Assembly: GCA_021773365.1 (NCBI GenBank)
Contig: JAJFKF010000095.1
Coordinates: 1-64,000, forward strand
Source: Gammaproteobacteria bacterium
GTDB lineage: Bacteria; Pseudomonadota; Gammaproteobacteria; Steroidobacterales; Steroidobacteraceae
Length of the DNA stretch: 64,000 nt
Reading direction: 5' to 3'
Positions 1 to 64,000 of this stretch are shown here, piece after piece. A model generated the notes under the pieces. The model was given only the letters and a program-made list of their open reading frames with translations, had not been told where the DNA came from and did not search any database. Each line of letters opens with the position of its first letter. The first letter of the stretch is position 1. The translations under genes and the position numbers were made by a program.

Positions 1-261
1 CCGATCCAGATCTTGAAGATCGACCGTTCATTTGTTCAGCGGATGGAAGGGCCGGAGAAAAACCGTCAGCTGGTACACTCCATTGTGCAGATGGCCCATG
101 CCCTGGACCTGAAGGTCGTTGCTGAAGGTGTGGAGACCGAACAGCAACTGCAACAATTGCGCGCATTCGGCTGCGATCAGGTCCAGGGATATCTGTTCAG
201 CCGGCCGCTGGATGCGAAGCATTTTGCGCGCAAATACCTGGAGAGAAAATCCTCCGGCTGA
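1..261 (+). CDS. EAL-domain protein, C-terminal end (cyclic-di-GMP phosphodiesterase), partial at window edge
   Basis: The reading frame is open from base 1, so the gene begins upstream of the window; 86 codons are visible. The visible part is the end of an EAL domain: the metal/lysine motif KIDRSFV, then AEGVET with the conserved Glu, then the closing loop GCDQVQGYLFSRPL. EAL domains hydrolyse cyclic-di-GMP to pGpG in the cytoplasm, often as the output of GGDEF-EAL sensors. The motifs seen are intact, but the EAL signature itself and any GGDEF or sensor domain lie outside the window, so activity cannot be judged. No clear terminator is seen between its stop and the sigma gene at 430. Confidence 0.9.
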   Translation, partial: PIQILKIDRSFVQRMEGPEKNRQLVHSIVQMAHALDLKVVAEGVETEQQLQQLRAFGCDQVQGYLFSRPLDAKHFARKYLERKSSG

Positions 262-429
262 GGCCTGCGTCAGGGTACCGCCGTCGACGTACTCCAGCTC
301 GCCGGTATTGAAGGCGCCGTTTCCGCGCCATAACCCGATAAAGACGAACAACTCCCGAAAGCATTGCACTCACGCGAAATATAGCTGCAGTATCTAGGCG
401 GGAGCGCGCCAGCGGCGTAGTGTGGCGGT

Positions 430-1020
430 GTGAAGAACCATGTGCATGATATTGGTCCGTCGGTGGACGACTGGTTCGAGGCGGAAATCCTCCCGCATGA
501 GGCGGCGCTGACGCATTACCTGAAGCGGGTATGGGCCAATCACGCTGATATTGCAGATCTCCGCCAGGAGATCTATATCCGTGTTTACGAGAGCGCTTCC
601 CGCGGCCTGCCGGATTCTCCCCGGGCATTCCTGATCGCAACTGCGCGCCATCTGATAGTCGATCGCGTCCGGCGGGAACGAATCGTATCCATCGACTTTA
701 CGCAAGATTTCGCCGCCCCAAACGTCTTGATTGACTGGCTTTCACCCGAACGGCGGTTGAGCGCACGTCAGGAGTTGCGAAGTCTCTCCGACGCTTTCGA
801 CCGGCTTTCGGCGGACTGCCGCGCGGTCATCTGGTTGCGCCGTGTCGCGGGACTTTCACAGCGGGAGGTGGCTACGCAACTGGACATGCAGGAAGGCACC
901 GTGGCAAGCCATCTATGCCGCGGCCTGCTGGTGCTGACAAAGATGGTTCTCGGCAACGGGATGGAGAGTGGCGCACAGGATGATGCAAGAGGGGGTGACA
1001 ATGAAACCGGCCATGGATAG
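430..1020 (+). CDS. FecI-type ECF sigma factor (cassette C1)
   Basis: This 196-residue protein has a sigma-70 region 2 (about residues 20-85, with DLRQEIYIRVYE for core binding) and a region 4 helix-turn-helix (about 115-165, with LSQREVATQLDMQEGTVASH). It should direct RNA polymerase to the promoters of its own cassette when released by the FecR protein encoded next. The start is GTG at 430; no strong ribosome site is visible and a downstream in-frame GTG at 442 is possible. Its end overlaps the fecR-like gene by 20 bases, implying translational coupling. No duplicated promoter motif like those of cassettes C2-C5 was recognised upstream. Confidence 0.9.
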   Translation: MKNHVHDIGPSVDDWFEAEILPHEAALTHYLKRVWANHADIADLRQEIYIRVYESASRGLPDSPRAFLIATARHLIVDRVRRERIVSIDFTQDFAAPNVLIDWLSPERRLSARQELRSLSDAFDRLSADCRAVIWLRRVAGLSQREVATQLDMQEGTVASHLCRGLLVLTKMVLGNGMESGAQDDARGGDNETGHG

Positions 1021-2143
1021 CGCGGCTGTCGAGGAAGCCGCAGCCCGCTGGTTCTGGAAACGGGACAGCGGTGACTGGACCGATGCCGACCAGGCGCGGT
1101 TCGACGCCTGGTTGCACGGCGCCACCGCACACCGGATTGCTTATATCCGGCTCAAGGCCGGCTGGAAGGGTGCTGCGCGCATGCAAGCCCTGGGTGCTGG
1201 AATTCCCGCGGGTGTGATTCCGTCTCCGGGCGCATGGGGAGACAGGTACTTTCCCGGAGGTGCTGCTTACAATGGACTGGCGCCAGCGGACGACAGGGGT
1301 CTAGCTGGGACATCCAGTTCGGAGCTGTCTTTGCCGAAGGTCCTGCCCTCCGCAGGCACTGGCGCCCATCCTGCCGTCAGGAACTGGGCGTTTGCAGCCG
1401 CGGCGCTTCTCATGCTGGCCACCGGTCTCTATATCCATAACGCCGACCTTCTGCATGGACATCAGTATTCGACGCCGATTGGCGGACTGGATACCGTGCC
1501 GCTGGCCGACGGCTCGCGGATTACCCTGAATACCGACACGCGCATTCGCGTCGAGCTCAGCGATACTGAGCGGCGAATCGAACTGGACAAGGGCGAGGCG
1601 TTCTTTGAAGTGGCGAAGGACCCGGCGCGCGCCTTCGTGGTGCAGGTTAACGACAAGCGGGTAACCGCCGTGGGCACCAGGTTCTCTGTTCGGCGGGTGG
1701 GTGATGGTGCGCGGGCCGGTGAAATAGAGGTAGTCGTTACCGAAGGACGCGTGAAGCTTGAGCAGGGGCCGCCCGCCTTCGTGCCTGGGAGCAAGGCGGG
1801 GCCCGCGGTTGGTTCTGCAACAGCTCTGGATGCCGGCGCTGTCGCCCGCACATCACGCACGGAAGTGCTGGTGCGCCAGGGTCTGGCGCCGGAAGCCGAG
1901 CAGCTGCTCAGCTGGCGTACCGGTTTTCTGGTGTTCGAGGCGACGACGCTCGCCGATGCCGTCGCGGAATTCAACCGCTACAGTACCCGCAAGATCGTTG
2001 TCGCGGACCCGTCGATCGCCGCCCTGCGCATCGGCGGAAACTTCCGCTCCAGCAACACGGACGCCTTCCTGTGGCTTCTGCAGAATGGTTTTCCGGTTGA
2101 TGTGCAGTACCACGATAACCGTATCGTTCTGACCCGGAGATAA
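1001..2143 (+). CDS. FecR-family transmembrane anti-sigma regulator (C1)
   Basis: The 380-residue protein has the usual FecR order: a cytoplasmic DUF4880 sigma-binding part (about 5-50, WFWKRDSGDWTDADQARF), one membrane helix (about 125-147), a periplasmic FecR domain (about 165-270, with ALADGSRITLNTDTRI-like and EAFFEVAKDPARAF motifs), and a C-terminal DUF4974/STN-binding part (about 310-378, EFNRYSTRKIVVADPS). It should receive the signal from the receptor STN domain and control the upstream sigma factor. The start was chosen at ATG 1001 because AGAGGGGG lies 5-6 bases upstream; an in-frame ATG at 968 lacks such a site. The long periplasmic linker before the DUF4974 part is Ala/Gly-rich. 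Confidence 0.9.
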   Translation: MKPAMDSAAVEEAAARWFWKRDSGDWTDADQARFDAWLHGATAHRIAYIRLKAGWKGAARMQALGAGIPAGVIPSPGAWGDRYFPGGAAYNGLAPADDRGLAGTSSSELSLPKVLPSAGTGAHPAVRNWAFAAAALLMLATGLYIHNADLLHGHQYSTPIGGLDTVPLADGSRITLNTDTRIRVELSDTERRIELDKGEAFFEVAKDPARAFVVQVNDKRVTAVGTRFSVRRVGDGARAGEIEVVVTEGRVKLEQGPPAFVPGSKAGPAVGSATALDAGAVARTSRTEVLVRQGLAPEAEQLLSWRTGFLVFEATTLADAVAEFNRYSTRKIVVADPSIAALRIGGNFRSSNTDAFLWLLQNGFPVDVQYHDNRIVLTRR

Positions 2144-2247
2144 GTGCGCTGCACCCGGTAGGGTTTGCAATTGCTGCAATGAATTCAGGTCCCGTTCGTC
2201 TTGTGTCTTCAGCAGCCTCGCAATGACAATTCTCCGGGGAGACCATC

Positions 2248-5004
2248 ATGCTGAAATCGACGAACATCAAAGCTGCGCTGCTCGCGCTCAGCTGTACGCT
2301 GGCGGTATCCGTGTACGCGGCCCCGGGCACGTCGCGGAAGATCGATGTTCCAGCCGGACAGCTGACCACCGCGCTCAAGACTCTGGCATCGCAATCCGGC
2401 GTCGAATTCGTCTACTCCACCGACCAGCTTGAGGGTTTGAGTACCAAGGGGGTGCGCGGAGAGTTTACTGCCGCAAAGGCAGTGTCAAAACTTCTTGAGG
2501 GAACCAACCTGGAGGTCACCGTTCACGAGAGTGGCGCGCTGCTCATTGCGCCGCGGTCGACGGCCTCTGTTCCCATGGCTTTCCTTGAGGGGAAAGTCCC
2601 GGCGTCGGACGGAATGCATCTGGCGCAGTCCGGGCCTGCTGGCGCCCGCGATCAGGCGCAGGCTGTCGGCACCGAAACCACGCGGAACGAGGGCCGCAGC
2701 ACGGCGGCCGCTTCTGCTGTGCCTGCGGACGACCAGGATCAGGAAATCGTCGTTACCGGCACCAACATTCGCGGCGCCCGCAATCGCACCGCGCCGGTAG
2801 TATCGATTGACCGTGATGCGATCGAAAGGAGTGGCGTTTCATCCTTCGACGAACTTGCCCAACTGATTCCGCAGAACTTCGCCGGTAACATTACGCCTTT
2901 GGCGTTCGGCAGCGGCAATCCATTTGACGGCTACAACGGGTCGGCATTCTATGCGGCGGGCTTCGATATTCGCGGCCTGGGGGAGGGCGGGACACTCACC
3001 CTTCTGAACGGCCGGCGGGTGACGGAGACTGGGCATGGCGGCACTGTAAATGTCTCGTTGCTGCCGGTGAGTCTTTTTGATCGTGTCGAGGTTTTGACTG
3101 ATGGCTCATCAGCAGTCTACGGTTCCGATGCCGTTGGTGGCGTCGTCAATTTCATAACGCGCAAGGACTTCGAGGGATTCCAGACGCGCGCCCGGTATGG
3201 TGCGGTCACCAGCGGCCACCGTCAGGAGTATCAGGTCGGAGCTCTGGGTGGCATCAACTGGGGCAGTGGTGGCGCCTTTCTGAACGTGGAGAATCTGGAC
3301 CGGAAGGCTTTACTGCATGCTGACCGGGATTTCGCTGACGGGGAACAGATCAATCCGGCGGCCACATTGATTCCCGAGGAGCAGGCCTTGAGCGCCTTCG
3401 GTTCGATTCATCAGAATATCCTTGGTGGTCTCCTGGTTGCGGTGGATGTGCTCTATTCCTCACGTGAAGCTACCGCGCAGGACGACAGCGGAGGCGATCC
3501 GTACATTGGCTCCGCCGAAGAGCACTACTTTGCTGTCAATTCGCGTGCTGACTACGCCTTCTCCGATACCTGGTCGGGCAGCGTCTTTGTCGACTATTCC
3601 CGTACCGATGTCGACGGAGAATATGTCATCTCCGGAAGATCGGTGTATCAGGACCTCTTGAAGGAGAACGATTCCCTGGTAGTCGAGACTCAGGCCGCCG
3701 GCACCCTGTTCCGGCTGCCGGGCGGTGCGGTGGCGGCTGCATTCGGCGGTCAGTATCGGCAGCAGGGCTTCATGCAGATCGATACTGACAAATTCACTGA
3801 CGGCAGCATCGCCGGCATCTACAGCGATTTTGATTCTAGCCGGGAAGCCATTGCCGCTTATGGCGAGTTGCTGGTTCCGATCGTCGGCGAGCAGAACAGC
3901 CGCTCGTTTGTCAGGCGTCTGGACTTGAGCATTGCTGCGCGCTATGAGGACTACAGTGATTTCGGCGAGACATTCAATCCGAAATATGGCGCGTACTGGC
4001 AACTGGTCGAAGGGGTTGCCCTGCGCGGGACCTACGGAACTTCTTTTCGCGCGCCGCGACTCTACGAGCTCAATGTGAGTCGTGGGCTGTACGCGAACGA
4101 CTACCCCGATCCGCTTCTCGACCCTGCCGACCAGGACCCGCGCCTGCCTGACGGCAGGAACGTCGTGCTGTACTTCAGCGGCGGCAATCCGGACCTGAAG
4201 GAAGAGACCGCGACAACCTGGACGATGGGTCTTGAACTGAAACCTGCCGCCGTTCCGGGGATGGCGCTGGATGTCACCTACTTCGACATCAGCTACGGTG
4301 ACCGGATTCAGAACGTGCGTGCGGACCATGCGCTGCTGTTTCCCGAATTCGCGGTGCTGCTGAACCGCAATCCCGATCCGGTATTTCTGCAGAATCTTCT
4401 TACGCAGAACCAGGATATTTTCCGTAATTTCCTGCCCGGCGATTTCGGCGCGTTTGCGGCCGAGGACTTCCAGGTCTTCTACCAGGCGGGGCATCAAAAT
4501 CTTGCGTCGCTGAACGTCAGTGGTCTCGACGCCACCATTTCGCAGGCATTCGAGACGGACGCCGGAGACATCGATGTTTCGCTGAATGGCAGTTATCTGT
4601 TCGACTACATTGTGCAGTCGACCGACCTGGATACGCCGCTGGAGAGGGTCGATACCATTTACCGTCCTGCAGCGCTGAAACTCAGGGGGTCGGCTGCGTG
4701 GAGCCGCAACGGGTTCACCGCATTTGCCGCGGTGAATTACACCGGCAATTACCAGGATAATATCTATGGCGTGGACCCCGTGGGCGTGGAGTCCTGGATG
4801 ACCGTGGATCTGCAGATGTCCTACGATATAGATGATCGAGTGGACCTGGGGTTGCTGCGCGACACGCGGTTGAGTCTCAGTCTGCGCAATGTCCTGGACA
4901 ATGACCCGCCGTTTGTCAACGCCACCAACGGCATCAGATACGACTCGGCGAATGCAACTCCGCTGGGGCGGTTCTTCGCGTTCTCGATCACCAAGAACTG
5001 GTAG
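2248..5004 (+). CDS. TonB-dependent receptor with STN signalling domain (C1)
   Basis: The 918-residue outer-membrane protein starts with a signal peptide (1-25, ending VSVYAAPG), followed by an STN domain (about 30-105, with LTTALKTLASQSGVEFVYS). A polar linker precedes a TonB-box-like stretch, EIVVTGTNIRGARN. Then come a plug (about 175-300; NGRR and VYGSDAVGGVVNFITRKDF motifs) and a beta-barrel ending in the aromatic residue W918. It should import a ligand using TonB energy and signal occupancy to the FecR protein through STN. The ribosome site GGGGAGACC is 4-5 bases before the ATG. The ligand is unknown. The receptor directly precedes the S9 peptidase gene, suggesting a peptide-like ligand (inference). 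Confidence 0.93.
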   Translation: MLKSTNIKAALLALSCTLAVSVYAAPGTSRKIDVPAGQLTTALKTLASQSGVEFVYSTDQLEGLSTKGVRGEFTAAKAVSKLLEGTNLEVTVHESGALLIAPRSTASVPMAFLEGKVPASDGMHLAQSGPAGARDQAQAVGTETTRNEGRSTAAASAVPADDQDQEIVVTGTNIRGARNRTAPVVSIDRDAIERSGVSSFDELAQLIPQNFAGNITPLAFGSGNPFDGYNGSAFYAAGFDIRGLGEGGTLTLLNGRRVTETGHGGTVNVSLLPVSLFDRVEVLTDGSSAVYGSDAVGGVVNFITRKDFEGFQTRARYGAVTSGHRQEYQVGALGGINWGSGGAFLNVENLDRKALLHADRDFADGEQINPAATLIPEEQALSAFGSIHQNILGGLLVAVDVLYSSREATAQDDSGGDPYIGSAEEHYFAVNSRADYAFSDTWSGSVFVDYSRTDVDGEYVISGRSVYQDLLKENDSLVVETQAAGTLFRLPGGAVAAAFGGQYRQQGFMQIDTDKFTDGSIAGIYSDFDSSREAIAAYGELLVPIVGEQNSRSFVRRLDLSIAARYEDYSDFGETFNPKYGAYWQLVEGVALRGTYGTSFRAPRLYELNVSRGLYANDYPDPLLDPADQDPRLPDGRNVVLYFSGGNPDLKEETATTWTMGLELKPAAVPGMALDVTYFDISYGDRIQNVRADHALLFPEFAVLLNRNPDPVFLQNLLTQNQDIFRNFLPGDFGAFAAEDFQVFYQAGHQNLASLNVSGLDATISQAFETDAGDIDVSLNGSYLFDYIVQSTDLDTPLERVDTIYRPAALKLRGSAAWSRNGFTAFAAVNYTGNYQDNIYGVDPVGVESWMTVDLQMSYDIDDRVDLGLLRDTRLSLSLRNVLDNDPPFVNATNGIRYDSANATPLGRFFAFSITKNW

Positions 5005-5017
5005 CAGGCAACGCCAT

Positions 5018-7411
5018 ATGGCGAAAGTGCCCTGCCTGCCAGCCATGAAGGTCCGGGTGAGGCGGCTGTTCATCGTCTGTGCGGCGCTGCCGATTGAGAT
5101 ATTCGCCGCGCCGGTTTACGCCGCCGCCGTGCCGCTGGAGTTGATCTACGGCATGCCGCAGCTGTGGGAGGAGGATATTCCTGTAGCCGTGGCGCCGGAC
5201 GGTTCGCGGGTGGCGTATGTGGTTCGTCAACTGCCCGAGCGCGCCACGCTGGCCGGCCGGGATCGCTGGCAGGTGAACGGCGCCCCGAAAAGCGCCCTCG
5301 GCGCGCAGGTGCAGGTCGCAGATGCGCGGACCGGCAAAGGACACCAGGTCTGCGACAACGGCGGATACACCTGGCGTCCGGCGTGGTCGCCCGACAGCCA
5401 GACGCTGGCGTTCTATTCCGATGCGGGCGGTGCGGTAAGACTTTGGGTGTACGAGGTGAGGTCCGGCCGCTGCCGTCAGGTCGGCAAGGCGGTGCTGAAA
5501 CCGAAGCTGTGGGCAGGCGATGAGGCGAAATGGTCGCCTGATGGCACAACGCTGTTCGTGCCGCTGCTGCCGGAAGGCCGCGAGGTGGGTTACGAATATC
5601 ATGAACAAAGGGCGGAGCGCGCCGACAAGCCGCAGACGGACCTGACACTGTATACCAGCGGCAGCGAGACACCGCCGGCACAGGATGGCAGCGTACGGCA
5701 GGATCCGGGATTGAACGCACAACACCTGATTCGCGAGAACAACTCCGCGATTGCAGCCGTGGACGTCTCCTCCGGCAGGACCACGGTTCTGGTGCCCGCC
5801 GCCACGGAACCACGCCCGGCAGTGATGCGGGTATCACCCAGCGGGCGCTGGGTGAGTTATTTGTCTGTCTGGAAGCGCGGCTCGGCGATCGACGATTCCC
5901 GTACCCGGCAGAGTCTGGCGGTCGTTCGCAGCGACGGCGGTCCGGTTAAGGTTGTAACTGGCGGCCTCGCGCACAGCGAGCGCGACTATTTCCGGCTGAG
6001 TTACGCCTGGCATCCGGCGCGGGATTCCCTGATCTACCTCAGGGAAGGCGGACTGTACCGCGTGGATTTCGACGATGGCGGCCCCGGGCCGGCCCGGCGT
6101 CTCGGTTCCGGTCTCGGTGAGCTGGCGGCAGGGGTACACTGGTTTACGCGCGATGGCAGCGCCGTTGTCGTTGGGATATCGCCTGACAGGGTTCGGGTTT
6201 CGGCATTGAATGATGCCGCGCCGACAGGTCTGGCTGTCATTCCCTTCGACGGCGGGCCAGTCAGGCGCATCGATTTCGACGTTGAGCGGTGGGAGTACGT
6301 CAGTCTGGTCAAGGCCAATGCACGCACCGCGTGGCAACCGGATGCAAATTCACTCAGCGTCATGTTGCGCGATGCGGCAAGCGGGGAGCTGGTGATGACG
6401 CGCGTCAACATCCCCGACGGCGTGACGCACGAGCTGTGGCGCGGCCGCGCCAGGATCGGAGGGCTGGTCGCGGCCGCGGATGGGCGTGATCTTTTCGGTT
6501 CGTATGAAGACATCGCCACACCGCTCGATGTGTTCCGCTTTCCCGCGGATTTCTCCGGCAAGCAGCGTCTGTCACACATCGCGCCGGCCCTGGACGCGAC
6601 GCCGCCGCCCACGATAAAGGTGTTCACCACCCGCGTCCCCATGCACGATCATTCCTTTCTGCAGGTGAGAACCGCAGTGTTGCTGCCGGCGGATTTCCGT
6701 CCCGGCAAGGCGCCGCCGGCCATTGTCACCTTCTATCCGGACAGTGACGCCTCTGCGCAGATTGACAGCTTCGGCGGTGGAAACCGGGCCGGTGTGCCGG
6801 CGCTGGTTTTCACCAGCCGTGGCTATGCGGTGCTCTACCCGCACGTGAAGATCGGCCCGGGCGGCAATGCGGGCAACATTGTCGACGAAATGCTCGATTC
6901 GATGCTGCCGCAGATATATCGCGCGGTGCAGAAGGGCTATGCCGATATCGGCCGTCTGGCGCTGCAGGGGAATTCATTTGGTGGCTATGCGACGGTGGCA
7001 ATTGTTACCCAGACCAACCTGTTCCGCGCCGCGGTGCCGAGCAACGGGCCTTACGACCTGGTCAGTGGCGCCTACAGTCATGCGCCTTTCGGCAGCATCG
7101 CCTGGACGGAGAACCGCCAGCCGCGCCTGGGCACCCACCTGTGGGCCGCGCCGCTGAAATACATTGCCGCTTCACCCGTCTTCCAGGCGGACAAGATCAA
7201 TACTCCGATACTGATCATGCAGGGTGGCGATGACGGCTTCAGGGACCAGGCGGAGGAGTTGTTTGTTGCCCTCAAGCGGCTCGACAAGCCGGCGCAACTG
7301 GCGATCTATGCTGATGGCGGGCACTGGATCGCCGCCTGGCCGCGCAAACAGGCCATTGCCGGCACGCAGCGCATTCTGGAGTTCTATGAGAGGCATCTGG
7401 GAGCGCCGTAG
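5018..7411 (+). CDS. Secreted S9-family (prolyl-oligopeptidase-like) serine peptidase (C1)
   Basis: This 797-residue protein has a signal peptide (KVRVRRLFIVCAALP onward, ending VYAAA). Next comes an N-terminal beta-propeller region with WSPD repeats (WRPAWSPDSQ, AKWSPDGTTL). The C-terminal alpha/beta-hydrolase domain carries the nucleophile elbow GNSFGG (Ser about 653), an acid in GGDDGF (Asp 738 or 739) and a His in GGHW (about 769). It should cleave peptide bonds in the periplasm. The start is either ATG 5018 or ATG 5045; the latter gives a tidier signal peptide, but neither has a strong ribosome site. It follows the receptor gene by 13 bases. Its place in a FecI-FecR-receptor cassette resembles lasso-peptide isopeptidase loci, but a general dipeptidyl or oligopeptidase role is equally possible. 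Confidence 0.88.
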   Translation: MAKVPCLPAMKVRVRRLFIVCAALPIEIFAAPVYAAAVPLELIYGMPQLWEEDIPVAVAPDGSRVAYVVRQLPERATLAGRDRWQVNGAPKSALGAQVQVADARTGKGHQVCDNGGYTWRPAWSPDSQTLAFYSDAGGAVRLWVYEVRSGRCRQVGKAVLKPKLWAGDEAKWSPDGTTLFVPLLPEGREVGYEYHEQRAERADKPQTDLTLYTSGSETPPAQDGSVRQDPGLNAQHLIRENNSAIAAVDVSSGRTTVLVPAATEPRPAVMRVSPSGRWVSYLSVWKRGSAIDDSRTRQSLAVVRSDGGPVKVVTGGLAHSERDYFRLSYAWHPARDSLIYLREGGLYRVDFDDGGPGPARRLGSGLGELAAGVHWFTRDGSAVVVGISPDRVRVSALNDAAPTGLAVIPFDGGPVRRIDFDVERWEYVSLVKANARTAWQPDANSLSVMLRDAASGELVMTRVNIPDGVTHELWRGRARIGGLVAAADGRDLFGSYEDIATPLDVFRFPADFSGKQRLSHIAPALDATPPPTIKVFTTRVPMHDHSFLQVRTAVLLPADFRPGKAPPAIVTFYPDSDASAQIDSFGGGNRAGVPALVFTSRGYAVLYPHVKIGPGGNAGNIVDEMLDSMLPQIYRAVQKGYADIGRLALQGNSFGGYATVAIVTQTNLFRAAVPSNGPYDLVSGAYSHAPFGSIAWTENRQPRLGTHLWAAPLKYIAASPVFQADKINTPILIMQGGDDGFRDQAEELFVALKRLDKPAQLAIYADGGHWIAAWPRKQAIAGTQRILEFYERHLGAP

Positions 7412-7478
7412 TCATCTGCGGCAACCCGCAAAGCCCGCCTGACCCGGGGAGTTGCTTTTAACGGCGGGCGGAGGCATG

Positions 7479-7522
7479 ATCTATAAATAGGCCATATATA
7501 GATAATATGACCATTCTATAGA
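7479..7522. promoter_or_regulatory. Palindromic operator candidates upstream of hipB
   Basis: An AT-rich stretch in GC-rich surroundings holds two related inverted repeats. ATCTATA (7479-7485) pairs with TATAGAT (7497-7503), and TCTATAGA (7515-7522) is a perfect 8-base palindrome. HipB-family repressors bind such inverted repeats to control their own operon, so this is the likely autoregulatory region. The assignment rests on position and symmetry only. Confidence 0.55.
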
Positions 7523-7538
7523 TCAAAGTGGTGTGATC

Positions 7539-7877
7539 ATGCCCAAGCTGCGTCCCCGACCCCATTCCCGTATCACCCGGCAGGCGCTGACGCTACTGGG
7601 GCGTCAGGTCAGGGTGGGCCGCAAGGAGCGCCGGATGACGGTCCAGGCGCTGGCCGACCGTGTGGGCGTTTCGCGCGGACTGATTCAGCGCATTGAAAAG
7701 GGCGATCCGGGATGCCAGGTCGGCTCGGTGTTCGAGGCTGCGGTCGTCGCAGGGGTCACTCTGTTCGATGCCAGCTCCACTGCGATGAACCTGGGAATCA
7801 AGGAGACTGACCAGCGACTCGCGCTGCTGCCCAGGCACACCCACGCCGACAGGAAGGGGGTGAAAGATGACTTCTAG
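7539..7877 (+). CDS. hipB: HipB-like XRE-family antitoxin / repressor
   Basis: The 112-residue protein has a helix-turn-helix of the XRE family at about residues 27-80 (MTVQALADRVGVSRGLIQRIEKG). This is the DNA-binding fold of HipB antitoxins. It should neutralise the HipA kinase encoded immediately downstream and repress the operon through the palindromes just upstream. ATG 7539 is preferred over the in-frame GTG 7533. Its end overlaps the hipA start by 11 bases, typical of a toxin-antitoxin pair. It is longer than E. coli HipB (about 88 residues); the extra C-terminal part is rich in charged residues. Confidence 0.82.
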   Translation: MPKLRPRPHSRITRQALTLLGRQVRVGRKERRMTVQALADRVGVSRGLIQRIEKGDPGCQVGSVFEAAVVAGVTLFDASSTAMNLGIKETDQRLALLPRHTHADRKGVKDDF

Positions 7878-9132
7878 TCGCAAGAAAAGCCGGGAGGCAT
7901 TTGTCTGGATATGGCTGCCGGCTTCCATCGAGCCCGTGGTGGCGGGACGTCTGGCAGTCGAAGGCAAGGCGTTGGTATTCAACTACGGCCGAAGCTATCT
8001 GGATCGGGCGGATGCCATCTCGATTTACGAAGCCGAGTTGCCACTTCAAGCCGGTGTATTGCCATTACTGCCCGGCTTGAGCATGCCGAACTGTATTCGC
8101 GATGCGGCGCCGGACGCATGGGGGCGCCGGGTTCTCATCAATAGACTGTCAGGTGCGCACGGGCGGGAAGTGGATACCGCGAACCTGGACGAACTCACCT
8201 ACCTGCTCGAGTCGGGATCTGACCGCATCGGTGCGTTGGATTTCCAGCTCTCTGCGACCGAGTACGTGCCGCGTGCGACTGAGAACGCGACGCTGGATGA
8301 ATTGCTGGAGTCCGCTGAACGTGTCGAAAAGGGCGTGCCGCTATCCACTGAACTCGATCAGGCCCTGCATCATGGCACCGCCATCGGCGGAGCGCGCCCC
8401 AAGGCGCTAATTCAGGACGGCCGACGCAAATACGTGGCGAAATTCTCCTCTTCCGCGGATGTGTACAGCATCGTAAAAGCGGAGTTTCTCGCCATGTGTC
8501 TTGCGCGAGAGGTCGGGTTGAACGTCGCCGCCGTGCAACTCAGGCGCGCGATGAACAAAGATGTGCTGCTGGTGGAGCGCTTCGACCGCACGGCGATACG
8601 AGGCGGCTGGGAGCGCCGATGCATGGTGTCGGCTCTTACGCTGTTTGCGCTCGACGAAATGATGGCGCGCTACGCCAGCTACCCGGATCTGGCTGAAATC
8701 ATCCGGCATCGTTTCACGGATGCGCCCCGGGCCTTGCGGGAGCTATTCGCGCGCCTGGTCTTCAATATCCTGTGTGGCAATACCGACGACCATGCCCGCA
8801 ACCATGCGGCATTCTGGGATGGCCGTGCGCTGACGTTGACTCCGGCGTATGACATCTGTCCGCAGGCGCGCTCCGGCAACGAAGCCTCACAGGCCATGAT
8901 GATAGACGGCGAAGATCGCATGAGTCGCATCGTCTCCTGCCTGCGGTCCGCGGAGCACTATCTGCTTTCGCAGCAGGACGCCCGTGACATTGTCGAGCGA
9001 CAGATTGCAGTCATTACAGACCATTGGAACAGTGTGTGCGATGAGGCGCAGTTGACACAAACAGATCGGCAGCTGTTCTGGAGGCGCCAGTTTCTCAATC
9101 CGTATTCGCTCGATGGATTTGCGTCTCATTGA
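7867..9132 (+). CDS. hipA: HipA-family serine/threonine-protein kinase toxin
   Basis: The 421-residue protein has the HipA N-subdomain (about 10-110, with the PDAWGRR motif) and the kinase core: a Gly-rich loop at GGARPKAL, the catalytic segment NTDDHARNH (residues about 305-313), and the metal-binding region TPAYDICP. HipA toxins phosphorylate glutamyl-tRNA synthetase or related targets, slowing translation and promoting persistence; the target here is unknown. All core motifs are present, so it looks active. It is translated in an overlapping operon with the HipB-like antitoxin. The pair lies between two receptor cassettes, consistent with an accessory insertion, though no flanking repeats were seen. 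Confidence 0.9.
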   Translation: MTSSRKKSREAFVWIWLPASIEPVVAGRLAVEGKALVFNYGRSYLDRADAISIYEAELPLQAGVLPLLPGLSMPNCIRDAAPDAWGRRVLINRLSGAHGREVDTANLDELTYLLESGSDRIGALDFQLSATEYVPRATENATLDELLESAERVEKGVPLSTELDQALHHGTAIGGARPKALIQDGRRKYVAKFSSSADVYSIVKAEFLAMCLAREVGLNVAAVQLRRAMNKDVLLVERFDRTAIRGGWERRCMVSALTLFALDEMMARYASYPDLAEIIRHRFTDAPRALRELFARLVFNILCGNTDDHARNHAAFWDGRALTLTPAYDICPQARSGNEASQAMMIDGEDRMSRIVSCLRSAEHYLLSQQDARDIVERQIAVITDHWNSVCDEAQLTQTDRQLFWRRQFLNPYSLDGFASH

Positions 9133-9371
9133 TGGCCGCGCGCGGCCTGACCCACGGCTGTCGAGAATCGAGGCTTCGGTCACCAGCACCGAAGGCGCGC
9201 AGTGCGCCGCAATATTTCCTGCTCGACGAGTACGGCGTTATTCTGGCCCGCGGGTCGGCGCAGTTGATCGATGCCGGATTCCTCGCGTATGTGCGCGGGG
9301 GGGTGCCCGCCTCGATTGAACCCGTACAGGGCTCTTGCCGGTCGACACGGACGCCGCCGCCATTTCCCCGT

Positions 9372-9402
9372 GCGGGCTTTTCCCCCGCTGCTGCGTCTAT
9401 AC
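9372..9402 (+). promoter_or_regulatory. Cassette C2 sigma-gene promoter motif
   Basis: The 31-base element has an upstream box GCGGGCTTTT and a downstream box GCTGCTGCGTCTATAC. It matches 26 of 31 positions of the element at 10916-10946 in front of the C2 receptor gene, with the same spacing. A pair shared by a sigma gene and its receptor gene is what an autoregulated FecI-type sigma factor would recognise. Confidence 0.7.
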
Positions 9403-9423
9403 GTCGGAGGCGGAAATTTGCCC

Positions 9424-9912
9424 ATGGACTCTTTCAAAACCAGCTTCGGCAAACTCTATGGCGCGTTGCGCAGACGCGGCAAGCGCCCGGATGAGGCCGA
9501 AGACCTGGTGCAGGAGGCGTTTGTCCGTCTGCTCACCTATATCGATCGCGGCGAGAAAGTGCTGGAGCCGGAGGGGTTTCTTGCGCGCACCGCATTCAAT
9601 TTGTCGGTGGATCAGTCACGGCGCGGACGGGCTCATCTGTACGAGAGCCAGACGGTCGAGGAACTCAGGCTTCCCGATCTGGCCCCGGGTCCGGAGGATG
9701 AATTGCAGAGTGAGCAGTACCTGGATCGCACCCGCGAGATTCTCGACGAGGCGGTGGGCGAGAAGACGCGCAACGCCTTCTTTCTGCATTGCCTGGAAGG
9801 ACTGACCTACGCCGAGATCGGCGAGCAGCTCAGCATGAGCGGCCGCACCGTTGAACGTCATATTGCCAAGGCGGTGGCCGTGCTCTCTCTCAACAAGCGG
9901 CCACAACCATGA
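9424..9912 (+). CDS. FecI-type ECF sigma factor (C2)
   Basis: The 162-residue protein has sigma region 2 (about 5-70, EAEDLVQEAFVRLLTY) and region 4 (about 105-155, LTYAEIGEQLSMSGRTVERHIAKA). It should transcribe its own operon and the receptor gene at 10983. ATG 9424 is used because the promoter motif ends at 9402, ruling out longer starts. A TTG at 9418 sits at better spacing from GGAGG (9406-9410) and is an alternative. The stop overlaps the fecR-like start in an ATGA arrangement. It closely resembles the C6 sigma factor (61735), including the MD start and the DLVQEAF/DLIQEAF block. Confidence 0.92.
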   Translation: MDSFKTSFGKLYGALRRRGKRPDEAEDLVQEAFVRLLTYIDRGEKVLEPEGFLARTAFNLSVDQSRRGRAHLYESQTVEELRLPDLAPGPEDELQSEQYLDRTREILDEAVGEKTRNAFFLHCLEGLTYAEIGEQLSMSGRTVERHIAKAVAVLSLNKRPQP

Positions 9913-10895
9913 ATACCTCTGCGCTGCGCCATCATCCGACCTGGGCCGCCGCCGTGGCGGAGGCCTCTGCCTGGATCGCCTTGCTGCATGGACCTGATCG
10001 CACGGTGGCCGCGGAGCAGGGGCTGAAGCGCTGGCTGGCTGAAAGCTCTCGTCATCGGCAGGCCTTCAACCTGGCTACCGAGATCTGGATGGAATCGCGG
10101 GGCGCCGTCAAACGCGCGGCCCGGGTGAGCCTGACGCTGCCCGGCAATCGACCTGAGCCGCAGCGGCGGCGCTTGCATTGGCATCTGTCGGCGGCGGCGG
10201 CGGCGGCGTTGTTGCTGCTGCTCGCAGGCGCCGTTTTTTTCCTGCAGCAGCCCGCTGTGGTCACCGGAATCGGTGAGCGACGCATTCTGGCGCTGGAGGA
10301 TGGCACGCAGGTGTATCTGAACACCTCCACGCGCGTGGTGGTGGACTACGGTCCCAGGGGCCGTCACGTGCATCTGGAAACAGGCGAGGCCATTTTCGAG
10401 GTAGCGAAGCGGCCGGACTGGCCGTTTGTAGTGACCGTCGGCGACCGCAAGGTCACTGCACTGGGCACGGAATTCCTTGTCCGGCACGACAGGGAGCGTG
10501 TCATGGTGACTCTGGTCGATGGCAAGGTTGCGGTGGCTTCATTGTCTCCAGTGGGCGCATCCGTCGTGCTGAAGCCTGGTGAACGGCTGACGTGTTCCGG
10601 CAATGAATCCGCGTCGATCGTGGATCGGCCGGATATCGGCAAACTTACCGCCTGGCAGCGCGGCAAGGTACACATCGACAACCTGACGCTGGGTGAGGCC
10701 ATTGCCGAGATGAATCGCTACAGCAGGGTGAAACTGGCTGTAGCCGGCACAGACGCGGCGAAGATCCGCCTGAGCGGCATATTCGCCGTCGGCGATGCGC
10801 GGAATTTCGCCAATGCTGTCGCACTTACCCACGGCCTGGAAGTGAAGGAAAGCCGCTCCAGGATCGTATTGTCCGAAGTGTCGCGCGTGCCGTAA
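9909..10895 (+). CDS. FecR-family anti-sigma regulator (C2)
   Basis: The 328-residue protein has DUF4880 (about 15-60, WIALLHGPDRTVAAEQGLKRW), a membrane helix (about 93-113, an Ala/Leu run), the FecR domain (about 130-225; LALEDGTQVYLNTSTR, EAIFEVAKRPDWPF) and a DUF4974 end (about 265-325, AIAEMNRYSRVKLAV). It should couple occupancy of the downstream receptor to the C2 sigma factor. It starts within the sigma stop codon (ATGA overlap), so the two are probably made in fixed ratio. Layout and sequence are close to the C6 FecR, in line with a duplicated pair. Confidence 0.92.
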   Translation: MNTSALRHHPTWAAAVAEASAWIALLHGPDRTVAAEQGLKRWLAESSRHRQAFNLATEIWMESRGAVKRAARVSLTLPGNRPEPQRRRLHWHLSAAAAAALLLLLAGAVFFLQQPAVVTGIGERRILALEDGTQVYLNTSTRVVVDYGPRGRHVHLETGEAIFEVAKRPDWPFVVTVGDRKVTALGTEFLVRHDRERVMVTLVDGKVAVASLSPVGASVVLKPGERLTCSGNESASIVDRPDIGKLTAWQRGKVHIDNLTLGEAIAEMNRYSRVKLAVAGTDAAKIRLSGIFAVGDARNFANAVALTHGLEVKESRSRIVLSEVSRVP

Positions 10896-10915
10896 CGACA
10901 AGGCACGAACAGGCT

Positions 10916-10946
10916 GCGGAGTTTTAGCCGGCTGCTGCGTCTATAC
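10916..10946 (+). promoter_or_regulatory. Cassette C2 receptor-gene promoter motif
   Basis: GCGGAGTTTT and GCTGCTGCGTCTATAC are spaced exactly as in the element at 9372-9402 (26 of 31 bases identical). It lies 37 bases before the receptor start codon. The receptor gene can therefore be transcribed separately from sigma-fecR, under the same sigma factor. Confidence 0.72.
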
Positions 10947-10982
10947 CCGGCCATTCGGCTTCACGGCGCCAAAGGGGATGTC

Positions 10983-13900
10983 ATGCATACGTCAGTTCTG
11001 ATTCCATTGCGGGCAACGTTCGCGGTGCTGGCCCTGCTCCTGCTGACGCCTCAACTGCTGCAGGCGGCCGACTTCAATCTGCCGGCCCAGGCGCTGGGCA
11101 AGGCGCTGCACGCGCTGGGTGAGAAGACCAACGTCAATGTACTTTTCGACCCTCAGGCCGTAAAAGGCCGTGAGGCTCCGGCGGTTCAGGGCGCCACTAC
11201 GGTGGACGAGGCGCTGACGCGGTTGCTGGATGGCAGTGATCTTACCTTCCGCTATCTTGACGAGAAGACGGTGACTATTGTCCGGCGCGCGGCGGCCAGC
11301 ACACGCAGCGATGGGGCGCCCGCCGACCAGATGCGTCTGGCGGTGATCGCCGCGGAAGAAGCAAAGAAAATGCAGGAATCCACCGCCAGGGATGCGAAGA
11401 CCGGGGCGGACGTTCTGGTCGAAGGCGTTCGCGAGCGTCCGGCCCCTTTCAGCAGCGCAAATCTGGATCTGACGCGCACTGAAGACGATGTACTGCCCTT
11501 CATGATCCTGACGGCACAGGACATTCACTTTTCAGGCGCGTCCGATCTGCAGGATTTCCTGCAGCGCCGGTTACCGCAGAACTTCAATCCGGATATTCCC
11601 GATGAACTGGACGGAGGCGCGACGAGCCAGATGGATCGCCAGAATCGCATCGATATGCGCGGCTGGGGCGCCGAGGAGACAGTGATCCTGGTCAACGGGC
11701 GGCCGATGGGCGCCCAATACCAGAACGCGTCCTCCCCGGGGACGTTTTCCACACAGACGAACGACCAGCAGTCCTTCAATCTGCGCGGAATTCCTCTGGC
11801 CTCGATCGAGCGCATTGAAATTCTGGCCTCGGCCGGCAGCGCCATTTATGGCACAGGCGCCACGGGCGGCGTCATCAATATCATCACCCGCCAGGATTTC
11901 CGGGGCGGACAGGTGGCGGTGAACTATCAATCGCCGTCGGATGTTCACCGGCCGACGCGCGGCCTGGACATCAGCTATGGCATGCCACTGAGGTGGGGGT
12001 TGGGTCTGCGGGGAATGGCGAGCTACAGCGAGCGCGAGCCCCTGCGCGCCAGCGACCGTGCCGCGGTGTCCAGCGACCGCTGGCGACGTTTGGTCATGGA
12101 GCGCCAGCCCACGCGGCTGATCAATCAGTCGGGCGGTAATCCTTTCAATAGCACCTCCACGGTGTACGGCGCCACACCGAACATCCGCGCAACATCATCC
12201 AGCGGCAACCTGTTCTCCGGACTGCCCGGCGCGCAGGCGTCGAACTACACCACCGTGCCGGATGGCTACACGGGCAGTGGAGAGCTGGCTGATTTCCAGC
12301 CCGGAGTCTGGAACCTGGAGCAGGCGCAGGGCGCTGCTGGTGGCAACCTATACGCTGGCGATTCGACCCTGGGCACGGTCAACCGCAACACGATGTTCAG
12401 TGTCGGGCTGGACAAGCAGCTGGCCGCGCAGTGGCGCTGGTCGGTTGATTACCGCTACATGGACAGCACCAGCGTAGGCAACAATGACGCAACGCTTGCA
12501 CTGACGTCGAGCTCACAGACCAGCACCCGCCCCAGGGTCCCGGCCGCTGCCCCGGGAAATCCGTTCGGCCAGGATGTCTATGTGAGGCTGGTCGATCCGA
12601 TGCTCAATCGGTCAGAGCTAATGAACCAGCCAGAGAATGTAACCTGGGAGCTGAGCTCGACGCTGCGCGGGAAGATCGGCGCATGGACCGGATTTCTGGA
12701 CCTGAACTACACTCAGAACAAGAGTGCTCACGTGACCAATGTTTTTGTCGAGCCCATTGGCGGCTGGTACGACGCTCTGCTGACGGGGGCCTACGATCCT
12801 TTCGTGGATCTGCGCGTGGCGGCGCCGGCGTCCGCCGATTTCTACGCACACTACGTGCAGCAACGCACCACCGTCGACAACGCCATGCGCAACTACCAGG
12901 CTGCCATCAAGGCCTCCGGTCCGGTGTTCCGGCTCCCCGGGGGGGAAGTGCAGTTGACGGCAGGTCTGAGCTGGTCGCGGGCGGATCGCTACCGGAACGA
13001 AGGCTACGTCGAGTTTCTGGATTCGTTGACGGGGGAGTTGCGGACGCCGGTGGGTAGCGACATCGACTACACCATCGATCAGAGCCTGAGCCGACGATTC
13101 CTTTTCGACGCCTATGCCGGCTATGCGGAGTTCAATGCGCCGCTGCTGTCGCCGGAGCAGGATATACCGCTGGTGCAGCGGCTGGAGCTGTTCGGCTCCG
13201 GCCGCCTGGACTTCACCGAGCGCAACGGTTTCCGTTCGGATTTTCTGGGTGCCGACCCGGTCAAGTACAGCCATCGCTCGCAGCTGCATGCCTATGGTTT
13301 GCGCTACGAGATGCTGGAGGGGTTGTCATTTCGTGTCTCGCAGAGCATCGGCTTCAAGCCTCCCACCCTGGCCCAGGTAACACCGGACAATCCGCCGACC
13401 TTCTCGACCAGCGGCCTCAACGATCCCATACGCGACGAAGCGTTGACGCTGACCCCGACCATGTATCAGACGGGCGGCAATCCCGATGTCGGACCGGAGA
13501 CCACCGACTCGTTGAACATCGGGTTGATTCTCAGTCCGCGCTGGATGCCGGGTCTGCGCCTTTCCGTGAGCTACCTGGAGAGCACCCGCGACGACGCCAT
13601 CTTTTCCCTGGGCGCCCAGGACGCGATCAACCTGGAGCTGGACCTGCCCGGCGTGGTGCAACGTGGCGCGCCCGATGGACATGCCAGCGGTGTGGGTCCC
13701 ATCACGTTTGTCGACCGGCGCGCCATAAATCTGCGACAGGTGAGTTCCAGGAGCATGGATTTCTCCGTGCAGCAGGAGATTCAGAACATGGCCGGCGGCA
13801 GGCTGATCCTGAGCGCCGTGGCCAGCCGGAACATCAGCTTCAAGGTTCAGGCCACCAATTCAGGGCCGGCAGAGGAGCAGGTGCGTAGTCTCACCGGTGC

Positions 13901-14270
13901 ATTCGGTCGCCAGATTGAATGGAACGGCAACGCCCAGGTGCGCTGGGAAGGGCAGCAGTGGGGGTTTGGCTGGAGCACGCGCTATCTCGACTACATTCTC
14001 GTCCAGACCACCTACCTCCTGCTGCAGGGAGCCGATCGGGCGCCACGCGCGCTGGAGCACGACCTGAACGTGAGCTACCGTGCATCGTCGGCGGGTGGCG
14101 CCGGACGTTTGCAGTGGCTGCTTGAGGGCACCTCGGTGAACTTCGGCGTGAGGAATGTCTTCAACCGTGAGCCCCGCTTCTGGGCCGCCAGCACTGATCG
14201 GGGTGTCGCCCCTTTCGACAGCATCACGGGCCGCAGCATCTGGATGCAGATGCGCAAGGACTTCAACTGA
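10983..14270 (+). CDS. Large TonB-dependent receptor with STN domain (C2)
   Basis: At 1095 residues this is the longest receptor in the window. It has a signal peptide (1-28, ending LLQAAD), an STN domain (about 29-100, ALGKALHALGEKTNVNVLFDP), a linker, the TonB-box-like ADVLVEGVRE, a plug (about 165-300; RIDMRGWGAEETVILVNGRP, IYGTGATGGVINIITRQDF), and a large barrel ending RKDFN. AAGGGG stands 5 bases before the ATG. It should import an unknown ligand and signal through the C2 FecR. The barrel loops are rich in Ser, Thr and Asn and account for the extra length. The motif at 10916 gives it its own promoter; the thioredoxin gene follows 158 bases downstream. Confidence 0.93.
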   Translation: MHTSVLIPLRATFAVLALLLLTPQLLQAADFNLPAQALGKALHALGEKTNVNVLFDPQAVKGREAPAVQGATTVDEALTRLLDGSDLTFRYLDEKTVTIVRRAAASTRSDGAPADQMRLAVIAAEEAKKMQESTARDAKTGADVLVEGVRERPAPFSSANLDLTRTEDDVLPFMILTAQDIHFSGASDLQDFLQRRLPQNFNPDIPDELDGGATSQMDRQNRIDMRGWGAEETVILVNGRPMGAQYQNASSPGTFSTQTNDQQSFNLRGIPLASIERIEILASAGSAIYGTGATGGVINIITRQDFRGGQVAVNYQSPSDVHRPTRGLDISYGMPLRWGLGLRGMASYSEREPLRASDRAAVSSDRWRRLVMERQPTRLINQSGGNPFNSTSTVYGATPNIRATSSSGNLFSGLPGAQASNYTTVPDGYTGSGELADFQPGVWNLEQAQGAAGGNLYAGDSTLGTVNRNTMFSVGLDKQLAAQWRWSVDYRYMDSTSVGNNDATLALTSSSQTSTRPRVPAAAPGNPFGQDVYVRLVDPMLNRSELMNQPENVTWELSSTLRGKIGAWTGFLDLNYTQNKSAHVTNVFVEPIGGWYDALLTGAYDPFVDLRVAAPASADFYAHYVQQRTTVDNAMRNYQAAIKASGPVFRLPGGEVQLTAGLSWSRADRYRNEGYVEFLDSLTGELRTPVGSDIDYTIDQSLSRRFLFDAYAGYAEFNAPLLSPEQDIPLVQRLELFGSGRLDFTERNGFRSDFLGADPVKYSHRSQLHAYGLRYEMLEGLSFRVSQSIGFKPPTLAQVTPDNPPTFSTSGLNDPIRDEALTLTPTMYQTGGNPDVGPETTDSLNIGLILSPRWMPGLRLSVSYLESTRDDAIFSLGAQDAINLELDLPGVVQRGAPDGHASGVGPITFVDRRAINLRQVSSRSMDFSVQQEIQNMAGGRLILSAVASRNISFKVQATNSGPAEEQVRSLTGAFGRQIEWNGNAQVRWEGQQWGFGWSTRYLDYILVQTTYLLLQGADRAPRALEHDLNVSYRASSAGGAGRLQWLLEGTSVNFGVRNVFNREPRFWAASTDRGVAPFDSITGRSIWMQMRKDFN

Positions 14271-14428
14271 CGGGGCTTCCAGACGCAGATAGTCACGATC
14301 CGGTCACGTGACGCCAGGCCGGAGCGGTCGGCTCGTCGATATGCCGGCTGACAGCCATGCTCCCGGCAAGCATGGTGGCCCTGAGCGCCCGTATGATATC
14401 GTTCGAGCCCCCCGCACCGGAGACGATC

Positions 14429-14911
14429 ATGACCTCATATATATGCCGATTGGCGTTCATCGCCCTGTTAGGTGGTCTGGCTCTGAACCCCATCGCCTTC
14501 GCCGATCCGGCCGCCGGCGCGGTAATGGTGGTGGACCTCAAGCCCGCGGAGGGCTCGCTCGATACCCTGCTGCTACGCGAAATTGCAAAAGCAAAGGAAC
14601 AGAAACGCACACTTTACGTTGAGCTCGGCGCGACCTGGTGCGGGCCCTGCAAATCCCTGGCGGCCTCGCTGGACGACGCCATGATGAAGGACGCCTTCGC
14701 AGGCACCTATATTGTCCGCCTGGATGTGGACGAGTGGAAGGCGCAACTTGAGCAGCAGGGCTTCAAACACGCCGGCATCCCCGTATTCTTTGCCGTGAAC
14801 GACGAAGGCCATCCCACGGGCGCGAATATCGACGGTGGCGCCTGGGGTGCGGATATTCCGCAGAACATGGCGCCCCCACTCAAGGCATTCTTCGGCAAGA
14901 ACAATTCCTGA
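14429..14911 (+). CDS. Secreted thioredoxin-fold protein (C2)
   Basis: The 160-residue protein has a signal peptide (1-26, ending PIAFADP) and a thioredoxin fold with the active site ATWCGPCKS at about residues 70-78. It also has a GIPVFF segment carrying the expected cis-proline. It should act as a periplasmic thiol-disulphide protein. GGAG six bases before ATG 14429 sets the start; longer starts lack a ribosome site. Its position after the C2 receptor parallels thioredoxin-fold genes after the C3 and C4 receptors, suggesting a shared role in receptor folding or in reducing the imported ligand (inference). Confidence 0.85.
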   Translation: MTSYICRLAFIALLGGLALNPIAFADPAAGAVMVVDLKPAEGSLDTLLLREIAKAKEQKRTLYVELGATWCGPCKSLAASLDDAMMKDAFAGTYIVRLDVDEWKAQLEQQGFKHAGIPVFFAVNDEGHPTGANIDGGAWGADIPQNMAPPLKAFFGKNNS

Positions 14912-14975
14912 GTCCGCGCCGGCTCGCGCCGGTGCCAAACGTCTGCTGCATCGCGTTCTGAACGAGTAAGGCGCC

Positions 14976-16847
14976 ATGTCGCAAACGGAGCTACCCAACC
15001 GCCTCGACCGGTCGGTGGACCCGGATCGGGACCACATCCTTGGTTCCGTCCGCGCCGAAATCACGCTGGTGGAATACGGCAGTTACGCCTGCCCGCATTG
15101 CCGCGCGGCCAATGAACGCATCGCTGAGGTGCGCGACCGCCTGGGCGGGCGGCTGAGTTACGTTTTTCGCCACCGGCCGCTCACCGGCAATGATCTGGCA
15201 CGCCGTGCGGCGGAACTGGTCGAGTGCGCGACAACGCCGGAGCAGTTCTGGGCCGCGCATGTGAAGCTGATGACGCGCTCCGTGGAGCTGACCGAGGATG
15301 ATTTGCAGGTCGTGGCGCAGGATCTGGGCCTGGCGGAATCCGGGGGCCGGCAGGACGAAGCCGTGAGCCGGCTGGCCCGTGAACGCGTCGAGGCCGACGA
15401 ACGTAGCGCGCGGGCCAGCGGCGCCCTGTTCACGCCCGCCTTCTTCATCAATGGCCGCCACTACGACGGTGCATGGGATGAGGGTTCCTTTCTCGATGCA
15501 TTGCTCGGTTCACTGGGCCATCGTGTGCGCGCCGCAGCGCTCGACTTTGCGAGCTGGGCGCCATCTGCCGGCATGCTGTTGCTGCTCGCCACTGTTGTGG
15601 CGGTAGTGCTGAACAACTCCGCGTCCGGGCCGGCCTTTGAGCATTTCTGGGAACGGCCCTGGGGCATCGTGTTTGGCGACGGTCAGTTCCTCATGTCGCT
15701 GCGCCACTGGGTGAACGATGCGCTGCTGACGATCTTCTTTCTGATCGTGGGGCTGGAGATCAAGCGCGAGTTCACGGTCGGGCACCTGGCCAGCCGAAGC
15801 GCGGCCGCCCTGCCCATTGCCGCGGCCATCGGCGGCATGGCGGTGCCGGCGGCGCTGTATCTGCTGGTGATCCCCGCCGACTGGCTGCACGGGTGGGGCG
15901 TGCCCATGGCCACTGACACGGCCTTTGCCATCGCGCTCATCGCCATGATGGGCAAGCGTGTGCCACTGGAGTTGCGGATCTTTCTCACCGCGGCGGCCAT
16001 TGTCGATGACATCGGGGCTATCATTGTCGTGGCGCTGTTCTACTCGGGCGACCTGCATATCGGTTTCCTGATCGGCGCGGCGGTGGTGGTGGGTGTGCTG
16101 GCATTGCTCAACCGCTGGCGCGTGTATCGCCTGGCGCCCTACCTGCTGGCCGGCATCGTGTTGTGGGCCTGTGTCCACGCCGGCGGACTGCATGCCACGC
16201 TGGCCGGCGTGCTGCTGGCCCTGTTCATTCCCACGCGGCCGCCGCCGAACCTGGCCGCACTCACCGCGCAGGCCAATGCCATCGTCATTGCCGAGGCCAG
16301 CCACGGTGATGAGGTGCTGCGTCATGGGCCGTCGACGCCGGCGCTGCGCGCCCTCGATGCCATACACGATCGTATTGAATCCCCCGCCGACCGCATGCTG
16401 CGCCGGGGTGCGCTGCAGTCCAGCTATGTCGTGCTGCCGGTGTTCGCGCTGGCCAACGCGGGTGTGCTCATTGCCACGGATGTATTCGACGGGCATGGTT
16501 TGTTGATGCTGGCCATCGCCTGTGGCCTGGTGGTTGGCAAGCCGCTGGGTATCGTTGTCGCGGCGGCGCTGGCGGTGAAGCTGGGGCTGGCCGTGAAACC
16601 GCAGGCCTATTCATGGCGGCAACTGTGCGGTGCGGGCGCGCTGGCGGGTATCGGCTTCACCATGTCGCTGTTCATTGCCGGGCAGGCGTTCCCGGCCGAG
16701 GGCGCCTTTGCCGCTGCCAAGATTGCGGTGTTCGGGGCGTCGCTGCTGTCGGCGGTCATCGGCGTGTTGCTGCTGTGGAACGTGGGGCCGGGCAGGGCAG
16801 GGCCTGCGGTTTCCCCCGGGGCCCCGGCTGATCGAACGCGCTGCTAA
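14976..16847 (+). CDS. nhaA: Na+/H+ antiporter NhaA fused to an N-terminal DsbA-like domain
   Basis: The 623-residue fusion has a thioredoxin/DsbA-like domain at about 20-180, with the CxxC site YACPHC (Cys39, Cys42) and TPAFFING carrying a cis-Pro. From about 190 it is a complete NhaA antiporter with some eleven to twelve membrane helices. The ion-binding aspartates are visible in [10 protein letters not shown] and [10 protein letters not shown]. NhaA exchanges sodium for protons at the inner membrane, controlling pH and salt balance. There is no signal peptide before the DsbA-like part, so that domain may be cytoplasmic. NhaA-thioredoxin fusions are known in other bacteria; why the two are joined is not established. 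Confidence 0.92.
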
Positions 16848-16888
16848 GCAATTGATTTTAATATAAAAATATTCAGCCGCGCGATGAA

Positions 16889-16918
16889 GGTATTCACTTT
16901 GCGCCGCGCAGCGCTCTA
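16889..16918 (+). promoter_or_regulatory. Cassette C3 sigma-gene promoter motif
   Basis: GGTATTCACTTT and AGCGCTCTA are set at the same spacing as in 18582-18611, upstream of the C3 receptor (23 of 30 bases identical, with both outer boxes conserved). The downstream box reaches 16918, so the transcript must start after the ATG at 16919. This moves the sigma start to the GTG at 16940. Confidence 0.72.
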
Positions 16919-16939
16919 ATGCCATTGGAGACTCCCCCA

Positions 16940-17473
16940 GTGACACCCACCGACAAGCAGGCCTACGTTGCGGACGTCGCCCGCCAGCATGGCCGGCGGC
17001 TGCGCCGTTTCGTGGCCGCGCGCCTGCGTCATGCCTCGGCCGACGTGCCGGACCTGGTCCAGGAAGTCTTCCTGCGGCTGTTGCGCATCGATCATCACGA
17101 AACCATCCGCAGCTCCGAGGCGTATCTGTTCACCGTGGCCACACACGTCCTGCACCAGCACATCATGCGCCGTGCCGCCGCGCCGGAAGCTGTCGAGCTG
17201 GCTGAGCTGGCCGCGGAGATACAGGCTGAACCGCGGCATGATCCGGCGGATCGCGCCCAGGTGCAGGAGCGGATGGAAATTCTGCAAGGCGCGCTGCAGC
17301 AGCTCTCGCCGAAGGCGCAGGCTACGCTGCTGCTGCACCGACGCGATGGCTACTCGCTGGAGGAGATTGGCGTGAGGCTTGGCATCTCGCGCGCCATGGC
17401 CGCCAAGTATCTGGGCAAGGCGCTGCTACATTGCCGACGGTGCCTGGAAGAGGAGCGACAAGGACAGGCATGA
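16940..17473 (+). CDS. FecI-type ECF sigma factor (C3)
   Basis: The 177-residue protein has region 2 (about 5-70, VPDLVQEVFLRLLRI) and region 4 (about 110-165, YSLEEIGVRLGISRAMAAKYLGKAL). It should recognise the GGTATTCACTTT/AGCGCTCTA promoters found before this gene and before the C3 receptor. The start is placed at GTG 16940, after GGAG at 16925-16928, because ATG 16919 lies inside the promoter; a start at 16919 would add seven residues. The stop overlaps the fecR-like start (ATGA). Confidence 0.88.
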   Translation: MTPTDKQAYVADVARQHGRRLRRFVAARLRHASADVPDLVQEVFLRLLRIDHHETIRSSEAYLFTVATHVLHQHIMRRAAAPEAVELAELAAEIQAEPRHDPADRAQVQERMEILQGALQQLSPKAQATLLLHRRDGYSLEEIGVRLGISRAMAAKYLGKALLHCRRCLEEERQGQA

Positions 17474-18555
17474 CGACCACCGATCTCAGCATGAACACAC
17501 AGATCTACGAGGAAGCCACGCAGTGGCTGGTGCAGCACCGCGACGGTGGGCTCAATGGCGCGGGCAAGCTGGCCTTCGACCGTTGGCTGCGCACCTCGCC
17601 GGAGCATGTGCGCGCCTATCTGGAGATGTCTTCGGTGTGGCAGGACGTGTCAGAGATGGAGACGGACGAGCACAGCGCGGCGCGGATCATCGAACGCGCT
17701 GCGGCCGACCCGACCAACGTGGTGTCCCTGGATGGTGCAAACAGCCGCAGCGGAGAAATTGCAGCCATCGCCAGGCTTGCGGTCAGGGCTGAAGGGCGCT
17801 TGCCGCGGCGGCGATTCGTGGCAGCAGCAGCTGTTGCCGTGCTGTGTGTCGTGGGGGCGCTGGCGGTCTGGCTGAACACATCGGGCTCGAGAACCTACGC
17901 CACCGAAATCGGCGAACAACGCTCGGTGGTGTTGTCCGACGGCTCCACGGTGGAGCTTAATTCCCGCTCGCGGGTGCGCGTGCGCTTTGATGACGCGCAG
18001 CGCCGGGTGCAGCTGCTGGAGGGACAGGCGCTGTTCCGCGTGGCCCGGGATGGCGCGCGTCCCTTTGTTGTTCTTAGCAGGGACACGCGCGTGCAGGCGG
18101 TGGGTACGGAGTTCGATGTGTATCGCAGGCAGGCCTCAACCGTCGTTACGGTGATCGAGGGGCGGGTGGTGGTTCGACCGGGCGAGCGGGCCGCGGCGCA
18201 CAGCACGCCGCAATCCGGATCCGGCGACGCCGGTTCCATCTATCTTTCCGCGGGCGAACAAATGATGGTCGCGGCGAAGGCGATAACCCAACCGAGGCGG
18301 GTCGACGTGGCCGTGGCCACCGCCTGGATGCAGCGCCACCTGGTTTTTGACTCCGCCCCGCTCAGCGAGGTGGCCGAGGAATTCAATCGCTACAACGCCC
18401 GGCAACTGGTGATTGATGCGCCGGAGCTCTCCGGGTTCAGGGTCAGCGGCGTGTTCTCCTCCGCGGAGCCGACATTGCTGATCAAATTCCTGCGCAACCA
18501 GCCGGAGATCGTCGTTATCGAGGCGGAGCGGGCCATTCATATCGATACCCGCTGA
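17470..18555 (+). CDS. FecR-family anti-sigma regulator (C3)
   Basis: The 361-residue protein has DUF4880 (about 15-60, ATQWLVQHRDGGLNGAGKL), a positively charged PRRRF stretch followed by one membrane helix (about 118-138), a FecR domain (about 150-255; VLSDGSTVELNSRSR, QALFRVARDGARPF) and a DUF4974 end (about 295-358, EFNRYNARQLVIDAPEL). It should pass the receptor signal to the C3 sigma factor. ATG 17470 overlaps the sigma stop, with AGGACAGG directly upstream; a second ATG at 17491 is possible. The arginine cluster before the helix could be a topology signal or a twin-arginine-like motif. Confidence 0.92.
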   Translation: MTTTDLSMNTQIYEEATQWLVQHRDGGLNGAGKLAFDRWLRTSPEHVRAYLEMSSVWQDVSEMETDEHSAARIIERAAADPTNVVSLDGANSRSGEIAAIARLAVRAEGRLPRRRFVAAAAVAVLCVVGALAVWLNTSGSRTYATEIGEQRSVVLSDGSTVELNSRSRVRVRFDDAQRRVQLLEGQALFRVARDGARPFVVLSRDTRVQAVGTEFDVYRRQASTVVTVIEGRVVVRPGERAAAHSTPQSGSGDAGSIYLSAGEQMMVAAKAITQPRRVDVAVATAWMQRHLVFDSAPLSEVAEEFNRYNARQLVIDAPELSGFRVSGVFSSAEPTLLIKFLRNQPEIVVIEAERAIHIDTR

Positions 18556-18581
18556 GTACTGGAGATTATTTTCTTCCTGGC

Positions 18582-18611
18582 GGTATTCACTTTTCTTCCG
18601 CGAGCGCTCTA
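18582..18611 (+). promoter_or_regulatory. Cassette C3 receptor-gene promoter motif
   Basis: GGTATTCACTTT and AGCGCTCTA are repeated from 16889-16918 with identical spacing. The motif lies 70 bases before the receptor start codon at 18682, so the receptor can be transcribed on its own by the same sigma factor. Confidence 0.73.
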
Positions 18612-18681
18612 TAGCCGTAAATGCCGGCCGCCTTGTTTGCTGCCGGCGCCGGACAGAGTGACAGACAGCGGGGGATTTCTC

Positions 18682-21498
18682 ATGCGTGCAGGTATTGTTG
18701 TGGCAGCCTTGTTGCTGTCAGCAAGCGGACTGGCGGCGGCGGAAGTGGCAGTGGCACGCCGCGCTACGCACATTCCGGCGCAGGGCCTGGGACCCGCATT
18801 GCAGGCGCTGGCCAAGAGCCGCGATCTGCAGGTGGTGTACCGTTCGGAGATCGTCAGCGGGCTGAAGACCCAGGGCGCATTCGGTGAGTTGACCGCGGCC
18901 GAGGCGCTGACACAGCTGCTGCGGGGAACGGGGCTGACCTACACCTACCTGCAGGACAAGGCGGTTACCATCGTGTCCGCCGACGGTCAGGCTGGCGCCG
19001 CGGCGCCGGACGCGCAGTCGCGTGATTCCGCCCGCACCCGGCCTATCAGCCTTTCGCGTGTGGACTACGTGGCCGAAGCCGCGATGCCGACTGATAACGA
19101 TGTCGGCAAGGACGGCAGCGCCGGCGCTGCTGAACGGGAGCAGGCCGGAGCTTCCGGTGGCGCCAGCGAGATGGTGATCTTCGGCGAGCGCATCGTCACC
19201 CGTAACCGCGCCGACAATGTCGAGCCCACGCTGGTGTACGAGGCCGCCTACTTTGAGCGCTTCGAGCCGCTGACGCTGAACGACATGCTCAAGCGCGTAC
19301 CCGGCGTGTACTTTGACAAGTTGTTCAATCTGCCGGACAACGCCACCGGCAGCGAATTTGCCGATACCGATGGTACTCTGCCGCGATTTCGCAATCTCGA
19401 TTCACAGTTCTCGCAGATCCTGGTTAACGGCCGTCGCATCGCCGGCATCGACTTCGGCTACGGCGGCGACGCCTTCCTGCAGACCATACCGGCGGAATCG
19501 ATCAAGGAGATTCGCGTGGTGCGCAGTCCCTCCGCCGAGATTGACAGCTCGGGGGTTGGCATGACGCTGGATGTCATCCTGAAGGACGGATCCACATTCG
19601 GCAGTAATAGCTGGCGCATCGCCGGATCCTATGTGGACCATGAGCTGGAAGGTCTGGGTTCAACCAATGTGCGGGGTGGCACCGATCGTCTCTCCTACTC
19701 CTTCAGCGCCACTGCCCAGAACCGCTTCGGCTCCGGGTACTCCATCCTCGATGGGTATTCGGACAGGGTCCTGGCGCTGGGCTCATATGCTTCGAGCACA
19801 CAAACGCGGACCACGGCATGGACTACTTCGCGACAGCGGGACGAGGATCGCAGTCTGTTTGGCACTCTTGGATTCGACCTGGGCCGGAGCGGAAAGCTTG
19901 GTATCGAGGCGAAGTATGTGCAGACAGCGACAGCAGCCAGTACAAACCTGGAACGATTCAGTGATACCACCCGCACGGTTCAGATCGGCCCGCTGCCGCC
20001 AACAACAACTCAAACCATGGAGACCACATTCAGCGATGGCGAGCAGCAGCGCGATACCTCCAACTATGGCCTGGCTCTGACTTATGCCCAGGACCTTGGT
20101 GCTGCACTCCACTGGAATCTTCTGGCTGGATATGACAGGACTGATCTTGATTCGGCCAACACTGCGTTCGAGGACGATGATGACGTGCGCTACGCCGCGG
20201 GCATCGCCAGGGCGGAGGGCAAGGGGCAGCGGTACCAGGTCAACAATCGTTTTTCGTGGGCACTGGCGCCAGAGCATGAGGTGAGATTTGGCGCCGATCT
20301 GCAGAAGACGACTGACAGCAATTTCAATACCAAGCGGACAAACCGAAGTTCCGCGCCCGACGATGGCTTCGATTCAATATTCTCGGAAGATCGCCAGAGC
20401 GTCAAGCGCGCTGATCTGTTCGGGCTGTATGAATGGCGCATGGACAACGGCCTCAGCCTGCAGCTGGGTGTGCGTCATGAAGGGTCGGACTACAATTCGA
20501 ATGCGCCGGCCAGGCTGGTCATCTCCACGGATATAGAGGAAGTATTCCAGTTTGATCCGAATGTGCTCGGCCCGAATCGCCGCACGCCTTTCTCCGCAAG
20601 TGTCAGTGGCCTCAATCCGTCCGCGCACCTGCGCTGGGCATTCAGGGAGAATCACGATATCCGCTTCTCCGTAGCGCAAACCGTGCGCCGACCGCATCTG
20701 GGCGAGCTTGATCCGCGCGTGAACATCACTGCAAGCACGAATGGTGTGCTGTCCAATCAGGTGGAAGTGGGGAATCCGGAATTGACCAATGAAGAGGGAT
20801 TGGGCTTCGATCTGGGTTACGACTGGCGCTTTACCGATGGCATTATCGGCATCAACCTGTTCCATCGCAGAGTGGAGAATCTCATCCAGCAGGGAAACAT
20901 CACGTTTCAGCGCTTCCAGGCATTGCGCCCGGATCTGACCTCCGAGATCGAGCGCTTTGCGCTGACCCTGGCGACCGAGTTCCCCCTGAGCGAGCCGGTG
21001 TCGCTGGTCTCGTATGTCAATACCGGTGACGAGACCCGTGTGCATGGGGCAGAGGTGGACATGAGCTTCCCGCTGTCCTTCATCAGCCGTGACGCGCATT
21101 TCTACATGAATGCCACCTATTCGAAGCGCAAGACTGGTGATCAGCCGAGCGTGGAAGCATCAGCCATCAATTTCTCCTATGACCATCTGATCGAGTCCCT
21201 GGGGTTTACGTATGGACTTGGAATGAACTGGATCACCAAGAGCACGAGCCATGTAGAGATCCTCGGTGCGCTGATTTCCGATAGCGAGCGAGAGCTGGAG
21301 CCGAACTTCGAGATTTTTCTGGAAAAGAAATTTGGCTCCTCGCTGTTGGCCCGCCTGACCATGGAGAACGTTACCGATGCCGTGGATGAAAGTATCGGGC
21401 TCGTGCGGACTTTCGGTTTCTCGGAGGGTACCTCGATGACGAACCGGCTGACCCAGAGTGATCCGCGAATACTCTTCACACTGCGCGGCAAATTCTGA
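18682..21498 (+). CDS. TonB-dependent receptor with STN domain (C3)
   Basis: The 938-residue protein has a signal peptide (1-20, ending GLAAAE), STN (about 30-100, LGPALQALAKSRDLQVVYRSE), a linker, a TonB-box-like EMVIFGERIVTRNR, an unusual plug (about 175-300) and a barrel ending LRGKF. The plug holds YFERFEPLTLNDMLKRVPGV, ILVNGRRIAGIDFG and EIRVVRSPSAEIDSSGVGM. It lacks the usual VYG.DAxGGVINxIT signature, instead having SSGVGMTLDVILKDG. The C4 receptor shares this plug almost word for word, so C3 and C4 are close paralogues. The ligand is unknown. ATG 18682 follows GGGGGA at good spacing. Its stop overlaps the next start by one base. Confidence 0.93.
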   Translation: MRAGIVVAALLLSASGLAAAEVAVARRATHIPAQGLGPALQALAKSRDLQVVYRSEIVSGLKTQGAFGELTAAEALTQLLRGTGLTYTYLQDKAVTIVSADGQAGAAAPDAQSRDSARTRPISLSRVDYVAEAAMPTDNDVGKDGSAGAAEREQAGASGGASEMVIFGERIVTRNRADNVEPTLVYEAAYFERFEPLTLNDMLKRVPGVYFDKLFNLPDNATGSEFADTDGTLPRFRNLDSQFSQILVNGRRIAGIDFGYGGDAFLQTIPAESIKEIRVVRSPSAEIDSSGVGMTLDVILKDGSTFGSNSWRIAGSYVDHELEGLGSTNVRGGTDRLSYSFSATAQNRFGSGYSILDGYSDRVLALGSYASSTQTRTTAWTTSRQRDEDRSLFGTLGFDLGRSGKLGIEAKYVQTATAASTNLERFSDTTRTVQIGPLPPTTTQTMETTFSDGEQQRDTSNYGLALTYAQDLGAALHWNLLAGYDRTDLDSANTAFEDDDDVRYAAGIARAEGKGQRYQVNNRFSWALAPEHEVRFGADLQKTTDSNFNTKRTNRSSAPDDGFDSIFSEDRQSVKRADLFGLYEWRMDNGLSLQLGVRHEGSDYNSNAPARLVISTDIEEVFQFDPNVLGPNRRTPFSASVSGLNPSAHLRWAFRENHDIRFSVAQTVRRPHLGELDPRVNITASTNGVLSNQVEVGNPELTNEEGLGFDLGYDWRFTDGIIGINLFHRRVENLIQQGNITFQRFQALRPDLTSEIERFALTLATEFPLSEPVSLVSYVNTGDETRVHGAEVDMSFPLSFISRDAHFYMNATYSKRKTGDQPSVEASAINFSYDHLIESLGFTYGLGMNWITKSTSHVEILGALISDSERELEPNFEIFLEKKFGSSLLARLTMENVTDAVDESIGLVRTFGFSEGTSMTNRLTQSDPRILFTLRGKF

Positions 21499-22835
21499 TG
21501 GCTGGCTTCTGGAGTAGAGGCGTGAATAGCAGACAGGCATTTCACGCGCTTGCAGTGGCGGCGCTGGCCCTGTGCGCCTGGCCCGCCGCCGGCGCGGGTA
21601 TCGACTTCTTCCACGGCAGCTTCGAGCAGGCCGTGGCTGAGGCGGATCGCAGCGGCAAGCGGGTGTTCGTGGACGTCTACACCGACTGGTGCGCGCCATG
21701 CAAGCGCATGGCGAAGACGGTGTTCGTGCTCGACGATGTCGGCGATACTTTCAACCGCCATTTTGTCAGCTACAAACTCAACGCCGAGGATGCGGCGCAG
21801 AACGGCCCGCAGCTGGCCGAGCGTTTCGCGGTCAAGTCCTATCCGACCTATCTGTTCCTCGACGGCAGCGGCGAGCTGCTGGCGAAGAAGGGCGGGGCGA
21901 TGAGTTCGGACGCCTTCAAGGCCCTGGCGCTGACCGCCATTGGTCTTGGCGGTGATCTGGCATCGGCCTGTGCCGCGTACGAAGGCGGCGACCACGGCAT
22001 CGATGCCTTTCTGCAGTGCTTCTCGCGCAAGGTGATAGCCGCGCGCGAGCTTGAAAGAGAAGAGATGCTCAAGCAGTCGATGGCGCTCGGCAATGAGTAC
22101 GAGGCCTATTTTGACACCGTCGCCGAGGCGCAGCTGCTGACGCCGCGCGGCTTTCGCCTCATTGCCAATGCGCCCACGCTCAAGCGTGGCGATGCAGCGG
22201 CCGAATTTCTGGTCAACCACTACGAGGAGTACGCACAGTTCGTGCAGGCGGACTTGCTGGCCAGGACCGCCGTGGAGCTGAATCGCTTCGGCGTCATGGC
22301 TGGCGCCTATACCAACCCTGACAAGGTGGATCAATGGGTGGAGGACATCCGCGGTGTGCTGGCAGAAGCCTACGCCATGGCTGGTCGCGACGAGGACGGT
22401 CCGGCTGATGTATATGAGTGGGAGAAGGCCGGCCTGCAGGCCAGCAAGGCGGTGCGCGCCAAGGACTGGCAGGCCTTTCTGGCTGCCGAACAGCATCAGC
22501 TGCAGATGATGCCGGCCACCGACCGGACGGAAGGCGCGGCCTACATCGGCAAGAAGCTGCTGATGTTCCGCTGCGAGGACCCAACGGCGCTGCGTGTGGG
22601 CGCCGGCTACGTGGCGCTGGCGCTGGATATAAAGGAGAGCTTCAGCCACACCGTGCTGTACGGGCAGCTGCTGGGCAAGCTGGAGCAGCCGCAGCTGGCC
22701 CAGCAGATGTTCGACCGGGCCCGAGCCCTGATCGTGGCCGAGCCGGATGAAAAGCGGCAGGCCCGCATGACGCAGGAACTGGAACAGGCACAGCCGCCGA
22801 CCCAGGCGCCGGCCGCCGCCTCGGCCACCACCTGA
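21498..22835 (+). CDS. Secreted thioredoxin-domain protein with long C-terminal helical region (C3)
   Basis: The 445-residue protein has a signal peptide (about 1-34, ending AAGAG) and a thioredoxin domain (about 35-145) with the active site DWCAPCKRM and a SYPTYLF cis-Pro loop. About 300 residues of mostly helical sequence rich in Ala, Glu and Leu follow, ending in a tetratricopeptide-like stretch (LGKLEQPQLAQQMFDRARAL). It should act in the periplasm on disulphides, with the C-terminal part likely binding a partner. It shares one base with the receptor stop (TGATG), so the two are translated together. The long tail distinguishes it from the small C2 thioredoxin. Confidence 0.85.
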   Translation: MAGFWSRGVNSRQAFHALAVAALALCAWPAAGAGIDFFHGSFEQAVAEADRSGKRVFVDVYTDWCAPCKRMAKTVFVLDDVGDTFNRHFVSYKLNAEDAAQNGPQLAERFAVKSYPTYLFLDGSGELLAKKGGAMSSDAFKALALTAIGLGGDLASACAAYEGGDHGIDAFLQCFSRKVIAARELEREEMLKQSMALGNEYEAYFDTVAEAQLLTPRGFRLIANAPTLKRGDAAAEFLVNHYEEYAQFVQADLLARTAVELNRFGVMAGAYTNPDKVDQWVEDIRGVLAEAYAMAGRDEDGPADVYEWEKAGLQASKAVRAKDWQAFLAAEQHQLQMMPATDRTEGAAYIGKKLLMFRCEDPTALRVGAGYVALALDIKESFSHTVLYGQLLGKLEQPQLAQQMFDRARALIVAEPDEKRQARMTQELEQAQPPTQAPAAASATT

Positions 22836-22938
22836 CCCGCCCCTCCCATTTCCCGCCAACGCCCATTTCCGGTGTGGTAGCATCGCGGCCGCGCCGCAGC
22901 CGGCACGGTACAGACCGGATCCGGAGGCGGCGCAGGGG

Positions 22939-22967
22939 TTGAGACGGGATTAAAAATCCCATATTTA
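22939..22967 (+). promoter_or_regulatory. Possible sigma-70 promoter for the tRNA-Arg gene
   Basis: TTGAGA (22939-22944) and TATTTA (22962-22967) are separated by 17 bases, close to sigma-70 consensus, in an AT-rich pocket 60-90 bases before the tRNA. The spacer contains a small inverted repeat GGGATT/AATCCC. The call rests on consensus match only. Confidence 0.35.
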
Positions 22968-23030
22968 TCAATAGATTATGGATGCACTGCCGCGCCTCGC
23001 GCACAGATCGCACCAGCTCCACCCGTCAAT

Positions 23031-23107
23031 GCGCCCGTAGCTCAGTTGGATAGAGCGCCTGGCTACGAACCAGGAGGTCGGGAGTTCGAATCTCTCCGGG
23101 CGCACCA
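23031..23107 (+). tRNA. tRNA-Arg (anticodon ACG), CCA encoded
   Basis: A complete 77-base cloverleaf can be folded: the acceptor stem GCGCCCG pairs with CGGGCGC, with a D-arm GCTC/GAGC, anticodon stem CCTGG/CCAGG around loop CTACGAA (anticodon ACG), T-arm GGGAG/CTCTC with loop TTCGAAT, discriminator A and encoded CCA. It decodes CGU, and after A-to-I editing CGC and CGA. Its 3' end is the integration site of the genomic island to the right: the 16 bases from 23097 recur at 26255. Confidence 0.96.
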
Positions 23108-23112
23108 TCTCC
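23097..23112 (+). repeat. Left attachment-site repeat (attL-like)
   Basis: The 16 bases cover the last acceptor-stem bases, the discriminator, CCA and TCTCC beyond. They are identical to 26255-26270. Confidence 0.78.
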
Positions 23113-23497
23113 AATCACTTGTAACAAGAAATCCAGCCTGCTCGTCGCCGAAGCCATGAGGTTGCGGGACTCATCCCCGCAGGCCGCCTTCCACGCCGTG
23201 TTGTAGATCTTCGCCACGGGTTCGAGCCTGCCGTATTTTGTCTGGCGGATGAACACGTTCACGGACCCTACGCAACATCTTCACTGCCACGGGAATCCCG
23301 ATCGCCCGATGTCGGCAAGCACGATCAATTATCTTCTGCGCCGGGTCGGCGAATGAGGCACGTTTCGAGACTATGAAAATCCGATAATTGACCCCCACAT
23401 CTACAGTAAGAGTGCCGAACCCGGGGAATCCTCCTGCCCGAGCAGAATATTTTTTCGCCACGTTGACGACGGCCTCTGTCAGGCCTACGGTCCTACC
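23108..23497. other. 390-base stretch without a supportable gene (island left end)
   Basis: Nothing with coding character was recognised on either strand. Open frames here are antisense to the tRNA or lack ribosome sites. The stretch probably includes remains of the integration module and, just before 23498, the upstream region of the truncated sigma gene. Confidence 0.4.
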
Positions 23498-23718
23498 ATG
23501 TCTCCCGCCGACATCGCACATCGCACGCCCCTTGATGGGCCGCTGGCCGACCTCCTGGTGCGGTATCGGCCGATTCTGGCGCGCTTCTTCCAGCGGCGGA
23601 TTCGCTCGGAGTCGGACATTGACGACCTGATACAGGAGGTTTTCGCGCGCTTGGTGCGCCGGGGCGATCTGGCACAGATTACTCAGGTGGAAGGCTATAT
23701 CTTCCAGGTCGCCGCCAG
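23498..23718 (+). pseudogene. Truncated FecI-type ECF sigma factor gene
   Basis: About 73 codons encode a normal sigma N-terminus with region 2 (LADLLVRYRPILARFFQRR, DIDDLIQEVFARLVRR, VEGYIFQVAAS), resembling the C4 sigma factor (34394). The sequence then switches to the antisense of a Fic-family gene at about 23711-23718, and the frame stops at 23740. Region 4 and the following fecR and receptor genes are gone. A region-2-only product could still touch core polymerase but could not choose a promoter, so it is called a pseudogene. The GCCGCCAG block at the junction belongs plausibly to both genes, suggesting joining at a short homology. Confidence 0.85.
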
Positions 23719-24051
23719 CCATCCCTGCGCATCGTCGTAGATGCGGCGCAGTTCTGTGCGAATCTGTTGCGGTTCGACACCGATGTTTGTGATCCGTTCG
23801 CGGAATTGGCCAGCCCAACGCCACACATCGCCATACATGTGTTGATGCAGTTGCTGGAGGAACTCATCCGATAGCATTCCAGGCAGATGCGCGCGCCGTG
23901 AACGCAGTGCCCATTCCTGTCCACCAATGATATTGGCGGCCTCGGCCTCATTAAGTGCGCCATGGTGGGTGATGGCGGGAATCTTAAGTCCCTCGACATC
24001 TTCCTCACTGAGCGGTGTGGCGCCGGGCGCATGCGCGCCGATCAGCGCCAT
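23695..24051 (-). pseudogene. Mobile mystery protein B (Fic/Doc family), C-terminally truncated
   Basis: The remaining frame encodes 118 residues; roughly the first 112 are genuine (LSEEDVEGLKIPAITHHGAL, MYGDVWRWAGQFR, IRRIYDDAQGWLAA-like). After about 23711 it reads antisense into the sigma fragment and stops at 23695. Full-length members are near 200 residues and carry the Fic motif HPFxxGNGR, which is absent here, so AMP-transferase activity is lost. Its start overlaps the mmpA-like stop by 10 bases, the usual A-B operon layout. The antitoxin-like partner survives intact upstream. Confidence 0.82.
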
Positions 24052-24506
24052 AATTCTCTCGGGCGTTGCTCCAGTTCCCGGGCGAGCATATCGATTTGTC
24101 GCTTGATCTGTTTGGAGGTTAAGCCCTGCGCTTCCAGACCCATTGAATGGGCAATTGGGTCGACGCGCGTCTTCGCGACTTCGCGCGCGCGCGCGGAGAT
24201 TGTCTCCTGCAGTTTGCGACGTGGGACTATGGCATAGACCAGTTCGGCGTCCAGCGCTGCGGCGGCCCGTCGCAGCGAAGCCAGTGTGATGGTCTCCTGG
24301 CGCTCGCTGTCTTCGAGCTGCTGCGTGCTTTGCTGCGTGATACCCAGTCGGCGTCCCATCGCAGCGGCGGAGAGTCCGAGCGAGGTGCGTAGGACTTTGA
24401 GCCAGCCCGAGGTGGGCTTGTTTTTGGTGATCAAGGCTGCGGCACGCTTCAGATCACCGACCTTGCTATCGAAATGTGCCGCTTTTGAAAAGGTGGAGGA
24501 GGACAT
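24042..24506 (-). CDS. Mobile mystery protein A (XRE-family regulator)
   Basis: The 154-residue protein has an XRE helix-turn-helix at about 40-95 (LGLSAAAMGRRLGITQQSTQ, LEDSERQETITLASLRRAA). It is the A partner of the mobile mystery A/B pair, found in mobile regions and thought to work like an antitoxin/repressor beside the Fic protein B. ATG 24506 is preferred to the frame-extending ATG at 24572 because the latter lies across the operator-like palindromes. The C-terminal half (about 100-154) is charged and helical (SKQIKRQIDMLARELEQ). The gene is intact although protein B is broken. Confidence 0.82.
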   Translation of the reverse strand: MSSSTFSKAAHFDSKVGDLKRAAALITKNKPTSGWLKVLRTSLGLSAAAMGRRLGITQQSTQQLEDSERQETITLASLRRAAAALDAELVYAIVPRRKLQETISARAREVAKTRVDPIAHSMGLEAQGLTSKQIKRQIDMLARELEQRPRELWR

Positions 24507-24537
24507 GACTGTCTGCCTGTGTAGTCTGCCCGAATAA

Positions 24538-24586
24538 TACAGCTTATAGGCTGTAATGCAAGACATAAACACAGTGTATAAGCTGT
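24538..24586 (-). promoter_or_regulatory. Two operator-like palindromes upstream of the mobile mystery protein A gene
   Basis: ACAG-N8-CTGT occurs twice, at 24539-24554 and 24571-24586, with centres 32 bases apart (about three helix turns). The first is extended to TACAGC/GCTGTA arms. The XRE protein encoded just downstream (leftward) is the obvious candidate to bind them. Position and symmetry only. Confidence 0.6.
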
Positions 24587-24755
24587 ATATATACCTGCGG
24601 TAAGGAGTTAATAGGTTTTCAAGCTATTGTTTTTTCGTGTTTTATTATGACTTTTTCGAACGAAGGCACGGCCTTCTCTCGCGTATGCACGAGCGGGGTG
24701 TATGCGTGAGAGGAGTCTTGTCATTGAGGAAGGAACGCGACGCGCTCGGCTACCT

Positions 24756-24980
24756 TTAGATCGAGTCCGTGACAGTACCGCCAGCATTGTCTTCGATTGA
24801 AATACTCTGCTGATGATCATCGGCATCAATTTTCACAGTTAGGCCAGCACGTTTGCTCTTCGCCCAGAGATCAATGACATTGTCGATAAGCTAACCAGGT
24901 GATCGCTTCAGATCATACTCGGGGATGATCGAAAGGAATATTCGCTTCTCCGGCGTGGCGTTGAGCACCTTGAGGTTCAT
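24756..24980 (-). pseudogene. GHKL (Bergerat-fold) ATPase remnant
   Basis: On the - strand the frame opens at ATG 24980, overlapping the fic stop as ATGA. It reads MNLKVLNATPEKRIFLSIIP and on to DLKRSPG, hits TAG at 24891-24893, and continues in the same frame as LIDNVIDLWAKSKRAGLTV, then IEDNAGG, to a stop at 24756. LIDNVIDLW matches the N box and EDNAGG resembles the DxGxG box of GHKL ATPases such as MORC/Hsp90-like proteins. The internal stop and the loss of everything after the second motif make it a pseudogene. The overlap shows it was co-translated with Fic. Motif assignment is from memory of the fold. Confidence 0.65.
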
Positions 24981-26050
24981 AATGAATACCACGTGCCACG
25001 TCCTGCCCCGTGTCGGACAAGATGCTCTTTATTGACAAGTGCAGCGACGTGGTCCTTCACCGTATTGCGGCTGGTGCCCGTAATCCTGGCGATTTCGGCT
25101 ATCGTTACCCGGCCGCGTTCTCTACACAGTTCAAGAATTCTCACCGACAATTCGGGCAAACGCCCGAGCAGAATGCGCTCGCGCTCGATTTTGTTCTCCA
25201 GGCGTGATTTCTGCTCGGCCAAAACACCCAGGAAGTACGTTAGCCATGGTTGCCAGTGGGGGCTCGTTGATTTTATGGTTCCCTGTGTTTGTCGTAGCGC
25301 TAGGTAATAGTGTTTCTTTGTTTGTTCGATGATGTTCTCAAGCGAGCTGTAGGGAATGTACTCGTACCCGCCGCGCAGTAGTAGCAGGGTGGTTAATATT
25401 CTGGATAGCCGTCCATTGCCGTCCTGGAAGGGATGGACCGCTAGAAATGAAACGATAAAGATTGCGATGGTGATCAGCGGGTGAATCTCGTTCTGCTTTA
25501 ACGTCTGTCTGGTCCAACTCACCAGTTCGCTCATTAAGCGGGGAGCGTCGAATGGCGTTGCCGTTTCAAAGACGACGCCGACCTGTTTTCCTTGGGCATC
25601 GAAGGCTCCAACATCGTTGGGAAGGGTTTTGTACCTGCCTCGGTGCCGCTCATCCTTGGTGGAATATTTCAGCAAGTCACGATGCAGCTGCCGGATATGG
25701 TTTTCCGTCAGGTCGATCGCGCCCCAGTGGGCGAAAACGGTTTCCATTGCTTCGGCATAGCCGGCGACTTCCTGCTCGTCGCGGGTTTTGAAGGATTTGA
25801 CACCGAGATTGGACAGCAGCCGTTCGATCTCGCGGTCGGTCAATTTTGCCCCTTCGATGCGGGTGGACGAGCCGATACTTTCGATGGTGGCAACATGGCG
25901 AAGCGCTGAAAGCCGATCCGGCGCGATACGCCCAATGGCCTGCCAGGCGCCTTTAAATTCGTCTATGTTACTGATTAATCTAAGAATCTCAGGGGTAATC
26001 AGGAGATTCGTAAGATTGGGGGAGCCGCCCATTTTTGCATCCGATTCCAT
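24977..26050 (-). CDS. Fic-family protein adenylyltransferase with N-terminal inhibitory helix
   Basis: The 357-residue protein has an N-terminal Fic_N region, an inhibitory motif SSTRIEG (about 61-67, the class II form with the blocking Glu), the complete active site HPFQDGNGR (about 206-214) and a C-terminal winged helix (about 300-355, VTIAEIARITGTSRNTVKDH). Such proteins transfer AMP to target side chains and are held off by their own helix. The winged helix suggests DNA binding and autoregulation. The gene is intact and was co-translated with the GHKL ATPase remnant to its left. It is noticeably less GC-rich than the receptor cassettes, consistent with transfer. Confidence 0.9.
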   Translation of the reverse strand: MESDAKMGGSPNLTNLLITPEILRLISNIDEFKGAWQAIGRIAPDRLSALRHVATIESIGSSTRIEGAKLTDREIERLLSNLGVKSFKTRDEQEVAGYAEAMETVFAHWGAIDLTENHIRQLHRDLLKYSTKDERHRGRYKTLPNDVGAFDAQGKQVGVVFETATPFDAPRLMSELVSWTRQTLKQNEIHPLITIAIFIVSFLAVHPFQDGNGRLSRILTTLLLLRGGYEYIPYSSLENIIEQTKKHYYLALRQTQGTIKSTSPHWQPWLTYFLGVLAEQKSRLENKIERERILLGRLPELSVRILELCRERGRVTIAEIARITGTSRNTVKDHVAALVNKEHLVRHGAGRGTWYSL

Positions 26051-26601
26051 CCGGTTGACTGTGCCATGAGGTCATCCAATTGTCCATCCGTTTCCATCCA
26101 ATACGGACCAGTTACCCGCTTCCCGAATTCCCGTGCTCTCAGCTCTTGCGGCTTCAATGTTGTTAGTCGCCTAGCCAACCGCGTCCGCCAGGGGAGTCAG
26201 GCAATGACCGCACTCCGCAATCACCTGCAGGAGGGAGTTTAAACTCTGTCCCCTCGGGCGCACCATCTCCGTCCGGGTCCATTCCGGACACATGGGACAC
26301 TTTAGCAGCGAAGGGGTTCGCTGCGCATTCCATCCGCGCGAGGCACAGCTGCTCGTTGCTCCTGGCGCGCGCGTCGAAGATTTTTCAAGCGTTGCGGTAA
26401 CCGTTACCCATCGGGTGCAGGCGGCCTTTGAATTTCGATTGCATCCCCTCGTCCGGAGAGGTGCGATTAACTTCAATGTCGGCTGTTCCAGCACTGCGGA
26501 TGCTCGATGGCACGGAAACTGCTTCACTCCTTGATGAATCGCGTTTCCAGGGTCTCGGCTGTGTTCGCCTCCGAATTGACGTGACACGTCGGTAAACTGG
26601 C
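26051..26601. other. 551-base stretch without a supportable gene (island right end and flank)
   Basis: It holds the fic upstream region, the right repeat at 26255-26270 and the flank before the DUF2254 gene. A partly T-arm-like stretch (GGGAGTTTAAACTCTG, about 26233-26248) precedes the repeat. No frame with protein-like composition and a ribosome site was seen. Confidence 0.4.
26255..26270 (+). repeat. Right attachment-site repeat (attR-like)
   Basis: It is identical to the tRNA-Arg 3' end repeat at 23097-23112. The bases just left of it loosely resemble the tRNA T-arm, as if a longer identity had decayed. Confidence 0.75.
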
Positions 26602-27938
26602 GTGAAATCACGGCTGCTCAAGTATTGGGATCTGATCCGTTCCAGTTTTTGGTTCCTGCCTTCGTTGCTGGCAAGCGCGGCGATCGCTCTCGCCTTTGCT
26701 ACCGTGGCTCTCGATGGCGCTGTAACGTATCAGTGGCTACAGACGTGGAACCTGGCATACACCGGCGGCGCTGAGGGTGCGAGCCTGGTCCTGGGGACAA
26801 TCGCCGGTTCGATGATCACCATCGCCGGCCTGGTCTTCTCGATGACTCTGGTGACGCTCTCGCTTGCCGCGTCGAACTTCGGCCCGCGCCTGCTGCAGAA
26901 TTTCATGCGCGACACCGCCAACCAGGTGGTGTTGGGTACCTTCGTAGCCACCTTTCTGTATTGTTTGTTGGTGTTGCGCACCATTCGCCGCGCGGATGAA
27001 GGGGCATTCGTTCCCCATTTGTCGGTCACGCTGGGCGTGTTGTTGGCGATGGTCAGTATCGGCGTGCTGATTTACTTCATTCACCACGTCGCAGTTTCCA
27101 TCCAGGCCGACGAAATCGTCACACGAGTCGGCGCTGACCTTCTCGATCGGGTGGAGCGTCTTTATCCGCAGCAATTCGGAGAGAGTCTGCAGGAAGAGTC
27201 GGGCGTGAGGTCTCACATTGAAGTGCCGGAGACGTTCGAGCGTGACGCGCAGACTATCATCGCGACGGATGAAGGTTACTGCAATTAATCGATGCAGAGG
27301 TCTTGATGAATGCGGCTGTGAAGGAGGATTTGCTGTTAAGCGTGATGCGCCAGCCTGGCCACTTCGTCGGGGTGGGCAGTCCACTGCTGCGCGTTTGGCC
27401 CGCCGGCCGGATGACTGAGCAGATGAGCGAGCTACTCAAGTCTGCATTTGTATTGGGTAATCGTCGGACGGATTTTCAGGACATCGAGTACGTGGTCGGT
27501 CAGCTGGGTGAAGTGGCTGTGCGTGCGCTGTCGCCTGGAATCAACGATCCGTTCACGGCAATTTCCTGCATTGACCGGTTGGGATCGGCGCTGCGTAGTC
27601 TGGCGCAACGTGAACTGCCGTCTCCCTATCGTCGGGATAAACACGGGAAATTACGGGTAATCGTCGCAGTCATCACGTTTCCCAACGTTCTGGATACCGC
27701 ATTCGATCCCATCAGGCGTTATGGACGGACCAGCGCCGAGGTGACTATGCGTCTTCTGGAAACAATTGGCGCAATCGCGCCTTCGGTGCGCCGCGCCGAA
27801 GATCGGGCGGCACTGCGACGGCACGCTGCCAATATCGCGTGCGACGCCCGCGCGGCCCTGCCGAACCGCGCAGACCGGCGCAAGTTGAAACAGGGCTTCG
27901 ATCGAACAAGACGGGAACTGGGCGCAGGGGGTTATTAG
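26602..27938 (+). pseudogene. DUF2254 membrane protein gene with a one-base frameshift
   Basis: Two adjacent frames together make one DUF2254 protein of about 445 residues. The first (26602-27288) has several membrane helices and ends DEGYCN; the second continues LIDAEVLMNAAVKEDLLL through to 27938. Family members read GYLQ-like sequence at the joint; here GGTTACTGCAA appears to lack one C (about 27278-27281), which would restore GYLQLIDAE. DUF2254 proteins are predicted inner-membrane proteins of unknown function. Either the gene is freshly broken or this is a sequencing error; everything else in both halves looks conserved. Confidence 0.8.
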
Positions 27939-28064
27939 TCAGAATGTTCGGAGGTTGGCCGCCTGAGAGCGGCGGGCAATGTTGCCACCCCGGAGCCCAG
28001 GACTGGATAATGACGGCATCGGCCGCTCCAACCTCCAGGTACGGCGCCTGCACGGGATACGCAC

Positions 28065-28569
28065 ATGTTCATCGGTCATTTTGGTGTCGCGCTAGCAGCA
28101 AAGAAGATCGCTCCGAAGGTCTCGCTGGGCACGCTGATGCTGGCGGCCGGGTTTGCGGCGGCGTACTACGCTTTCACGCGTCACGCGCGGGGCGCTTGGG
28201 TGGTGGGTGTGCTGGTCATCAGCCACTGGATACTGGATTTCTTCAGCCATCGTCCGGATCTGCCGCTGCTGCCGACGGGTGGGCCCAGGGTGGGCCTGGG
28301 ACTCTGGAACCATCTGGGCGCCACGCTGGCGATTGAAACTGCGATCTTCCTCGGCGGCGTGTGGGTCTATACGCGGGTGACGCGGGCCAGGGATCGGGTG
28401 GGGACCTGGGGGGCTGGCTTCGTTCCTGGCCTTGCTGTTCATTATTTATCTGGCAAATATCCTCGGTCCGCCGCCACCGGGCGTGAAGGTGATCGCGCTC
28501 GTCGGTTCCCTGAGCGCGCTGTTGTTCGCCTGGCCGTACTGGGTGGACCGGCATCGGGTTCCACGGTAA
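28065..28569 (+). pseudogene. Small membrane protein (metal-dependent-hydrolase-like), frameshifted
   Basis: The protein begins MFIGHFGVALAAKK and runs through ISHWILDFFSHRPDLPLL to about residue 115. A run of six G (28408-28413) then shifts the frame. Reading with five G restores a membrane tail (LASFLALLFIIYLANILG, LFAWPYWVDRHRVPR) ending at TAA 28569. From memory, relatives also carry about 60 more residues between SLGTLMLAA and the GAWVVG helix, so an internal in-frame deletion is likely too. Without correction the frame runs on to 28661 with non-membrane sequence. Function unknown. Confidence 0.65.
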
Positions 28570-28584
28570 GCGAAAACCCGGGTT

Positions 28585-28842
28585 TCAGTTGCCCTGCTGC
28601 TGCTTCGCCAGTCCGTGGGCATGCCACGAAGCCAGTCTGTGGCGGATGGCCTTGTCACTGACCTGTTCTTCCGGCATGGGCGCGATGATCTTGTCATGTA
28701 CCAGCAGGCGGTAGACGTAAAGCGCCTTGACGCTGGCTGAATCGGTCGGTTCGAACTGCACGGCTCCACGGCCCTCCGCATACTGGACTCCGGCCAGCAA
28801 TGCCGCCTTGAATATTTCCGCTTCATTCTTCAATTTTTTCAT
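28585..28842 (-). CDS. DUF5062 family protein
   Basis: The 85-residue protein starts MKKLKNEAEIFKAALLAGVQ and contains YAEGRG, TDSASVKALYVYRLL and HDKIIAPMPEE, matching the small DUF5062 family of gammaproteobacteria. No membrane segment or signal is seen, so it is probably cytoplasmic and helical. It is convergent with the frameshifted gene to its left (15 bases between ends). ATG 28842 gives the conserved family start; the longer upstream frame has unrelated sequence. Function unknown. Confidence 0.78.
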   Translation of the reverse strand: MKKLKNEAEIFKAALLAGVQYAEGRGAVQFEPTDSASVKALYVYRLLVHDKIIAPMPEEQVSDKAIRHRLASWHAHGLAKQQQGN

Positions 28843-29011
28843 GGCGATTCTCAGTGTATACCGGGTGGCTGCCGGGGTAGAAAACATTGTGCCTGGATGC
28901 ACAGGCCGTATGTGCGCTTGCGAACGGACATCCATCGCCCCGATGGCGCACTCTGGCTTTACTGGCGGCTGACTGACACAGTCGGCCGGAAGTAACAATC
29001 GGGAGTCGCTT

Positions 29012-29281
29012 ATGAACATTGTCATCTGGCTTATCGTCGGTGGATTGCTCGGATGGGTGGCGAGCCTGATCATGCGAACCGATGCGCAGCAGGGCGTTTT
29101 TCTCAACGTGGTAGTTGGAATCGTCGGCGCGGTCCTCGGCGGTTGGCTTCTGAGTCCGCTCTTCGGCGTGTCGACCATCAATCAGGGCAGCTTCAGTTTT
29201 TCGAGCCTGCTCGTGTCGCTTCTGGGCGCGGTGATCCTGCTGGCCATTGTCAACCTCGTCCGGCGCGGCGCCTCGCGGTGA
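29012..29281 (+). CDS. GlsB/YeaQ/YmgE family stress-response membrane protein
   Basis: The 89-residue protein has three predicted membrane helices and the family pattern IVGGLLGWVASLIMRTDAQQ, then NVVVGIVGAVLGGWLL and a C-terminal helix ending VNLVRRG. These small inner-membrane proteins are often induced by stress; their mechanism is unclear. GGGAG six bases before the ATG marks the start. The stop overlaps the start of the histidine kinase gene (GTGA), an unexpected coupling. Confidence 0.9.
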   Translation: MNIVIWLIVGGLLGWVASLIMRTDAQQGVFLNVVVGIVGAVLGGWLLSPLFGVSTINQGSFSFSSLLVSLLGAVILLAIVNLVRRGASR

Positions 29282-30150
29282 CGCAGGCTGCGCAGGTTAT
29301 CGAGGAATTCGTCCGGCGCCGGGTGCCAGCGCATCCGCAGTGCTCGCCTGCGACACAGATCGCTACGGAAAGCCGCAGTCAGGAAGAGTTCCTGATGCTG
29401 ATTTCACATGAGCTGCGCAGTCCTCTTGCAGCCATTCGCTACGCCGCAGTTCTGCTGGACCGGCCGAGTGCCGGGGTCGTCGCTCGCCACAAGGCGCGAA
29501 TGTGTATTGAACGTCAAGTCGCGCAAATGACGCGACTGCTCGACGATTTTCTCGAAGTCGCGCGGATCGGAAGTGGTCGGTTGCACCTGAAGCGCGAACG
29601 GTTGGACTTGCGCGACCTCGTGAGACATGCGATCGAGACTGTCGAATCGAACCTCGACGAACGCAAGCATCGGCTCACAGTAGCCTTGCCGGATGCGCCG
29701 GTATGGCTGTACGCTGAACCCGGTCGTTTGGAGCGAGTGTTGGTGAATTTGCTGGTTAATGCGGCGAAATTTACCGACGTCGGGGGTGCTGTCGGCGTCT
29801 CCTTGCGGCAGGAGAACGACCAGGCCGTGGTTCGCGTTTGGGACTGCGGCATCGGCATCGTACCGGACATGCTGCCGCATGTATTCGATCTTTTTATGCA
29901 GGCAGATCCCACGGCGCAACACTCTGAAGCGGGACTCGGCATCGGCCTTGCACTGGTGCGCAGTTTCGTCGAACTGCACGGTGGCCGCGTGAGCGCTGCG
30001 AGCGCCGGGCTGGGGAAGGGGAGCGAATTCACCGTTCATCTGCCGCTTGAGAAAAACCTCATGAAACCCGATTTTATGCAGGATGAGCGAAAGAAGCAGA
30101 GAACAGTTGTGCGTACGCAATGCGTTGCTGGCGAAGCCGAAATAACCTGA
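29278..30150 (+). CDS. Soluble sensor histidine kinase (HisKA + HATPase)
   Basis: The 290-residue protein has a HisKA domain (about 33-100, phospho-acceptor His44 in LISHELRSPL) and a HATPase_c domain (about 145-255). The N box NLLVNAAKF, G1 box WDCGIGI and G2 box GLGIGLALV are all present. There is no signal peptide, membrane helix, PAS or receiver domain, so it is a bare cytoplasmic kinase core with about 30 residues before HisKA. GTG 29278 overlaps the previous stop. No response-regulator gene is adjacent, so its partner is elsewhere. The last 35 residues are basic and not part of the fold. Confidence 0.86.
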   Translation: MTQAAQVIEEFVRRRVPAHPQCSPATQIATESRSQEEFLMLISHELRSPLAAIRYAAVLLDRPSAGVVARHKARMCIERQVAQMTRLLDDFLEVARIGSGRLHLKRERLDLRDLVRHAIETVESNLDERKHRLTVALPDAPVWLYAEPGRLERVLVNLLVNAAKFTDVGGAVGVSLRQENDQAVVRVWDCGIGIVPDMLPHVFDLFMQADPTAQHSEAGLGIGLALVRSFVELHGGRVSAASAGLGKGSEFTVHLPLEKNLMKPDFMQDERKKQRTVVRTQCVAGEAEIT

Positions 30151-30375
30151 CTGCAGTTTTTGCGATACGAACGGACCGTGCGGACGCGCGGACGATCCCA
30201 ACAGGCAGAGCAAGTGGACACCCGGGAAAACGAAGGGGGCGTGTGTACGCCGCCGCACAGACCGGGGCGACTCTATAAGATCATAGTCCGAGCATGAACT
30301 GCGCTGGCACACCCGTCGGCGCGATCCGAGCGGAGTTCCAGTTCCGGTATCGCATTCACTCTGGAGATATATCTT

Positions 30376-30747
30376 ATGCGTCCCGCAAGAACTCTCGCGC
30401 TGCTCATCTCAATCATCATGCTGGCCGCGTGCGCATCGACGCCACCGGCGCCCACTGAAGGCCTGCAGTCTGCGCGCCAGGCCATTGCCAACGCCGAACG
30501 GGCCGATGCCGGCCATTACGCACCCGGTGATCTGGGCGAGGCGCGCACCAAGCTCGCATCAGCGAACGCCGCCGTGGAGGAGGAGAAGATGATCGTGGCG
30601 CAGCGATTGGCCGATGAATCGCGTGCCAGCGCCGAGCTTGCCGCCGCCAGGACCGGCGCCGCCAAGGCGATAGCGGTGAACGACGACATGAAGCGCAGCA
30701 CCGCTACGCTGATCGAAGAAATGAAGCGCAATTCAGGAGAGAAGTAA
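30376..30747 (+). CDS. DUF4398 lipoprotein
   Basis: The 123-residue protein has a lipoprotein signal with lipobox MLAAC (Cys about 19), then a DUF4398 helical region (LQSARQAIANAERADAGHYA, DLGEARTKLASANAAV). It should be anchored to a membrane facing the periplasm. GGAG lies about 10 bases before the ATG. Its stop and the next start share one base (TAATG), and the next gene has the same DUF4398-like helix plus OmpA, so the two likely work together at the envelope. Confidence 0.86.
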   Translation: MRPARTLALLISIIMLAACASTPPAPTEGLQSARQAIANAERADAGHYAPGDLGEARTKLASANAAVEEEKMIVAQRLADESRASAELAAARTGAAKAIAVNDDMKRSTATLIEEMKRNSGEK

Positions 30748-31667
30748 TGAACACCATCCCCCTCTTTGTGAAGCCAGGCAGGCTGTTGATCGTTGTAGCT
30801 GCCGCGGCTGCGTTGCTGGCGGGCTGCGCGGCTGCCCCGGTTAAACCGGAAGGCGCGGCGCAAGCACGCAGCAAGTTGACGCAGTTGCAGGCCGATCCAG
30901 ACCTGGCAAGCCGCGCGCCGATTGCGATTGAAGAAGCGGACAGGGCCGTGCGTATCGCGGAGACGCCGCAACCCGATGTCGCGTTGACAATGCACCGGAT
31001 CTACATGGCTGAACGTAAGGTCGACATCGCCAGAGCGCTGGCTGAAACCCGTTTTGCCGAGGATCAGCGCGGCGCGCTCAGTCAGCAGCGCGACAACGCC
31101 CGTCTCGATGCTCGTACGCGCGAAGCCGACGCTGCCAAGAAGCAGGCAGCCATGGCCATGGCTGAGAACGCCAGACAAAAAGCGGTAATGGATCAGGCGC
31201 GCGATGCTGCCGATGCCGCGCGGCTGGCCGCCGCCAGCTCGGAGGCGAAATCCGCGCAAATGCAACGCGAGATCGCCGCGCTGCAAGCCAAGGTTACGGA
31301 CCGCGGATTGGTGCTGACGCTGGGAGATGTGCTGTTCGCGAGCGGTAAGGCCGCCCTGCAGTCGGGTGCCAGCGGCAATCTGAACAAGCTCGTCGCCTTC
31401 CTAAACAAATATCCAGAGCGCAGCGTCGCCATCGAGGGCTATACGGATAGCGTCGGCAGCGAAGAGTACAATCAGGCGTTGTCCCAGCGCCGCGCCGAGG
31501 CCGTGAGGTCGTATCTGGTAGGTCAGGGCATTGGCCCCCAACGGCTCATTGCATCGGGCATGGGCGAGAGCAGTCCCATTGCACCCAATGATTCTGCCGC
31601 TGGTCGGCAGCAGAACCGCCGTGTTGAAATGATCATCGAAAATCCGATGACGGCATCGAGCCAGTGA
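30747..31667 (+). CDS. OmpA-family lipoprotein with DUF4398-like coiled coil
   Basis: The 306-residue protein has a lipobox LLAGC (Cys about 27), a long Ala/Glu/Lys/Arg coiled coil (about 40-185) and a C-terminal OmpA/Pal peptidoglycan-binding domain (about 195-300). The latter shows GDVLFASGKAAL, IEGYTDSVGSEEYNQALSQR with the conserved Asp, and QNRRVEMII. It should tether the outer membrane to peptidoglycan. It is translationally coupled to the preceding lipoprotein. It ends 41 bases from the convergent Crp/Fnr gene. Confidence 0.92.
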   Translation: MNTIPLFVKPGRLLIVVAAAAALLAGCAAAPVKPEGAAQARSKLTQLQADPDLASRAPIAIEEADRAVRIAETPQPDVALTMHRIYMAERKVDIARALAETRFAEDQRGALSQQRDNARLDARTREADAAKKQAAMAMAENARQKAVMDQARDAADAARLAAASSEAKSAQMQREIAALQAKVTDRGLVLTLGDVLFASGKAALQSGASGNLNKLVAFLNKYPERSVAIEGYTDSVGSEEYNQALSQRRAEAVRSYLVGQGIGPQRLIASGMGESSPIAPNDSAAGRQQNRRVEMIIENPMTASSQ

Positions 31668-31707
31668 TGGCGGAAGAACGTCCGGGTGTTGTCGGGGACC
31701 ATATCCG

Positions 31708-32409
31708 TTAGCGCATGAGGCGCCTGTAGATCTCCTTGTCGGCCGCGTAACAGCTGCACGCGGCCGCTTCCAGACCGCGCCCATCCAGAATACGCAGGTT
31801 CCCGCGGCGGTAGCGAATGAGGGTGCGATGCTGCAATGAGCTCGCGGCCCGCGTGATGCCGGCGCGCCGCACGCCCAGACTATCGGCCAGGCGTTCATGG
31901 GTGATCGGGAATCCGTCGGAGTGCATCCGGTCCCGGCTCATCAGCAGCCAGCGTGCAAGCCGTGCTTCTACCACGTGGAAACGGGTACATGCCGCGGTTT
32001 GCGTGGATTGGGCGAGAATAACGTACAGGTATCGGTTCAGCATCTGGCGCAGCTTCTGACTGTGTTCAAGCTCCCGCAGGAATGACTTGGTCTCCATCCG
32101 CCAGGCCTGGCCGGCGTATTGCACCTGTCCCTGGAGCAGTGCGCTCTTCAGGCCCAGCACCAGTGGAGCGCCCAACATCCCTTCATCGCCGATCAGCGCT
32201 GCATCGAGCGAAGCGACGCCGGGCGCGAGCAGGGAGATGCAGCTATCAAGCGGAAAGAAAATATGACGCATGCGTTCGCCGTGCTTGCAAAGCACTTCGC
32301 CAATGCTGAGCTCGACTCGCTGGCAGCCCGCAAGCAGGCGTTGGCGCTCGTGGCCCGACAAGTTAACCAGCAGGCGGTTATTCGTAGGAGCGTGTACGGG
32401 CTGCAGCAC
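31708..32409 (-). CDS. Crp/Fnr-family transcriptional regulator (copy 1)
   Basis: The 233-residue protein has a cyclic-nucleotide-binding-like beta-roll (about 15-115, HGERMRHIFFPLDSCISLL) and a Crp-type winged helix (about 150-220, THERLADSLGVRRAGITRAASSLQ). The arginine/serine phosphate-cassette of true cAMP receptors is not evident, and no Fnr cysteine set is seen at the N-terminus. GTG 32409 is chosen because GGAG lies seven bases upstream; a longer frame to 32529 adds about 40 residues unlike the family. The next gene to the right is a paralogue. Confidence 0.82.
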   Translation of the reverse strand: MLQPVHAPTNNRLLVNLSGHERQRLLAGCQRVELSIGEVLCKHGERMRHIFFPLDSCISLLAPGVASLDAALIGDEGMLGAPLVLGLKSALLQGQVQYAGQAWRMETKSFLRELEHSQKLRQMLNRYLYVILAQSTQTAACTRFHVVEARLARWLLMSRDRMHSDGFPITHERLADSLGVRRAGITRAASSLQHRTLIRYRRGNLRILDGRGLEAAACSCYAADKEIYRRLMR

Positions 32410-32559
32410 GGAGATTCTCCGGGCCGGTTTCTGTCCGGTTCTGGATGGTGATGAGGGTATGTCGATGCTGGAATATGATGCACCGTAGCGCCTGGGTCTG
32501 TTCGCTGGGCCACTCAGCGCCCTGGGCACTATAATCTGCCAGCTTCGCGGGTTCGTCAG

Positions 32560-33273
32560 TCAGACCAAATGCGGCAGGAGCCGGTCGGTTTCCTTTTTGA
32601 CCACGGCATAACACTCGCAACACAATTGTTCGAGCTTCTTGCGGTCCAGCACCGTGATCCGGCCGCGGCTGTAGCGGATCACGTCAAGCTTCTGCAGTTT
32701 GTGCGCGGCCTCCGTAACACCTTCACGCCGTACTCCCAGCATGTTGGCGATCAGCTCCTGGGTCATCGTCAGCGTGTTCGATGGCAGCCGGTCCAGGGAC
32801 ATCAGCAGCCATCGACACAGCTGCTGGTGAACAGAATGGTGCCGGTTGCACACGGCTGTCTGGGCCATTTGCGTGATCAGCGACTGGGTATATTTCAATA
32901 GCAGCAGCATCGTTTGTCCATGACGACTGAATTCCACCTTGATGCGCTTGCCCGCCAGGCGGTAGGCGACACCGGCGCTCTGCACGACTGCGCGGCTTGG
33001 CGTAGTTTCCCCGCCCATGAACAGCGCAACACCGATGGCGCCCTCGTTGCCGACGACGGCAATTTCCGCCGAGGCGCCGTTTTCAAGCACATACAGGAGC
33101 GAGACGATGCAATCGGCTGGAAAGTAGATATGGCGCAACGCATCCCCCGATTCGTACAGAGCCGCTCCCAGCGGCATCTGCACCAGCTCCAGGTGTGGGA
33201 ACAGACGTTCCTGCTCCGACGCGGGGAGCGCCGCAAGTATTTGATTGTCTTGTGGATGTGCGGTTTCAGGCAT
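32560..33273 (-). CDS. Crp/Fnr-family transcriptional regulator (copy 2)
   Basis: The 237-residue protein has the same layout as its left neighbour: a beta-roll (about 15-120, ESGDALRHIYFPADCIVSLL) and a winged helix (about 150-222, MTQELIANMLGVRREGVTEAAHKL). The shared RHI(F/Y)FP block and LGVRR.G(I/V)T recognition helix show tandem duplication. No Fnr-type iron-sulphur cysteines are seen. ATG 33273 has no clear ribosome site. It is divergent from the RIO1 kinase gene, sharing a 159-base intergenic region. Confidence 0.84.
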   Translation of the reverse strand: MPETAHPQDNQILAALPASEQERLFPHLELVQMPLGAALYESGDALRHIYFPADCIVSLLYVLENGASAEIAVVGNEGAIGVALFMGGETTPSRAVVQSAGVAYRLAGKRIKVEFSRHGQTMLLLLKYTQSLITQMAQTAVCNRHHSVHQQLCRWLLMSLDRLPSNTLTMTQELIANMLGVRREGVTEAAHKLQKLDVIRYSRGRITVLDRKKLEQLCCECYAVVKKETDRLLPHLV

Positions 33274-33432
33274 CAAAAAGTCGGTGTTACATCGCTACGA
33301 TCCTGAAAGTCTACTCTTATGTTCCCTACCGTACAGATCTCAGCGTAGCGGCAAGGCCTCCAGCTGCGACAAGCGGCCTGAAAAGCCTGTAAGGTTGCGC
33401 GGCCAACCATTCTGTCCGAGTCGCCGAACTTC

Positions 33433-34287
33433 ATGAGAATCCCCCTGGAACTGCAGACGCTGCTGGAAGACGGCATTATCGATCAGGTCCTGCGCCAGTT
33501 GAAAAGCGGCAAGGAGGCGTCTGTTTACGTGGTGCGCTGTGGGGCTGAGGTGCGCTGCGCCAAGGTCTACAAGGATATGGCGCAGCGTAGCTTCCAGCAG
33601 CGGGCGCAGTACCAGGAAGGGCGCAAGGTTCGCGGCAGCCGTCAGGCGCGGGCCATGGCCAGGAGCACGCGCTACGGACGCAAGGAGCAGGAGGCAGCCT
33701 GGAAGAACACTGAAGTGGATGTGTTGTACCGGCTGGTTGCGGCGGGCGTACGAGTACCGCAGCCATTTGGTTTTTTCAGTGGCGTGCTGCTGATGGAGCT
33801 GATATCCGATGGGCAGGGAAATTCAGCGCCGCGACTGGGCGAGGTGGCGCTGTCACCGCAACAGGCGATCGACGTTCATCTGTTCCTGATCGGGCAGGTG
33901 GTGCGCATGCTATGCAGCGGACTCATTCACGGCGATCTTTCTGAATTCAACGTGCTGGTGGATGCGCAGGGGCCGGTGATCATCGACTTTCCGCAGGCAG
34001 TGAACGCGGCCGGCAACAACAACGCTCTGGCGATGCTTGAGCGGGATGTGGGGAACATTACTGAGACCCTGGGGCACTTCGCGCCGGAGTTGCTGGCCAC
34101 CCGCTACGCCGCTGAAATGTGGGAGCTGTTTGGCAAGGGCGAGCTGACACCCGAAACCCGGCTCAGCGGAATCGTTGTCGAGGATGAAATTGCCCCGGAT
34201 GTGGGCGAGGTCGTGCATGCCATTGACGATGCGCGCGAGGAGGCCGTCCGCCGACAGCTGGGCCGTGAGGCGGCGCAGGCCGGATGA
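33433..34287 (+). CDS. RIO1-family serine protein kinase
   Basis: The 284-residue protein has the RIO kinase fold: a Gly-poor ATP loop around LKSGKEASVYVV, the Lys in CAKVYKDM, a hinge LLMELISDG, the catalytic loop LIHGDLSEFNVLV (Asp in HGD) and the metal-binding IIDFPQ. Bacterial RIO proteins are atypical kinases of unknown target. The motifs are intact. It starts 160 bases from the divergent Crp/Fnr gene, which may control it. No ribosome site is obvious at ATG 33433. Confidence 0.9.
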   Translation: MRIPLELQTLLEDGIIDQVLRQLKSGKEASVYVVRCGAEVRCAKVYKDMAQRSFQQRAQYQEGRKVRGSRQARAMARSTRYGRKEQEAAWKNTEVDVLYRLVAAGVRVPQPFGFFSGVLLMELISDGQGNSAPRLGEVALSPQQAIDVHLFLIGQVVRMLCSGLIHGDLSEFNVLVDAQGPVIIDFPQAVNAAGNNNALAMLERDVGNITETLGHFAPELLATRYAAEMWELFGKGELTPETRLSGIVVEDEIAPDVGEVVHAIDDAREEAVRRQLGREAAQAG

Positions 34288-34318
34288 CAGGACCTGCCGC
34301 GGCGAGCCAGCCGCGCTT

Positions 34319-34350
34319 GCAGGCGGGTTTTGCCGCCCACTGCGTATTAC
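34319..34350 (+). promoter_or_regulatory. Cassette C4 sigma-gene promoter motif
   Basis: GCAGGCGGGTT and CTGCGTATTAC are separated by 10 bases. Both boxes are identical to those at 36120-36151 before the C4 receptor, while the spacer between them is not conserved. It lies 43 bases before the sigma start. Confidence 0.75.
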
Positions 34351-34393
34351 CGTATAGAGTCGACAGGCGAAGACCCACGAGCGATCCAGATCC

Positions 34394-34987
34394 ATGGGCA
34401 CTGCAACAATTCCCTCGGCCAGGGCGGCCCCAGATCCCGGTCAGCCGGATCCCGGTCAGACTGTGCAGTCTGACCGCGCGACAGCGATAAGCGAGCTGTC
34501 GCAGCGCTATCGCGTGCCGCTGCGGCGCTTCTTCGAGAAGCGTCTTGGCGCTGCCGCCGCCTGCGACGTGGACGACCTGGTGCAGGAAGTGTTCCTGCGT
34601 CTATCCGGCAGCGCTGCCCTGCAGCCGGGGCAGCGTCTGGAGGGCTACATCTTTCAGACAGCGATGAACCTGCTGCGCGACCGGCAGCGGCGCATGGCCG
34701 CCCGCGCGGTGCAGTCCCACGAGTCCTATGAAGAGGGTGTCCACGGTGGCGCCGCCTCGACCCTGAACCCGGAGCGCATACTGCGCGGTACACAGCTGTT
34801 CGAGCAGCTGATCGCCGCCCTGTACGAAATGCCGGAACGCAGTCGCGCGGTTTTCGCGCTGTATCATTTTGAGAATCTTTCCCACGCCGAAATATCGCGT
34901 CGGCTCGGGATTGCAGTCAGTACCATCGAAAAACACATGGGCCGGGTAAACGCGTACCTCCTAAAAAGGATCGACCGCACCGCATGA
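34394..34987 (+). CDS. FecI-type ECF sigma factor (C4)
   Basis: The 197-residue protein has an N-terminal Pro-rich leader of about 20 residues, then region 2 (about 30-100, ELSQRYRVPLRRFFEKR, CDVDDLVQEVFLRL) and region 4 (about 135-190, LSHAEISRRLGIAVSTIEKH). It should recognise the paired GCAGGCGGGTT/CTGCGTATTAC promoters. The QSDRATAISELSQRY segment recurs, slightly diverged, as a remnant at 40341, and the island pseudogene at 23498 is also its relative. ATGA overlap with fecR. Confidence 0.92.
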   Translation: MGTATIPSARAAPDPGQPDPGQTVQSDRATAISELSQRYRVPLRRFFEKRLGAAAACDVDDLVQEVFLRLSGSAALQPGQRLEGYIFQTAMNLLRDRQRRMAARAVQSHESYEEGVHGGAASTLNPERILRGTQLFEQLIAALYEMPERSRAVFALYHFENLSHAEISRRLGIAVSTIEKHMGRVNAYLLKRIDRTA

Positions 34988-36072
34988 GTACCGGACACGA
35001 ACAATCGCAGGGGGACTGTACGTCCGCGCAGGCGGCCGGAGAGGCTGCACTGTGGGATGCGCGCCTGCGCGCGCCGGACTGTACGGAGGACAACCATCGG
35101 ACTTTCGTCGAGTGGCGTGACGCGCAACCGGCGAATCGCGCGGCCTTCGAGCAGCTGCAGTCGGTTATCTCGGTTCTGCGCGAGGAGCGGGGCCGTCCTG
35201 GCGCGCGGGCCTTGCGGGACAGCGCATTGGCCATGGCGCATCGGCGCCGTCGCTCGCGGCTGGCCATGGCGGCCGGCATTGCGGTCGCAGTCGCGGCCGG
35301 CTCGCTGTGGCTGGCCATGCCGGAACAGATGAGCAGTATTTCGCGCAATGGCGTGGCGGCCATCGTGCAGGGCTTTGACAGTATCACCGGCAGTCAGCAA
35401 GAACGTTATGTGACCGACATCGGTCAGCGAACCACCGTGACGCTGCGCGACGGATCCATCGTGGAGCTCAATGCCCGAACCGAGATGGTCGTGCGGTTTG
35501 ATGAATCGCGCCGGGATATCGAGCTTCGGGGCGGACAGGCCCTGTTTCGGGTGGCGAAGGATGCGTCGCGACCCTTTGCCGTGCATGCCGCCGGCCGGCA
35601 GATACTGGCCCTGGGTACCGAGTTTGATGTGCGGCTGGATGAGCGTTCGCTGCGGGTGACCTTGCTTGAGGGCAAGGTGAGCGTGGGGCAGGGCGTCGCT
35701 GGCGGCGGTGATCCGGATAGGGTGCTGCGGCCCGGCGAGCAATTGCTGGCGCAACTGCCGGCCGCCGGCAGACGCAAGCCCGCACAGATTGCCAGCGTAC
35801 GGCGGACCGATGTGGAGAAGGTCACGGGCTGGCGCGAGGGGCGTGTATTCGTCGAAGACCTTACGCTGCGCGAAGCGGCGCAGGAGATGAATCGTCACAG
35901 TCCGGTACAGATTGTAGTTGATGATCCGGCGCTGGCGGCGCTGCGCATCAATGGCATGTTCCGGGCTGGTGAGCAGGAGGTGTTTGTCGCCGCGCTGGAA
36001 GACTACTTTCCCATCGCCACGCATCGTTATGGCGACTCCAGTATTGTTCTGACGAGGAAGCAACCCGAGTAG
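34984..36072 (+). CDS. FecR-family anti-sigma regulator (C4)
   Basis: The 362-residue protein has DUF4880 (about 20-60, ALWDARLRAPDCTEDNHRTF), a membrane helix (about 97-117), a FecR domain (about 140-235; LRDGSIVELNARTE, QALFRVAKDASRPF) and a DUF4974 end (about 290-358, AAQEMNRHSPVQIVVDDPAL). It should link the C4 receptor at 36191 to the C4 sigma factor. ATG 34984 overlaps the sigma stop. The NRHS in place of the usual NRYS is a small variation. Confidence 0.92.
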   Translation: MSTGHEQSQGDCTSAQAAGEAALWDARLRAPDCTEDNHRTFVEWRDAQPANRAAFEQLQSVISVLREERGRPGARALRDSALAMAHRRRRSRLAMAAGIAVAVAAGSLWLAMPEQMSSISRNGVAAIVQGFDSITGSQQERYVTDIGQRTTVTLRDGSIVELNARTEMVVRFDESRRDIELRGGQALFRVAKDASRPFAVHAAGRQILALGTEFDVRLDERSLRVTLLEGKVSVGQGVAGGGDPDRVLRPGEQLLAQLPAAGRRKPAQIASVRRTDVEKVTGWREGRVFVEDLTLREAAQEMNRHSPVQIVVDDPALAALRINGMFRAGEQEVFVAALEDYFPIATHRYGDSSIVLTRKQPE

Positions 36073-36119
36073 ATTTTGCAGCGGGTGTTCATTGCGGCCG
36101 ACCGGATCCCTCGGCCGCA

Positions 36120-36151
36120 GCAGGCGGGTTGAAAGAGCAGCTGCGTATTAC
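36120..36151 (+). promoter_or_regulatory. Cassette C4 receptor-gene promoter motif
   Basis: Exact copies of the two C4 boxes (GCAGGCGGGTT, CTGCGTATTAC) lie at the same distance apart as in 34319-34350. The receptor start is 39 bases downstream. Confidence 0.75.
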
Positions 36152-36190
36152 TGGAGTAACAGCAGCTAACTGGCACGGCCAGGGGGATCG

Positions 36191-38983
36191 ATGATGAACT
36201 TCAGCTATCCGGTACGACGTTCCCGCGCCACGGCAGCCCTGATGGCTGCGCTGGCAATGAGCCTGCTTCCGCTGACGCTCAGCGCCGGCGAAATCAAACA
36301 GTTCAATATCAAGAGCCAGCCCCTGCTGGTTGCGCTGGGTGAATTCGCCCGTCAGAGCGACCGGCAGATCCTGTTTTCCACTGAAACCGTTGCCGCCAAG
36401 GAAACCACGGGGATCTCCGGGTCGCTTGATGCCGAAGCCGCGCTGCGCATGCTGCTGAAGGGCACCGGGCTGACCTACCGCATCACCGAGGAAAACACGA
36501 TCCTGGTCGAAGCGCGCTACCCGAATGACCGCAAGGCCGGCAATGGCAGGCAGGATGTGAAGTTTCTGCTTGCCCGGGCCGAAATGCCGGCGGAGTATGC
36601 TGTCGCTGATGAGGAGACTCCAACCACAGAGGAGAAGGTAGCGGCCGGCGAGCTGGAGGTGTTCGGCGAGCGCATCCTCACCCGTAACCGCGCGGCAACG
36701 GTGGAGCCGGTGCTGGTTTATGAATCCGGTTACTTCGAGCGCTTCGAACCCCTGACGCTCAACGACATGCTCAAACGCGTTCCGGGCGTGTACTTCGACA
36801 CGCTGTTCAACCTGCCGCAGAACGCCGTCGGCGGCAACATCGCCGACACCGGTAGCACGCTGCCGCGTTTTCGCAATCTCGACACGCAGCTGTCGCAGAT
36901 CCTCATCAACGGCCGACGCATCGCGGGCATCGATTTCGGCTCCGGCAGCGAGGCTTTTCTCGCCACCATTCCCGCCGAAGCGGTCCAGGAGATTCGCGTC
37001 ATCAGGAGCCCGTCCGCCGCCATCGACAGCGCGGGCGTCGGCATGACGCTGGATGTCGTTCTCAAGGACGGGTCGAACTACAGCGACAGCAGCTGGCGCC
37101 TGGGCGGCGCCTATGTCGACGGCGAACTGGAAGGTGTGGGTTCGGTGAACGTGAGGGGCAGCGCGGAGCGGTACAACTATTCGTTGAGCGCGACCTCGCA
37201 GAATCGCACCGGCACCGGCCGCTCGGTGAGCGATTCCACCAGCGTGCGTTTGCTGACGCTGCCCACCGTGACCTCCACTACCGAAACTTCCTCTCAGGCG
37301 CTGACCCTCTCCTCGCAGCGCGATGCCGACCGCAGCGTCATCGGCAACTTCGCCTTCAGCGCCGGCAGCAGGGGCAGGTTCAACCTCGAGGGAAAATACG
37401 TGGAAACCGGCCGTACGGCCGCCACCGATCAAAGCGGAATTCGCGATTCGGTGGTTACTCAGGCGTTCAGTGACGGCAGTACAGCCGTTTCCGCCTCCCA
37501 GCAGGCGATCTTCGGCCGCACCGCCACCCGTCGCGAATCCTCCAACTACGGACTTGCCCTGGCCTACGATCATGACTTCGGCGCGGTGCAGTGGAGCACT
37601 TTGGGTGGATACGACAGAACAGACCTGGAAACCACCACTGTCACCTCCACGCGTGCCGCCAGCGGCGAAATCTATGTGGCGAACATAGCGGCCGCCGATG
37701 GTAAGGGCGAGCGCTATCAGTTCAACAACCATCTGCTGTGGTCGCCCCGCGAGCGCCATTCGCTGCACCTGGGTCTGGACTGGCAGAGGACCATGGACAG
37801 TAATCCCAATTCCATCATCTCCAATCCGGCCCCTGGCGTGCCGGGCACGCCGGGATTCTTCTCGAACGATACACAGACCGTCAAACGCAGCGACCTGTTT
37901 GCCGTCTATGAATGGCAGGTGAGCGACACCCTGAGCGCGCAGGCGGGTGCGCGGTACGAACGCGCCCGGTACGCATCCCGGGCTGCGCCGGTGGTGGCCT
38001 ACGTGGGTTTCACCGAGGATGATTTCCAGTTCGATCCGGAGGTGCTGTCCCAGGACCGCCGGACCGACTTTTCAGCCACGGTCAGCGGCCTGAACCCGTC
38101 AGTGCACCTGCGCTGGTCGATCGCTCCGGATCACGACCTGCGCCTGTCGGTGGCTAGGACCGTAAGGCGTCCGACCATCGACGAACTCGATCCGGAGGTG
38201 CTGGTGGTGATCAGTGCGGAACCCTCATTCTTCAGTGAGGTCGGCTTCGGCAATCCACAGCTGAAAAACGAGGAAGCACTCGGCGTCGATCTCGGTTACG
38301 ACTGGCGCTTCCGCGACGGTATCATCGGGCTGAATGTTTTCCATCGCCGCATCGAGAACCTGATCGAGCTGGCCGAATTCGGCGTCATCACTTCGCAGCA
38401 GTTCACGGGCCTGCGCCCGGAGCTGGCGGCCGAAGTACAGCGCCTCGCCCAGTTTCTTGCCGCCATGGATCCTCCGCAGCCGTTGCAGCTGCTGGGGCCC
38501 ATCAACAGCGCGAAAACCACGAAGGTAGAGGGCGTGGAGCTCGACATGAGTTTTCCGCTTGCCTTCATCAGCGATGCGGCGCATCTGTACATGAACGCCA
38601 CTTATTCGCAGCAGCGGCGGGCGGCGGAGCCGTCCATCGAATCCTCCGCCGTCAACCTGGCTTACGATCATCAGTTCCAGTCCATCGGCCTGACCTATGG
38701 AGCCAGTTTCAACTGGGTCACGCGTGACAAGGATCACTCGGAAATACCGGGCATTCTCGAGTTCAACCGGGTGCGGGAGCTGCAGCCGAATGTAGAGATG
38801 TTCCTGGAGAAGAAGCTCGGGCGCAGCCTGCTGGTGCGGGCGACGGTGGAAAACCTCTTCGATGCCGAGGAGGAACAAGTGATCGATCAACAGCTCACCG
38901 GCTTCGTGAACAACACCAGCCATCAGGTCCGCCTGACCGAAAGCGATCCGCGTTTTCTGCTGACCTTCCGCGGCCGCTTCTGA
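36191..38983 (+). CDS. TonB-dependent receptor with STN domain (C4)
   Basis: The 930-residue protein has a signal peptide (about 1-32, ending LTLSAGE), STN (about 35-105, LLVALGEFARQSDRQILFSTE), a linker, the TonB-box-like ELEVFGERILTRNR, a plug with YFERFEPLTLNDMLKRVPGV and SAGVGMTLDVVLKDG, and a barrel ending FRGRF. It is a close paralogue of the C3 receptor, sharing the unusual plug and much of the barrel (for example LGVDLGYDWRFRDGIIGLNV). AGGGGG precedes ATG 36191. The ligand is unknown. The TlpA-like gene starts two bases after its stop. Confidence 0.93.
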   Translation: MMNFSYPVRRSRATAALMAALAMSLLPLTLSAGEIKQFNIKSQPLLVALGEFARQSDRQILFSTETVAAKETTGISGSLDAEAALRMLLKGTGLTYRITEENTILVEARYPNDRKAGNGRQDVKFLLARAEMPAEYAVADEETPTTEEKVAAGELEVFGERILTRNRAATVEPVLVYESGYFERFEPLTLNDMLKRVPGVYFDTLFNLPQNAVGGNIADTGSTLPRFRNLDTQLSQILINGRRIAGIDFGSGSEAFLATIPAEAVQEIRVIRSPSAAIDSAGVGMTLDVVLKDGSNYSDSSWRLGGAYVDGELEGVGSVNVRGSAERYNYSLSATSQNRTGTGRSVSDSTSVRLLTLPTVTSTTETSSQALTLSSQRDADRSVIGNFAFSAGSRGRFNLEGKYVETGRTAATDQSGIRDSVVTQAFSDGSTAVSASQQAIFGRTATRRESSNYGLALAYDHDFGAVQWSTLGGYDRTDLETTTVTSTRAASGEIYVANIAAADGKGERYQFNNHLLWSPRERHSLHLGLDWQRTMDSNPNSIISNPAPGVPGTPGFFSNDTQTVKRSDLFAVYEWQVSDTLSAQAGARYERARYASRAAPVVAYVGFTEDDFQFDPEVLSQDRRTDFSATVSGLNPSVHLRWSIAPDHDLRLSVARTVRRPTIDELDPEVLVVISAEPSFFSEVGFGNPQLKNEEALGVDLGYDWRFRDGIIGLNVFHRRIENLIELAEFGVITSQQFTGLRPELAAEVQRLAQFLAAMDPPQPLQLLGPINSAKTTKVEGVELDMSFPLAFISDAAHLYMNATYSQQRRAAEPSIESSAVNLAYDHQFQSIGLTYGASFNWVTRDKDHSEIPGILEFNRVRELQPNVEMFLEKKLGRSLLVRATVENLFDAEEEQVIDQQLTGFVNNTSHQVRLTESDPRFLLTFRGRF

Positions 38984-38984
38984 A

Positions 38985-40463
38985 ATGTCCATGCGGACCT
39001 TGCCGCGCTCCTGGATCGTGGCGGGCGCGATCGCGCTGTTGCAGACGGGTGGCGCATATGCGGCCACCGCGGCGCCCGGACGTCCGGTGGCGGGCCGTCC
39101 GTGCCCCGACTTCGTGCTGGAGGATGTCTCTTATTTTCGTTCGCCCCGCGCCGCGCTGGCGGATTTCCGCGGTCGCTGGCTGATCCTGGATTTCTGGACG
39201 CGGCGCTGCCCCAGTTGCATTGCCGGATTTGCCAAGATGAATCGCCTGCAACAGCAGTTTGGTGAGGATATCCAGTTCATGCTGGTAGGCCGCCGGGAGG
39301 CGGAGTACGCCACGGATATCAGCAAGGTGTATGAACGTTATCGCGACAAGATGCAGCTGCAGCTTGCTTCCGCGTACAGCACGGACCTGTTCGTGAGCTG
39401 GCAAGTGACCGCGGTGCCGTATCTGCTCATCATCGACCCGCAGGGCGTCGTTCGTGCCGTCACCGATGGCCGCGATATGACGGAGGAGAAGCTGCAGGCG
39501 CTGCTGGAGGGCGGTAACCCCGCTTTCTTTTACAATGAAAATATTCCCTTCGACCCCTCCAGGCTGCTGCTGGAGGAAGGCAACGGCGGCACCGCAGACG
39601 ATCTGCTGTACCGGTCCATCCTGGCGCGCTGGCGTGGCGGCCGGCAATACCTGCCGACCGCGGTTCGGGTCGACCCCGAGGCCGATGACACGCGTTTCCA
39701 GGCGGCCGGACTGTTGTTGCGCTGGCTGTACAACTACGCCTACTTCGGCCAGCCGATGTGGCGTTTCGAGGATCCGTTATATGGCAGGGTATGGCAGCGG
39801 CCGCTGCTCGAGATTGCCGATCCATCGGCTTTCGACTATGACTTCGTCAATCTGACCGGGCTGTATAGCTATAGCGTCACCGTACCGCCCGGGAAAGGCG
39901 ATCAGCAGCACCTCATGAACATCATGCAGCGGGATCTACGGGACGGTTTCGGCTATGAGGTGGCAGTACAAAGTCGCCAGATGCCCTACTGGCGGCTGAC
40001 GGCCACCGAGACTGCGCGAAGCGGGTTGAAGACACGCGGGCCGGTGGGCGAAACGGTGCAGGACTTCGTCGGTTTCAGCTTCCATGATGTGCCGGTGGGA
40101 AAAGTGCTGGCGGCGATCCAGGGTTATCACCAGGATGAGCCGCCCTTCATCGACGAGACCGGCATCGTGGGCAACATCGATCTCACGATCGAGGTGGTCA
40201 TGACAGATTTCGCGGCCGTCAGGCAGGCTTTGCGCGTCCACGGGCTACAGCTGGAGCCGGCGGCGCAGCCGATGACGGTGCTGGTGATCACGGATCCGCA
40301 ACCGGCGTCCTCGCGCTTGCCTGCGGGCGGCAGGCCCGATCAGTCCGATCGCGCGACAGCTATAGATGAGTTGTCGCGGCGCTATCCTTGTCAGTCCTGG
40401 ACGCGCTGCTCGAACAGCGCGCCGAACTGCGCGGTAATCTCGCCGGCATCCTCAATCGAATGA
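38985..40463 (+). CDS. TlpA-like periplasmic thioredoxin protein with sigma-remnant tail (C4)
   Basis: The 492-residue frame has a signal peptide (about 1-27, ending GGAYAAT) and a thioredoxin/AhpC-TSA domain (about 35-165) with a CxxC site TRRCPSCIAGF and a VPYLLI cis-Pro. A long C-terminal part ends in a DUF3738-like module (VRQALRVHGLQLEPAAQP, VLVITDP). Residues from about 453 (QSDRATAIDELSRRY) are the N-terminus of a sigma gene in frame, followed by about 24 residues antisense to the nitronate monooxygenase gene. The native protein probably ended near 40310. It should act as a periplasmic redox partner of the C4 receptor system. Confidence 0.82.
   Translation: MSMRTLPRSWIVAGAIALLQTGGAYAATAAPGRPVAGRPCPDFVLEDVSYFRSPRAALADFRGRWLILDFWTRRCPSCIAGFAKMNRLQQQFGEDIQFMLVGRREAEYATDISKVYERYRDKMQLQLASAYSTDLFVSWQVTAVPYLLIIDPQGVVRAVTDGRDMTEEKLQALLEGGNPAFFYNENIPFDPSRLLLEEGNGGTADDLLYRSILARWRGGRQYLPTAVRVDPEADDTRFQAAGLLLRWLYNYAYFGQPMWRFEDPLYGRVWQRPLLEIADPSAFDYDFVNLTGLYSYSVTVPPGKGDQQHLMNIMQRDLRDGFGYEVAVQSRQMPYWRLTATETARSGLKTRGPVGETVQDFVGFSFHDVPVGKVLAAIQGYHQDEPPFIDETGIVGNIDLTIEVVMTDFAAVRQALRVHGLQLEPAAQPMTVLVITDPQPASSRLPAGGRPDQSDRATAIDELSRRYPCQSWTRCSNSAPNCAVISPASSIE
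40341..40386 (+). pseudogene. Remnant of a FecI-type sigma gene fused to the preceding frame
   Basis: These 46 bases match 34466-34511 in the C4 sigma gene at 38 positions. The translation QSDRATAIDELSRRY matches QSDRATAISELSQRY in the same relative frame. The match stops abruptly five bases before the end of the convergent nitronate monooxygenase gene. It is the 5' scar of a lost cassette. Confidence 0.8.
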
Positions 40464-41416
40464 ACGGCGCCGGCACTCCTGCCGGCCTGCCAGTACTCAT
40501 CGTAGCCGGTGCTTTGCTTCTTCGGATTGACGATGCTCTTCTTGAAATCACGAAAGGACTTCAGCGAATAGTACAACCGCATCCAGTGCTTGAACCTGCG
40601 ATGTGACAACAACCATCGCGCCACCGGACCTGCGCGCGTACCCAGCCGTTCCACCAGCGGTGTGCGGATGACCGCCACCGGGACGCCGGTCAGGCGCTCG
40701 GTCAGGACGATATCCTCCACGCCTGCCTTCAAGATGGCCTGTTTGTAGGGTTCGGAGGCCTGGCACTGCGTGGTAGCTACAAAGCGTGTGCCCATCTGCA
40801 CGGCGCCGTAGCCCAGCCGCAGCATCCCGGTGAACGCATCCGCATCACCCACGCCGCCGGCGCACACCAGCGGTTTGCCCAGTGGCTGCAGTTCCTCGAA
40901 CAGGGCCTGCGGATCGCGGGTGCCCGCATGGCCGCCCGCCAGGCTGTTGACACAGATCAGGCCGTCGACGCCTGCGTCCACGGCCTTCTGCCCCCATTTG
41001 TGCTCGGTGACGTCGTGATAGACCACGCCACCAGCCTCATGCACCCGCTTGCATACCCAGGATGGATTGCCCAGCGCGGTAATAAAGAATCGTATGCCTT
41101 CCTCCAGGGACTCCTCCATGAAGCGCCGCATGCGTTCGAGGTAGACCTTTGAGGACGCCTCGATGAGCAGGTTCAGGCCGACGGGCCTGTCGGTCAGGCT
41201 GCGTATCTTCCGCAGGCCCTGTTTGAACTCATAGCCGTAGACATACGTAAGAGAGAGCGGCTGGACAATGGCTAGACCGCCGGCTTCCGCCACGCTGGCG
41301 ATCAGTTCGGGATTGCTGCACGGGTACATTGCCCCGCAGATCAGGGGATAGCGTACGCCGCTGTGGCGCAGGAAGGCCGCGGTGAAAGGGTTGGTTTGTG
41401 CGGGCGGGGGCTGCAT
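40391..41416 (-). CDS. Nitronate monooxygenase (2-nitropropane dioxygenase-like)
   Basis: The 341-residue TIM-barrel flavoprotein shows the family motifs: PLICGAMYPCSNPELIASVA at the start, the FMN-binding VNSLAGGHAGTRDP with the conserved His, and CAGGVGDADAF and GYGAVQMGTRFVA phosphate-binding loops. It should oxidise alkyl nitronates such as propionate 3-nitronate with FMN and oxygen, in the cytoplasm. Its start is seven bases after the stop of the DUF4442 gene, so the two form a small operon. Its 3' end directly abuts the sigma remnant, marking a rearrangement border. Confidence 0.88.
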   Translation of the reverse strand: MQPPPAQTNPFTAAFLRHSGVRYPLICGAMYPCSNPELIASVAEAGGLAIVQPLSLTYVYGYEFKQGLRKIRSLTDRPVGLNLLIEASSKVYLERMRRFMEESLEEGIRFFITALGNPSWVCKRVHEAGGVVYHDVTEHKWGQKAVDAGVDGLICVNSLAGGHAGTRDPQALFEELQPLGKPLVCAGGVGDADAFTGMLRLGYGAVQMGTRFVATTQCQASEPYKQAILKAGVEDIVLTERLTGVPVAVIRTPLVERLGTRAGPVARWLLSHRRFKHWMRLYYSLKSFRDFKKSIVNPKKQSTGYDEYWQAGRSAGAVHSIEDAGEITAQFGALFEQRVQD

Positions 41417-41423
41417 GTGCCGC

Positions 41424-41924
41424 TCAGTTCTTCTGCGGTCCCACGACCCACAGTGCGGTCACGCGCGATACGCAATCGTTGGCGGCATCAAGAATCTCAC
41501 CATGCACTTCGATGTCCCTGGAGGTCACAGCCTCTCCGGGCGCGAACGGCGGTGAAATCCTCGCCACGGCCCGCAAAGTGCCGCGGGCTTTCTTCAGATA
41601 CTCCAGCTGGATGGACTTGAGAATGGCGCGCGCCTCCGGCGGCAGGCTGCTGATGACACACAGGCCGGTGGCCATCTCGCCCAGGTTGGCCAGGGCGATG
41701 GCGTGCACGGATTTGAGGTGATTGCGTACCGCCGGCCGGTCGCGCATCGAGACCTCGACGTGGCCGCGCTCCAGGATTTGAATTCTGGGAGATACAGAAC
41801 CGCTGTAACGGGCGCTGTGGCCGACGAACCAGGAAAACAAACGGCGGCCCATGGCAGTGCCGCCCAGCCTTTCCCACATGGAAAGCAGCATTTCCGGCCC
41901 GATCTTGCGATTCGCCTCCGGCAT
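41424..41924 (-). CDS. DUF4442 hot-dog-fold (thioesterase-like) protein
   Basis: The 166-residue protein looks like a hot-dog fold: a helix with NHLKSVHAIALANLGEMATG (the family's central helix), followed by strands such as ILKSIQLEYLKKARGTLRAV. DUF4442 proteins are related to acyl-CoA thioesterases (PaaI-like), but substrates are mostly unknown. No membrane or signal segments are seen. It is the first gene of a pair with the nitronate monooxygenase, which might suggest handling of an acyl or nitro-acid intermediate (inference). Confidence 0.8.
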   Translation of the reverse strand: MPEANRKIGPEMLLSMWERLGGTAMGRRLFSWFVGHSARYSGSVSPRIQILERGHVEVSMRDRPAVRNHLKSVHAIALANLGEMATGLCVISSLPPEARAILKSIQLEYLKKARGTLRAVARISPPFAPGEAVTSRDIEVHGEILDAANDCVSRVTALWVVGPQKN

Positions 41925-41996
41925 GCCGGCATTCTATGCCTGCCCGGTGGCGAGTTCGAATTATTCGCGCACGGCTCCCACGGCGAGCCGGATCGA

Positions 41997-43763
41997 TCAG
42001 TCCAGGATTTGCTGCGTGCGTCGTACCGGGTAAAGATTCAGCCGCTCATCCCAGGAGGGGTGCAGGCGGTAGAAAAACTCCAGCCGTGCCGACGGGCTGG
42101 CGGCGAACTCGCGATCAGTGGCCAGCCGGTGGTTGAACTCTTCCCGCAGCGCCGGGTCGGCGGCCAGCATCTCGCGGCCCACGGTCTCGGCGACATAGCT
42201 CGCCATGTACTCTTTGCGTTCGAAGTGGGCATTGAAGAACCCCCAGGCGGCGAGCGAATCCGGCGCGTGTGGTTCCAGCAGGGCCATGACCAGGCGGGCC
42301 TTCGGCTGGGCGATGGGCACAAACAATGTACCGGCGGCAACGGGAAGTGATTCGGTTGCCCAGTCGCCGCCAAGTCTTGCGGTCATGTGTCCCTCGTAGG
42401 AGCTGGTACCGAACTGGACCTGGCTGGCGCGGAATACTTCCAGTGCCATCTGTTGCCGCGACTGCTTCAGTATCCGGTAGTCAATATCATGCGTGTCGAG
42501 CTTCCCGGCCAGCCACTTGGCCTGCGCGGGCGGGATGAGATAGCCACCGCGTGGCGCGGCTACTTCCAATGCGGGCACCACTTCGTTGTACAGCGGCACG
42601 CGCCAGATCTGCGGTGTTGACGGATCGTAGCTGAGTGCCAAGGCGCCGGAGAGGGCGGAGGGCTCGTGGGTGTAGGCATAGCCCTTGAAATCGATGGTGA
42701 CATGTTTGTCTGTATTTTTGTACGCCAGCGTCACCTTGCTGCCGCCGAGGGTGCGGGAATGGCCGTCAGCCTTCTTCGCTGCCTGCAGCCAGGTGGCGCC
42801 GTCGCGTACCGCAAGTTCCGTCATGGCAATGATGGCGTCGTGCGTCACCCGCACGCGGGTTGGATAGTCCTTCCAGGAATGAGTTTCTATCAGCACGACG
42901 AAGCGGTTGCGCAGAGCCCAGTAGCCGGTGGAAAAGCGCGGCGAGTAGGTGTCCTGCTGAAAACCGGAAGTCGGGTCGTTGCCGTTACGCAGCGAAGGAT
43001 AGAAATCCACCGGCAGCGAGCCCCTGGCGGTAAGCCGGCCATTGATGTCCGCGAGCAATGCGGCGCCTAGCGGCTGCAGACCTGCGTCGCCCAGGTACTT
43101 CGGCTCGACCTGTACTGCCACATCATGCTGGAACTGCGCGCCGTCGGTGGCATGCAGGTCGGCATAGAGAATGGGATCCCACTCGTTCAGCAGCCGCAGC
43201 ATGGCCTGCATTTCGGGTGCATCGGCCTTGGTGTAGTCGCGGTTGAGGTTTAGGTTCTGCGCCGTGGCGCGCCAGCCCATTTCTTCCGGGCCATTCTGGT
43301 TGGGCCGGTTCCAGGCGCTGAAGCGTTCATGGCCATCGACGCTGAATACCGGAACGAATACGAAGACCAGTTTTTCGAGGGCGCCGGGTGCGGTTCGATT
43401 CTCCAGCAGACCCCGCAGAGCGAGAAAACCGGCGTCCTTGCCGTCGATTTCGCCGGCGTGGATGCCGCCCTGGAAGAGGAGTACCGGCAGATTGCGGGCA
43501 TGGGCATCGACGGCGTTCAGCGCACCGGTGCGCGATGCGGCCAGTGCCAGCATCGGTCGGCCTTCCGGAGTTCGACCGAACTCGAAGCAGCGCACTGCCT
43601 GAGGCCATTTCGCCGCGTAGGCTTCGCACAGCCGCTCGACTTCCTCGTAGCGGCCGGTCTGGCGGAAATCAGTTCGCTCGGCGACGGTAGTCAGAGTGTC
43701 CTGGGCAGACGCAGCTGCACCCGTGAGCAGGGCGATAGCGACAATAAGAATTCGAGATGACAT
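41997..43763 (-). CDS. Secreted M14-family zinc metallocarboxypeptidase
   Basis: The 588-residue protein has a signal peptide (1-20, ending AAASAQ) and an M14 domain at about 35-320. Zinc ligands are His102 and Glu105 in IHAGEIDGKD and His204 in ADLHATDG. The substrate-binding pair NLNRDY and the catalytic Glu293 in IETHSWKD are present. It should trim C-terminal residues from peptides in the periplasm or outside. A C-terminal extension of about 270 residues follows. AGGAGG six bases before ATG 43763 sets the start. It is a second secreted peptidase in the window, besides those at 5018 and 48521. Confidence 0.9.
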   Translation of the reverse strand: MSSRILIVAIALLTGAAASAQDTLTTVAERTDFRQTGRYEEVERLCEAYAAKWPQAVRCFEFGRTPEGRPMLALAASRTGALNAVDAHARNLPVLLFQGGIHAGEIDGKDAGFLALRGLLENRTAPGALEKLVFVFVPVFSVDGHERFSAWNRPNQNGPEEMGWRATAQNLNLNRDYTKADAPEMQAMLRLLNEWDPILYADLHATDGAQFQHDVAVQVEPKYLGDAGLQPLGAALLADINGRLTARGSLPVDFYPSLRNGNDPTSGFQQDTYSPRFSTGYWALRNRFVVLIETHSWKDYPTRVRVTHDAIIAMTELAVRDGATWLQAAKKADGHSRTLGGSKVTLAYKNTDKHVTIDFKGYAYTHEPSALSGALALSYDPSTPQIWRVPLYNEVVPALEVAAPRGGYLIPPAQAKWLAGKLDTHDIDYRILKQSRQQMALEVFRASQVQFGTSSYEGHMTARLGGDWATESLPVAAGTLFVPIAQPKARLVMALLEPHAPDSLAAWGFFNAHFERKEYMASYVAETVGREMLAADPALREEFNHRLATDREFAASPSARLEFFYRLHPSWDERLNLYPVRRTQQILD

Positions 43764-43870
43764 GTCGGTCCTCCTGATGGGCCTGTTGTTGTTCTGACGG
43801 ACAGCCCATAGACCTGCCCGTACGCCTGAAGTTGCACGGTTGCCGTGGCGATCGTGCTGGTCACCGCGGA

Positions 43871-45727
43871 TCATGCCTGTGTCCCCGTTTGCAGGGCCTC
43901 CAGCGTCTCCCAGCGCGCAAATTTCTCCTGCAGCTGTGCCTCGATCTCCTGCAGTCTCTGGCGATCCAGCTGGATCCGCTCTGCAGCGGAACCCGAAGCG
44001 GCAGAATCCTGGGTCGTGGAATTCGGGACCATGCGGCTCGGAACGATACGATAATAGTCTGCCGAGTTCATGCGCTCGAGTAACTCAGCCTGCTCCTGTT
44101 CGAGAGACTCGATCTGCTGCGGCAGGGCCTGCAGCTCGCGCTTCTCCTTGTATCCCAATGTTTTCTTCGGCTTGGGCGTCTCACGCGCAGGCGTGGGTGC
44201 GCGGCTTGTCTGCTCAGGCGCCGCAGGGCGTGGCCGTTGCGCCAGCCAGTCGCTGTAGCCACCGACATACTCCTGCCAGCGGCCGCCACCCTCGGCCGCT
44301 ACCGTCTGTGTAACTATGTTGTCGAGGAAGCGCCGGTCGTGACTGACCAGCAGCAATGTGCCGGGATAGTCCTGCAGCGTTTGTTCGAGCAGCTCCAGGG
44401 ATTCGATGTCCAGGTCGTTGGTGGGTTCGTCCAGTACCAGCAGGTTGGCCGGGCGGGCGAACAGACGTGCAAGCAGCAGGCGATTGCGCTCGCCGCCTGA
44501 CAGCATGCCCACCGGCGATTGCGCGACGCGGCTGGAGAACAGAAAATCGCCCAGGTAGCTCATGACATGTTTGCGCTGGCCGTTGATCTCGATCCAGTCC
44601 GAGCCTGGACTGATGGTCTCCTTCACGCTGAGATCCGGATCGAGCTGTTCACGCAGCTGGTCGAAGTAGGCGATCTGCAGATTGGTGCCCAGCCGTACCT
44701 GTCCGCCGGTCGGATCGAGCGTGCCGAGAATGATCCGCAGCAGCGTGGACTTGCCGGCGCCATTGGCGCCGATCAGACCCAGACGATCGCCGCGCATGAC
44801 ACGCAATGAGAGCTTGTCGATGATGAGGCGATCGCCATAGCGATGCGTGACGTCAGTGAGTTCGGCGACCAGTTTGCCCGAGTTGGCGCCGGCATCGAGT
44901 TTGAGAGTCAGGTTGCCCGTGCGCTCACGCCGGTTCGTCCGCTCGGTGCGCAATTGCTCAAGACGCCGTACGCGACCTTCGTTGCGCGTGCGGCGCGCCT
45001 CCACGCCCTTGCGGATCCACACCTCTTCCTGTGCCCAGAACTTGTCGAAACGGCGATTGGCGATCTCCTCGGCAGCCGACTCCTCGCGCTTGCGGGTTTC
45101 ATAGGCGGCGAAGTTGCCCGGGTAGGAGCGCAGCACGCCGCGGTCAAGTTCAAGTACGCGGGTGGTGATGCGATCGAGGAAGGCGCGGTCGTGCGTGATG
45201 ACGATGGCGGCCGGGACCTTCAGCAGTTCCGTTTCCAGCGTTTCGATGCCGCCGATGTCCAGGTGGTTGGTGGGTTCGTCGAGCAACAGCAGGTGGGGCC
45301 GGGCAGCGAGGGCGAGCGCCAGGGCGGCGCGCTTGCGTTCGCCACCGGAGCAGGTATCCGGCGCGGTATCAGGCTCCAGGTCGAAGCGGTGCAGGAATTC
45401 CACCAGCCGGGCCTCGAAGCGCCAGCGCTCGCGATCGTCGGCCGCGGTGAAGCCCAGGCGGGCCAGCAGGCTGGTGCGCAGGTCGGTGGCCGGCGGCAGT
45501 ATCGGCTCCTGCTCCACGCGCACGATGCGCAGGCCGTCCTGCCGCTGCAATTCGCCTTCATCGAGGTGCTCCTCATCGGCGATGATCTTCAGCAGCGTGG
45601 ACTTGCCGCTGCCGTTGCGGCCGATGAGGCCGATGCGCTCGCCGGCAAGCAGAGTGAATCCTGCCTGGTCGAGCAGAGGCTTGTCGCCGTAGGCGAGCTG
45701 GGCATTGCGGAGGGTGAGGACGGTCAT
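43871..45727 (-). CDS. uup: ABC-F family ATPase, Uup type
   Basis: The 618-residue soluble protein has two ABC domains: Walker A GRNGSGKST (about 36) and GANGAGKST, signatures CSGGERKRA and LSGGERNRL, Walker B with LLLDEPTNHLD and LVLDEPTNDLD. An interdomain linker and a C-terminal coiled coil (about 530-618, LQALPQQIESLEQEQAELLE) complete it. It has no membrane domain. Uup-type ABC-F proteins act on ribosomes or branched DNA; the C-terminal coiled coil is the Uup hallmark. The start codon is ATG 45727. Confidence 0.88.
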   Translation of the reverse strand: MTVLTLRNAQLAYGDKPLLDQAGFTLLAGERIGLIGRNGSGKSTLLKIIADEEHLDEGELQRQDGLRIVRVEQEPILPPATDLRTSLLARLGFTAADDRERWRFEARLVEFLHRFDLEPDTAPDTCSGGERKRAALALALAARPHLLLLDEPTNHLDIGGIETLETELLKVPAAIVITHDRAFLDRITTRVLELDRGVLRSYPGNFAAYETRKREESAAEEIANRRFDKFWAQEEVWIRKGVEARRTRNEGRVRRLEQLRTERTNRRERTGNLTLKLDAGANSGKLVAELTDVTHRYGDRLIIDKLSLRVMRGDRLGLIGANGAGKSTLLRIILGTLDPTGGQVRLGTNLQIAYFDQLREQLDPDLSVKETISPGSDWIEINGQRKHVMSYLGDFLFSSRVAQSPVGMLSGGERNRLLLARLFARPANLLVLDEPTNDLDIESLELLEQTLQDYPGTLLLVSHDRRFLDNIVTQTVAAEGGGRWQEYVGGYSDWLAQRPRPAAPEQTSRAPTPARETPKPKKTLGYKEKRELQALPQQIESLEQEQAELLERMNSADYYRIVPSRMVPNSTTQDSAASGSAAERIQLDRQRLQEIEAQLQEKFARWETLEALQTGTQA

Positions 45728-45820
45728 GTCTTCATGATTATCGCCTGCCGTGTGCCTTTGCGGGCCGCTTCTCCCGCCTCATTCATCATATACAGGATGC
45801 GGAAAGCGATTCCCGACGCT

Positions 45821-46855
45821 TCACCCGCCCAGTAAAAGCGCCCGGCTTTCGGGCTCCAGCCGTTTGAGTCCTGCGTCCAGGCGCTTGCGCCATCCGGGCC
45901 CGCGCGCCCGCGCTTCCTCGAACGCCTCCTGCAGTTCCAGGCCGCGTCGCTTCAGTGCGAAGGCGTGAATGAGCGTCTCCGCCTGCCGGATATCCTTGTC
46001 CGACTTGGCGCTGCCCGTTCCATGTGTTTGCCGCTGCGTGGCCACGATGAGTTTGTGAATCGCATAGCGTTGGGGCGCCGGTACGCGCACCAGCACGCCG
46101 AAGCGGTGCAGAACTGCCGCCTCGATCGTGTCGCGCAACAAAAAATCGAGGAAGCGCAGTGCAACGGCATCTGAGCGCGCGCTGGGAAGTTTCGACGGCG
46201 CATCGCGTTCCGCGCCGCGATGGGTCGTCAAAATGTCGACGCGATAGCCCCCTGGGCGCGCGTATACGGCGGCGAGAGTGGGATCGGTGATGTGCGTCAC
46301 CGGCTCAAAGTCAGGGTCGACCTCGCGCAGGACTTCCAGCAATGGACGTCCGAGCGCATCGTCGATCGCCACCGAAATGCCGTAGTCCTGAGCGAGGTCC
46401 AGATCCGCGGTCTGCAGCGCCGCGCCCGGCAGGCGTACGCCCAGCAGTCCGCTGTAAGTCTGAAACGCCACGGTACCGACGATCACCCCGCGGAGGCGAA
46501 AAAAGCCTGCTGCTGCCAACGCTTCCAGCAGGGCGCCGGTCAGTGCATCCGGTGTACTGAGCCCGGCTCCGATCAGCGCCTTCACCACAGTGCGGCGGGC
46601 GTCGGCATCCACTTTGGCGCGCCGGCCGGCTTCGATTGAAGCGGTGAGCGCGGGTGTCTCGGGACCCACATACCGCTCCGGCGGTCGCTCCCCGCGCCGG
46701 GTGGGTTCCTGGGCATACCAGTAATTCCTTCCTGAAATCAATCGCTTGCGAAAGGTGGAGCCTTCCGGATACGCGCTGACGCCCGCAATGCGCAGCTGAT
46801 CGATCAGTTCCGCACAACCGGTCTGGATGGCCAGAGGAATTTCTTGCAGCAGCAT
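45821..46855 (-). CDS. GSU2403-family nucleotidyltransferase-fold protein
   Basis: The 344-residue protein begins MLLQEIPLAIQTGCAELIDQ and contains GSTFRKRLISGRNYWYAQEP, RYVGPETP and a nucleotidyltransferase-like core around VGTVAFQTYSGLLGV and TADLDLAQD (Asp-x-Asp). It resembles the minimal nucleotidyltransferase family annotated as GSU2403-like; the true substrate is unknown, and a toxin or tRNA-modifying role is possible. The start codon directly abuts a perfect inverted repeat (46856-46884), suggesting tight autoregulation. No partner antitoxin gene is seen next to it. Confidence 0.75.
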   Translation of the reverse strand: MLLQEIPLAIQTGCAELIDQLRIAGVSAYPEGSTFRKRLISGRNYWYAQEPTRRGERPPERYVGPETPALTASIEAGRRAKVDADARRTVVKALIGAGLSTPDALTGALLEALAAAGFFRLRGVIVGTVAFQTYSGLLGVRLPGAALQTADLDLAQDYGISVAIDDALGRPLLEVLREVDPDFEPVTHITDPTLAAVYARPGGYRVDILTTHRGAERDAPSKLPSARSDAVALRFLDFLLRDTIEAAVLHRFGVLVRVPAPQRYAIHKLIVATQRQTHGTGSAKSDKDIRQAETLIHAFALKRRGLELQEAFEEARARGPGWRKRLDAGLKRLEPESRALLLGG

Positions 46856-46884
46856 TTACCGGCAAAATGCCAACTTGCCGGTAA
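46856..46884 (-). promoter_or_regulatory. Perfect palindrome directly upstream of the nucleotidyltransferase gene
   Basis: TTACCGGCAA (46856-46865) and TTGCCGGTAA (46875-46884) form 10-base perfect arms around a 9-base spacer. The left arm touches the start codon at 46855. A bound repressor would block initiation; a transcript starting inside would be nearly leaderless. Confidence 0.6.
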
Positions 46885-47011
46885 TTCGTCAACGGCTGAA
46901 AAACGGGCGACTGCCGGTCGTGCTGCGCGACGAGCGCCTCCAGCGCCCGCGGCACGGAAATTGCTGCAAACAGCCTGTCGCTACCCGGAACTACAACAAA
47001 GGGGCATTCCC

Positions 47012-47149
47012 ATGGTTCTAAGCATCGGCCCAATAATTTCCCTCATCGCCGGCATCCTGATCCTGGTCATGCCGCGCCTGCTCAACTACATCGTGGCCAT
47101 CTACCTGATCGTGATCGGCCTGGTGGGATTATTCGGCAACAGATTGTAA
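47012..47149 (+). CDS. DUF3096 small membrane protein
   Basis: The 45-residue protein is almost entirely hydrophobic with two short helices split by PRLLNY: VLSIGPIISLIAGILILVM and YIVAIYLIVIGLVGLFG. This is the DUF3096 pattern. It is an inner-membrane peptide of unknown function. AAGGGG lies about eight bases before ATG 47012. It is convergent with the anti-sigma gene, with five bases between ends. Confidence 0.82.
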   Translation: MVLSIGPIISLIAGILILVMPRLLNYIVAIYLIVIGLVGLFGNRL

Positions 47150-47154
47150 GCCGT

Positions 47155-47910
47155 TCAATTCCAGCCGCGGTTGCGCGCCGCGGCTTCGGCTGTTGCATCG
47201 AGGGGTTCGCCCTCGATGCGGTCCTGCGCGGCGTGCAGCACGCTGGCGGGCAGGGCGCCGGCGGCCATGCGGTAGCCTTCACCAGTGGGTTCGGCTGTTC
47301 CCTGTTGCAGCGCATGGAGGCGCCAGCTGGTTTGTTCACGGCAGGCTAATCCAGCCAGACCGCTGCCGTCCTGCATGACAAAGGTGCGGCAGTACTGACC
47401 GGTCTGGTCGCGGAAACTGAGCGCGATGCGCACGACATCGCCGGCTGCCGGTGCGCCCGACAGCTGTGTGTTCAGCGCCCGATTCAGCGTGCCCCGCGCC
47501 ACCAGGTGGCCGTCTTCGCTGCGGAGCGGCCCGGAATCCTGGGAGTGCCACAACTGCTGTCCCAGAAACAAACCGACGACCAGGCATGCAGCCATGGCGC
47601 TCCACTCGGGCAAAGACCAGCGGCGCCGCGTCCCGGCGCCTCTGGTGGCGTGGGCGTGGGTCAGGTCGGTGACCTTTGTCTGCTGCGTTCCGGCAGGGGA
47701 GGTGCGGGCGGCAGCGAGCAGACGCTCCGGCACCGGTTCACTCAATACATCGCCGAAGGCAGACTGCAGCTGGTGGCGCAGGGTGCGATGATGCTCGACC
47801 TCCTGCGCCACGGCGGGATCGGCGACCATGGCAGTTTCCACTTCCGCGCATGCGCGGGCGTCGAGCTCGCCGTCCACGTAGGCCATCAATGTTCCGGTCG
47901 AGGGTTTCAT
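47155..47910 (-). CDS. Transmembrane anti-sigma factor
   Basis: The 251-residue protein has an N-terminal anti-sigma domain (about 1-70, LMAYVDGELDARACAEVE) without the zinc HxxxCxxC motif, one membrane helix (about 105-124, SAMAACLVVGLFLGQQL) and a periplasmic part. It should hold the ECF sigma factor encoded just upstream (47913-48413). The two-base gap between genes implies co-translation. This is a different architecture from FecR: no FecR or DUF4974 domain. Confidence 0.85.
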   Translation of the reverse strand: MKPSTGTLMAYVDGELDARACAEVETAMVADPAVAQEVEHHRTLRHQLQSAFGDVLSEPVPERLLAAARTSPAGTQQTKVTDLTHAHATRGAGTRRRWSLPEWSAMAACLVVGLFLGQQLWHSQDSGPLRSEDGHLVARGTLNRALNTQLSGAPAAGDVVRIALSFRDQTGQYCRTFVMQDGSGLAGLACREQTSWRLHALQQGTAEPTGEGYRMAAGALPASVLHAAQDRIEGEPLDATAEAAARNRGWN

Positions 47911-47912
47911 GG

Positions 47913-48413
47913 TCAGTTGCCTCCGCTCTTGCCAAGCAGGCGGGTCAGTGTTTCACGTCCGCGGGCGAGGCGGCTGGTGAGCGTGCCCATGGGCACTGTC
48001 ATCGCCTCAGCCGCTTCCTTGTACGAGAGACCCTCGATCAGCACCAGGCTGACTGCGGTACTCTGCTCCTCTGGCAACTGCGCCAGCGCGGTCTGAATGG
48101 AGATCGCATCGATGGTGGCCGTAGTGGTCTCCTCTCCCACCTGTTCGCCGGCCTCCCCGGAGACAAACACCCGTGCGTGTCGGCCGCGCGAGCGCATCTC
48201 GTCGATCCAGGCATTTCTGAGAATTCCAAACATCCAACTCTCCAGGCGCGTATCGGATCGCCACTGATCGAGGCGCGTCAGCGCCCGTTCAATACCGATC
48301 TGCACCAGGTCGTCGGCGTCGTGCGGGTTGCGCGTCAGGTTACGCGCGAAACGGCGCAGCCGCGGCAGCAGCTCAATGATCCGTTCCCGCACCGATTCCA
48401 CGGCCTGGTTCAT
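47913..48413 (-). CDS. ECF sigma factor (non-FecI)
   Basis: The 166-residue protein has region 2 (about 10-80, PHDADDLVQIGIERALTRL, ESWMFGILRNAWIDEMR) and region 4 (about 110-160, LSYKEAAEAMTVPMGTLTSR). It is closer to RpoE/EcfG-like ECFs than to FecI. It should be controlled by the anti-sigma protein that follows. ATG 48413 is used, though an in-frame start at 48506 exists. The divergent subtilase gene at 48521 shares its upstream region and is a likely target. Confidence 0.87.
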   Translation of the reverse strand: MNQAVESVRERIIELLPRLRRFARNLTRNPHDADDLVQIGIERALTRLDQWRSDTRLESWMFGILRNAWIDEMRSRGRHARVFVSGEAGEQVGEETTTATIDAISIQTALAQLPEEQSTAVSLVLIEGLSYKEAAEAMTVPMGTLTSRLARGRETLTRLLGKSGGN

Positions 48414-48520
48414 CCATCTCTCTGTATATACGAAGCCGGCGGGCATTTTCTTCCATTGGGCGGGTGCCGTCATCTGTTTGCATATGGCTACGTTGACTGT
48501 GCGCACAAGGGGTGGCTACT

Positions 48521-49828
48521 GTGTTCGCCATGTTGCGCCGTTTTTTACCGCTGTTCGTTATCATGGGGCTGTGTACGGCCCAGGCACAGATCGTGCTGCC
48601 GCCGCCCGTGCAATTGCCGCGTCTGCCGCAGGTCCGGCTGCCGGTGGACGTCAGCAGGACAGTGACGGATGCGGTGGAGTCCGTCGATCCGCAGAAGCTG
48701 GTGGATCTGCGCGGTGAACGCATAAGCCGGCTGCTGCACGAGCATCGTGACCGGGTGGAAGCCGATCCGCGCGGGGCGCCCATGGTGAGGGCGGAAGTGG
48801 TGGCGCTGTCGCCCTCACCGGAAGCGGTGCAGCGCGCGCTGGCCGCCGGATTCGTCGTGGTGCGTGAGCAGCAGCTTGAGGGTCTGGAACTCAGGACAGT
48901 GGTTTTTCGCACGCCACGGCGCATGTCCACGCGGCGAGCGTTGCAGCGGTTGCGCGACCTCGACCCATCGGGTACTTACGACTTCAATCATATTTACCTG
49001 GAGAGCGGTGGAATCGGCGTGGCGCAGCCATTGCCTGGAACGTCGGCGCCTGTCGTATTGCCAGCCGCCGCAACAGGCCTGAAAGTCGGGCTGATCGACG
49101 GTGGAGTACAGAAGACGCATCCCGTTTTTTCTGCCGTGCCGATGTATTTCTTTGGCTGCGATGGTCGGCCGGTGCCAGGCGAGCATGGCACCGCCGTGGC
49201 ATCCCTTTTGGTTGGCAGTACTGAAACGTTCTCCGGCGCTGCGCCACGGGCACAGCTGTACGCCGCTGATGTGTACTGCGGTGCGCCCACCGGCGGCGCC
49301 GTGGATGCGATCGCACAGGCCTTTGCCTGGCTGGCGCGGGAGCGCGTCGGCGTGATCAATGTGAGTCTGGTCGGGCCGGCCAACGATATGCTCGAGCGCA
49401 TCGTGCGGTCGGTGCTTGAACGCGGACATATCGTCGTGGCGGCGGTGGGCAACGACGGCCCGGCATCGCCGCCGCTGTATCCGGCTGCCTATGCCGGCGT
49501 GACAGGCGTGACCGGTGTTGATGGCAAGCGCAGGGTTCTGCTGGAAGCGCTGCGCGGCGAGCAGGTTGATTTCGCCGCGCCCGGAGCCGACATGCTGGCC
49601 GCCAGCGGGACGGACGGGTTCTCGGCGGTGCGCGGTACCTCGTTTGCTGCGCCCATAGTCGCGGGATTGCTGGCGCGCGAGCTGTTCAAGCCGGATGCCG
49701 CAGCGGCAGGGCGGGCAATGGAGCGTCTCGTTTCACAGGCCGAGGATCTGGGGCAGCGAGGTCCGGATGCCGTGTATGGGCGCGGATTTGTGGCGGCGGC
49801 CGGCAGCATTGTCGCTACAACCAATTGA
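48521..49828 (+). CDS. Secreted S8 (subtilisin-family) serine peptidase
   Basis: The 435-residue protein has a signal peptide (MLRRFLPLFVIMGLCTAQAQ), a propeptide-like region (about 25-175) and a subtilase domain (about 185-430). The catalytic triad is visible: Asp in VGLIDGGV, His in GEHGTAVAS, Ser in GTSFAAPI. The oxyanion Asn lies in AAVGNDGPASPP. It should degrade proteins outside the cytoplasm. GTG 48521 follows AAGGGGTGG at good spacing; GTG 48512 and ATG 48530 are alternatives. It is divergent from the ECF sigma gene. Confidence 0.88.
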   Translation: MFAMLRRFLPLFVIMGLCTAQAQIVLPPPVQLPRLPQVRLPVDVSRTVTDAVESVDPQKLVDLRGERISRLLHEHRDRVEADPRGAPMVRAEVVALSPSPEAVQRALAAGFVVVREQQLEGLELRTVVFRTPRRMSTRRALQRLRDLDPSGTYDFNHIYLESGGIGVAQPLPGTSAPVVLPAAATGLKVGLIDGGVQKTHPVFSAVPMYFFGCDGRPVPGEHGTAVASLLVGSTETFSGAAPRAQLYAADVYCGAPTGGAVDAIAQAFAWLARERVGVINVSLVGPANDMLERIVRSVLERGHIVVAAVGNDGPASPPLYPAAYAGVTGVTGVDGKRRVLLEALRGEQVDFAAPGADMLAASGTDGFSAVRGTSFAAPIVAGLLARELFKPDAAAAGRAMERLVSQAEDLGQRGPDAVYGRGFVAAAGSIVATTN

Positions 49829-49939
49829 ATAACAAGGGAATATGGATTCCTTCGCCGAAGGCTGGAAGAAAGCTGCCCGCCGGTTCGTATGACTCTCTGA
49901 AGGCCGCGGATACTCCGCTGCCAGCAAAGGAGAATGGTC

Positions 49940-50641
49940 ATGAACACGAAGCATTTATTTCCGGGCGCGGCCATAGCCGCGGTGCTTGCGATCTCCATGC
50001 CGGCCGATGCGCAGATTCTGGGCGGCGGAATTGGCGGCGCGGTGAACGGTACGTTGTCTGGTGGTCTGCGTGGCGTCGGCGGCATGGGCCGTGGCGGTCT
50101 CGGTGGCATGATTCGCGGTGGTGCTGACGGCACGGTGCGTGGGGCCGTAAGCGGTGCAACCAATACCGCTGGCTCGGTGGATTCCACTGTCAGTGCAGCG
50201 GCATCTGTCGCCACCGACGCAGCGGGATCGGTGAGCGTCCCGCCAGTGCCCGAGTTGCCCGCCGCGCAGCTGCCCGACACGCCGGCTCAGCCGCAGCTGC
50301 CCACCGAGGGCATGCTCGACGGAACGCTCGATGCCGACGGTACGCTGGACACCGCGTTCGAGGCGACAGGCTCGACGATGTCCGGAGCGACAGAGGAGGC
50401 TGGCAACGCGGAAGCCGGCAGCAGCGCAGATGAAGCTGCTTCACCTCTGCAGACGGATGTGCTTGCCGGTGGTGCGCTCGACAGTGTCCTGCAGGCAGAT
50501 GCGTCAACCGACAAGGAAGAGGCCCGCGCATCGACCCGCAGCGAATCGGCAGGCAGTGTGCAGGCAAAAACGCGCCGCACCGATGCTTCTGCCGGGGCTT
50601 CACAAAGCGCTGGCACAAGCGCCTCGGTCAAGCGTCAGTAA
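49940..50641 (+). CDS. Secreted Gly/Ala-rich low-complexity protein, function unknown
   Basis: The 233-residue protein has a signal peptide (about 1-24, ending MPADAQ), then a Gly-rich stretch with GxG and RGG repeats (about 25-75), and a Ser/Ala/Thr/Glu-rich remainder with no recognisable domain and no cysteine. It may be a surface or matrix protein. GGAG precedes ATG 49940. It lies 111 bases after the subtilase gene in the same direction, so it could be that peptidase's partner or substrate. A strong terminator follows at 50661. Confidence 0.7.
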   Translation: MNTKHLFPGAAIAAVLAISMPADAQILGGGIGGAVNGTLSGGLRGVGGMGRGGLGGMIRGGADGTVRGAVSGATNTAGSVDSTVSAAASVATDAAGSVSVPPVPELPAAQLPDTPAQPQLPTEGMLDGTLDADGTLDTAFEATGSTMSGATEEAGNAEAGSSADEAASPLQTDVLAGGALDSVLQADASTDKEEARASTRSESAGSVQAKTRRTDASAGASQSAGTSASVKRQ

Positions 50642-50660
50642 TTTTCCTGATGCGACAGGT

Positions 50661-50692
50661 ATGGCGGTGGGAGAGTCTCCCACCGCCATTTT
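50661..50692 (+). terminator. Rho-independent terminator after the Gly/Ala-rich gene
   Basis: A perfect 13-base inverted repeat (ATGGCGGTGGGAG / CTCCCACCGCCAT, loop AGT) is followed by TTT. It is the strongest stem-loop noticed in the window and separates this gene from the convergent hydrolase gene. Confidence 0.85.
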
Positions 50693-50750
50693 CAATGGTG
50701 GCGATCAAACCAGAGGTTCTTCGCGACTGCACGGCGCGACCGATCCCGGG

Positions 50751-51944
50751 CTATTTCCCGAACACCGGGAACACTGTCTCCATCAGGTCCCGTCTGATCC
50801 TGCGCAGCGGTCCAGTCTCGCGGCTGCCATCGGTCCGGTTGGAATTGGCGGCATATACGACTGCTGTTCGGGTTTCCGGCTGGATGTAGACAAAGGCCGT
50901 AAAGGATTTCTGGCTGCCGGTATGGCCGATGTAGCGTGTGGTTGCGCTGCCGTCTGCGGATGGGTGATCGATGACGAAGAAGCCCATCCCCATGCGTTCC
51001 TCCACGCTGTCGTCCGTCGTGGGGAAGCCGGGCTGCCACATCTCCCGCAGGGTGCTGCGCGCCAGCACGGTGTCGTAGTTGCCGTTGTCGCCCACGCCCA
51101 GCCAGAAGTTCAGCCATTTGATCATGTCGCTCACCGGTCCGTTCAGACCGCCGTTGCCGGTGGTGGCGCCGGTGTCGAAGTCCAGTCCTTCCGCCACGGT
51201 CTTGTCGTCGCTGACGGTGTAGTTGTTGGAGCGATGTTTGAGTAAGTAATAAGGCGTCACGTCAAAGTAGCTGCGCGTCATGCCCAGCGGCATCAGGATG
51301 TTCTTAGTGATGTACATCTCGATGTCATCGCCGGAAACAATCTCGATCACCCGCCCGAGCATGCTGGTGCCGGGATTGGAGTAGGAGTACTTCGAGCCGG
51401 GCGCAAATTGAATTTCCGAGTAGGGCATCATCGCCGCAACCTGCCACCAGTGTTTCGGTTCGTGCGGTTTCCAGTCGCCATCACCGCGCCAGGGGAAGGT
51501 GGGGCCGCGGAAACCCGAGGTGTGCGTGATCAGGTGTCGCAGGGTAATGGCGTCCATGCTGCCGTAGGGATTGTGAACCTGTCGCACTTCCGGCAGATAC
51601 TTTGATACCGGATCGTCAAGATCGAGCAGACCGCGATCGCGCAGCTGCATTGCCGCCACTTCCGTGAAGGTCTTGGTAATCGAGGCCCAGTGATACAGCG
51701 TGTTCTCGTCCACCTTGCGGTCGCTGTCGACATCCGCGTAGCCATGGTGGGCAGCGCGAACGGTTTTGCCCTCGTGGACAAAGTACAGACTGGAACCGAC
51801 AACATCCTGGGACTGCAGGATCTGGCGGTAGCGCCCTTCGGCCGCCTTCCACGCGGCGTCGAATCCAGCCGGCACGCCTGCCGTGGCAGGCAGTGCACAG
51901 ACCAGCGCGGCGGCAAGGAGAGTGTGTGGAATGGCTCTGTTCAT
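50751..51944 (-). CDS. Secreted class C beta-lactamase-fold serine hydrolase
   Basis: The 397-residue protein has a signal peptide (about 1-22, ending PATAG) and the beta-lactamase-fold motifs: SITK (Ser88, Lys91), YSN (188-190) and HTG near the C-terminus in YIGHTGSQKS. This fold covers AmpC beta-lactamases, D-aminopeptidases and esterases; the sequence does not fix the substrate. GGAGCGAACC precedes the start ATG 51944. It is divergent from the erythromycin-esterase-like gene at 52201, sharing a 256-base upstream region. Confidence 0.88.
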   Translation of the reverse strand: MNRAIPHTLLAAALVCALPATAGVPAGFDAAWKAAEGRYRQILQSQDVVGSSLYFVHEGKTVRAAHHGYADVDSDRKVDENTLYHWASITKTFTEVAAMQLRDRGLLDLDDPVSKYLPEVRQVHNPYGSMDAITLRHLITHTSGFRGPTFPWRGDGDWKPHEPKHWWQVAAMMPYSEIQFAPGSKYSYSNPGTSMLGRVIEIVSGDDIEMYITKNILMPLGMTRSYFDVTPYYLLKHRSNNYTVSDDKTVAEGLDFDTGATTGNGGLNGPVSDMIKWLNFWLGVGDNGNYDTVLARSTLREMWQPGFPTTDDSVEERMGMGFFVIDHPSADGSATTRYIGHTGSQKSFTAFVYIQPETRTAVVYAANSNRTDGSRETGPLRRIRRDLMETVFPVFGK

Positions 51945-52200
51945 GGTTCGCTCCGTTCAATGTTCTTGAGCAGGTCAGAATCGATCCGGTCTGTTTCAGT
52001 TCCGGCCAATGTAGCGCCGTCGGCTTCAGGCATGGGTCATTTTTTCTGGGCGTAAGACCGGAATTGATGATGGGCATGCGGTGCATTGCGTGCGATCACA
52101 GTATGTTTTTCGTTTGCAGACTTTCGCTGATCTTTGTGCGCAGCTTAAGATGGGGTGGCTCTACACAATCCTTGCCGCGCCCAGCGACGTGAAACACAGT

Positions 52201-53502
52201 ATGAAAACGATTGCAGTATCCGTTTTGTTGTCCGGCCTGTTTGCTGCTGCCAATTGCATTCAACCGGCATCAGCTGGTGATATCACCGCGCTGCATGCCC
52301 AGCGCCAGGCGTGGGTGCATGCCAATGCTGCCGTGTTGCGGAGCCCGGATTCCGGCGATGAGGATTTTGGCGATCTCGCCTCTGTAGCCCAGGCCATCGG
52401 CTCGGCACGCGTCGTGGCGCTGGGCGAGAACACCCACGGTGATGGCGCCGCCTTCGAAGCCAAGACCCGCCTGATCCGCTTTCTGCACGAGAAGATGGGC
52501 TTCGAGGTTCTGGCATGGGAGGCCGGATTGTTTGATGTGTCGTTGTTCGACCGGGCGCTGCACCCGGGTGTGCCGGTGCGCGAGGCGGCGGCGCAGGGTA
52601 TGTACAGCATCTGGGCCAACAGTGTGCAGGCGCAGCCGTTGTTCGAGTATCTGCGGGCAACGAAGGCGACGGCCACGCCGATCATCAATGCCGGCTTTGA
52701 TTGCAGGGTGTCTACGGATGCTGCCCGCACCACGCTGTTCCCGCAGTATCTGCTTGGCTTCTTCGATCGCATCGATCCACAGTTGCTGCCGGCGGATCTG
52801 CGCCGTCGTATCGCGGAGCTGTCTGCCGATCTGGTGCCCGCGAAGAGCGGTGACGGTAAGTTTGATCCCGTCGCCGATGAGTTGCTGTTCGAGCGCCTGC
52901 TGGGGCTGACGGTCATTCATCAGTCGCGCCTGCTGCAGGTCTACGCGCCACGGGACATCGAGACCTACCGGCAGAACCTGCGCAGCCTGCGCCACATCCA
53001 TCGCGCCGTCACTCGCTCCTCCGGCTACTCGCGTGACTACGGCATGGCGATGAACCTGCTGTGGTTGGCCAACGTGCGCTACCCGGATCGCAAGATCATT
53101 GTCTGGGCGCACAACTTCCACATCATGAATGCGAATCCCTACCTGCCCGGGGATGCCAGGCCCTTTGGCGGGCCCACCGGCCGCCTGCTCAAGGCCGCGC
53201 TTGGCGCGGACTACTACTCGGTGGGTCTGTTGTCGTACCACGGCGTCTATGGCTACGAGAACGGTGGCAGCGAACCGATTCCGCCGGCAGCGCCGGATTC
53301 GCTGGAAGGGCTGTTGCATGCGGCCGGTGCCCGCCATGCCTTTCTCGATGGTCGTCATGCGCCACATGCGCTGTGGATGGAGAACCCGGTTCAGTCCCGC
53401 TACTTCATGTGGACCGAATCGATGCAGCGCTGGCCGGCGCTGTTTGATGGTCTGCTGTTCATCGATGAGATGACGCGCAGCGATCCGCTGCGCACTGAAT
53501 GA
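52201..53502 (+). CDS. Secreted erythromycin-esterase-like hydrolase (left copy)
   Basis: The 433-residue protein has a signal peptide (about 1-25) and the erythromycin-esterase (PF05139) motifs: LGENTHGDGAAF, EVLAWEAG, FDCR, and WAHNFHIM with both histidines. Members hydrolyse macrolactones or other esters; most are not resistance enzymes. Its C-terminal end is three bases from the convergent C5 fecR gene. It is a paralogue of 57924, on the other side of the C5 receptor, suggesting the C5 ligand is an ester or lactone (inference). No strong ribosome site is seen before ATG 52201. Confidence 0.86.
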   Translation: MKTIAVSVLLSGLFAAANCIQPASAGDITALHAQRQAWVHANAAVLRSPDSGDEDFGDLASVAQAIGSARVVALGENTHGDGAAFEAKTRLIRFLHEKMGFEVLAWEAGLFDVSLFDRALHPGVPVREAAAQGMYSIWANSVQAQPLFEYLRATKATATPIINAGFDCRVSTDAARTTLFPQYLLGFFDRIDPQLLPADLRRRIAELSADLVPAKSGDGKFDPVADELLFERLLGLTVIHQSRLLQVYAPRDIETYRQNLRSLRHIHRAVTRSSGYSRDYGMAMNLLWLANVRYPDRKIIVWAHNFHIMNANPYLPGDARPFGGPTGRLLKAALGADYYSVGLLSYHGVYGYENGGSEPIPPAAPDSLEGLLHAAGARHAFLDGRHAPHALWMENPVQSRYFMWTESMQRWPALFDGLLFIDEMTRSDPLRTE

Positions 53503-53505
53503 CAA

Positions 53506-54501
53506 CTAGCGCGTGGAGATGTGCACGGCGTCTTTATCGTCATGCACCCGCAGGGCCGGAACGGCCGCTTCCAGCGTATTCAGCCATCCTTCCCAGTCCT
53601 GGTTCAGGAAGGTGGCGGTGATGCGCAGATTGGCGGCAGCGGAATCGTCGATGAGAACAGGTCGGGTGGCATAGCGATTCAGGTCCGCAACCACGATCTG
53701 CAATGGCGCGTCGATGTAGCGATGCTGGCCATCGCGCCAGGTGGCCACCTGTCCGGCTGCAACGTGGCGAATGACCGGCTGCGGATCCTCTGCGGTGAGC
53801 ACCGCCTCCTGTCCGGAAAGCAGTGCCGTTGGCGCTGATTCCAGTTCGCTGTTCTCCAGCCGTACGCGACCTTCCGCGACTTCGACGGCCACGGCCTCGC
53901 CGTAACGGCGCACGTTGAATGAGGTGCCAATGGCCGTCACGCGGTTCGGGCCGGCTTCCACCATGAAGGGACGTGACGGATCGCGCTCGACGGTGAAAAA
54001 GGCCTCGCCGGATAACAGCTGAATTCGCCGCTGTTGCCCGGTGTAGCGCACCAGCAGTTCAGTGTGCGCCCCGACCTGCATGCTCGAACCGTCGGGCAGC
54101 GCGATCTGGCGGTGCTCGGCGATCCGTGTTGCCACGGTCGAACTGAAGGCGGCGCCATTGCCAGGCGTGACGGGCATGAACAACCAGATTCCCGCCGCCA
54201 GTGCGGCTAATGCCGCTGCAGCTGCCCAGCCGGTCCAGTGGCGGATTCGCTTGCGCCGCAGATCCGCAATGCCATCGCGGTCATGCATGACTTCCGCGTC
54301 GGTCGGCCACGGAGGCGAAGACACCGCATCGAGCGCTCGCCAGGTTCGCTGTACTGTTTCATAGGCGCTGCGGTGGGCGCTGGAGCGCTCCATCCACTGC
54401 TGCCAGCCGCTGAGCGTGTCCACGCCGGCTTCCTCGCGCTCCACCTGCATGAACCACTGCACGGCTTCTTGATCGAGGCTGTTGCGGGTACTACTGTCCA
54501 T
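53506..54501 (-). CDS. FecR-family anti-sigma regulator (C5)
   Basis: The 331-residue protein has DUF4880 (about 8-50, AVQWFMQVEREEAGVDTLSG), a membrane helix (about 92-111), a FecR domain (about 120-220; ALPDGSSMQVGAHTEL, EAFFTVERDPSRPF) and a DUF4974 end (about 265-328, VVADLNRYATRPVLIDDS). It relays the receptor signal to the C5 sigma factor. ATG 54501 overlaps the sigma stop by 11 bases. The receptor gene is on the opposite strand, so this cassette is divergent, unlike the other five. Confidence 0.91.
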   Translation of the reverse strand: MDSSTRNSLDQEAVQWFMQVEREEAGVDTLSGWQQWMERSSAHRSAYETVQRTWRALDAVSSPPWPTDAEVMHDRDGIADLRRKRIRHWTGWAAAAALAALAAGIWLFMPVTPGNGAAFSSTVATRIAEHRQIALPDGSSMQVGAHTELLVRYTGQQRRIQLLSGEAFFTVERDPSRPFMVEAGPNRVTAIGTSFNVRRYGEAVAVEVAEGRVRLENSELESAPTALLSGQEAVLTAEDPQPVIRHVAAGQVATWRDGQHRYIDAPLQIVVADLNRYATRPVLIDDSAAANLRITATFLNQDWEGWLNTLEAAVPALRVHDDKDAVHISTR

Positions 54502-55102
54502 GTTCGCCTCCTTGTTTGTCTTCTGCCACTGCTGCGGGCTGAAGTGCGCGGCGGCAATGTAGCAGGGCACGGGTAATGTACGTCCGCACCATCCGGTCCG
54601 AGACCTGCAGCTGCCGGGCAATCTCCATCATGGTGAAGTTGTGGAACTTGTGCAGCAGGAACGCCCGGCGGCATTTCGGTGGCAGAGAGGCCAGCGCCTC
54701 ACGCAGATGGGCCACCTCCTGGGCGGTGGCTGCTGCTTCCTCTGGCGGAACCGGCAGGTTCAGGGCTTCAGCGGCAGCATAGGCCTCATCAAGGCGTTCA
54801 TGCCGATGGCGACTACGTAGACGATCGGTAGCCAGGTTGGCGGCGGTCTTGTAGAGAAAGGCGCGCAGGTAGCTGATGGCGCCCGGCGTATTCAGGCTGA
54901 GCAGGCGCACGTAGGCTTCCTGGGCAATCTCCTTTGCCTCCTGCTGCGAACCCAGCCTGGAGGCCAGAAACCGGAGCAGAGCAGCATTGTGCTCCATGTA
55001 CAGCCGCTCGATCAGAGTCGCATGCCCGGCATCCTCATCGCTGGCGGGCGTGGCGTCGGTAGGTGGGTGCCGCGGTTCCATTTCTGCTGCAAAGTATTGC
55101 AT
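54491..55102 (-). CDS. FecI-type ECF sigma factor (C5)
   Basis: The 203-residue protein has region 2 (about 30-100, EAKEIAQEAYVRLL, FLYKTAANLATDRLR) and region 4 (about 125-190, FTMMEIARQLQVSDRMVRTY). It should recognise the mirrored promoters at 55109-55186. ATG 55102 lies only a few bases from the promoter's downstream box, so the transcript would be almost leaderless; ATG 55081 is an alternative start. It is transcribed away from the receptor gene. Confidence 0.9.
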   Translation of the reverse strand: MQYFAAEMEPRHPPTDATPASDEDAGHATLIERLYMEHNAALLRFLASRLGSQQEAKEIAQEAYVRLLSLNTPGAISYLRAFLYKTAANLATDRLRSRHRHERLDEAYAAAEALNLPVPPEEAAATAQEVAHLREALASLPPKCRRAFLLHKFHNFTMMEIARQLQVSDRMVRTYITRALLHCRRALQPAAVAEDKQGGEHGQ

Positions 55103-55108
55103 AACCCT

Positions 55109-55141
55109 CCCTTAGACGACCAAGTCGCCGAAAAGCGGAAG
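55109..55141 (-). promoter_or_regulatory. Cassette C5 sigma-gene promoter motif
   Basis: Read on the - strand it is CTTCCGCTTTTCG, a spacer, then CGTCTAAGGG. It matches the + strand motif at 55154-55186 at 27 of 33 positions, with equal spacing. The shared CTTCCGCTTTTC arms also form a perfect inverted repeat across the divergent region. Confidence 0.75.
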
Positions 55142-55153
55142 TGGTGTCCGCAG

Positions 55154-55186
55154 CTTCCGCTTTTCGCTGAGCTGGGCGTCTGAGGG
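55154..55186 (+). promoter_or_regulatory. Cassette C5 receptor-gene promoter motif
   Basis: CTTCCGCTTTTCG, a spacer, then CGTCTGAGGG: the mirror image of the motif at 55109-55141. It lies 32 bases before the receptor start. The two promoters are back to back, their upstream boxes 12 bases apart. Confidence 0.75.
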
Positions 55187-55218
55187 CGCATACTTATTCG
55201 CGCCCTGAGGGAAATGAC

Positions 55219-57930
55219 ATGAAAAGAATATTTGCCCGTCTTGCCGTGTTTGCCCTGATTGCCTGCGGGCTGAGTGCCCAGGCTGCAACCACCGAGCAGG
55301 CGGTTGCCTTCCGGATCGCCGCCCAGCCGCTGGACAGTGCGCTGGTGGAATTCTCGCGCCAGAGCGGACTGCAGCTGGTTGTCAGTTCGGAGACCACGCG
55401 CGGCAAGTCCTCCCAGGGCGTGCAGGGCAGCTTTCAGCCCACGGCGGCATTGAAGATGCTGCTGGCTGGTTCTGGGCTGGACTACAGCGTTGTCAATCCG
55501 CGCAGCCTGGCGATACGGACCGCCAGCCCCAGGAGCAGTGATTCGGCGCGAAATCAGGCAGACCACACCTATGCCGCGCAGCTTGCCGCGGTATCAGCAG
55601 AACCGGCCGCGGCCGCGCGGAGTGTCAATGACGCCGATGAGCAGGAGGCGCAGCGCAGCGGCGATGGGCAGAAGGATGCGGAACTGGTAGTTACCGGCAG
55701 CCACATCCGTGGAGTGCGCAACGTGGCGTCCCCGTCCATTGTCATGACGCGCCAGGATATTCTGGAGAGCGGTCATCTGACGCTTGAAGATGCCTTTCGC
55801 TACCTGCCGCAGAACTTCTCCGAAGTCAGCGCCGAAGGCGTGCGCACCGAAGGCGGAACGCGTCTTGCGGGTTTCAACACCAGTCGGGGCACGGGCGTGG
55901 ATCTGCGCGGACTGGGCGCCGACTCGACGCTGTCGCTGCTGAACGGGCAGCGTCGTACCGCCAGTCTCAGCGGCCGGGTCGTGGATATTTCGGTGATTCC
56001 TTTGTCGGTCATCGAACGCGTCGAGGTGGTGGCCGGCGGCCGATCGGCTACCTACGGTTCGGATGCGGTGGGCGGCGTCGTCAATTTCGTTACGCGGCGG
56101 GACTTCACCGGCGCTGAAACCCAGTTCAGTTATAACTTCGGTGCCGCGGGCGGCGAGGTGCTGCAGGCCAGCCAGATCGCCGGCAAGTCAGGCGAACGTG
56201 GTGGCTTCGTGGCCGCATACGATTACCGGCGCGAACAGCGTCTGAACATGATTGACCTCGGCGTCGTCGCCGAAACCGACCCGTATGGCATAGAGCAGGT
56301 CGATATTGGTCAGCCTGATACCTGGCGTCACTCGGTGTTCACTTCGGGGCACTATGCGCTCAATGATCGTGTGCATCTGTTCGCCGATGGTCTGTATTCC
56401 TACATGAAGGTCGATAGCCTGGATCTCTACTACATCCCTGGCGCCGACGACAACTCGTTCGATGCCAACCTGCATCGTGATGATCATATCGGCGTGACCG
56501 CTGGCGCACAGATCGATCTGGGGTCGGCCTGGGCGCTGGCGGTGACCGCCGGGCATAGTCAGTTTGAATCCGACGTCGACTACGGCTACTACCAGGACTA
56601 CGGTGACGGCTTCCCGTTCGGCGGTGAAATTCTCTCCACGGCCCGCCTCGGGATGAGCACCTTGTCGGCCGTTGCTGATGGCGCCCTGCCCTCTTTCGGC
56701 GGCATCAGTCCCCGCACGGCCTTTGGTGCCGAAGTGCGCGAGGAAACGCGCCGGACCGTGAACTCCGGCGTACGCGGCAGGCCGGGCGATCGCACGGTGC
56801 GCTCGGTGTTTGCCGAGGTGCAGCTGCCCTGGCAACGGCTGGAGATTTCCCTCGCCGGACGCTATGACGATTACACTGAATTCGGCGGTACCTTCAACCC
56901 GCAGTTGGGCGTGATTTTCGAGCCGGTGGCGGGCCTGATGTTCAAAGCCGCATATTCATCGGCATTTCGCGCGCCAGCGCTGAACGACGTCAATCCGAAC
57001 AATACCTCCGGACGACTGGTGCACTTTCCTGATCCCGATGTCGTGGGTGGTCAGCTGCCGGTCCTGCTGCTGACCGGCTCGAACCCCGGTGTCGGGCCGG
57101 AAAGTGCCGATACCTGGAGCACGGGCCTGGAGTATCAGCCCCAGTGGGCGCCAGCCAGCCACTTCAGCCTGCACTACTTCAATGTGAAGTACGATGATCG
57201 GCTCGACGTTCCTGCTGCCGGCAGCGACCAGATTCTGTTTCTGGAGCGGGCGGATCGCTTTGTCGACCTGATCGACGCTGCGCCGACGGCGCAGCGGGCT
57301 GCCGACGCACTGGCCAGCCTGTCGCAGCCGCTGCGTAACAGTAGCGGGGTGCCTTTCGATCCGGCCACCCAGTCGCTGTTGACCGTCTTTCCCGACCTGA
57401 TCATCTTCGACAATCGCACCAACAATATCGCAACGGAAAGCGTCAGCGGACTGGATGTGGGTGCTGGCACCCGCTATGAAACGCCCGTCGGCTCACTGAC
57501 CATCGATGTGAACGGCACCTATACGTTCGACCACGACCGCAACGTCACCGCCACCAGCCCCGAGTTCTCTCGCGTCAATGAGGTGGGCAAACCCGCAGGC
57601 ATGCGGGTGCGGGCCAAGGTTGGCTGGAGACGCGGTTCCTACGGCGCCTTCGTGCAGATCAATCACGTCAATGATTATCGTAACTCCCTGACTGTGCCGA
57701 CCTCGGGAGTGAAGTCATGGACGACCGCCAACCTGACGTTGCGCTATGACGGGGGCGCGGCCGTGCGTAGCAACTGGCTGAATGGTCTATCCGTGCTGCT
57801 GAGCGCGCAGAACCTGTTCGACACCGATCCGCCCTTGATCGGTGGCGGACTAAGCCCGCTGCTCTATGATCCGGCCAATGCCAGCGGGCTGGGGCGCAGG
57901 GCTACGATACAACTGACGAAAAGATGGTGA
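55219..57930 (+). CDS. TonB-dependent receptor with STN domain (C5)
   Basis: The 903-residue protein has a signal peptide (about 1-23, ending GLSAQAA), STN (about 30-100, LDSALVEFSRQSGLQLVVSSE), a linker, the TonB-box-like ELVVTGSHIRGVRN, a plug (about 165-290; GLGADSTLSLLNGQRR, TYGSDAVGGVVNFVTRRDF) and a barrel ending in W903. It is divergent from its sigma and fecR genes and uses the promoter at 55154. GAGGGA precedes ATG 55219. Its last codons overlap the esterase-like gene. The ligand is unknown. Confidence 0.93.
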   Translation: MKRIFARLAVFALIACGLSAQAATTEQAVAFRIAAQPLDSALVEFSRQSGLQLVVSSETTRGKSSQGVQGSFQPTAALKMLLAGSGLDYSVVNPRSLAIRTASPRSSDSARNQADHTYAAQLAAVSAEPAAAARSVNDADEQEAQRSGDGQKDAELVVTGSHIRGVRNVASPSIVMTRQDILESGHLTLEDAFRYLPQNFSEVSAEGVRTEGGTRLAGFNTSRGTGVDLRGLGADSTLSLLNGQRRTASLSGRVVDISVIPLSVIERVEVVAGGRSATYGSDAVGGVVNFVTRRDFTGAETQFSYNFGAAGGEVLQASQIAGKSGERGGFVAAYDYRREQRLNMIDLGVVAETDPYGIEQVDIGQPDTWRHSVFTSGHYALNDRVHLFADGLYSYMKVDSLDLYYIPGADDNSFDANLHRDDHIGVTAGAQIDLGSAWALAVTAGHSQFESDVDYGYYQDYGDGFPFGGEILSTARLGMSTLSAVADGALPSFGGISPRTAFGAEVREETRRTVNSGVRGRPGDRTVRSVFAEVQLPWQRLEISLAGRYDDYTEFGGTFNPQLGVIFEPVAGLMFKAAYSSAFRAPALNDVNPNNTSGRLVHFPDPDVVGGQLPVLLLTGSNPGVGPESADTWSTGLEYQPQWAPASHFSLHYFNVKYDDRLDVPAAGSDQILFLERADRFVDLIDAAPTAQRAADALASLSQPLRNSSGVPFDPATQSLLTVFPDLIIFDNRTNNIATESVSGLDVGAGTRYETPVGSLTIDVNGTYTFDHDRNVTATSPEFSRVNEVGKPAGMRVRAKVGWRRGSYGAFVQINHVNDYRNSLTVPTSGVKSWTTANLTLRYDGGAAVRSNWLNGLSVLLSAQNLFDTDPPLIGGGLSPLLYDPANASGLGRRATIQLTKRW

Positions 57931-59366
57931 GCCGACGCTCCCCGGATAGGGCGTCGGCCGAGCATCGGCCGACGCCCTCCAGAGCGGGCGCCGGGTGGTC
58001 TCATGGTCGCGGGCGCGTCATTGCAGTCGTAACGAGCCTGCTAGTCTGCGGTGGATTGGGACTGGTTTGCCAGCCGGCGCAGGCGGACGCCGCCGCGGCG
58101 TCTGCAGGCGCACAGGATTCGCGCGTGCAGTGGCTGCGTGACAATGCCGTTGCCGTGCGCTCCATAGCGCCGGACGATGAGGACTTCTCCGACCTCATGC
58201 CGCTACGCGAGAAGATCGGCGCCGCGCGCATGGTCCTGCTTGGCGAGCAAACCCATGGTGATGGGGCGACGTTTCTCGCCAAGTCGCGGCTGGTCAGGTT
58301 CCTGCATCAGCACATGGGCTTCGATGTGCTGGCGTGGGAATCGGGCATTTTCGATTGCCGGCAGGTTGATGCCGCCTTGCGTTCCGGCGCGGCTGGCATC
58401 GATGCCGCCCGCGCCGGCGTATTTGGCATCTGGTCCTTGAGCGAGCAATGCCAGTCGGTCTTCGACTATGCGACACGGACCAGCAGCTCCGCCCGCCCCC
58501 TGGAGATGGCGGGGTTCGATTGCCAGATCACCGGCGCCCCCCTGGTCTACCACGACTACATCGTCGGTCTGGTTGATGCGCTGCAGCCGGAGGCGCTGTC
58601 GGCTGACGACAGAAGTCTGCTGCAGCAATGGATGGAGCGTTCGGCTGCCAGTAAGCCGACGAGAAATGCCGATGAAGCGGCGGCGGTGAGCGCGCTGCTG
58701 CAAAGGATAGGGCAGATCGTCGATACCGCGGCCAGCGGCGCAGTGCTTTCCACGCGGGAGCGCGACTTTGCCCGGCGTTGCATCCTGAACCTGCAGTCGC
58801 TGCAGATTGTTCGCGACGCCATGGATGACACTGGCCCCAGTGACGCGGCCGTGCTCGAGCGCGACACCACCATGGGCGAGAACCTGATCTGGCTGGCCAA
58901 TCACCGCTACCGGGGCAGGAAGATCATTGTCTGGGCGGCCAGCTCGCACATTGCTCGCGCCTGGCGGGGTGTGGAACCGGCCGATGAGCGTCTGCCCGAT
59001 TCGCAGCTCGAGTACGTCCCGATGGGCGAACATGTGGCCGCCGAGCTGGGCGATGAAATCTACGTCATGGGCTTCATTGCCCACGATGGGGAGTACGGCA
59101 CGCTCAGTCCGCAACCAAGGCGGTTGGAGCCGTCGCCAGTCGGTTCGCTGGACCGGCTGTTGTACGAAACCGGTCAGCCCTACCTGTTCCTGGATCTGAA
59201 GACCTCACCGCCATCGTGGTTGCAGGAAGCGCTGGTGGCGCGACCGTTCGGCTACGCATCGTTCAGGGCACGCTGGCCGGAGATCTTCGACGGATTTTTC
59301 TTCACCGCGAAAATGCAGCCCAGTACGCGCGACCCGCAGGCGCCACCGCGCCGCTCGCGCCAGTAG
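57924..59366 (+). CDS. Secreted erythromycin-esterase-like hydrolase (right copy)
   Basis: The 480-residue protein is a paralogue of 52201: LGEQTHGDGATF, DVLAWESGIFD, FDCQ and WAASSHIA in place of WAHNFHIM, so the first His of that motif is replaced (A-S-S-H). Whether activity survives is unclear. It has an extended basic N-terminus before a hydrophobic segment (RVIAVVTSLLVCGGLGLV) ending near PAQAD. Start ATG 57924 lies inside the receptor stop region, so it is co-translated with the C5 receptor. It should work in the periplasm on the imported ligand (inference). Confidence 0.84.
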   Translation: MVSRRSPDRASAEHRPTPSRAGAGWSHGRGRVIAVVTSLLVCGGLGLVCQPAQADAAAASAGAQDSRVQWLRDNAVAVRSIAPDDEDFSDLMPLREKIGAARMVLLGEQTHGDGATFLAKSRLVRFLHQHMGFDVLAWESGIFDCRQVDAALRSGAAGIDAARAGVFGIWSLSEQCQSVFDYATRTSSSARPLEMAGFDCQITGAPLVYHDYIVGLVDALQPEALSADDRSLLQQWMERSAASKPTRNADEAAAVSALLQRIGQIVDTAASGAVLSTRERDFARRCILNLQSLQIVRDAMDDTGPSDAAVLERDTTMGENLIWLANHRYRGRKIIVWAASSHIARAWRGVEPADERLPDSQLEYVPMGEHVAAELGDEIYVMGFIAHDGEYGTLSPQPRRLEPSPVGSLDRLLYETGQPYLFLDLKTSPPSWLQEALVARPFGYASFRARWPEIFDGFFFTAKMQPSTRDPQAPPRRSRQ

Positions 59367-59404
59367 CCTGTCGGGGTAATGGTGCACCGGCGAGGATGAG
59401 TGGT

Positions 59405-59424
59405 GCTCCGGCGCAGGCCGGAGC
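59405..59424 (+). terminator. Possible stem-loop after the right esterase gene
   Basis: GCTCCGGC / GCCGGAGC forms a perfect 8-base stem with a GCAG loop. It is not followed by a T run, so it is a weak terminator candidate at best. Confidence 0.3.
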
Positions 59425-59511
59425 GCAGGCGCTGTATTCCCCTGCCGGCCGGCCGGTCTTGCTATCCTCCCCCTCCACGCCGCCGCCTGCGGCGTCCACA
59501 GGGGGAAACAC

Positions 59512-60591
59512 ATGGCCCAGGATAAAGACTGGCTGCAGAACATTCTTTCGGGGAAGGGCTGGCACGAGCGCCGCCCCCCGGGCAATGGCGGGGCTGCCTC
59601 GCCGCCGCCCAATCGACCGCAGATGCCCGAGCGTCGCCAGATCGGCGTCATCGTCGCCGTCGTGCTGGCCATCTGGGGCGCCTACACTCTCTTCTATACG
59701 GTGCAGCCCGAGGAAAAGGCGGTGGTCAAGCGCTTCGGCAGCGTGATCGGCACCTACGATCCGGGCCTGCACTTCAAGCTGCCCTTCGGCATCGACCGCG
59801 TTCAGCACGTGACCACCGAGCGGGTGCTGAAGGAGGAATTCGGTTTTCGAACAGCCGATTCGCGCCGCACGGCCTCGGGCGACCGCACACGCTACGACCA
59901 GCGCGATTTTCCCGAAGAATCGCTGATGCTCACCGGTGACCTGAATGTCATCGATGTGGAGTGGGTGGTGCAGTACCGCATTTCCGACCCCATCGAGTTT
60001 CTCTACGCCATGCGCGAGCCCGGCCCGACGCTGCGCGATGTGTCCGAATCGGTGATGCGCCGCATCGTCGGCAACCGCATCGGCAGCGAGGTGCTGACCA
60101 CCGGCCGCGTCGAGGTGGCCACGCAGGCGCGCGAGGAAATCCAGGAATCGATGAAGCAGTATGCGAACGGCATTCACATCATCACCGTGGAATTGCAGGA
60201 TGTGGTGCCGCCGGCACGGGTGCAGCCGGCCTTCAATGAGGTCAACGAGGCGCGCCAGGAGCGCGAACGGATGATCAATGAGGCCACCAAGCAGGCCAAT
60301 CAGGCCATTCCGCGCGCCGAGGGCGAGGCCAATCGCGCCATCGCCGAAGCCGAGGGCTATGCCACCGAACGGGTGAACCGTGCGCGCGGTGAGGCGGCCC
60401 GCTTTACCTCCGTGCTGGCCGAGTACCGGGGTGCGCCACAGGTTACCCGTGCGCGCATGTATCTGGAGGCCATGCACAAGACGCTGCCGAAGGTCGGTTC
60501 GGTGGTGGTGGTGCGGGACGGACAGATTCCGCCGGTGCCGTTGATCAATCTGCGCGATGCGCAGCCGCAGAAATCCGGAGGTGCGAAATGA
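59512..60591 (+). CDS. hflK: FtsH protease modulator HflK
   Basis: The 359-residue protein has a Gly/Pro-rich cytoplasmic head (about 1-40), one membrane helix (about 45-65, IGVIVAVVLAIWGAYTLFYT) and an SPFH/band-7 domain (EEKAVVKRFGSV, GLHFKLPFGIDRV). A helical Ala/Glu-rich region (QANQAIPRAEGEANRAIAEA) and a tail follow. With HflC it forms a large periplasmic cage around FtsH and tunes its proteolysis. AGGGGG precedes the ATG. Its stop overlaps hflC by four bases. Confidence 0.95.
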   Translation: MAQDKDWLQNILSGKGWHERRPPGNGGAASPPPNRPQMPERRQIGVIVAVVLAIWGAYTLFYTVQPEEKAVVKRFGSVIGTYDPGLHFKLPFGIDRVQHVTTERVLKEEFGFRTADSRRTASGDRTRYDQRDFPEESLMLTGDLNVIDVEWVVQYRISDPIEFLYAMREPGPTLRDVSESVMRRIVGNRIGSEVLTTGRVEVATQAREEIQESMKQYANGIHIITVELQDVVPPARVQPAFNEVNEARQERERMINEATKQANQAIPRAEGEANRAIAEAEGYATERVNRARGEAARFTSVLAEYRGAPQVTRARMYLEAMHKTLPKVGSVVVVRDGQIPPVPLINLRDAQPQKSGGAK

Positions 60592-61538
60592 AAGGCATAG
60601 CCGCAACAGGAGCCGTCGTCGTCGCCGGCGTGCTGGTGATGCTCAATTCCGCCTTCGTCATCGATCAGGCCGAGCAGGGCATCATCGTGCAGTTCGGCGA
60701 ACCCATCGGCGATGTGATCGACGAGCCGGGGTTGCATTGGCGCGTACCATTCATCCAGGAAGTGCGCCGCTTCGACAATCGACTGCTGGCCTGGAACGGG
60801 GACGTCAGCCAGATTCCCACGCTGGGGCGTGAGTTCGTGCTGGTGGACACGGTGGCGCGCTGGCGCATCGTCGATCCGCTGAAATTCCTGCAGTCGGTGC
60901 GTGATGAGTCAGGCGCCCGCACGCGCCTGGACGACATCATCGACTCGGTGGCGCGCGACATCGTCTCCGGCACGGATCTGGAGGAAATCGTGCGTTCCGC
61001 TGACTGGAAGGTGGACGTGGAAGAGCTTGAGGAACTGGCCAAGGAGGCGCTGGCCCGCGAAGACACCACGCTGGAGAAACCCAAGAAGGGCCGCGCGCGG
61101 CTGGAGCAGGAAATGCTGGCGTCCGCCTCGCGGCTGATGCCGGGCCTGGGCATCGAGCTGATGGATGTGCGTATCAAGCGCATCAACTACATCGACTCGG
61201 TGCGCGCGCAGGTCGAGACGCGCATGATTTCCGAGCGTCAGTCCATCGCCGCGCGCTTCCGCTCGGAGGGGCAGGGCAAGAGCCAGGAGATCCTCGGCAA
61301 CATGGAGAAGGAATTGCGCGGCATCCGTTCGGAAGCCGAGCGCAAGGCGCAGGAGATCATCGGTACGGCAGATGCGGAGGCCACCAAGATCTATGGCCGC
61401 GCCTTCAACGCGGATCCGGAGTTCTACGCCTTCTTCAGGACGCTGGAGAGCTACGACGCCATAGGCGAGAACACCACGCTGATGATCGACGCGGACTCGG
61501 ACTTCTTTAAATACCTGCAGTCCACGCGGCGGCGCTAG
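60588..61538 (+). CDS. hflC: FtsH protease modulator HflC
   Basis: The 316-residue protein has an N-terminal membrane helix (about 5-24), an SPFH domain (EQGIIVQFGEPIGDVI, GLHWRVPFIQEVRRFD) and a helical region with KSQEILGNMEKELRGIRSEA. It is the partner of HflK. An insertion of charged residues near 140-170 (ELEELAKEALAREDTTLEKP) is a slight variation. ATGA overlap with hflK. An inverted repeat (61552-61560 with 61579-61587, CCCTCGCCA) after it may be a weak terminator. Confidence 0.95.
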   Translation: MKGIAATGAVVVAGVLVMLNSAFVIDQAEQGIIVQFGEPIGDVIDEPGLHWRVPFIQEVRRFDNRLLAWNGDVSQIPTLGREFVLVDTVARWRIVDPLKFLQSVRDESGARTRLDDIIDSVARDIVSGTDLEEIVRSADWKVDVEELEELAKEALAREDTTLEKPKKGRARLEQEMLASASRLMPGLGIELMDVRIKRINYIDSVRAQVETRMISERQSIAARFRSEGQGKSQEILGNMEKELRGIRSEAERKAQEIIGTADAEATKIYGRAFNADPEFYAFFRTLESYDAIGENTTLMIDADSDFFKYLQSTRRR

Positions 61539-61734
61539 ACCCAGCCAAAACCCCTCGCCAGCACGCCAAACAGCGCGGTGGCGAGGGCTCGTCAACGGAT
61601 GGGCATTCAATACTGGACACGCCAGCCGGGGCCAAACCTCATCTGCACTGTTGTTCCGGGCTGAAATTCCCTGCCGTGGCGCAGCGGGCCATTACACGCT
61701 GGTCTTCAGCGGCCGAGCGTGCCATCTTGATTGC

Positions 61735-62232
61735 ATGGATCGTCTGGGATCACCGCTGCGTCGCCTCATCAAGCGTCTGCGCCGCCAGGGCAGCAGTGCG
61801 CACGATGCCGAGGACCTGATCCAGGAAGCCTTCCTGCGCATGCAGGTGTACTGCAGCGAGGGTGGCGAGGTGCGCGAACCCGAGGCGTTTCTCGCGCGTA
61901 CCGCGCGGCGGCTGTCCATCAATGCCCTGCGTGACCGGCATGGCGACCTGTACGTGGATGAGCCGGTCGAGGCGCTGTCACTGGTGGACCTGAGTTCGGC
62001 GCCCGAAGAGATGATGGCGGCCGATGACTGCCTGCGCAGCATGACCGCGGCGCTGGAGGCGGTCAGCCCGCGTACCTGCGAGGTCTTCTTTCTGCACCGG
62101 GTGGATGGGTTGAGCTACGCGCAGATCGCACGGCGCATGGCCATCAGCGTCAGTGCCATCGAGAAACATATTGCGCGCGCGGTGGCGGCATTGTCGGAGC
62201 CGGAAGTGACCGACCGGGTGATGGGCAAATGA
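61735..62232 (+). CDS. FecI-type ECF sigma factor (C6)
   Basis: The 165-residue protein has region 2 (about 10-75, AHDAEDLIQEAFLRMQV) and region 4 (about 105-155, LSYAQIARRMAISVSAIEKH). It closely resembles the C2 sigma factor, which also begins MD; this supports ATG 61735 over the upstream 61651. No ribosome site is obvious. No promoter repeat shared with the C6 receptor upstream region was recognised. ATGA overlap with fecR. Confidence 0.9.
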   Translation: MDRLGSPLRRLIKRLRRQGSSAHDAEDLIQEAFLRMQVYCSEGGEVREPEAFLARTARRLSINALRDRHGDLYVDEPVEALSLVDLSSAPEEMMAADDCLRSMTAALEAVSPRTCEVFFLHRVDGLSYAQIARRMAISVSAIEKHIARAVAALSEPEVTDRVMGK

Positions 62233-63266
62233 ATTCGGCAGATCCAGTGGCCAGGGACAAGCTGACGCGCGGTGTGAGAACCGATGCCGCCGCCTGGCTG
62301 GCGCGGCTGCACGGGCCCAACCGCAACGCGCAAACCGAGCGCGGCTTCCGGCGCTGGCTGCAGGCCGACGGCGCCCATGCCGCCGCCTTCGAGATGGTCA
62401 CCGAGGTCTGGGACAAGGCTGGCCGGATCCGGCGGCCGGCATACTCCGCCCTCGCCCCCGCAGTGGGCCGTACTCGTTTCGGCTTCGCCATGGCCGGTGC
62501 CGCGATGGTTGCCTGCACGGTGCTGGTGAGTGTGCTGGTGACCATGCAGCTGCTGCGCAAGGACGTCACCAGCACCGGCGTCGGCGAGCAGCGCATCATC
62601 ACGCTGGATGACGGCAGTCGGATGTTCCTCAACACCGCCACGCGCATCGACGTGCGCTACGACTCGCACGAGCGTCGCGTGCTGCTCTTGGAGGGAGAAG
62701 CCCTGTTCGAAGTTGCACGGGAGCCGTCGCGTCCATTCGTGGTGGACGCCGGCGAGCGGCAGGTGCTGGCGCTGGGCACATCATTCCTGGTCCGGCGCAG
62801 CGATGCGGTGCTGGCAGTTACGCTGGTCGACGGTTCCATCGAGGTTGCGCCTGTCGGGCAGTCAGTCGCTGCCGACGCGGCATCCGCGGCAGCGGGAGAG
62901 GGCCGGCGGATCTCCGTTCCCGGTCAGCGGTTGACCTTCGCTGTCGGCCAGGCCGTCGACCAGGCGCCGCAGCTCGACAGCCCGTCGCTGGAGAAAATTA
63001 CCGCCTGGCGTCAGGGTCAGGTGGCCTTCGACGATGTGCCGCTTGCCGATGCCGTGGCGGAAATGAACCGCTACAGCAAGGTCAGACTGGAGCTGCAGGA
63101 TCCGCAGGCCACCGACATTCGTATCAGCGGCATATTCCGGGCCGGAGATGCGGCCAACTTCGCCCGCGCCCTCGCTGCCACCTATGAGCTGCGTGTCACT
63201 GCCGGCGGCAAGAGAATTGTGCTGGACACCGCGCCACAGGCGTCGGCGCCGCCCGAACAGTTCTGA
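62229..63266 (+). CDS. FecR-family anti-sigma regulator (C6)
   Basis: The 345-residue protein has DUF4880 (about 18-62, AAWLARLHGPNRNAQTERGF), a membrane helix (about 88-110), a FecR domain (about 118-215; TLDDGSRMFLNTATR, EALFEVAREPSRPF) and a DUF4974 end (about 270-335, AVAEMNRYSKVRLELQDP). It resembles the C2 FecR. It should link the receptor starting at 63398 to the C6 sigma factor. ATGA overlap with the sigma gene. Confidence 0.92.
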   Translation: MNSADPVARDKLTRGVRTDAAAWLARLHGPNRNAQTERGFRRWLQADGAHAAAFEMVTEVWDKAGRIRRPAYSALAPAVGRTRFGFAMAGAAMVACTVLVSVLVTMQLLRKDVTSTGVGEQRIITLDDGSRMFLNTATRIDVRYDSHERRVLLLEGEALFEVAREPSRPFVVDAGERQVLALGTSFLVRRSDAVLAVTLVDGSIEVAPVGQSVAADAASAAAGEGRRISVPGQRLTFAVGQAVDQAPQLDSPSLEKITAWRQGQVAFDDVPLADAVAEMNRYSKVRLELQDPQATDIRISGIFRAGDAANFARALAATYELRVTAGGKRIVLDTAPQASAPPEQF

Positions 63267-63397
63267 TTTATTTCGCAGCCTGCCGTCATTTTCGATAGTG
63301 CTGCCGGTGCCGGTGAGGTATTGCGCTATGCCGCGTGTCTGTCCCTCTGGGAGCCATTCATATCACAAGAGCGACGGACCGCCGATGAGGGGACAGC

Positions 63398-64000
63398 ATG
63401 CTTAATCGTTCCGGTCAGTTATCCGTTCCGGTATTTGTCCGGATGGCGGTCATGGCAATCATTGCCGCGGTCTGCCTGGCGCCACGCGCCGAGGCGCAGA
63501 CCACCGCCCGCTTCAACATTCCGGCGCAATCGCTGGCTGAGTCGCTGCGCGCGGTGGGCAGTCAGACCAATATCAACATTTTGTTTGACCCGCCGATGGT
63601 CGTTGGCCGTAACGCTCCGGCACTGCAGGCACAGCTGACTGCGGGCGAGGCGCTGGCCCGCATTCTGGCCGGCAGCGGTATAACCCACCAGTTTCTGAAC
63701 GAATCAACAGTCGTTCTCGCCCTGCCGGAAAGTGGTGAACAGGGACAGTCCTCTGTTGATGTCGATGTCGTCGGTGCTTCGCGGCATGGCAGCACGGGTG
63801 CGGTCGCGACCGCCGGTATGAGCGCGGTGCGGCTGGTCCAGGTGGAGCGGGAGGTTGCCGATTCCGAGGCGATGCAAGGCAGCAACGCCGGTGCACCCGA
63901 TCGGCAGGATGCGGCTACCTCGAGTTCCACGGAGCTTGTGGTGACGGGCAGTCATCTGCGCGGAGTAAAGGAGCTGGCGGTACCGTCGATCAGCATCACC
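63398..64000 (+). CDS. TonB-dependent receptor with STN domain (C6), N-terminal part, cut by window edge
   Basis: The frame opens at ATG 63398 after GAGGGG (five bases upstream) and stays open to base 64000: 201 codons. It encodes a signal peptide (about 1-31, ending APRAEAQ), an STN domain (about 35-103, LAESLRAVGSQTNINILFDP, ARILAGSGITHQFL), a linker and a TonB-box-like ELVVTGSHLRGVKE, where the plug begins. The STN is most like that of the C2 receptor (NVNVLFDP). Plug and barrel lie beyond the window. Confidence 0.92.
   Translation, partial: MLNRSGQLSVPVFVRMAVMAIIAAVCLAPRAEAQTTARFNIPAQSLAESLRAVGSQTNINILFDPPMVVGRNAPALQAQLTAGEALARILAGSGITHQFLNESTVVLALPESGEQGQSSVDVDVVGASRHGSTGAVATAGMSAVRLVQVEREVADSEAMQGSNAGAPDRQDAATSSSTELVVTGSHLRGVKELAVPSISIT

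What the first reader, a model, noticed from the sequence alone, without database searches (positions are those of the whole stretch)
9372..55186. Cassette-specific promoter code: the same two-box element before sigma and receptor genes
In C2, C3, C4 and C5 a 30-33 base element occurs twice, upstream of the sigma gene and of the receptor gene, with identical spacing. The boxes differ between cassettes (C2 TTTT/GCGTCTATAC, C3 GGTATTCACTTT/AGCGCTCTA, C4 GCAGGCGGGTT/CTGCGTATTAC, C5 CTTCCGCTTTTCG/CGTCTRAGGG). This predicts insulated sigma-promoter pairs with positive feedback on both operons.
Basis: partly seen in the sequence, partly recalled or inferred. Interest (0 to 1): 0.85.

Follow-up and report, generated by a model that had tools for sequence, protein, structure and literature searches.

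The report
Private promoters for paralogous sigma factors
Many of the genome's roughly 150 look-alike receptor gene cassettes carry their own DNA 'address', repeated in front of the receptor gene and in front of (or beside) its switch gene, which probably lets many nearly identical switches work side by side with little mixing of signals.

Summary
In C2-C5 a two-box element precedes sigma and receptor with identical spacing. Allowing 3 mismatches, each occurs only at its two sites in the 3.97 Mb genome, except one C3 hit, a paralogous sigma's own element. Among 150 complete sigma-FecR-receptor cassettes, pairs exceed the 1% level of mismatched pairs in 32 of 83 tandem and 32 of 67 divergent ones (permutation maxima 5 and 7). 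The spacer agrees at about chance level.

The top-ranked covarying sigma residues and bases match crystallographic ECF contacts: region 2.4 D/E/Q with the -11 base, region 4 helix E/K/R with a -35 base. The -35 rule held in another family (17 of 22 copies as predicted, 0 opposite).

Best reading: private ECF promoters on a FecI-type signalling module, with inferred positive feedback. Limits: 70 of 150 cassettes show no detected pair; in 16 tandem ones, C1 included, the sigma-side copy is reversed; 21 of 80 elements are no closer to their partner than to another cassette's; no transcription was measured.

The parts
337..372 (-). C1 element, sigma side, REVERSED (reads away from sigma)
   Evidence: score 34.7 against the receptor copy; context; coordinates
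430..1020 (+). C1 ECF sigma gene (sigma r2 hit at 496-681)
968..2143 (+). C1 FecR-type regulator
   Evidence: Pfam FecR 7.4e-20
2171..2206 (+). C1 element, receptor side
   Evidence: coordinates
2248..5004 (+). C1 TonB-dependent receptor with STN domain
9368..9403 (+). C2 element, sigma side (TGCGGNNTTTT / GCTGCTGCGTCTATAC)
   Evidence: (score 42.8)
9424..9912 (+). C2 ECF sigma gene (the longest ORF starts at 9271, upstream of the element)
   Evidence: start is inference
9909..10895 (+). C2 FecR-type regulator
10912..10947 (+). C2 element, receptor side
10983..14270 (+). C2 TonB-dependent receptor with STN domain
16887..16922 (+). C3 element, sigma side (GGTATTCACTTT / AGCGCTCTA)
   Evidence: (score 39.9)
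16940..17473 (+). C3 ECF sigma gene; GTG 16940 is the likely start because ATG 16919 overlaps the element
   Evidence: start is inference
17431..18555 (+). C3 FecR-type regulator
18580..18615 (+). C3 element, receptor side
18637..21498 (+). C3 TonB-dependent receptor with STN domain (in-frame ATG at 18682 is a likelier start)
34317..34352 (+). C4 element, sigma side (GCAGGCGGGTT / CTGCGTATTAC)
   Evidence: (score 33.9)
34394..34987 (+). C4 ECF sigma gene
34984..36072 (+). C4 FecR-type regulator
36118..36153 (+). C4 element, receptor side
36191..38983 (+). C4 TonB-dependent receptor with STN domain
53506..54621 (-). C5 FecR-type regulator
54491..55102 (-). C5 ECF sigma gene (r2 hit at 54803-55003)
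55109..55144 (-). C5 element, sigma side (CTTCCGCTTTTCG / TCGTCTAAGGG)
   Evidence: (score 39.2)
55151..55186 (+). C5 element, receptor side, back to back with the sigma-side one
55219..57930 (+). C5 TonB-dependent receptor with STN domain

Best explanation
Each element is the -35/-10 promoter read by RNA polymerase carrying that cassette's own ECF sigma factor. Shown: the paired elements, their fixed spacing and preferred orientation, the near-uniqueness of C2-C5 in the genome, and covariation with sigma residues at positions that contact DNA in a solved ECF complex. Inferred: an outside ligand binds the TonB receptor, its STN domain signals through FecR, the sigma is freed, and it transcribes the receptor operon and, in the forward and divergent classes, its own sigma-FecR operon (positive feedback). 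The -10 core (C/A)(G/C)TCTWW is shared by nearly all detected elements. Privacy comes mostly from a 9-base -35 box read by region 4, plus the base before TC, which tracks region 2.4. Divergence of these contacts after duplication would let very many paralogous channels coexist.
For: Pairing beyond chance: 32/83 tandem, 32/67 divergent. C2-C5 near-unique in the genome. Identical spacing. Copies agree 0.75-0.99 across the 9-base -35 box but 0.28-0.44 at 8 of 9 spacer positions. Mantel on 80 cassettes: -35 with region 4 r=0.153 (given region 2: 0.111, p=0.002); -10 with region 2 r=0.091 (p=0.007) but with region 4 r=0.025 (p=0.23). First and third of the covariation ranking: region 2.4 column 61 with the G/C before TC of the -10 (z 15.4; D with G in 82 of 82 copies, Q with C in 13 of 14, E mixed) and region 4 helix column 143 with a -35 base (z 9.3; E with G in 40 of 52, K with C in 29 of 36). 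In Mtb sigmaH, N92 bonds the -11 pair and M181 contacts -31/-30 (passages of PMC6411747), which I take as the positions equivalent to columns 61 and 143. Replication in three genomes of another family: 12 of 36 pairs at 1%; -35 rule 17 of 22 copies as predicted, 0 opposite, 5 other bases.
Against: No transcript, start site or binding was measured. 70 of 150 complete cassettes have no pair at the 1% level, and in 16 more the sigma-side copy is reversed. The -35 distance also correlates with region 2 given region 4 (0.092, p=0.007), and even the spacer correlates weakly with sigma distance (0.071, p=0.012 for region 2), so shared descent contributes. Region-wide mean z hardly separates the domains (region 2: 0.46 with -35, 0.52 with -10; region 4: 0.38, 0.36), and some high pairs have no structural reason I know, such as column 131 with +2 (z 7.2) and column 123 with +1 (5.8). 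On supported branches of a sigma tree the -10 rule has only 5 independent contrasts (2.8 agree, 0 disagree, not significant alone), and the E143 versus K/R143 trait changed only about 4 times. The -10 rule out of sample is weak: 18 of 26 copies, Fisher p=0.24 by cassette. In the window itself C5 breaks the -35 rule (R143 with G). In 25 cassettes of nearer relatives no pair passes 1%.
Confidence: 0.87

Rival explanations
1. The elements are operators for a different, cassette-specific DNA-binding regulator, or inverted-repeat operators (C5 looks like one).
For: The C5 copies form an inverted repeat because the two elements stand back to back; strong palindromes occur in several divergent intergenic regions.
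Against: In tandem cassettes the copies are asymmetric and directional (both regions reverse-complemented: 1 of 83 passes). The conserved parts are two boxes at ECF spacing with an ECF-like -10, and the variable bases track sigma residues at DNA contacts.
Confidence: 0.05
2. The two copies are alike only because a stretch of DNA was recently duplicated within each cassette.
For: Paralogous cassettes do share elements (nearest pairs).
Against: The boxes agree at 0.75-0.99 (-35) and 0.68-0.99 (-10), while 8 of 9 spacer positions agree at 0.28-0.44 and the outermost two positions on either side at 0.26-0.45.
Confidence: 0.02
3. The promoters are real but not insulated: paralogous sigmas read each other's elements, so cassettes work in groups.
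For: 21 of 80 elements are as close to another cassette's as to their own partner; near-identical groups include C141/C69, C57/C66, C94/C73, C142/C69 and C86/C8.
Against: 59 of 80 are closest to their own partner; 16 box positions agree 13.9 on average within a cassette against 7.7 between cassettes (best of four copy pairs). The C2, C4 and C5 elements have no other site within 3 mismatches.
Confidence: 0.3
4. The sigma-side copy mostly serves something other than positive feedback (antisense RNA, or negative feedback by a polymerase parked beside sigma's own promoter).
For: In 16 of 83 tandem cassettes, C1 among them, the copy is reversed (permutation maximum 5), with scores as high as the forward class (median 34.7 against 29.9). 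In 13 of these 16 the best-scoring coding stretch within 1.4 kb upstream runs towards sigma, so in most there is no divergent gene to drive (a close tie for C1).
Against: 64 of the 80 detected copies face the sigma gene. A sigma70-like promoter next to the reversed copy is only marginally enriched (7.66 against 7.25 shuffled, n=16).
Confidence: 0.15

Closest known systems
FecI/FecR/FecA cell-surface signalling (E. coli; Pup and Fpv systems of Pseudomonas)
   Same: ECF sigma + FecR-domain regulator + TonB receptor with an STN signalling domain; receptor gene under the ECF promoter.
   Different: E. coli fecIR is Fur-controlled and not autoregulated (PMC9249621, passages). HemI of Stenotrophomonas also shows no autoregulation, though its authors call that system atypical (PMC12772443, passages). 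Here a sigma-specific element also faces the sigma gene in 64 of 150 cassettes, no Fur-box excess was found (1 of 300 regions at 13/19 or more, 1.2 expected), and 150 complete cassettes sit in one 4 Mb genome.
Autoregulated ECF sigma factors and the residue-to-base code of Todor et al. 2020 (PNAS)
   Same: Positive autoregulation, two-box promoters, residues in regions 2 and 4 related to -10 and -35 bases (as described in the review PMC8103513, passages; the PNAS paper is not held).
   Different: That review names FecI-like ECFs as an exception to autoregulation. Here the code was recovered from paralogues of a single genome, each with two copies of its promoter. Whether the positions agree with theirs was not checked.
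Paralogous SigI/RsgI sets of cellulolytic clostridia
   Same: Several homologous sigmas with limited cross-talk, and specificity proposed to lie in the divergent upstream part of the -35 element (PMC6056542, passages).
   Different: 8 to 16 SigI per genome in that paper, and other protein families; here 150 complete ECF/FecR/TonB-receptor cassettes.
ECF/anti-sigma/SusC systems of Bacteroides thetaiotaomicron
   Same: Large sets of ECF + anti-sigma + TonB-dependent transporter modules.
   Different: 50 ECFs (PMC12596196, passages); predicting their promoters was called a challenge needing start-site data (PMC3878776, passages).

Membership tests
FecI/FecR/FecA-type cell-surface signalling module | ECF sigma with regions 2 and 4 | tested here: met
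   Pfam r2 and r4 in the sigmas of C2, C3, C4 and C6; for C1 and C5 only r2 by the genome search and the own sigma profile
FecI/FecR/FecA-type cell-surface signalling module | FecR-domain regulator directly downstream of sigma | tested here: met
   Pfam FecR in C1-C6; genome-wide 159 of 171 sigma ORFs, one of them a second piece of another, have a FecR downstream
FecI/FecR/FecA-type cell-surface signalling module | TonB-dependent receptor with N-terminal STN signalling domain | tested here: met
   STN + Plug + barrel in C1-C5
FecI/FecR/FecA-type cell-surface signalling module | receptor gene transcribed by the cognate sigma | tested here: inconclusive
   promoter-like element with sigma covariation; no transcription data
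FecI/FecR/FecA-type cell-surface signalling module | sigma operon Fur-controlled and not autoregulated, as in E. coli fec | tested here: not met
   no Fur-box excess and a sigma-specific element facing sigma in 64 of 150 cassettes. A feature of the E. coli example rather than of the module, so module membership stands
Autoregulated ECF sigma factors | same two-box promoter at the sigma operon and at a target | tested here: met
   32 of 83 tandem and 32 of 67 divergent cassettes at the 1% level; not detected in the rest
Autoregulated ECF sigma factors | sigma level rises with its own activity | not testable with these tools
   needs reporter or RNA data
SigI/RsgI paralogue sets | SigI-type sigma with SigI-C domain and RsgI anti-sigma | not tested
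   not searched for specifically; the window sigmas and regulators match sigma-70 r2/r4 and FecR families

The most novel reading that the evidence does not exclude
This lineage carries the largest natural set of mutually orthogonal sigma/promoter channels (80 read out here, up to about 150), made by duplicating a FecI-type module and turning it into a self-amplifying switch with a private promoter. Because a paralogue displays its promoter twice, one genome is enough to read out the sigma residue-to-base code. A second design, with the sigma-side promoter copy reversed, would add a further feedback mode (antisense RNA or negative feedback).
Probability: 0.5. Interest if true: 0.88.

Novelty: new variant of a known kind. 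Interest (0 to 1): 0.77.

Why it matters
With some species holding more than 100 ECFs, how ECF/anti-sigma pairs avoid massive cross-talk has been posed as a pertinent question (PMC7406223, passages); 109 sigma factors in Sorangium cellulosum was cited as an example of a plethora (PMC4598750, passages). Here 150 complete cassettes sit in 4 Mb (175 FecR first-look candidates; the next highest of the genomes listed in a draw of 147 of the order has 27), and the promoter side of the specificity problem is readable. That makes it directly testable and offers a parts list of candidate sigma/promoter pairs.

Tried and rejected
Reversed elements as promoters of a divergent gene: rejected for most, since in 13 of 16 the best-scoring coding stretch within 1.4 kb upstream runs towards sigma (forward class: 21 of 32, others 20 of 35); an ORF search away from the element gave no convincing genes. 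A sigma70 promoter beside the reversed element: only marginal enrichment. Fur control: no excess of Fur boxes. The element pair in nearer relatives (same family; 25 of 29 loci usable, 9 of those without a receptor in reach, and L240 and L262 being the same place): none passes 1%, best p=0.011. Tree-aware test of the residue code: underpowered. Naming the organism: the receptor query found no relative; for an ABC-F protein the first 11 rows, 46-52% identical, are proteobacteria, mostly beta, so no name is given. A plasmid search with the C4 cassette found nothing. No structure prediction was run: passages on a solved ECF complex answered the question.

Rows dropped: from 171 sigma ORFs to 150 complete cassettes (12 without FecR, 8 without a receptor in reach, 1 second piece of a split ORF). 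The uniqueness count used 69 of the 80 cassettes (13 or more agreed box positions). In the Fisher test the tables were typed by hand: for -35, L279 (C and T) was counted as C, and L288 and L309 (A/T bases) were left out; for -10, L280 (mixed) and L294 (K61) were left out. At a 1% level about 2 of the 80 pairs may be false (my estimate). The mapping to sigmaH numbering rests on the W81-I85-N88-N92 spacing and a profile alignment to a SigE chain, not on a direct alignment to sigmaH.
Full report
OBSERVATION. The window is contig C152:1-64000 of a 3.97 Mb, 157-contig genome. Pfam scans and genome searches find ECF sigma, FecR and TonB-receptor genes in six cassettes, the C6 receptor lying mostly past the window. 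Searching the whole genome with each two-box pattern, allowing 3 mismatches, returns only the two expected sites for C2, C4 and C5. For C3 it returns the two sites plus one 3-mismatch hit at C27:15302-15331(-), which independently lists as the paired element before another sigma gene. The backward-read controls gave no hit.

GENOME-WIDE TEST. The genome has at least 150 matches each to sigma r2, FecR and Plug, 150 being the number scored. I fetched 158 stretches round the sigma and FecR hits and annotated them and the window with HMMs built from the window proteins: 171 sigma, 166 FecR and 154 receptor ORFs, giving 150 complete cassettes, 83 tandem and 67 divergent. A first look by plain identity: at least 21 of 32 bases in 83 of 150 own pairs, against 4.2% of 7259 mismatched pairs (palindromes in divergent regions inflate this). 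A two-box score between sigma-upstream and receptor-upstream DNA exceeds the 99th percentile of mismatched pairs in 32 of 83 tandem and 32 of 67 divergent cassettes. In 2000 permutations the count never passed 5 and 7. With identity alone, no -10 model, it is 26 of 83 tandem (maximum 5). With both tandem regions reverse-complemented only 1 of 83 passes. Equal spacers give 31 of 83; spacers differing by 1 to 3 give 3-10.

A SECOND ORIENTATION. With only the sigma side reversed, 16 of 83 tandem cassettes pass (permutation maximum 5). The window's C1 is one: 337-372(-) against 2171-2206(+). In 13 of these 16 the best-scoring coding stretch upstream runs towards sigma, so the copy would fire towards its 3' end. 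This is unexplained.

ANATOMY. In the 80 cassettes (32 forward, 16 reversed, 32 divergent), with positions counted from the first base of the CGTC-like box, the copies agree at 0.75-0.99 over -23 to -15 (the -35 box), 0.28-0.44 at 8 of 9 spacer positions (0.55 at the ninth) and 0.68-0.99 over -1 to +5. The masked search region was wider than the conserved parts, so the box edges were not imposed, though agreement inside the boxes is inflated by selection. The -10 core is (C/A)(G/C)TCTWW in nearly all; the -35 box has low information across cassettes (at most 0.41 bits at a position), that is, it is largely cassette-specific.

COVARIATION WITH SIGMA. Mantel tests over 80 cassettes: -35 distance with region 4 r=0.153 (p=0.0005), given region 2 0.111 (p=0.002); with region 2 0.140, given region 4 0.092 (p=0.007). 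-10 distance with region 2 r=0.091 (p=0.007), with region 4 0.025 (p=0.23). The spacer, a control, correlates weakly too (0.071 with region 2, p=0.012; 0.062 with region 4, p=0.03). Among column-by-base pairs (60 permutations each) the strongest was column 61 (region 2.4) with base +1 of the -10 (z 15.4), then column 50 with the same base (10.9), then column 143 in the region 4 helix with -35 base -18 (9.3); lower pairs include some without an evident structural reason. Mean z of the recognition helix is 0.80 with -35 and 0.31 with -10, but whole regions 2 and 4 differ little. Counts of copies: D61 with G 82 of 82; Q61 with C 13 of 14; E61 mixed (27 C, 21 G, 5 A, 1 T); F50 with G 66 of 66; Y50 mixed; E143 with G 40 of 52 and C 0; K143 with C 29 of 36 and G 0; R143 with C 20, A 12, T 2 and G 2 of 36, the two G being the window's C5. 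In the Mtb sigmaH open complex N92 bonds C-11(t), W81 lines the -10/-9 pockets and M181 contacts -31/-30 (PMC6411747, passages). The spacing W81-I85-N88-N92 equals columns 50-54-57-61; taking the base before TC as -11, -18 becomes -30. The ranking used no structural information. Phylogeny weakens the statistics: 11 changes of the -10 base and 14 of D61 on the sigma tree, but only 5 independent supported contrasts (2.8 agree, 0 disagree); for E143/K/R143 against G/C, 43 of 44 cassettes agree but with only 4-5 changes.

REPLICATION. No other genome of its genus is among the 29 relatives searched. FecR first-look candidates: 175 here, next 27 (G085) among the genomes listed of 147 in the order. 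In 25 usable cassettes of same-family relatives no pair passes 1%. In 36 usable cassettes of 40 from three genomes of another family (G085, G114, G130), 12 pass 1% and 17 pass 5%; 3 of 34 tandem ones pass 1% in reverse. For the 14 cassettes passing in either orientation the -35 rule gives 17 of 22 copies as predicted, 0 opposite, 5 other bases (six further copies have no E/K/R residue); the -10 rule gives 18 of 26. By cassette, Fisher p=0.012 (9 cassettes) and 0.24 (12 cassettes).

INSULATION. Over 16 box positions, copies of one cassette agree at 13.9, different cassettes at 7.7 (best of four copy pairs). 59 of 80 elements are closer to their partner than to any other detected cassette's; 21 are not, among them near-identical paralogue groups. 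For 69 cassettes with at least 13 agreed positions, extra hits (at most 1 mismatch) in the 0.87 Mb examined number 40, against 32 for backward controls, and 13 of the 40 are known paralogue elements, so no wider regulon is visible there; the rest of the genome was searched only for C2-C5.

MECHANISM AND STATUS. A ligand-bound receptor signals through STN and FecR and frees the sigma, which drives the receptor operon and, where a copy faces it, its own operon. Promoter identity is well supported; the signalling chain follows from the known Fec families; feedback is inferred. It works like FecI-type signalling, with which it shares the module parts, but shows no sign of Fur control and has promoters facing sigma, whereas E. 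coli fecIR is not autoregulated (PMC9249621, passages) and FecI-like ECFs are named as exceptions to autoregulation (PMC8103513, passages). My paper searches listed no paper that, by title and abstract start, describes a FecI-type set with paired private promoters; they cover open-licence papers only.

Noticed in passing
window 337-372(-), and 15 further tandem cassettes of the genome: The cassette element is repeated upstream of sigma in reverse orientation, mostly facing the 3' end of the upstream coding stretch; conserved as well as the forward copies.
   Followed up: partly
whole genome G000: Large lineage expansion: at least 150 sigma r2, FecR and Plug matches in 3.97 Mb; the next highest listed genome of the order has 27 FecR candidates against 175.
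   Followed up: partly
window 47155-49828: Sigma r2 match without a scored FecR at 48180-48374(-) (61.7 bits), a 251-aa protein 47155-47910(-) with a weak NepR match, and a divergent S8 peptidase 48512-49828(+); possibly another sigma/anti-sigma type.
   Followed up: no
window 4889-7411, 14357-16847, 21498-22835, 38985-40463, 57924-59366: Genes after the receptors differ: S9 peptidase, thioredoxin-fold proteins with an NhaA antiporter, redoxin with DUF3738, erythromycin-esterase-like protein; this hints at ligands other than iron carriers.
   Followed up: no
G000:C57:38920-39195 and C66:51704-52219: FecR match with two in-frame TGA codons and a sigma match with one TAG inside: possible signs of decaying cassettes.
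   Followed up: no
window 16919 and 55102: Mechanical start codons of the C3 and C5 sigma ORFs overlap or nearly abut the element, so the true starts are probably downstream (GTG 16940 for C3).
   Followed up: partly
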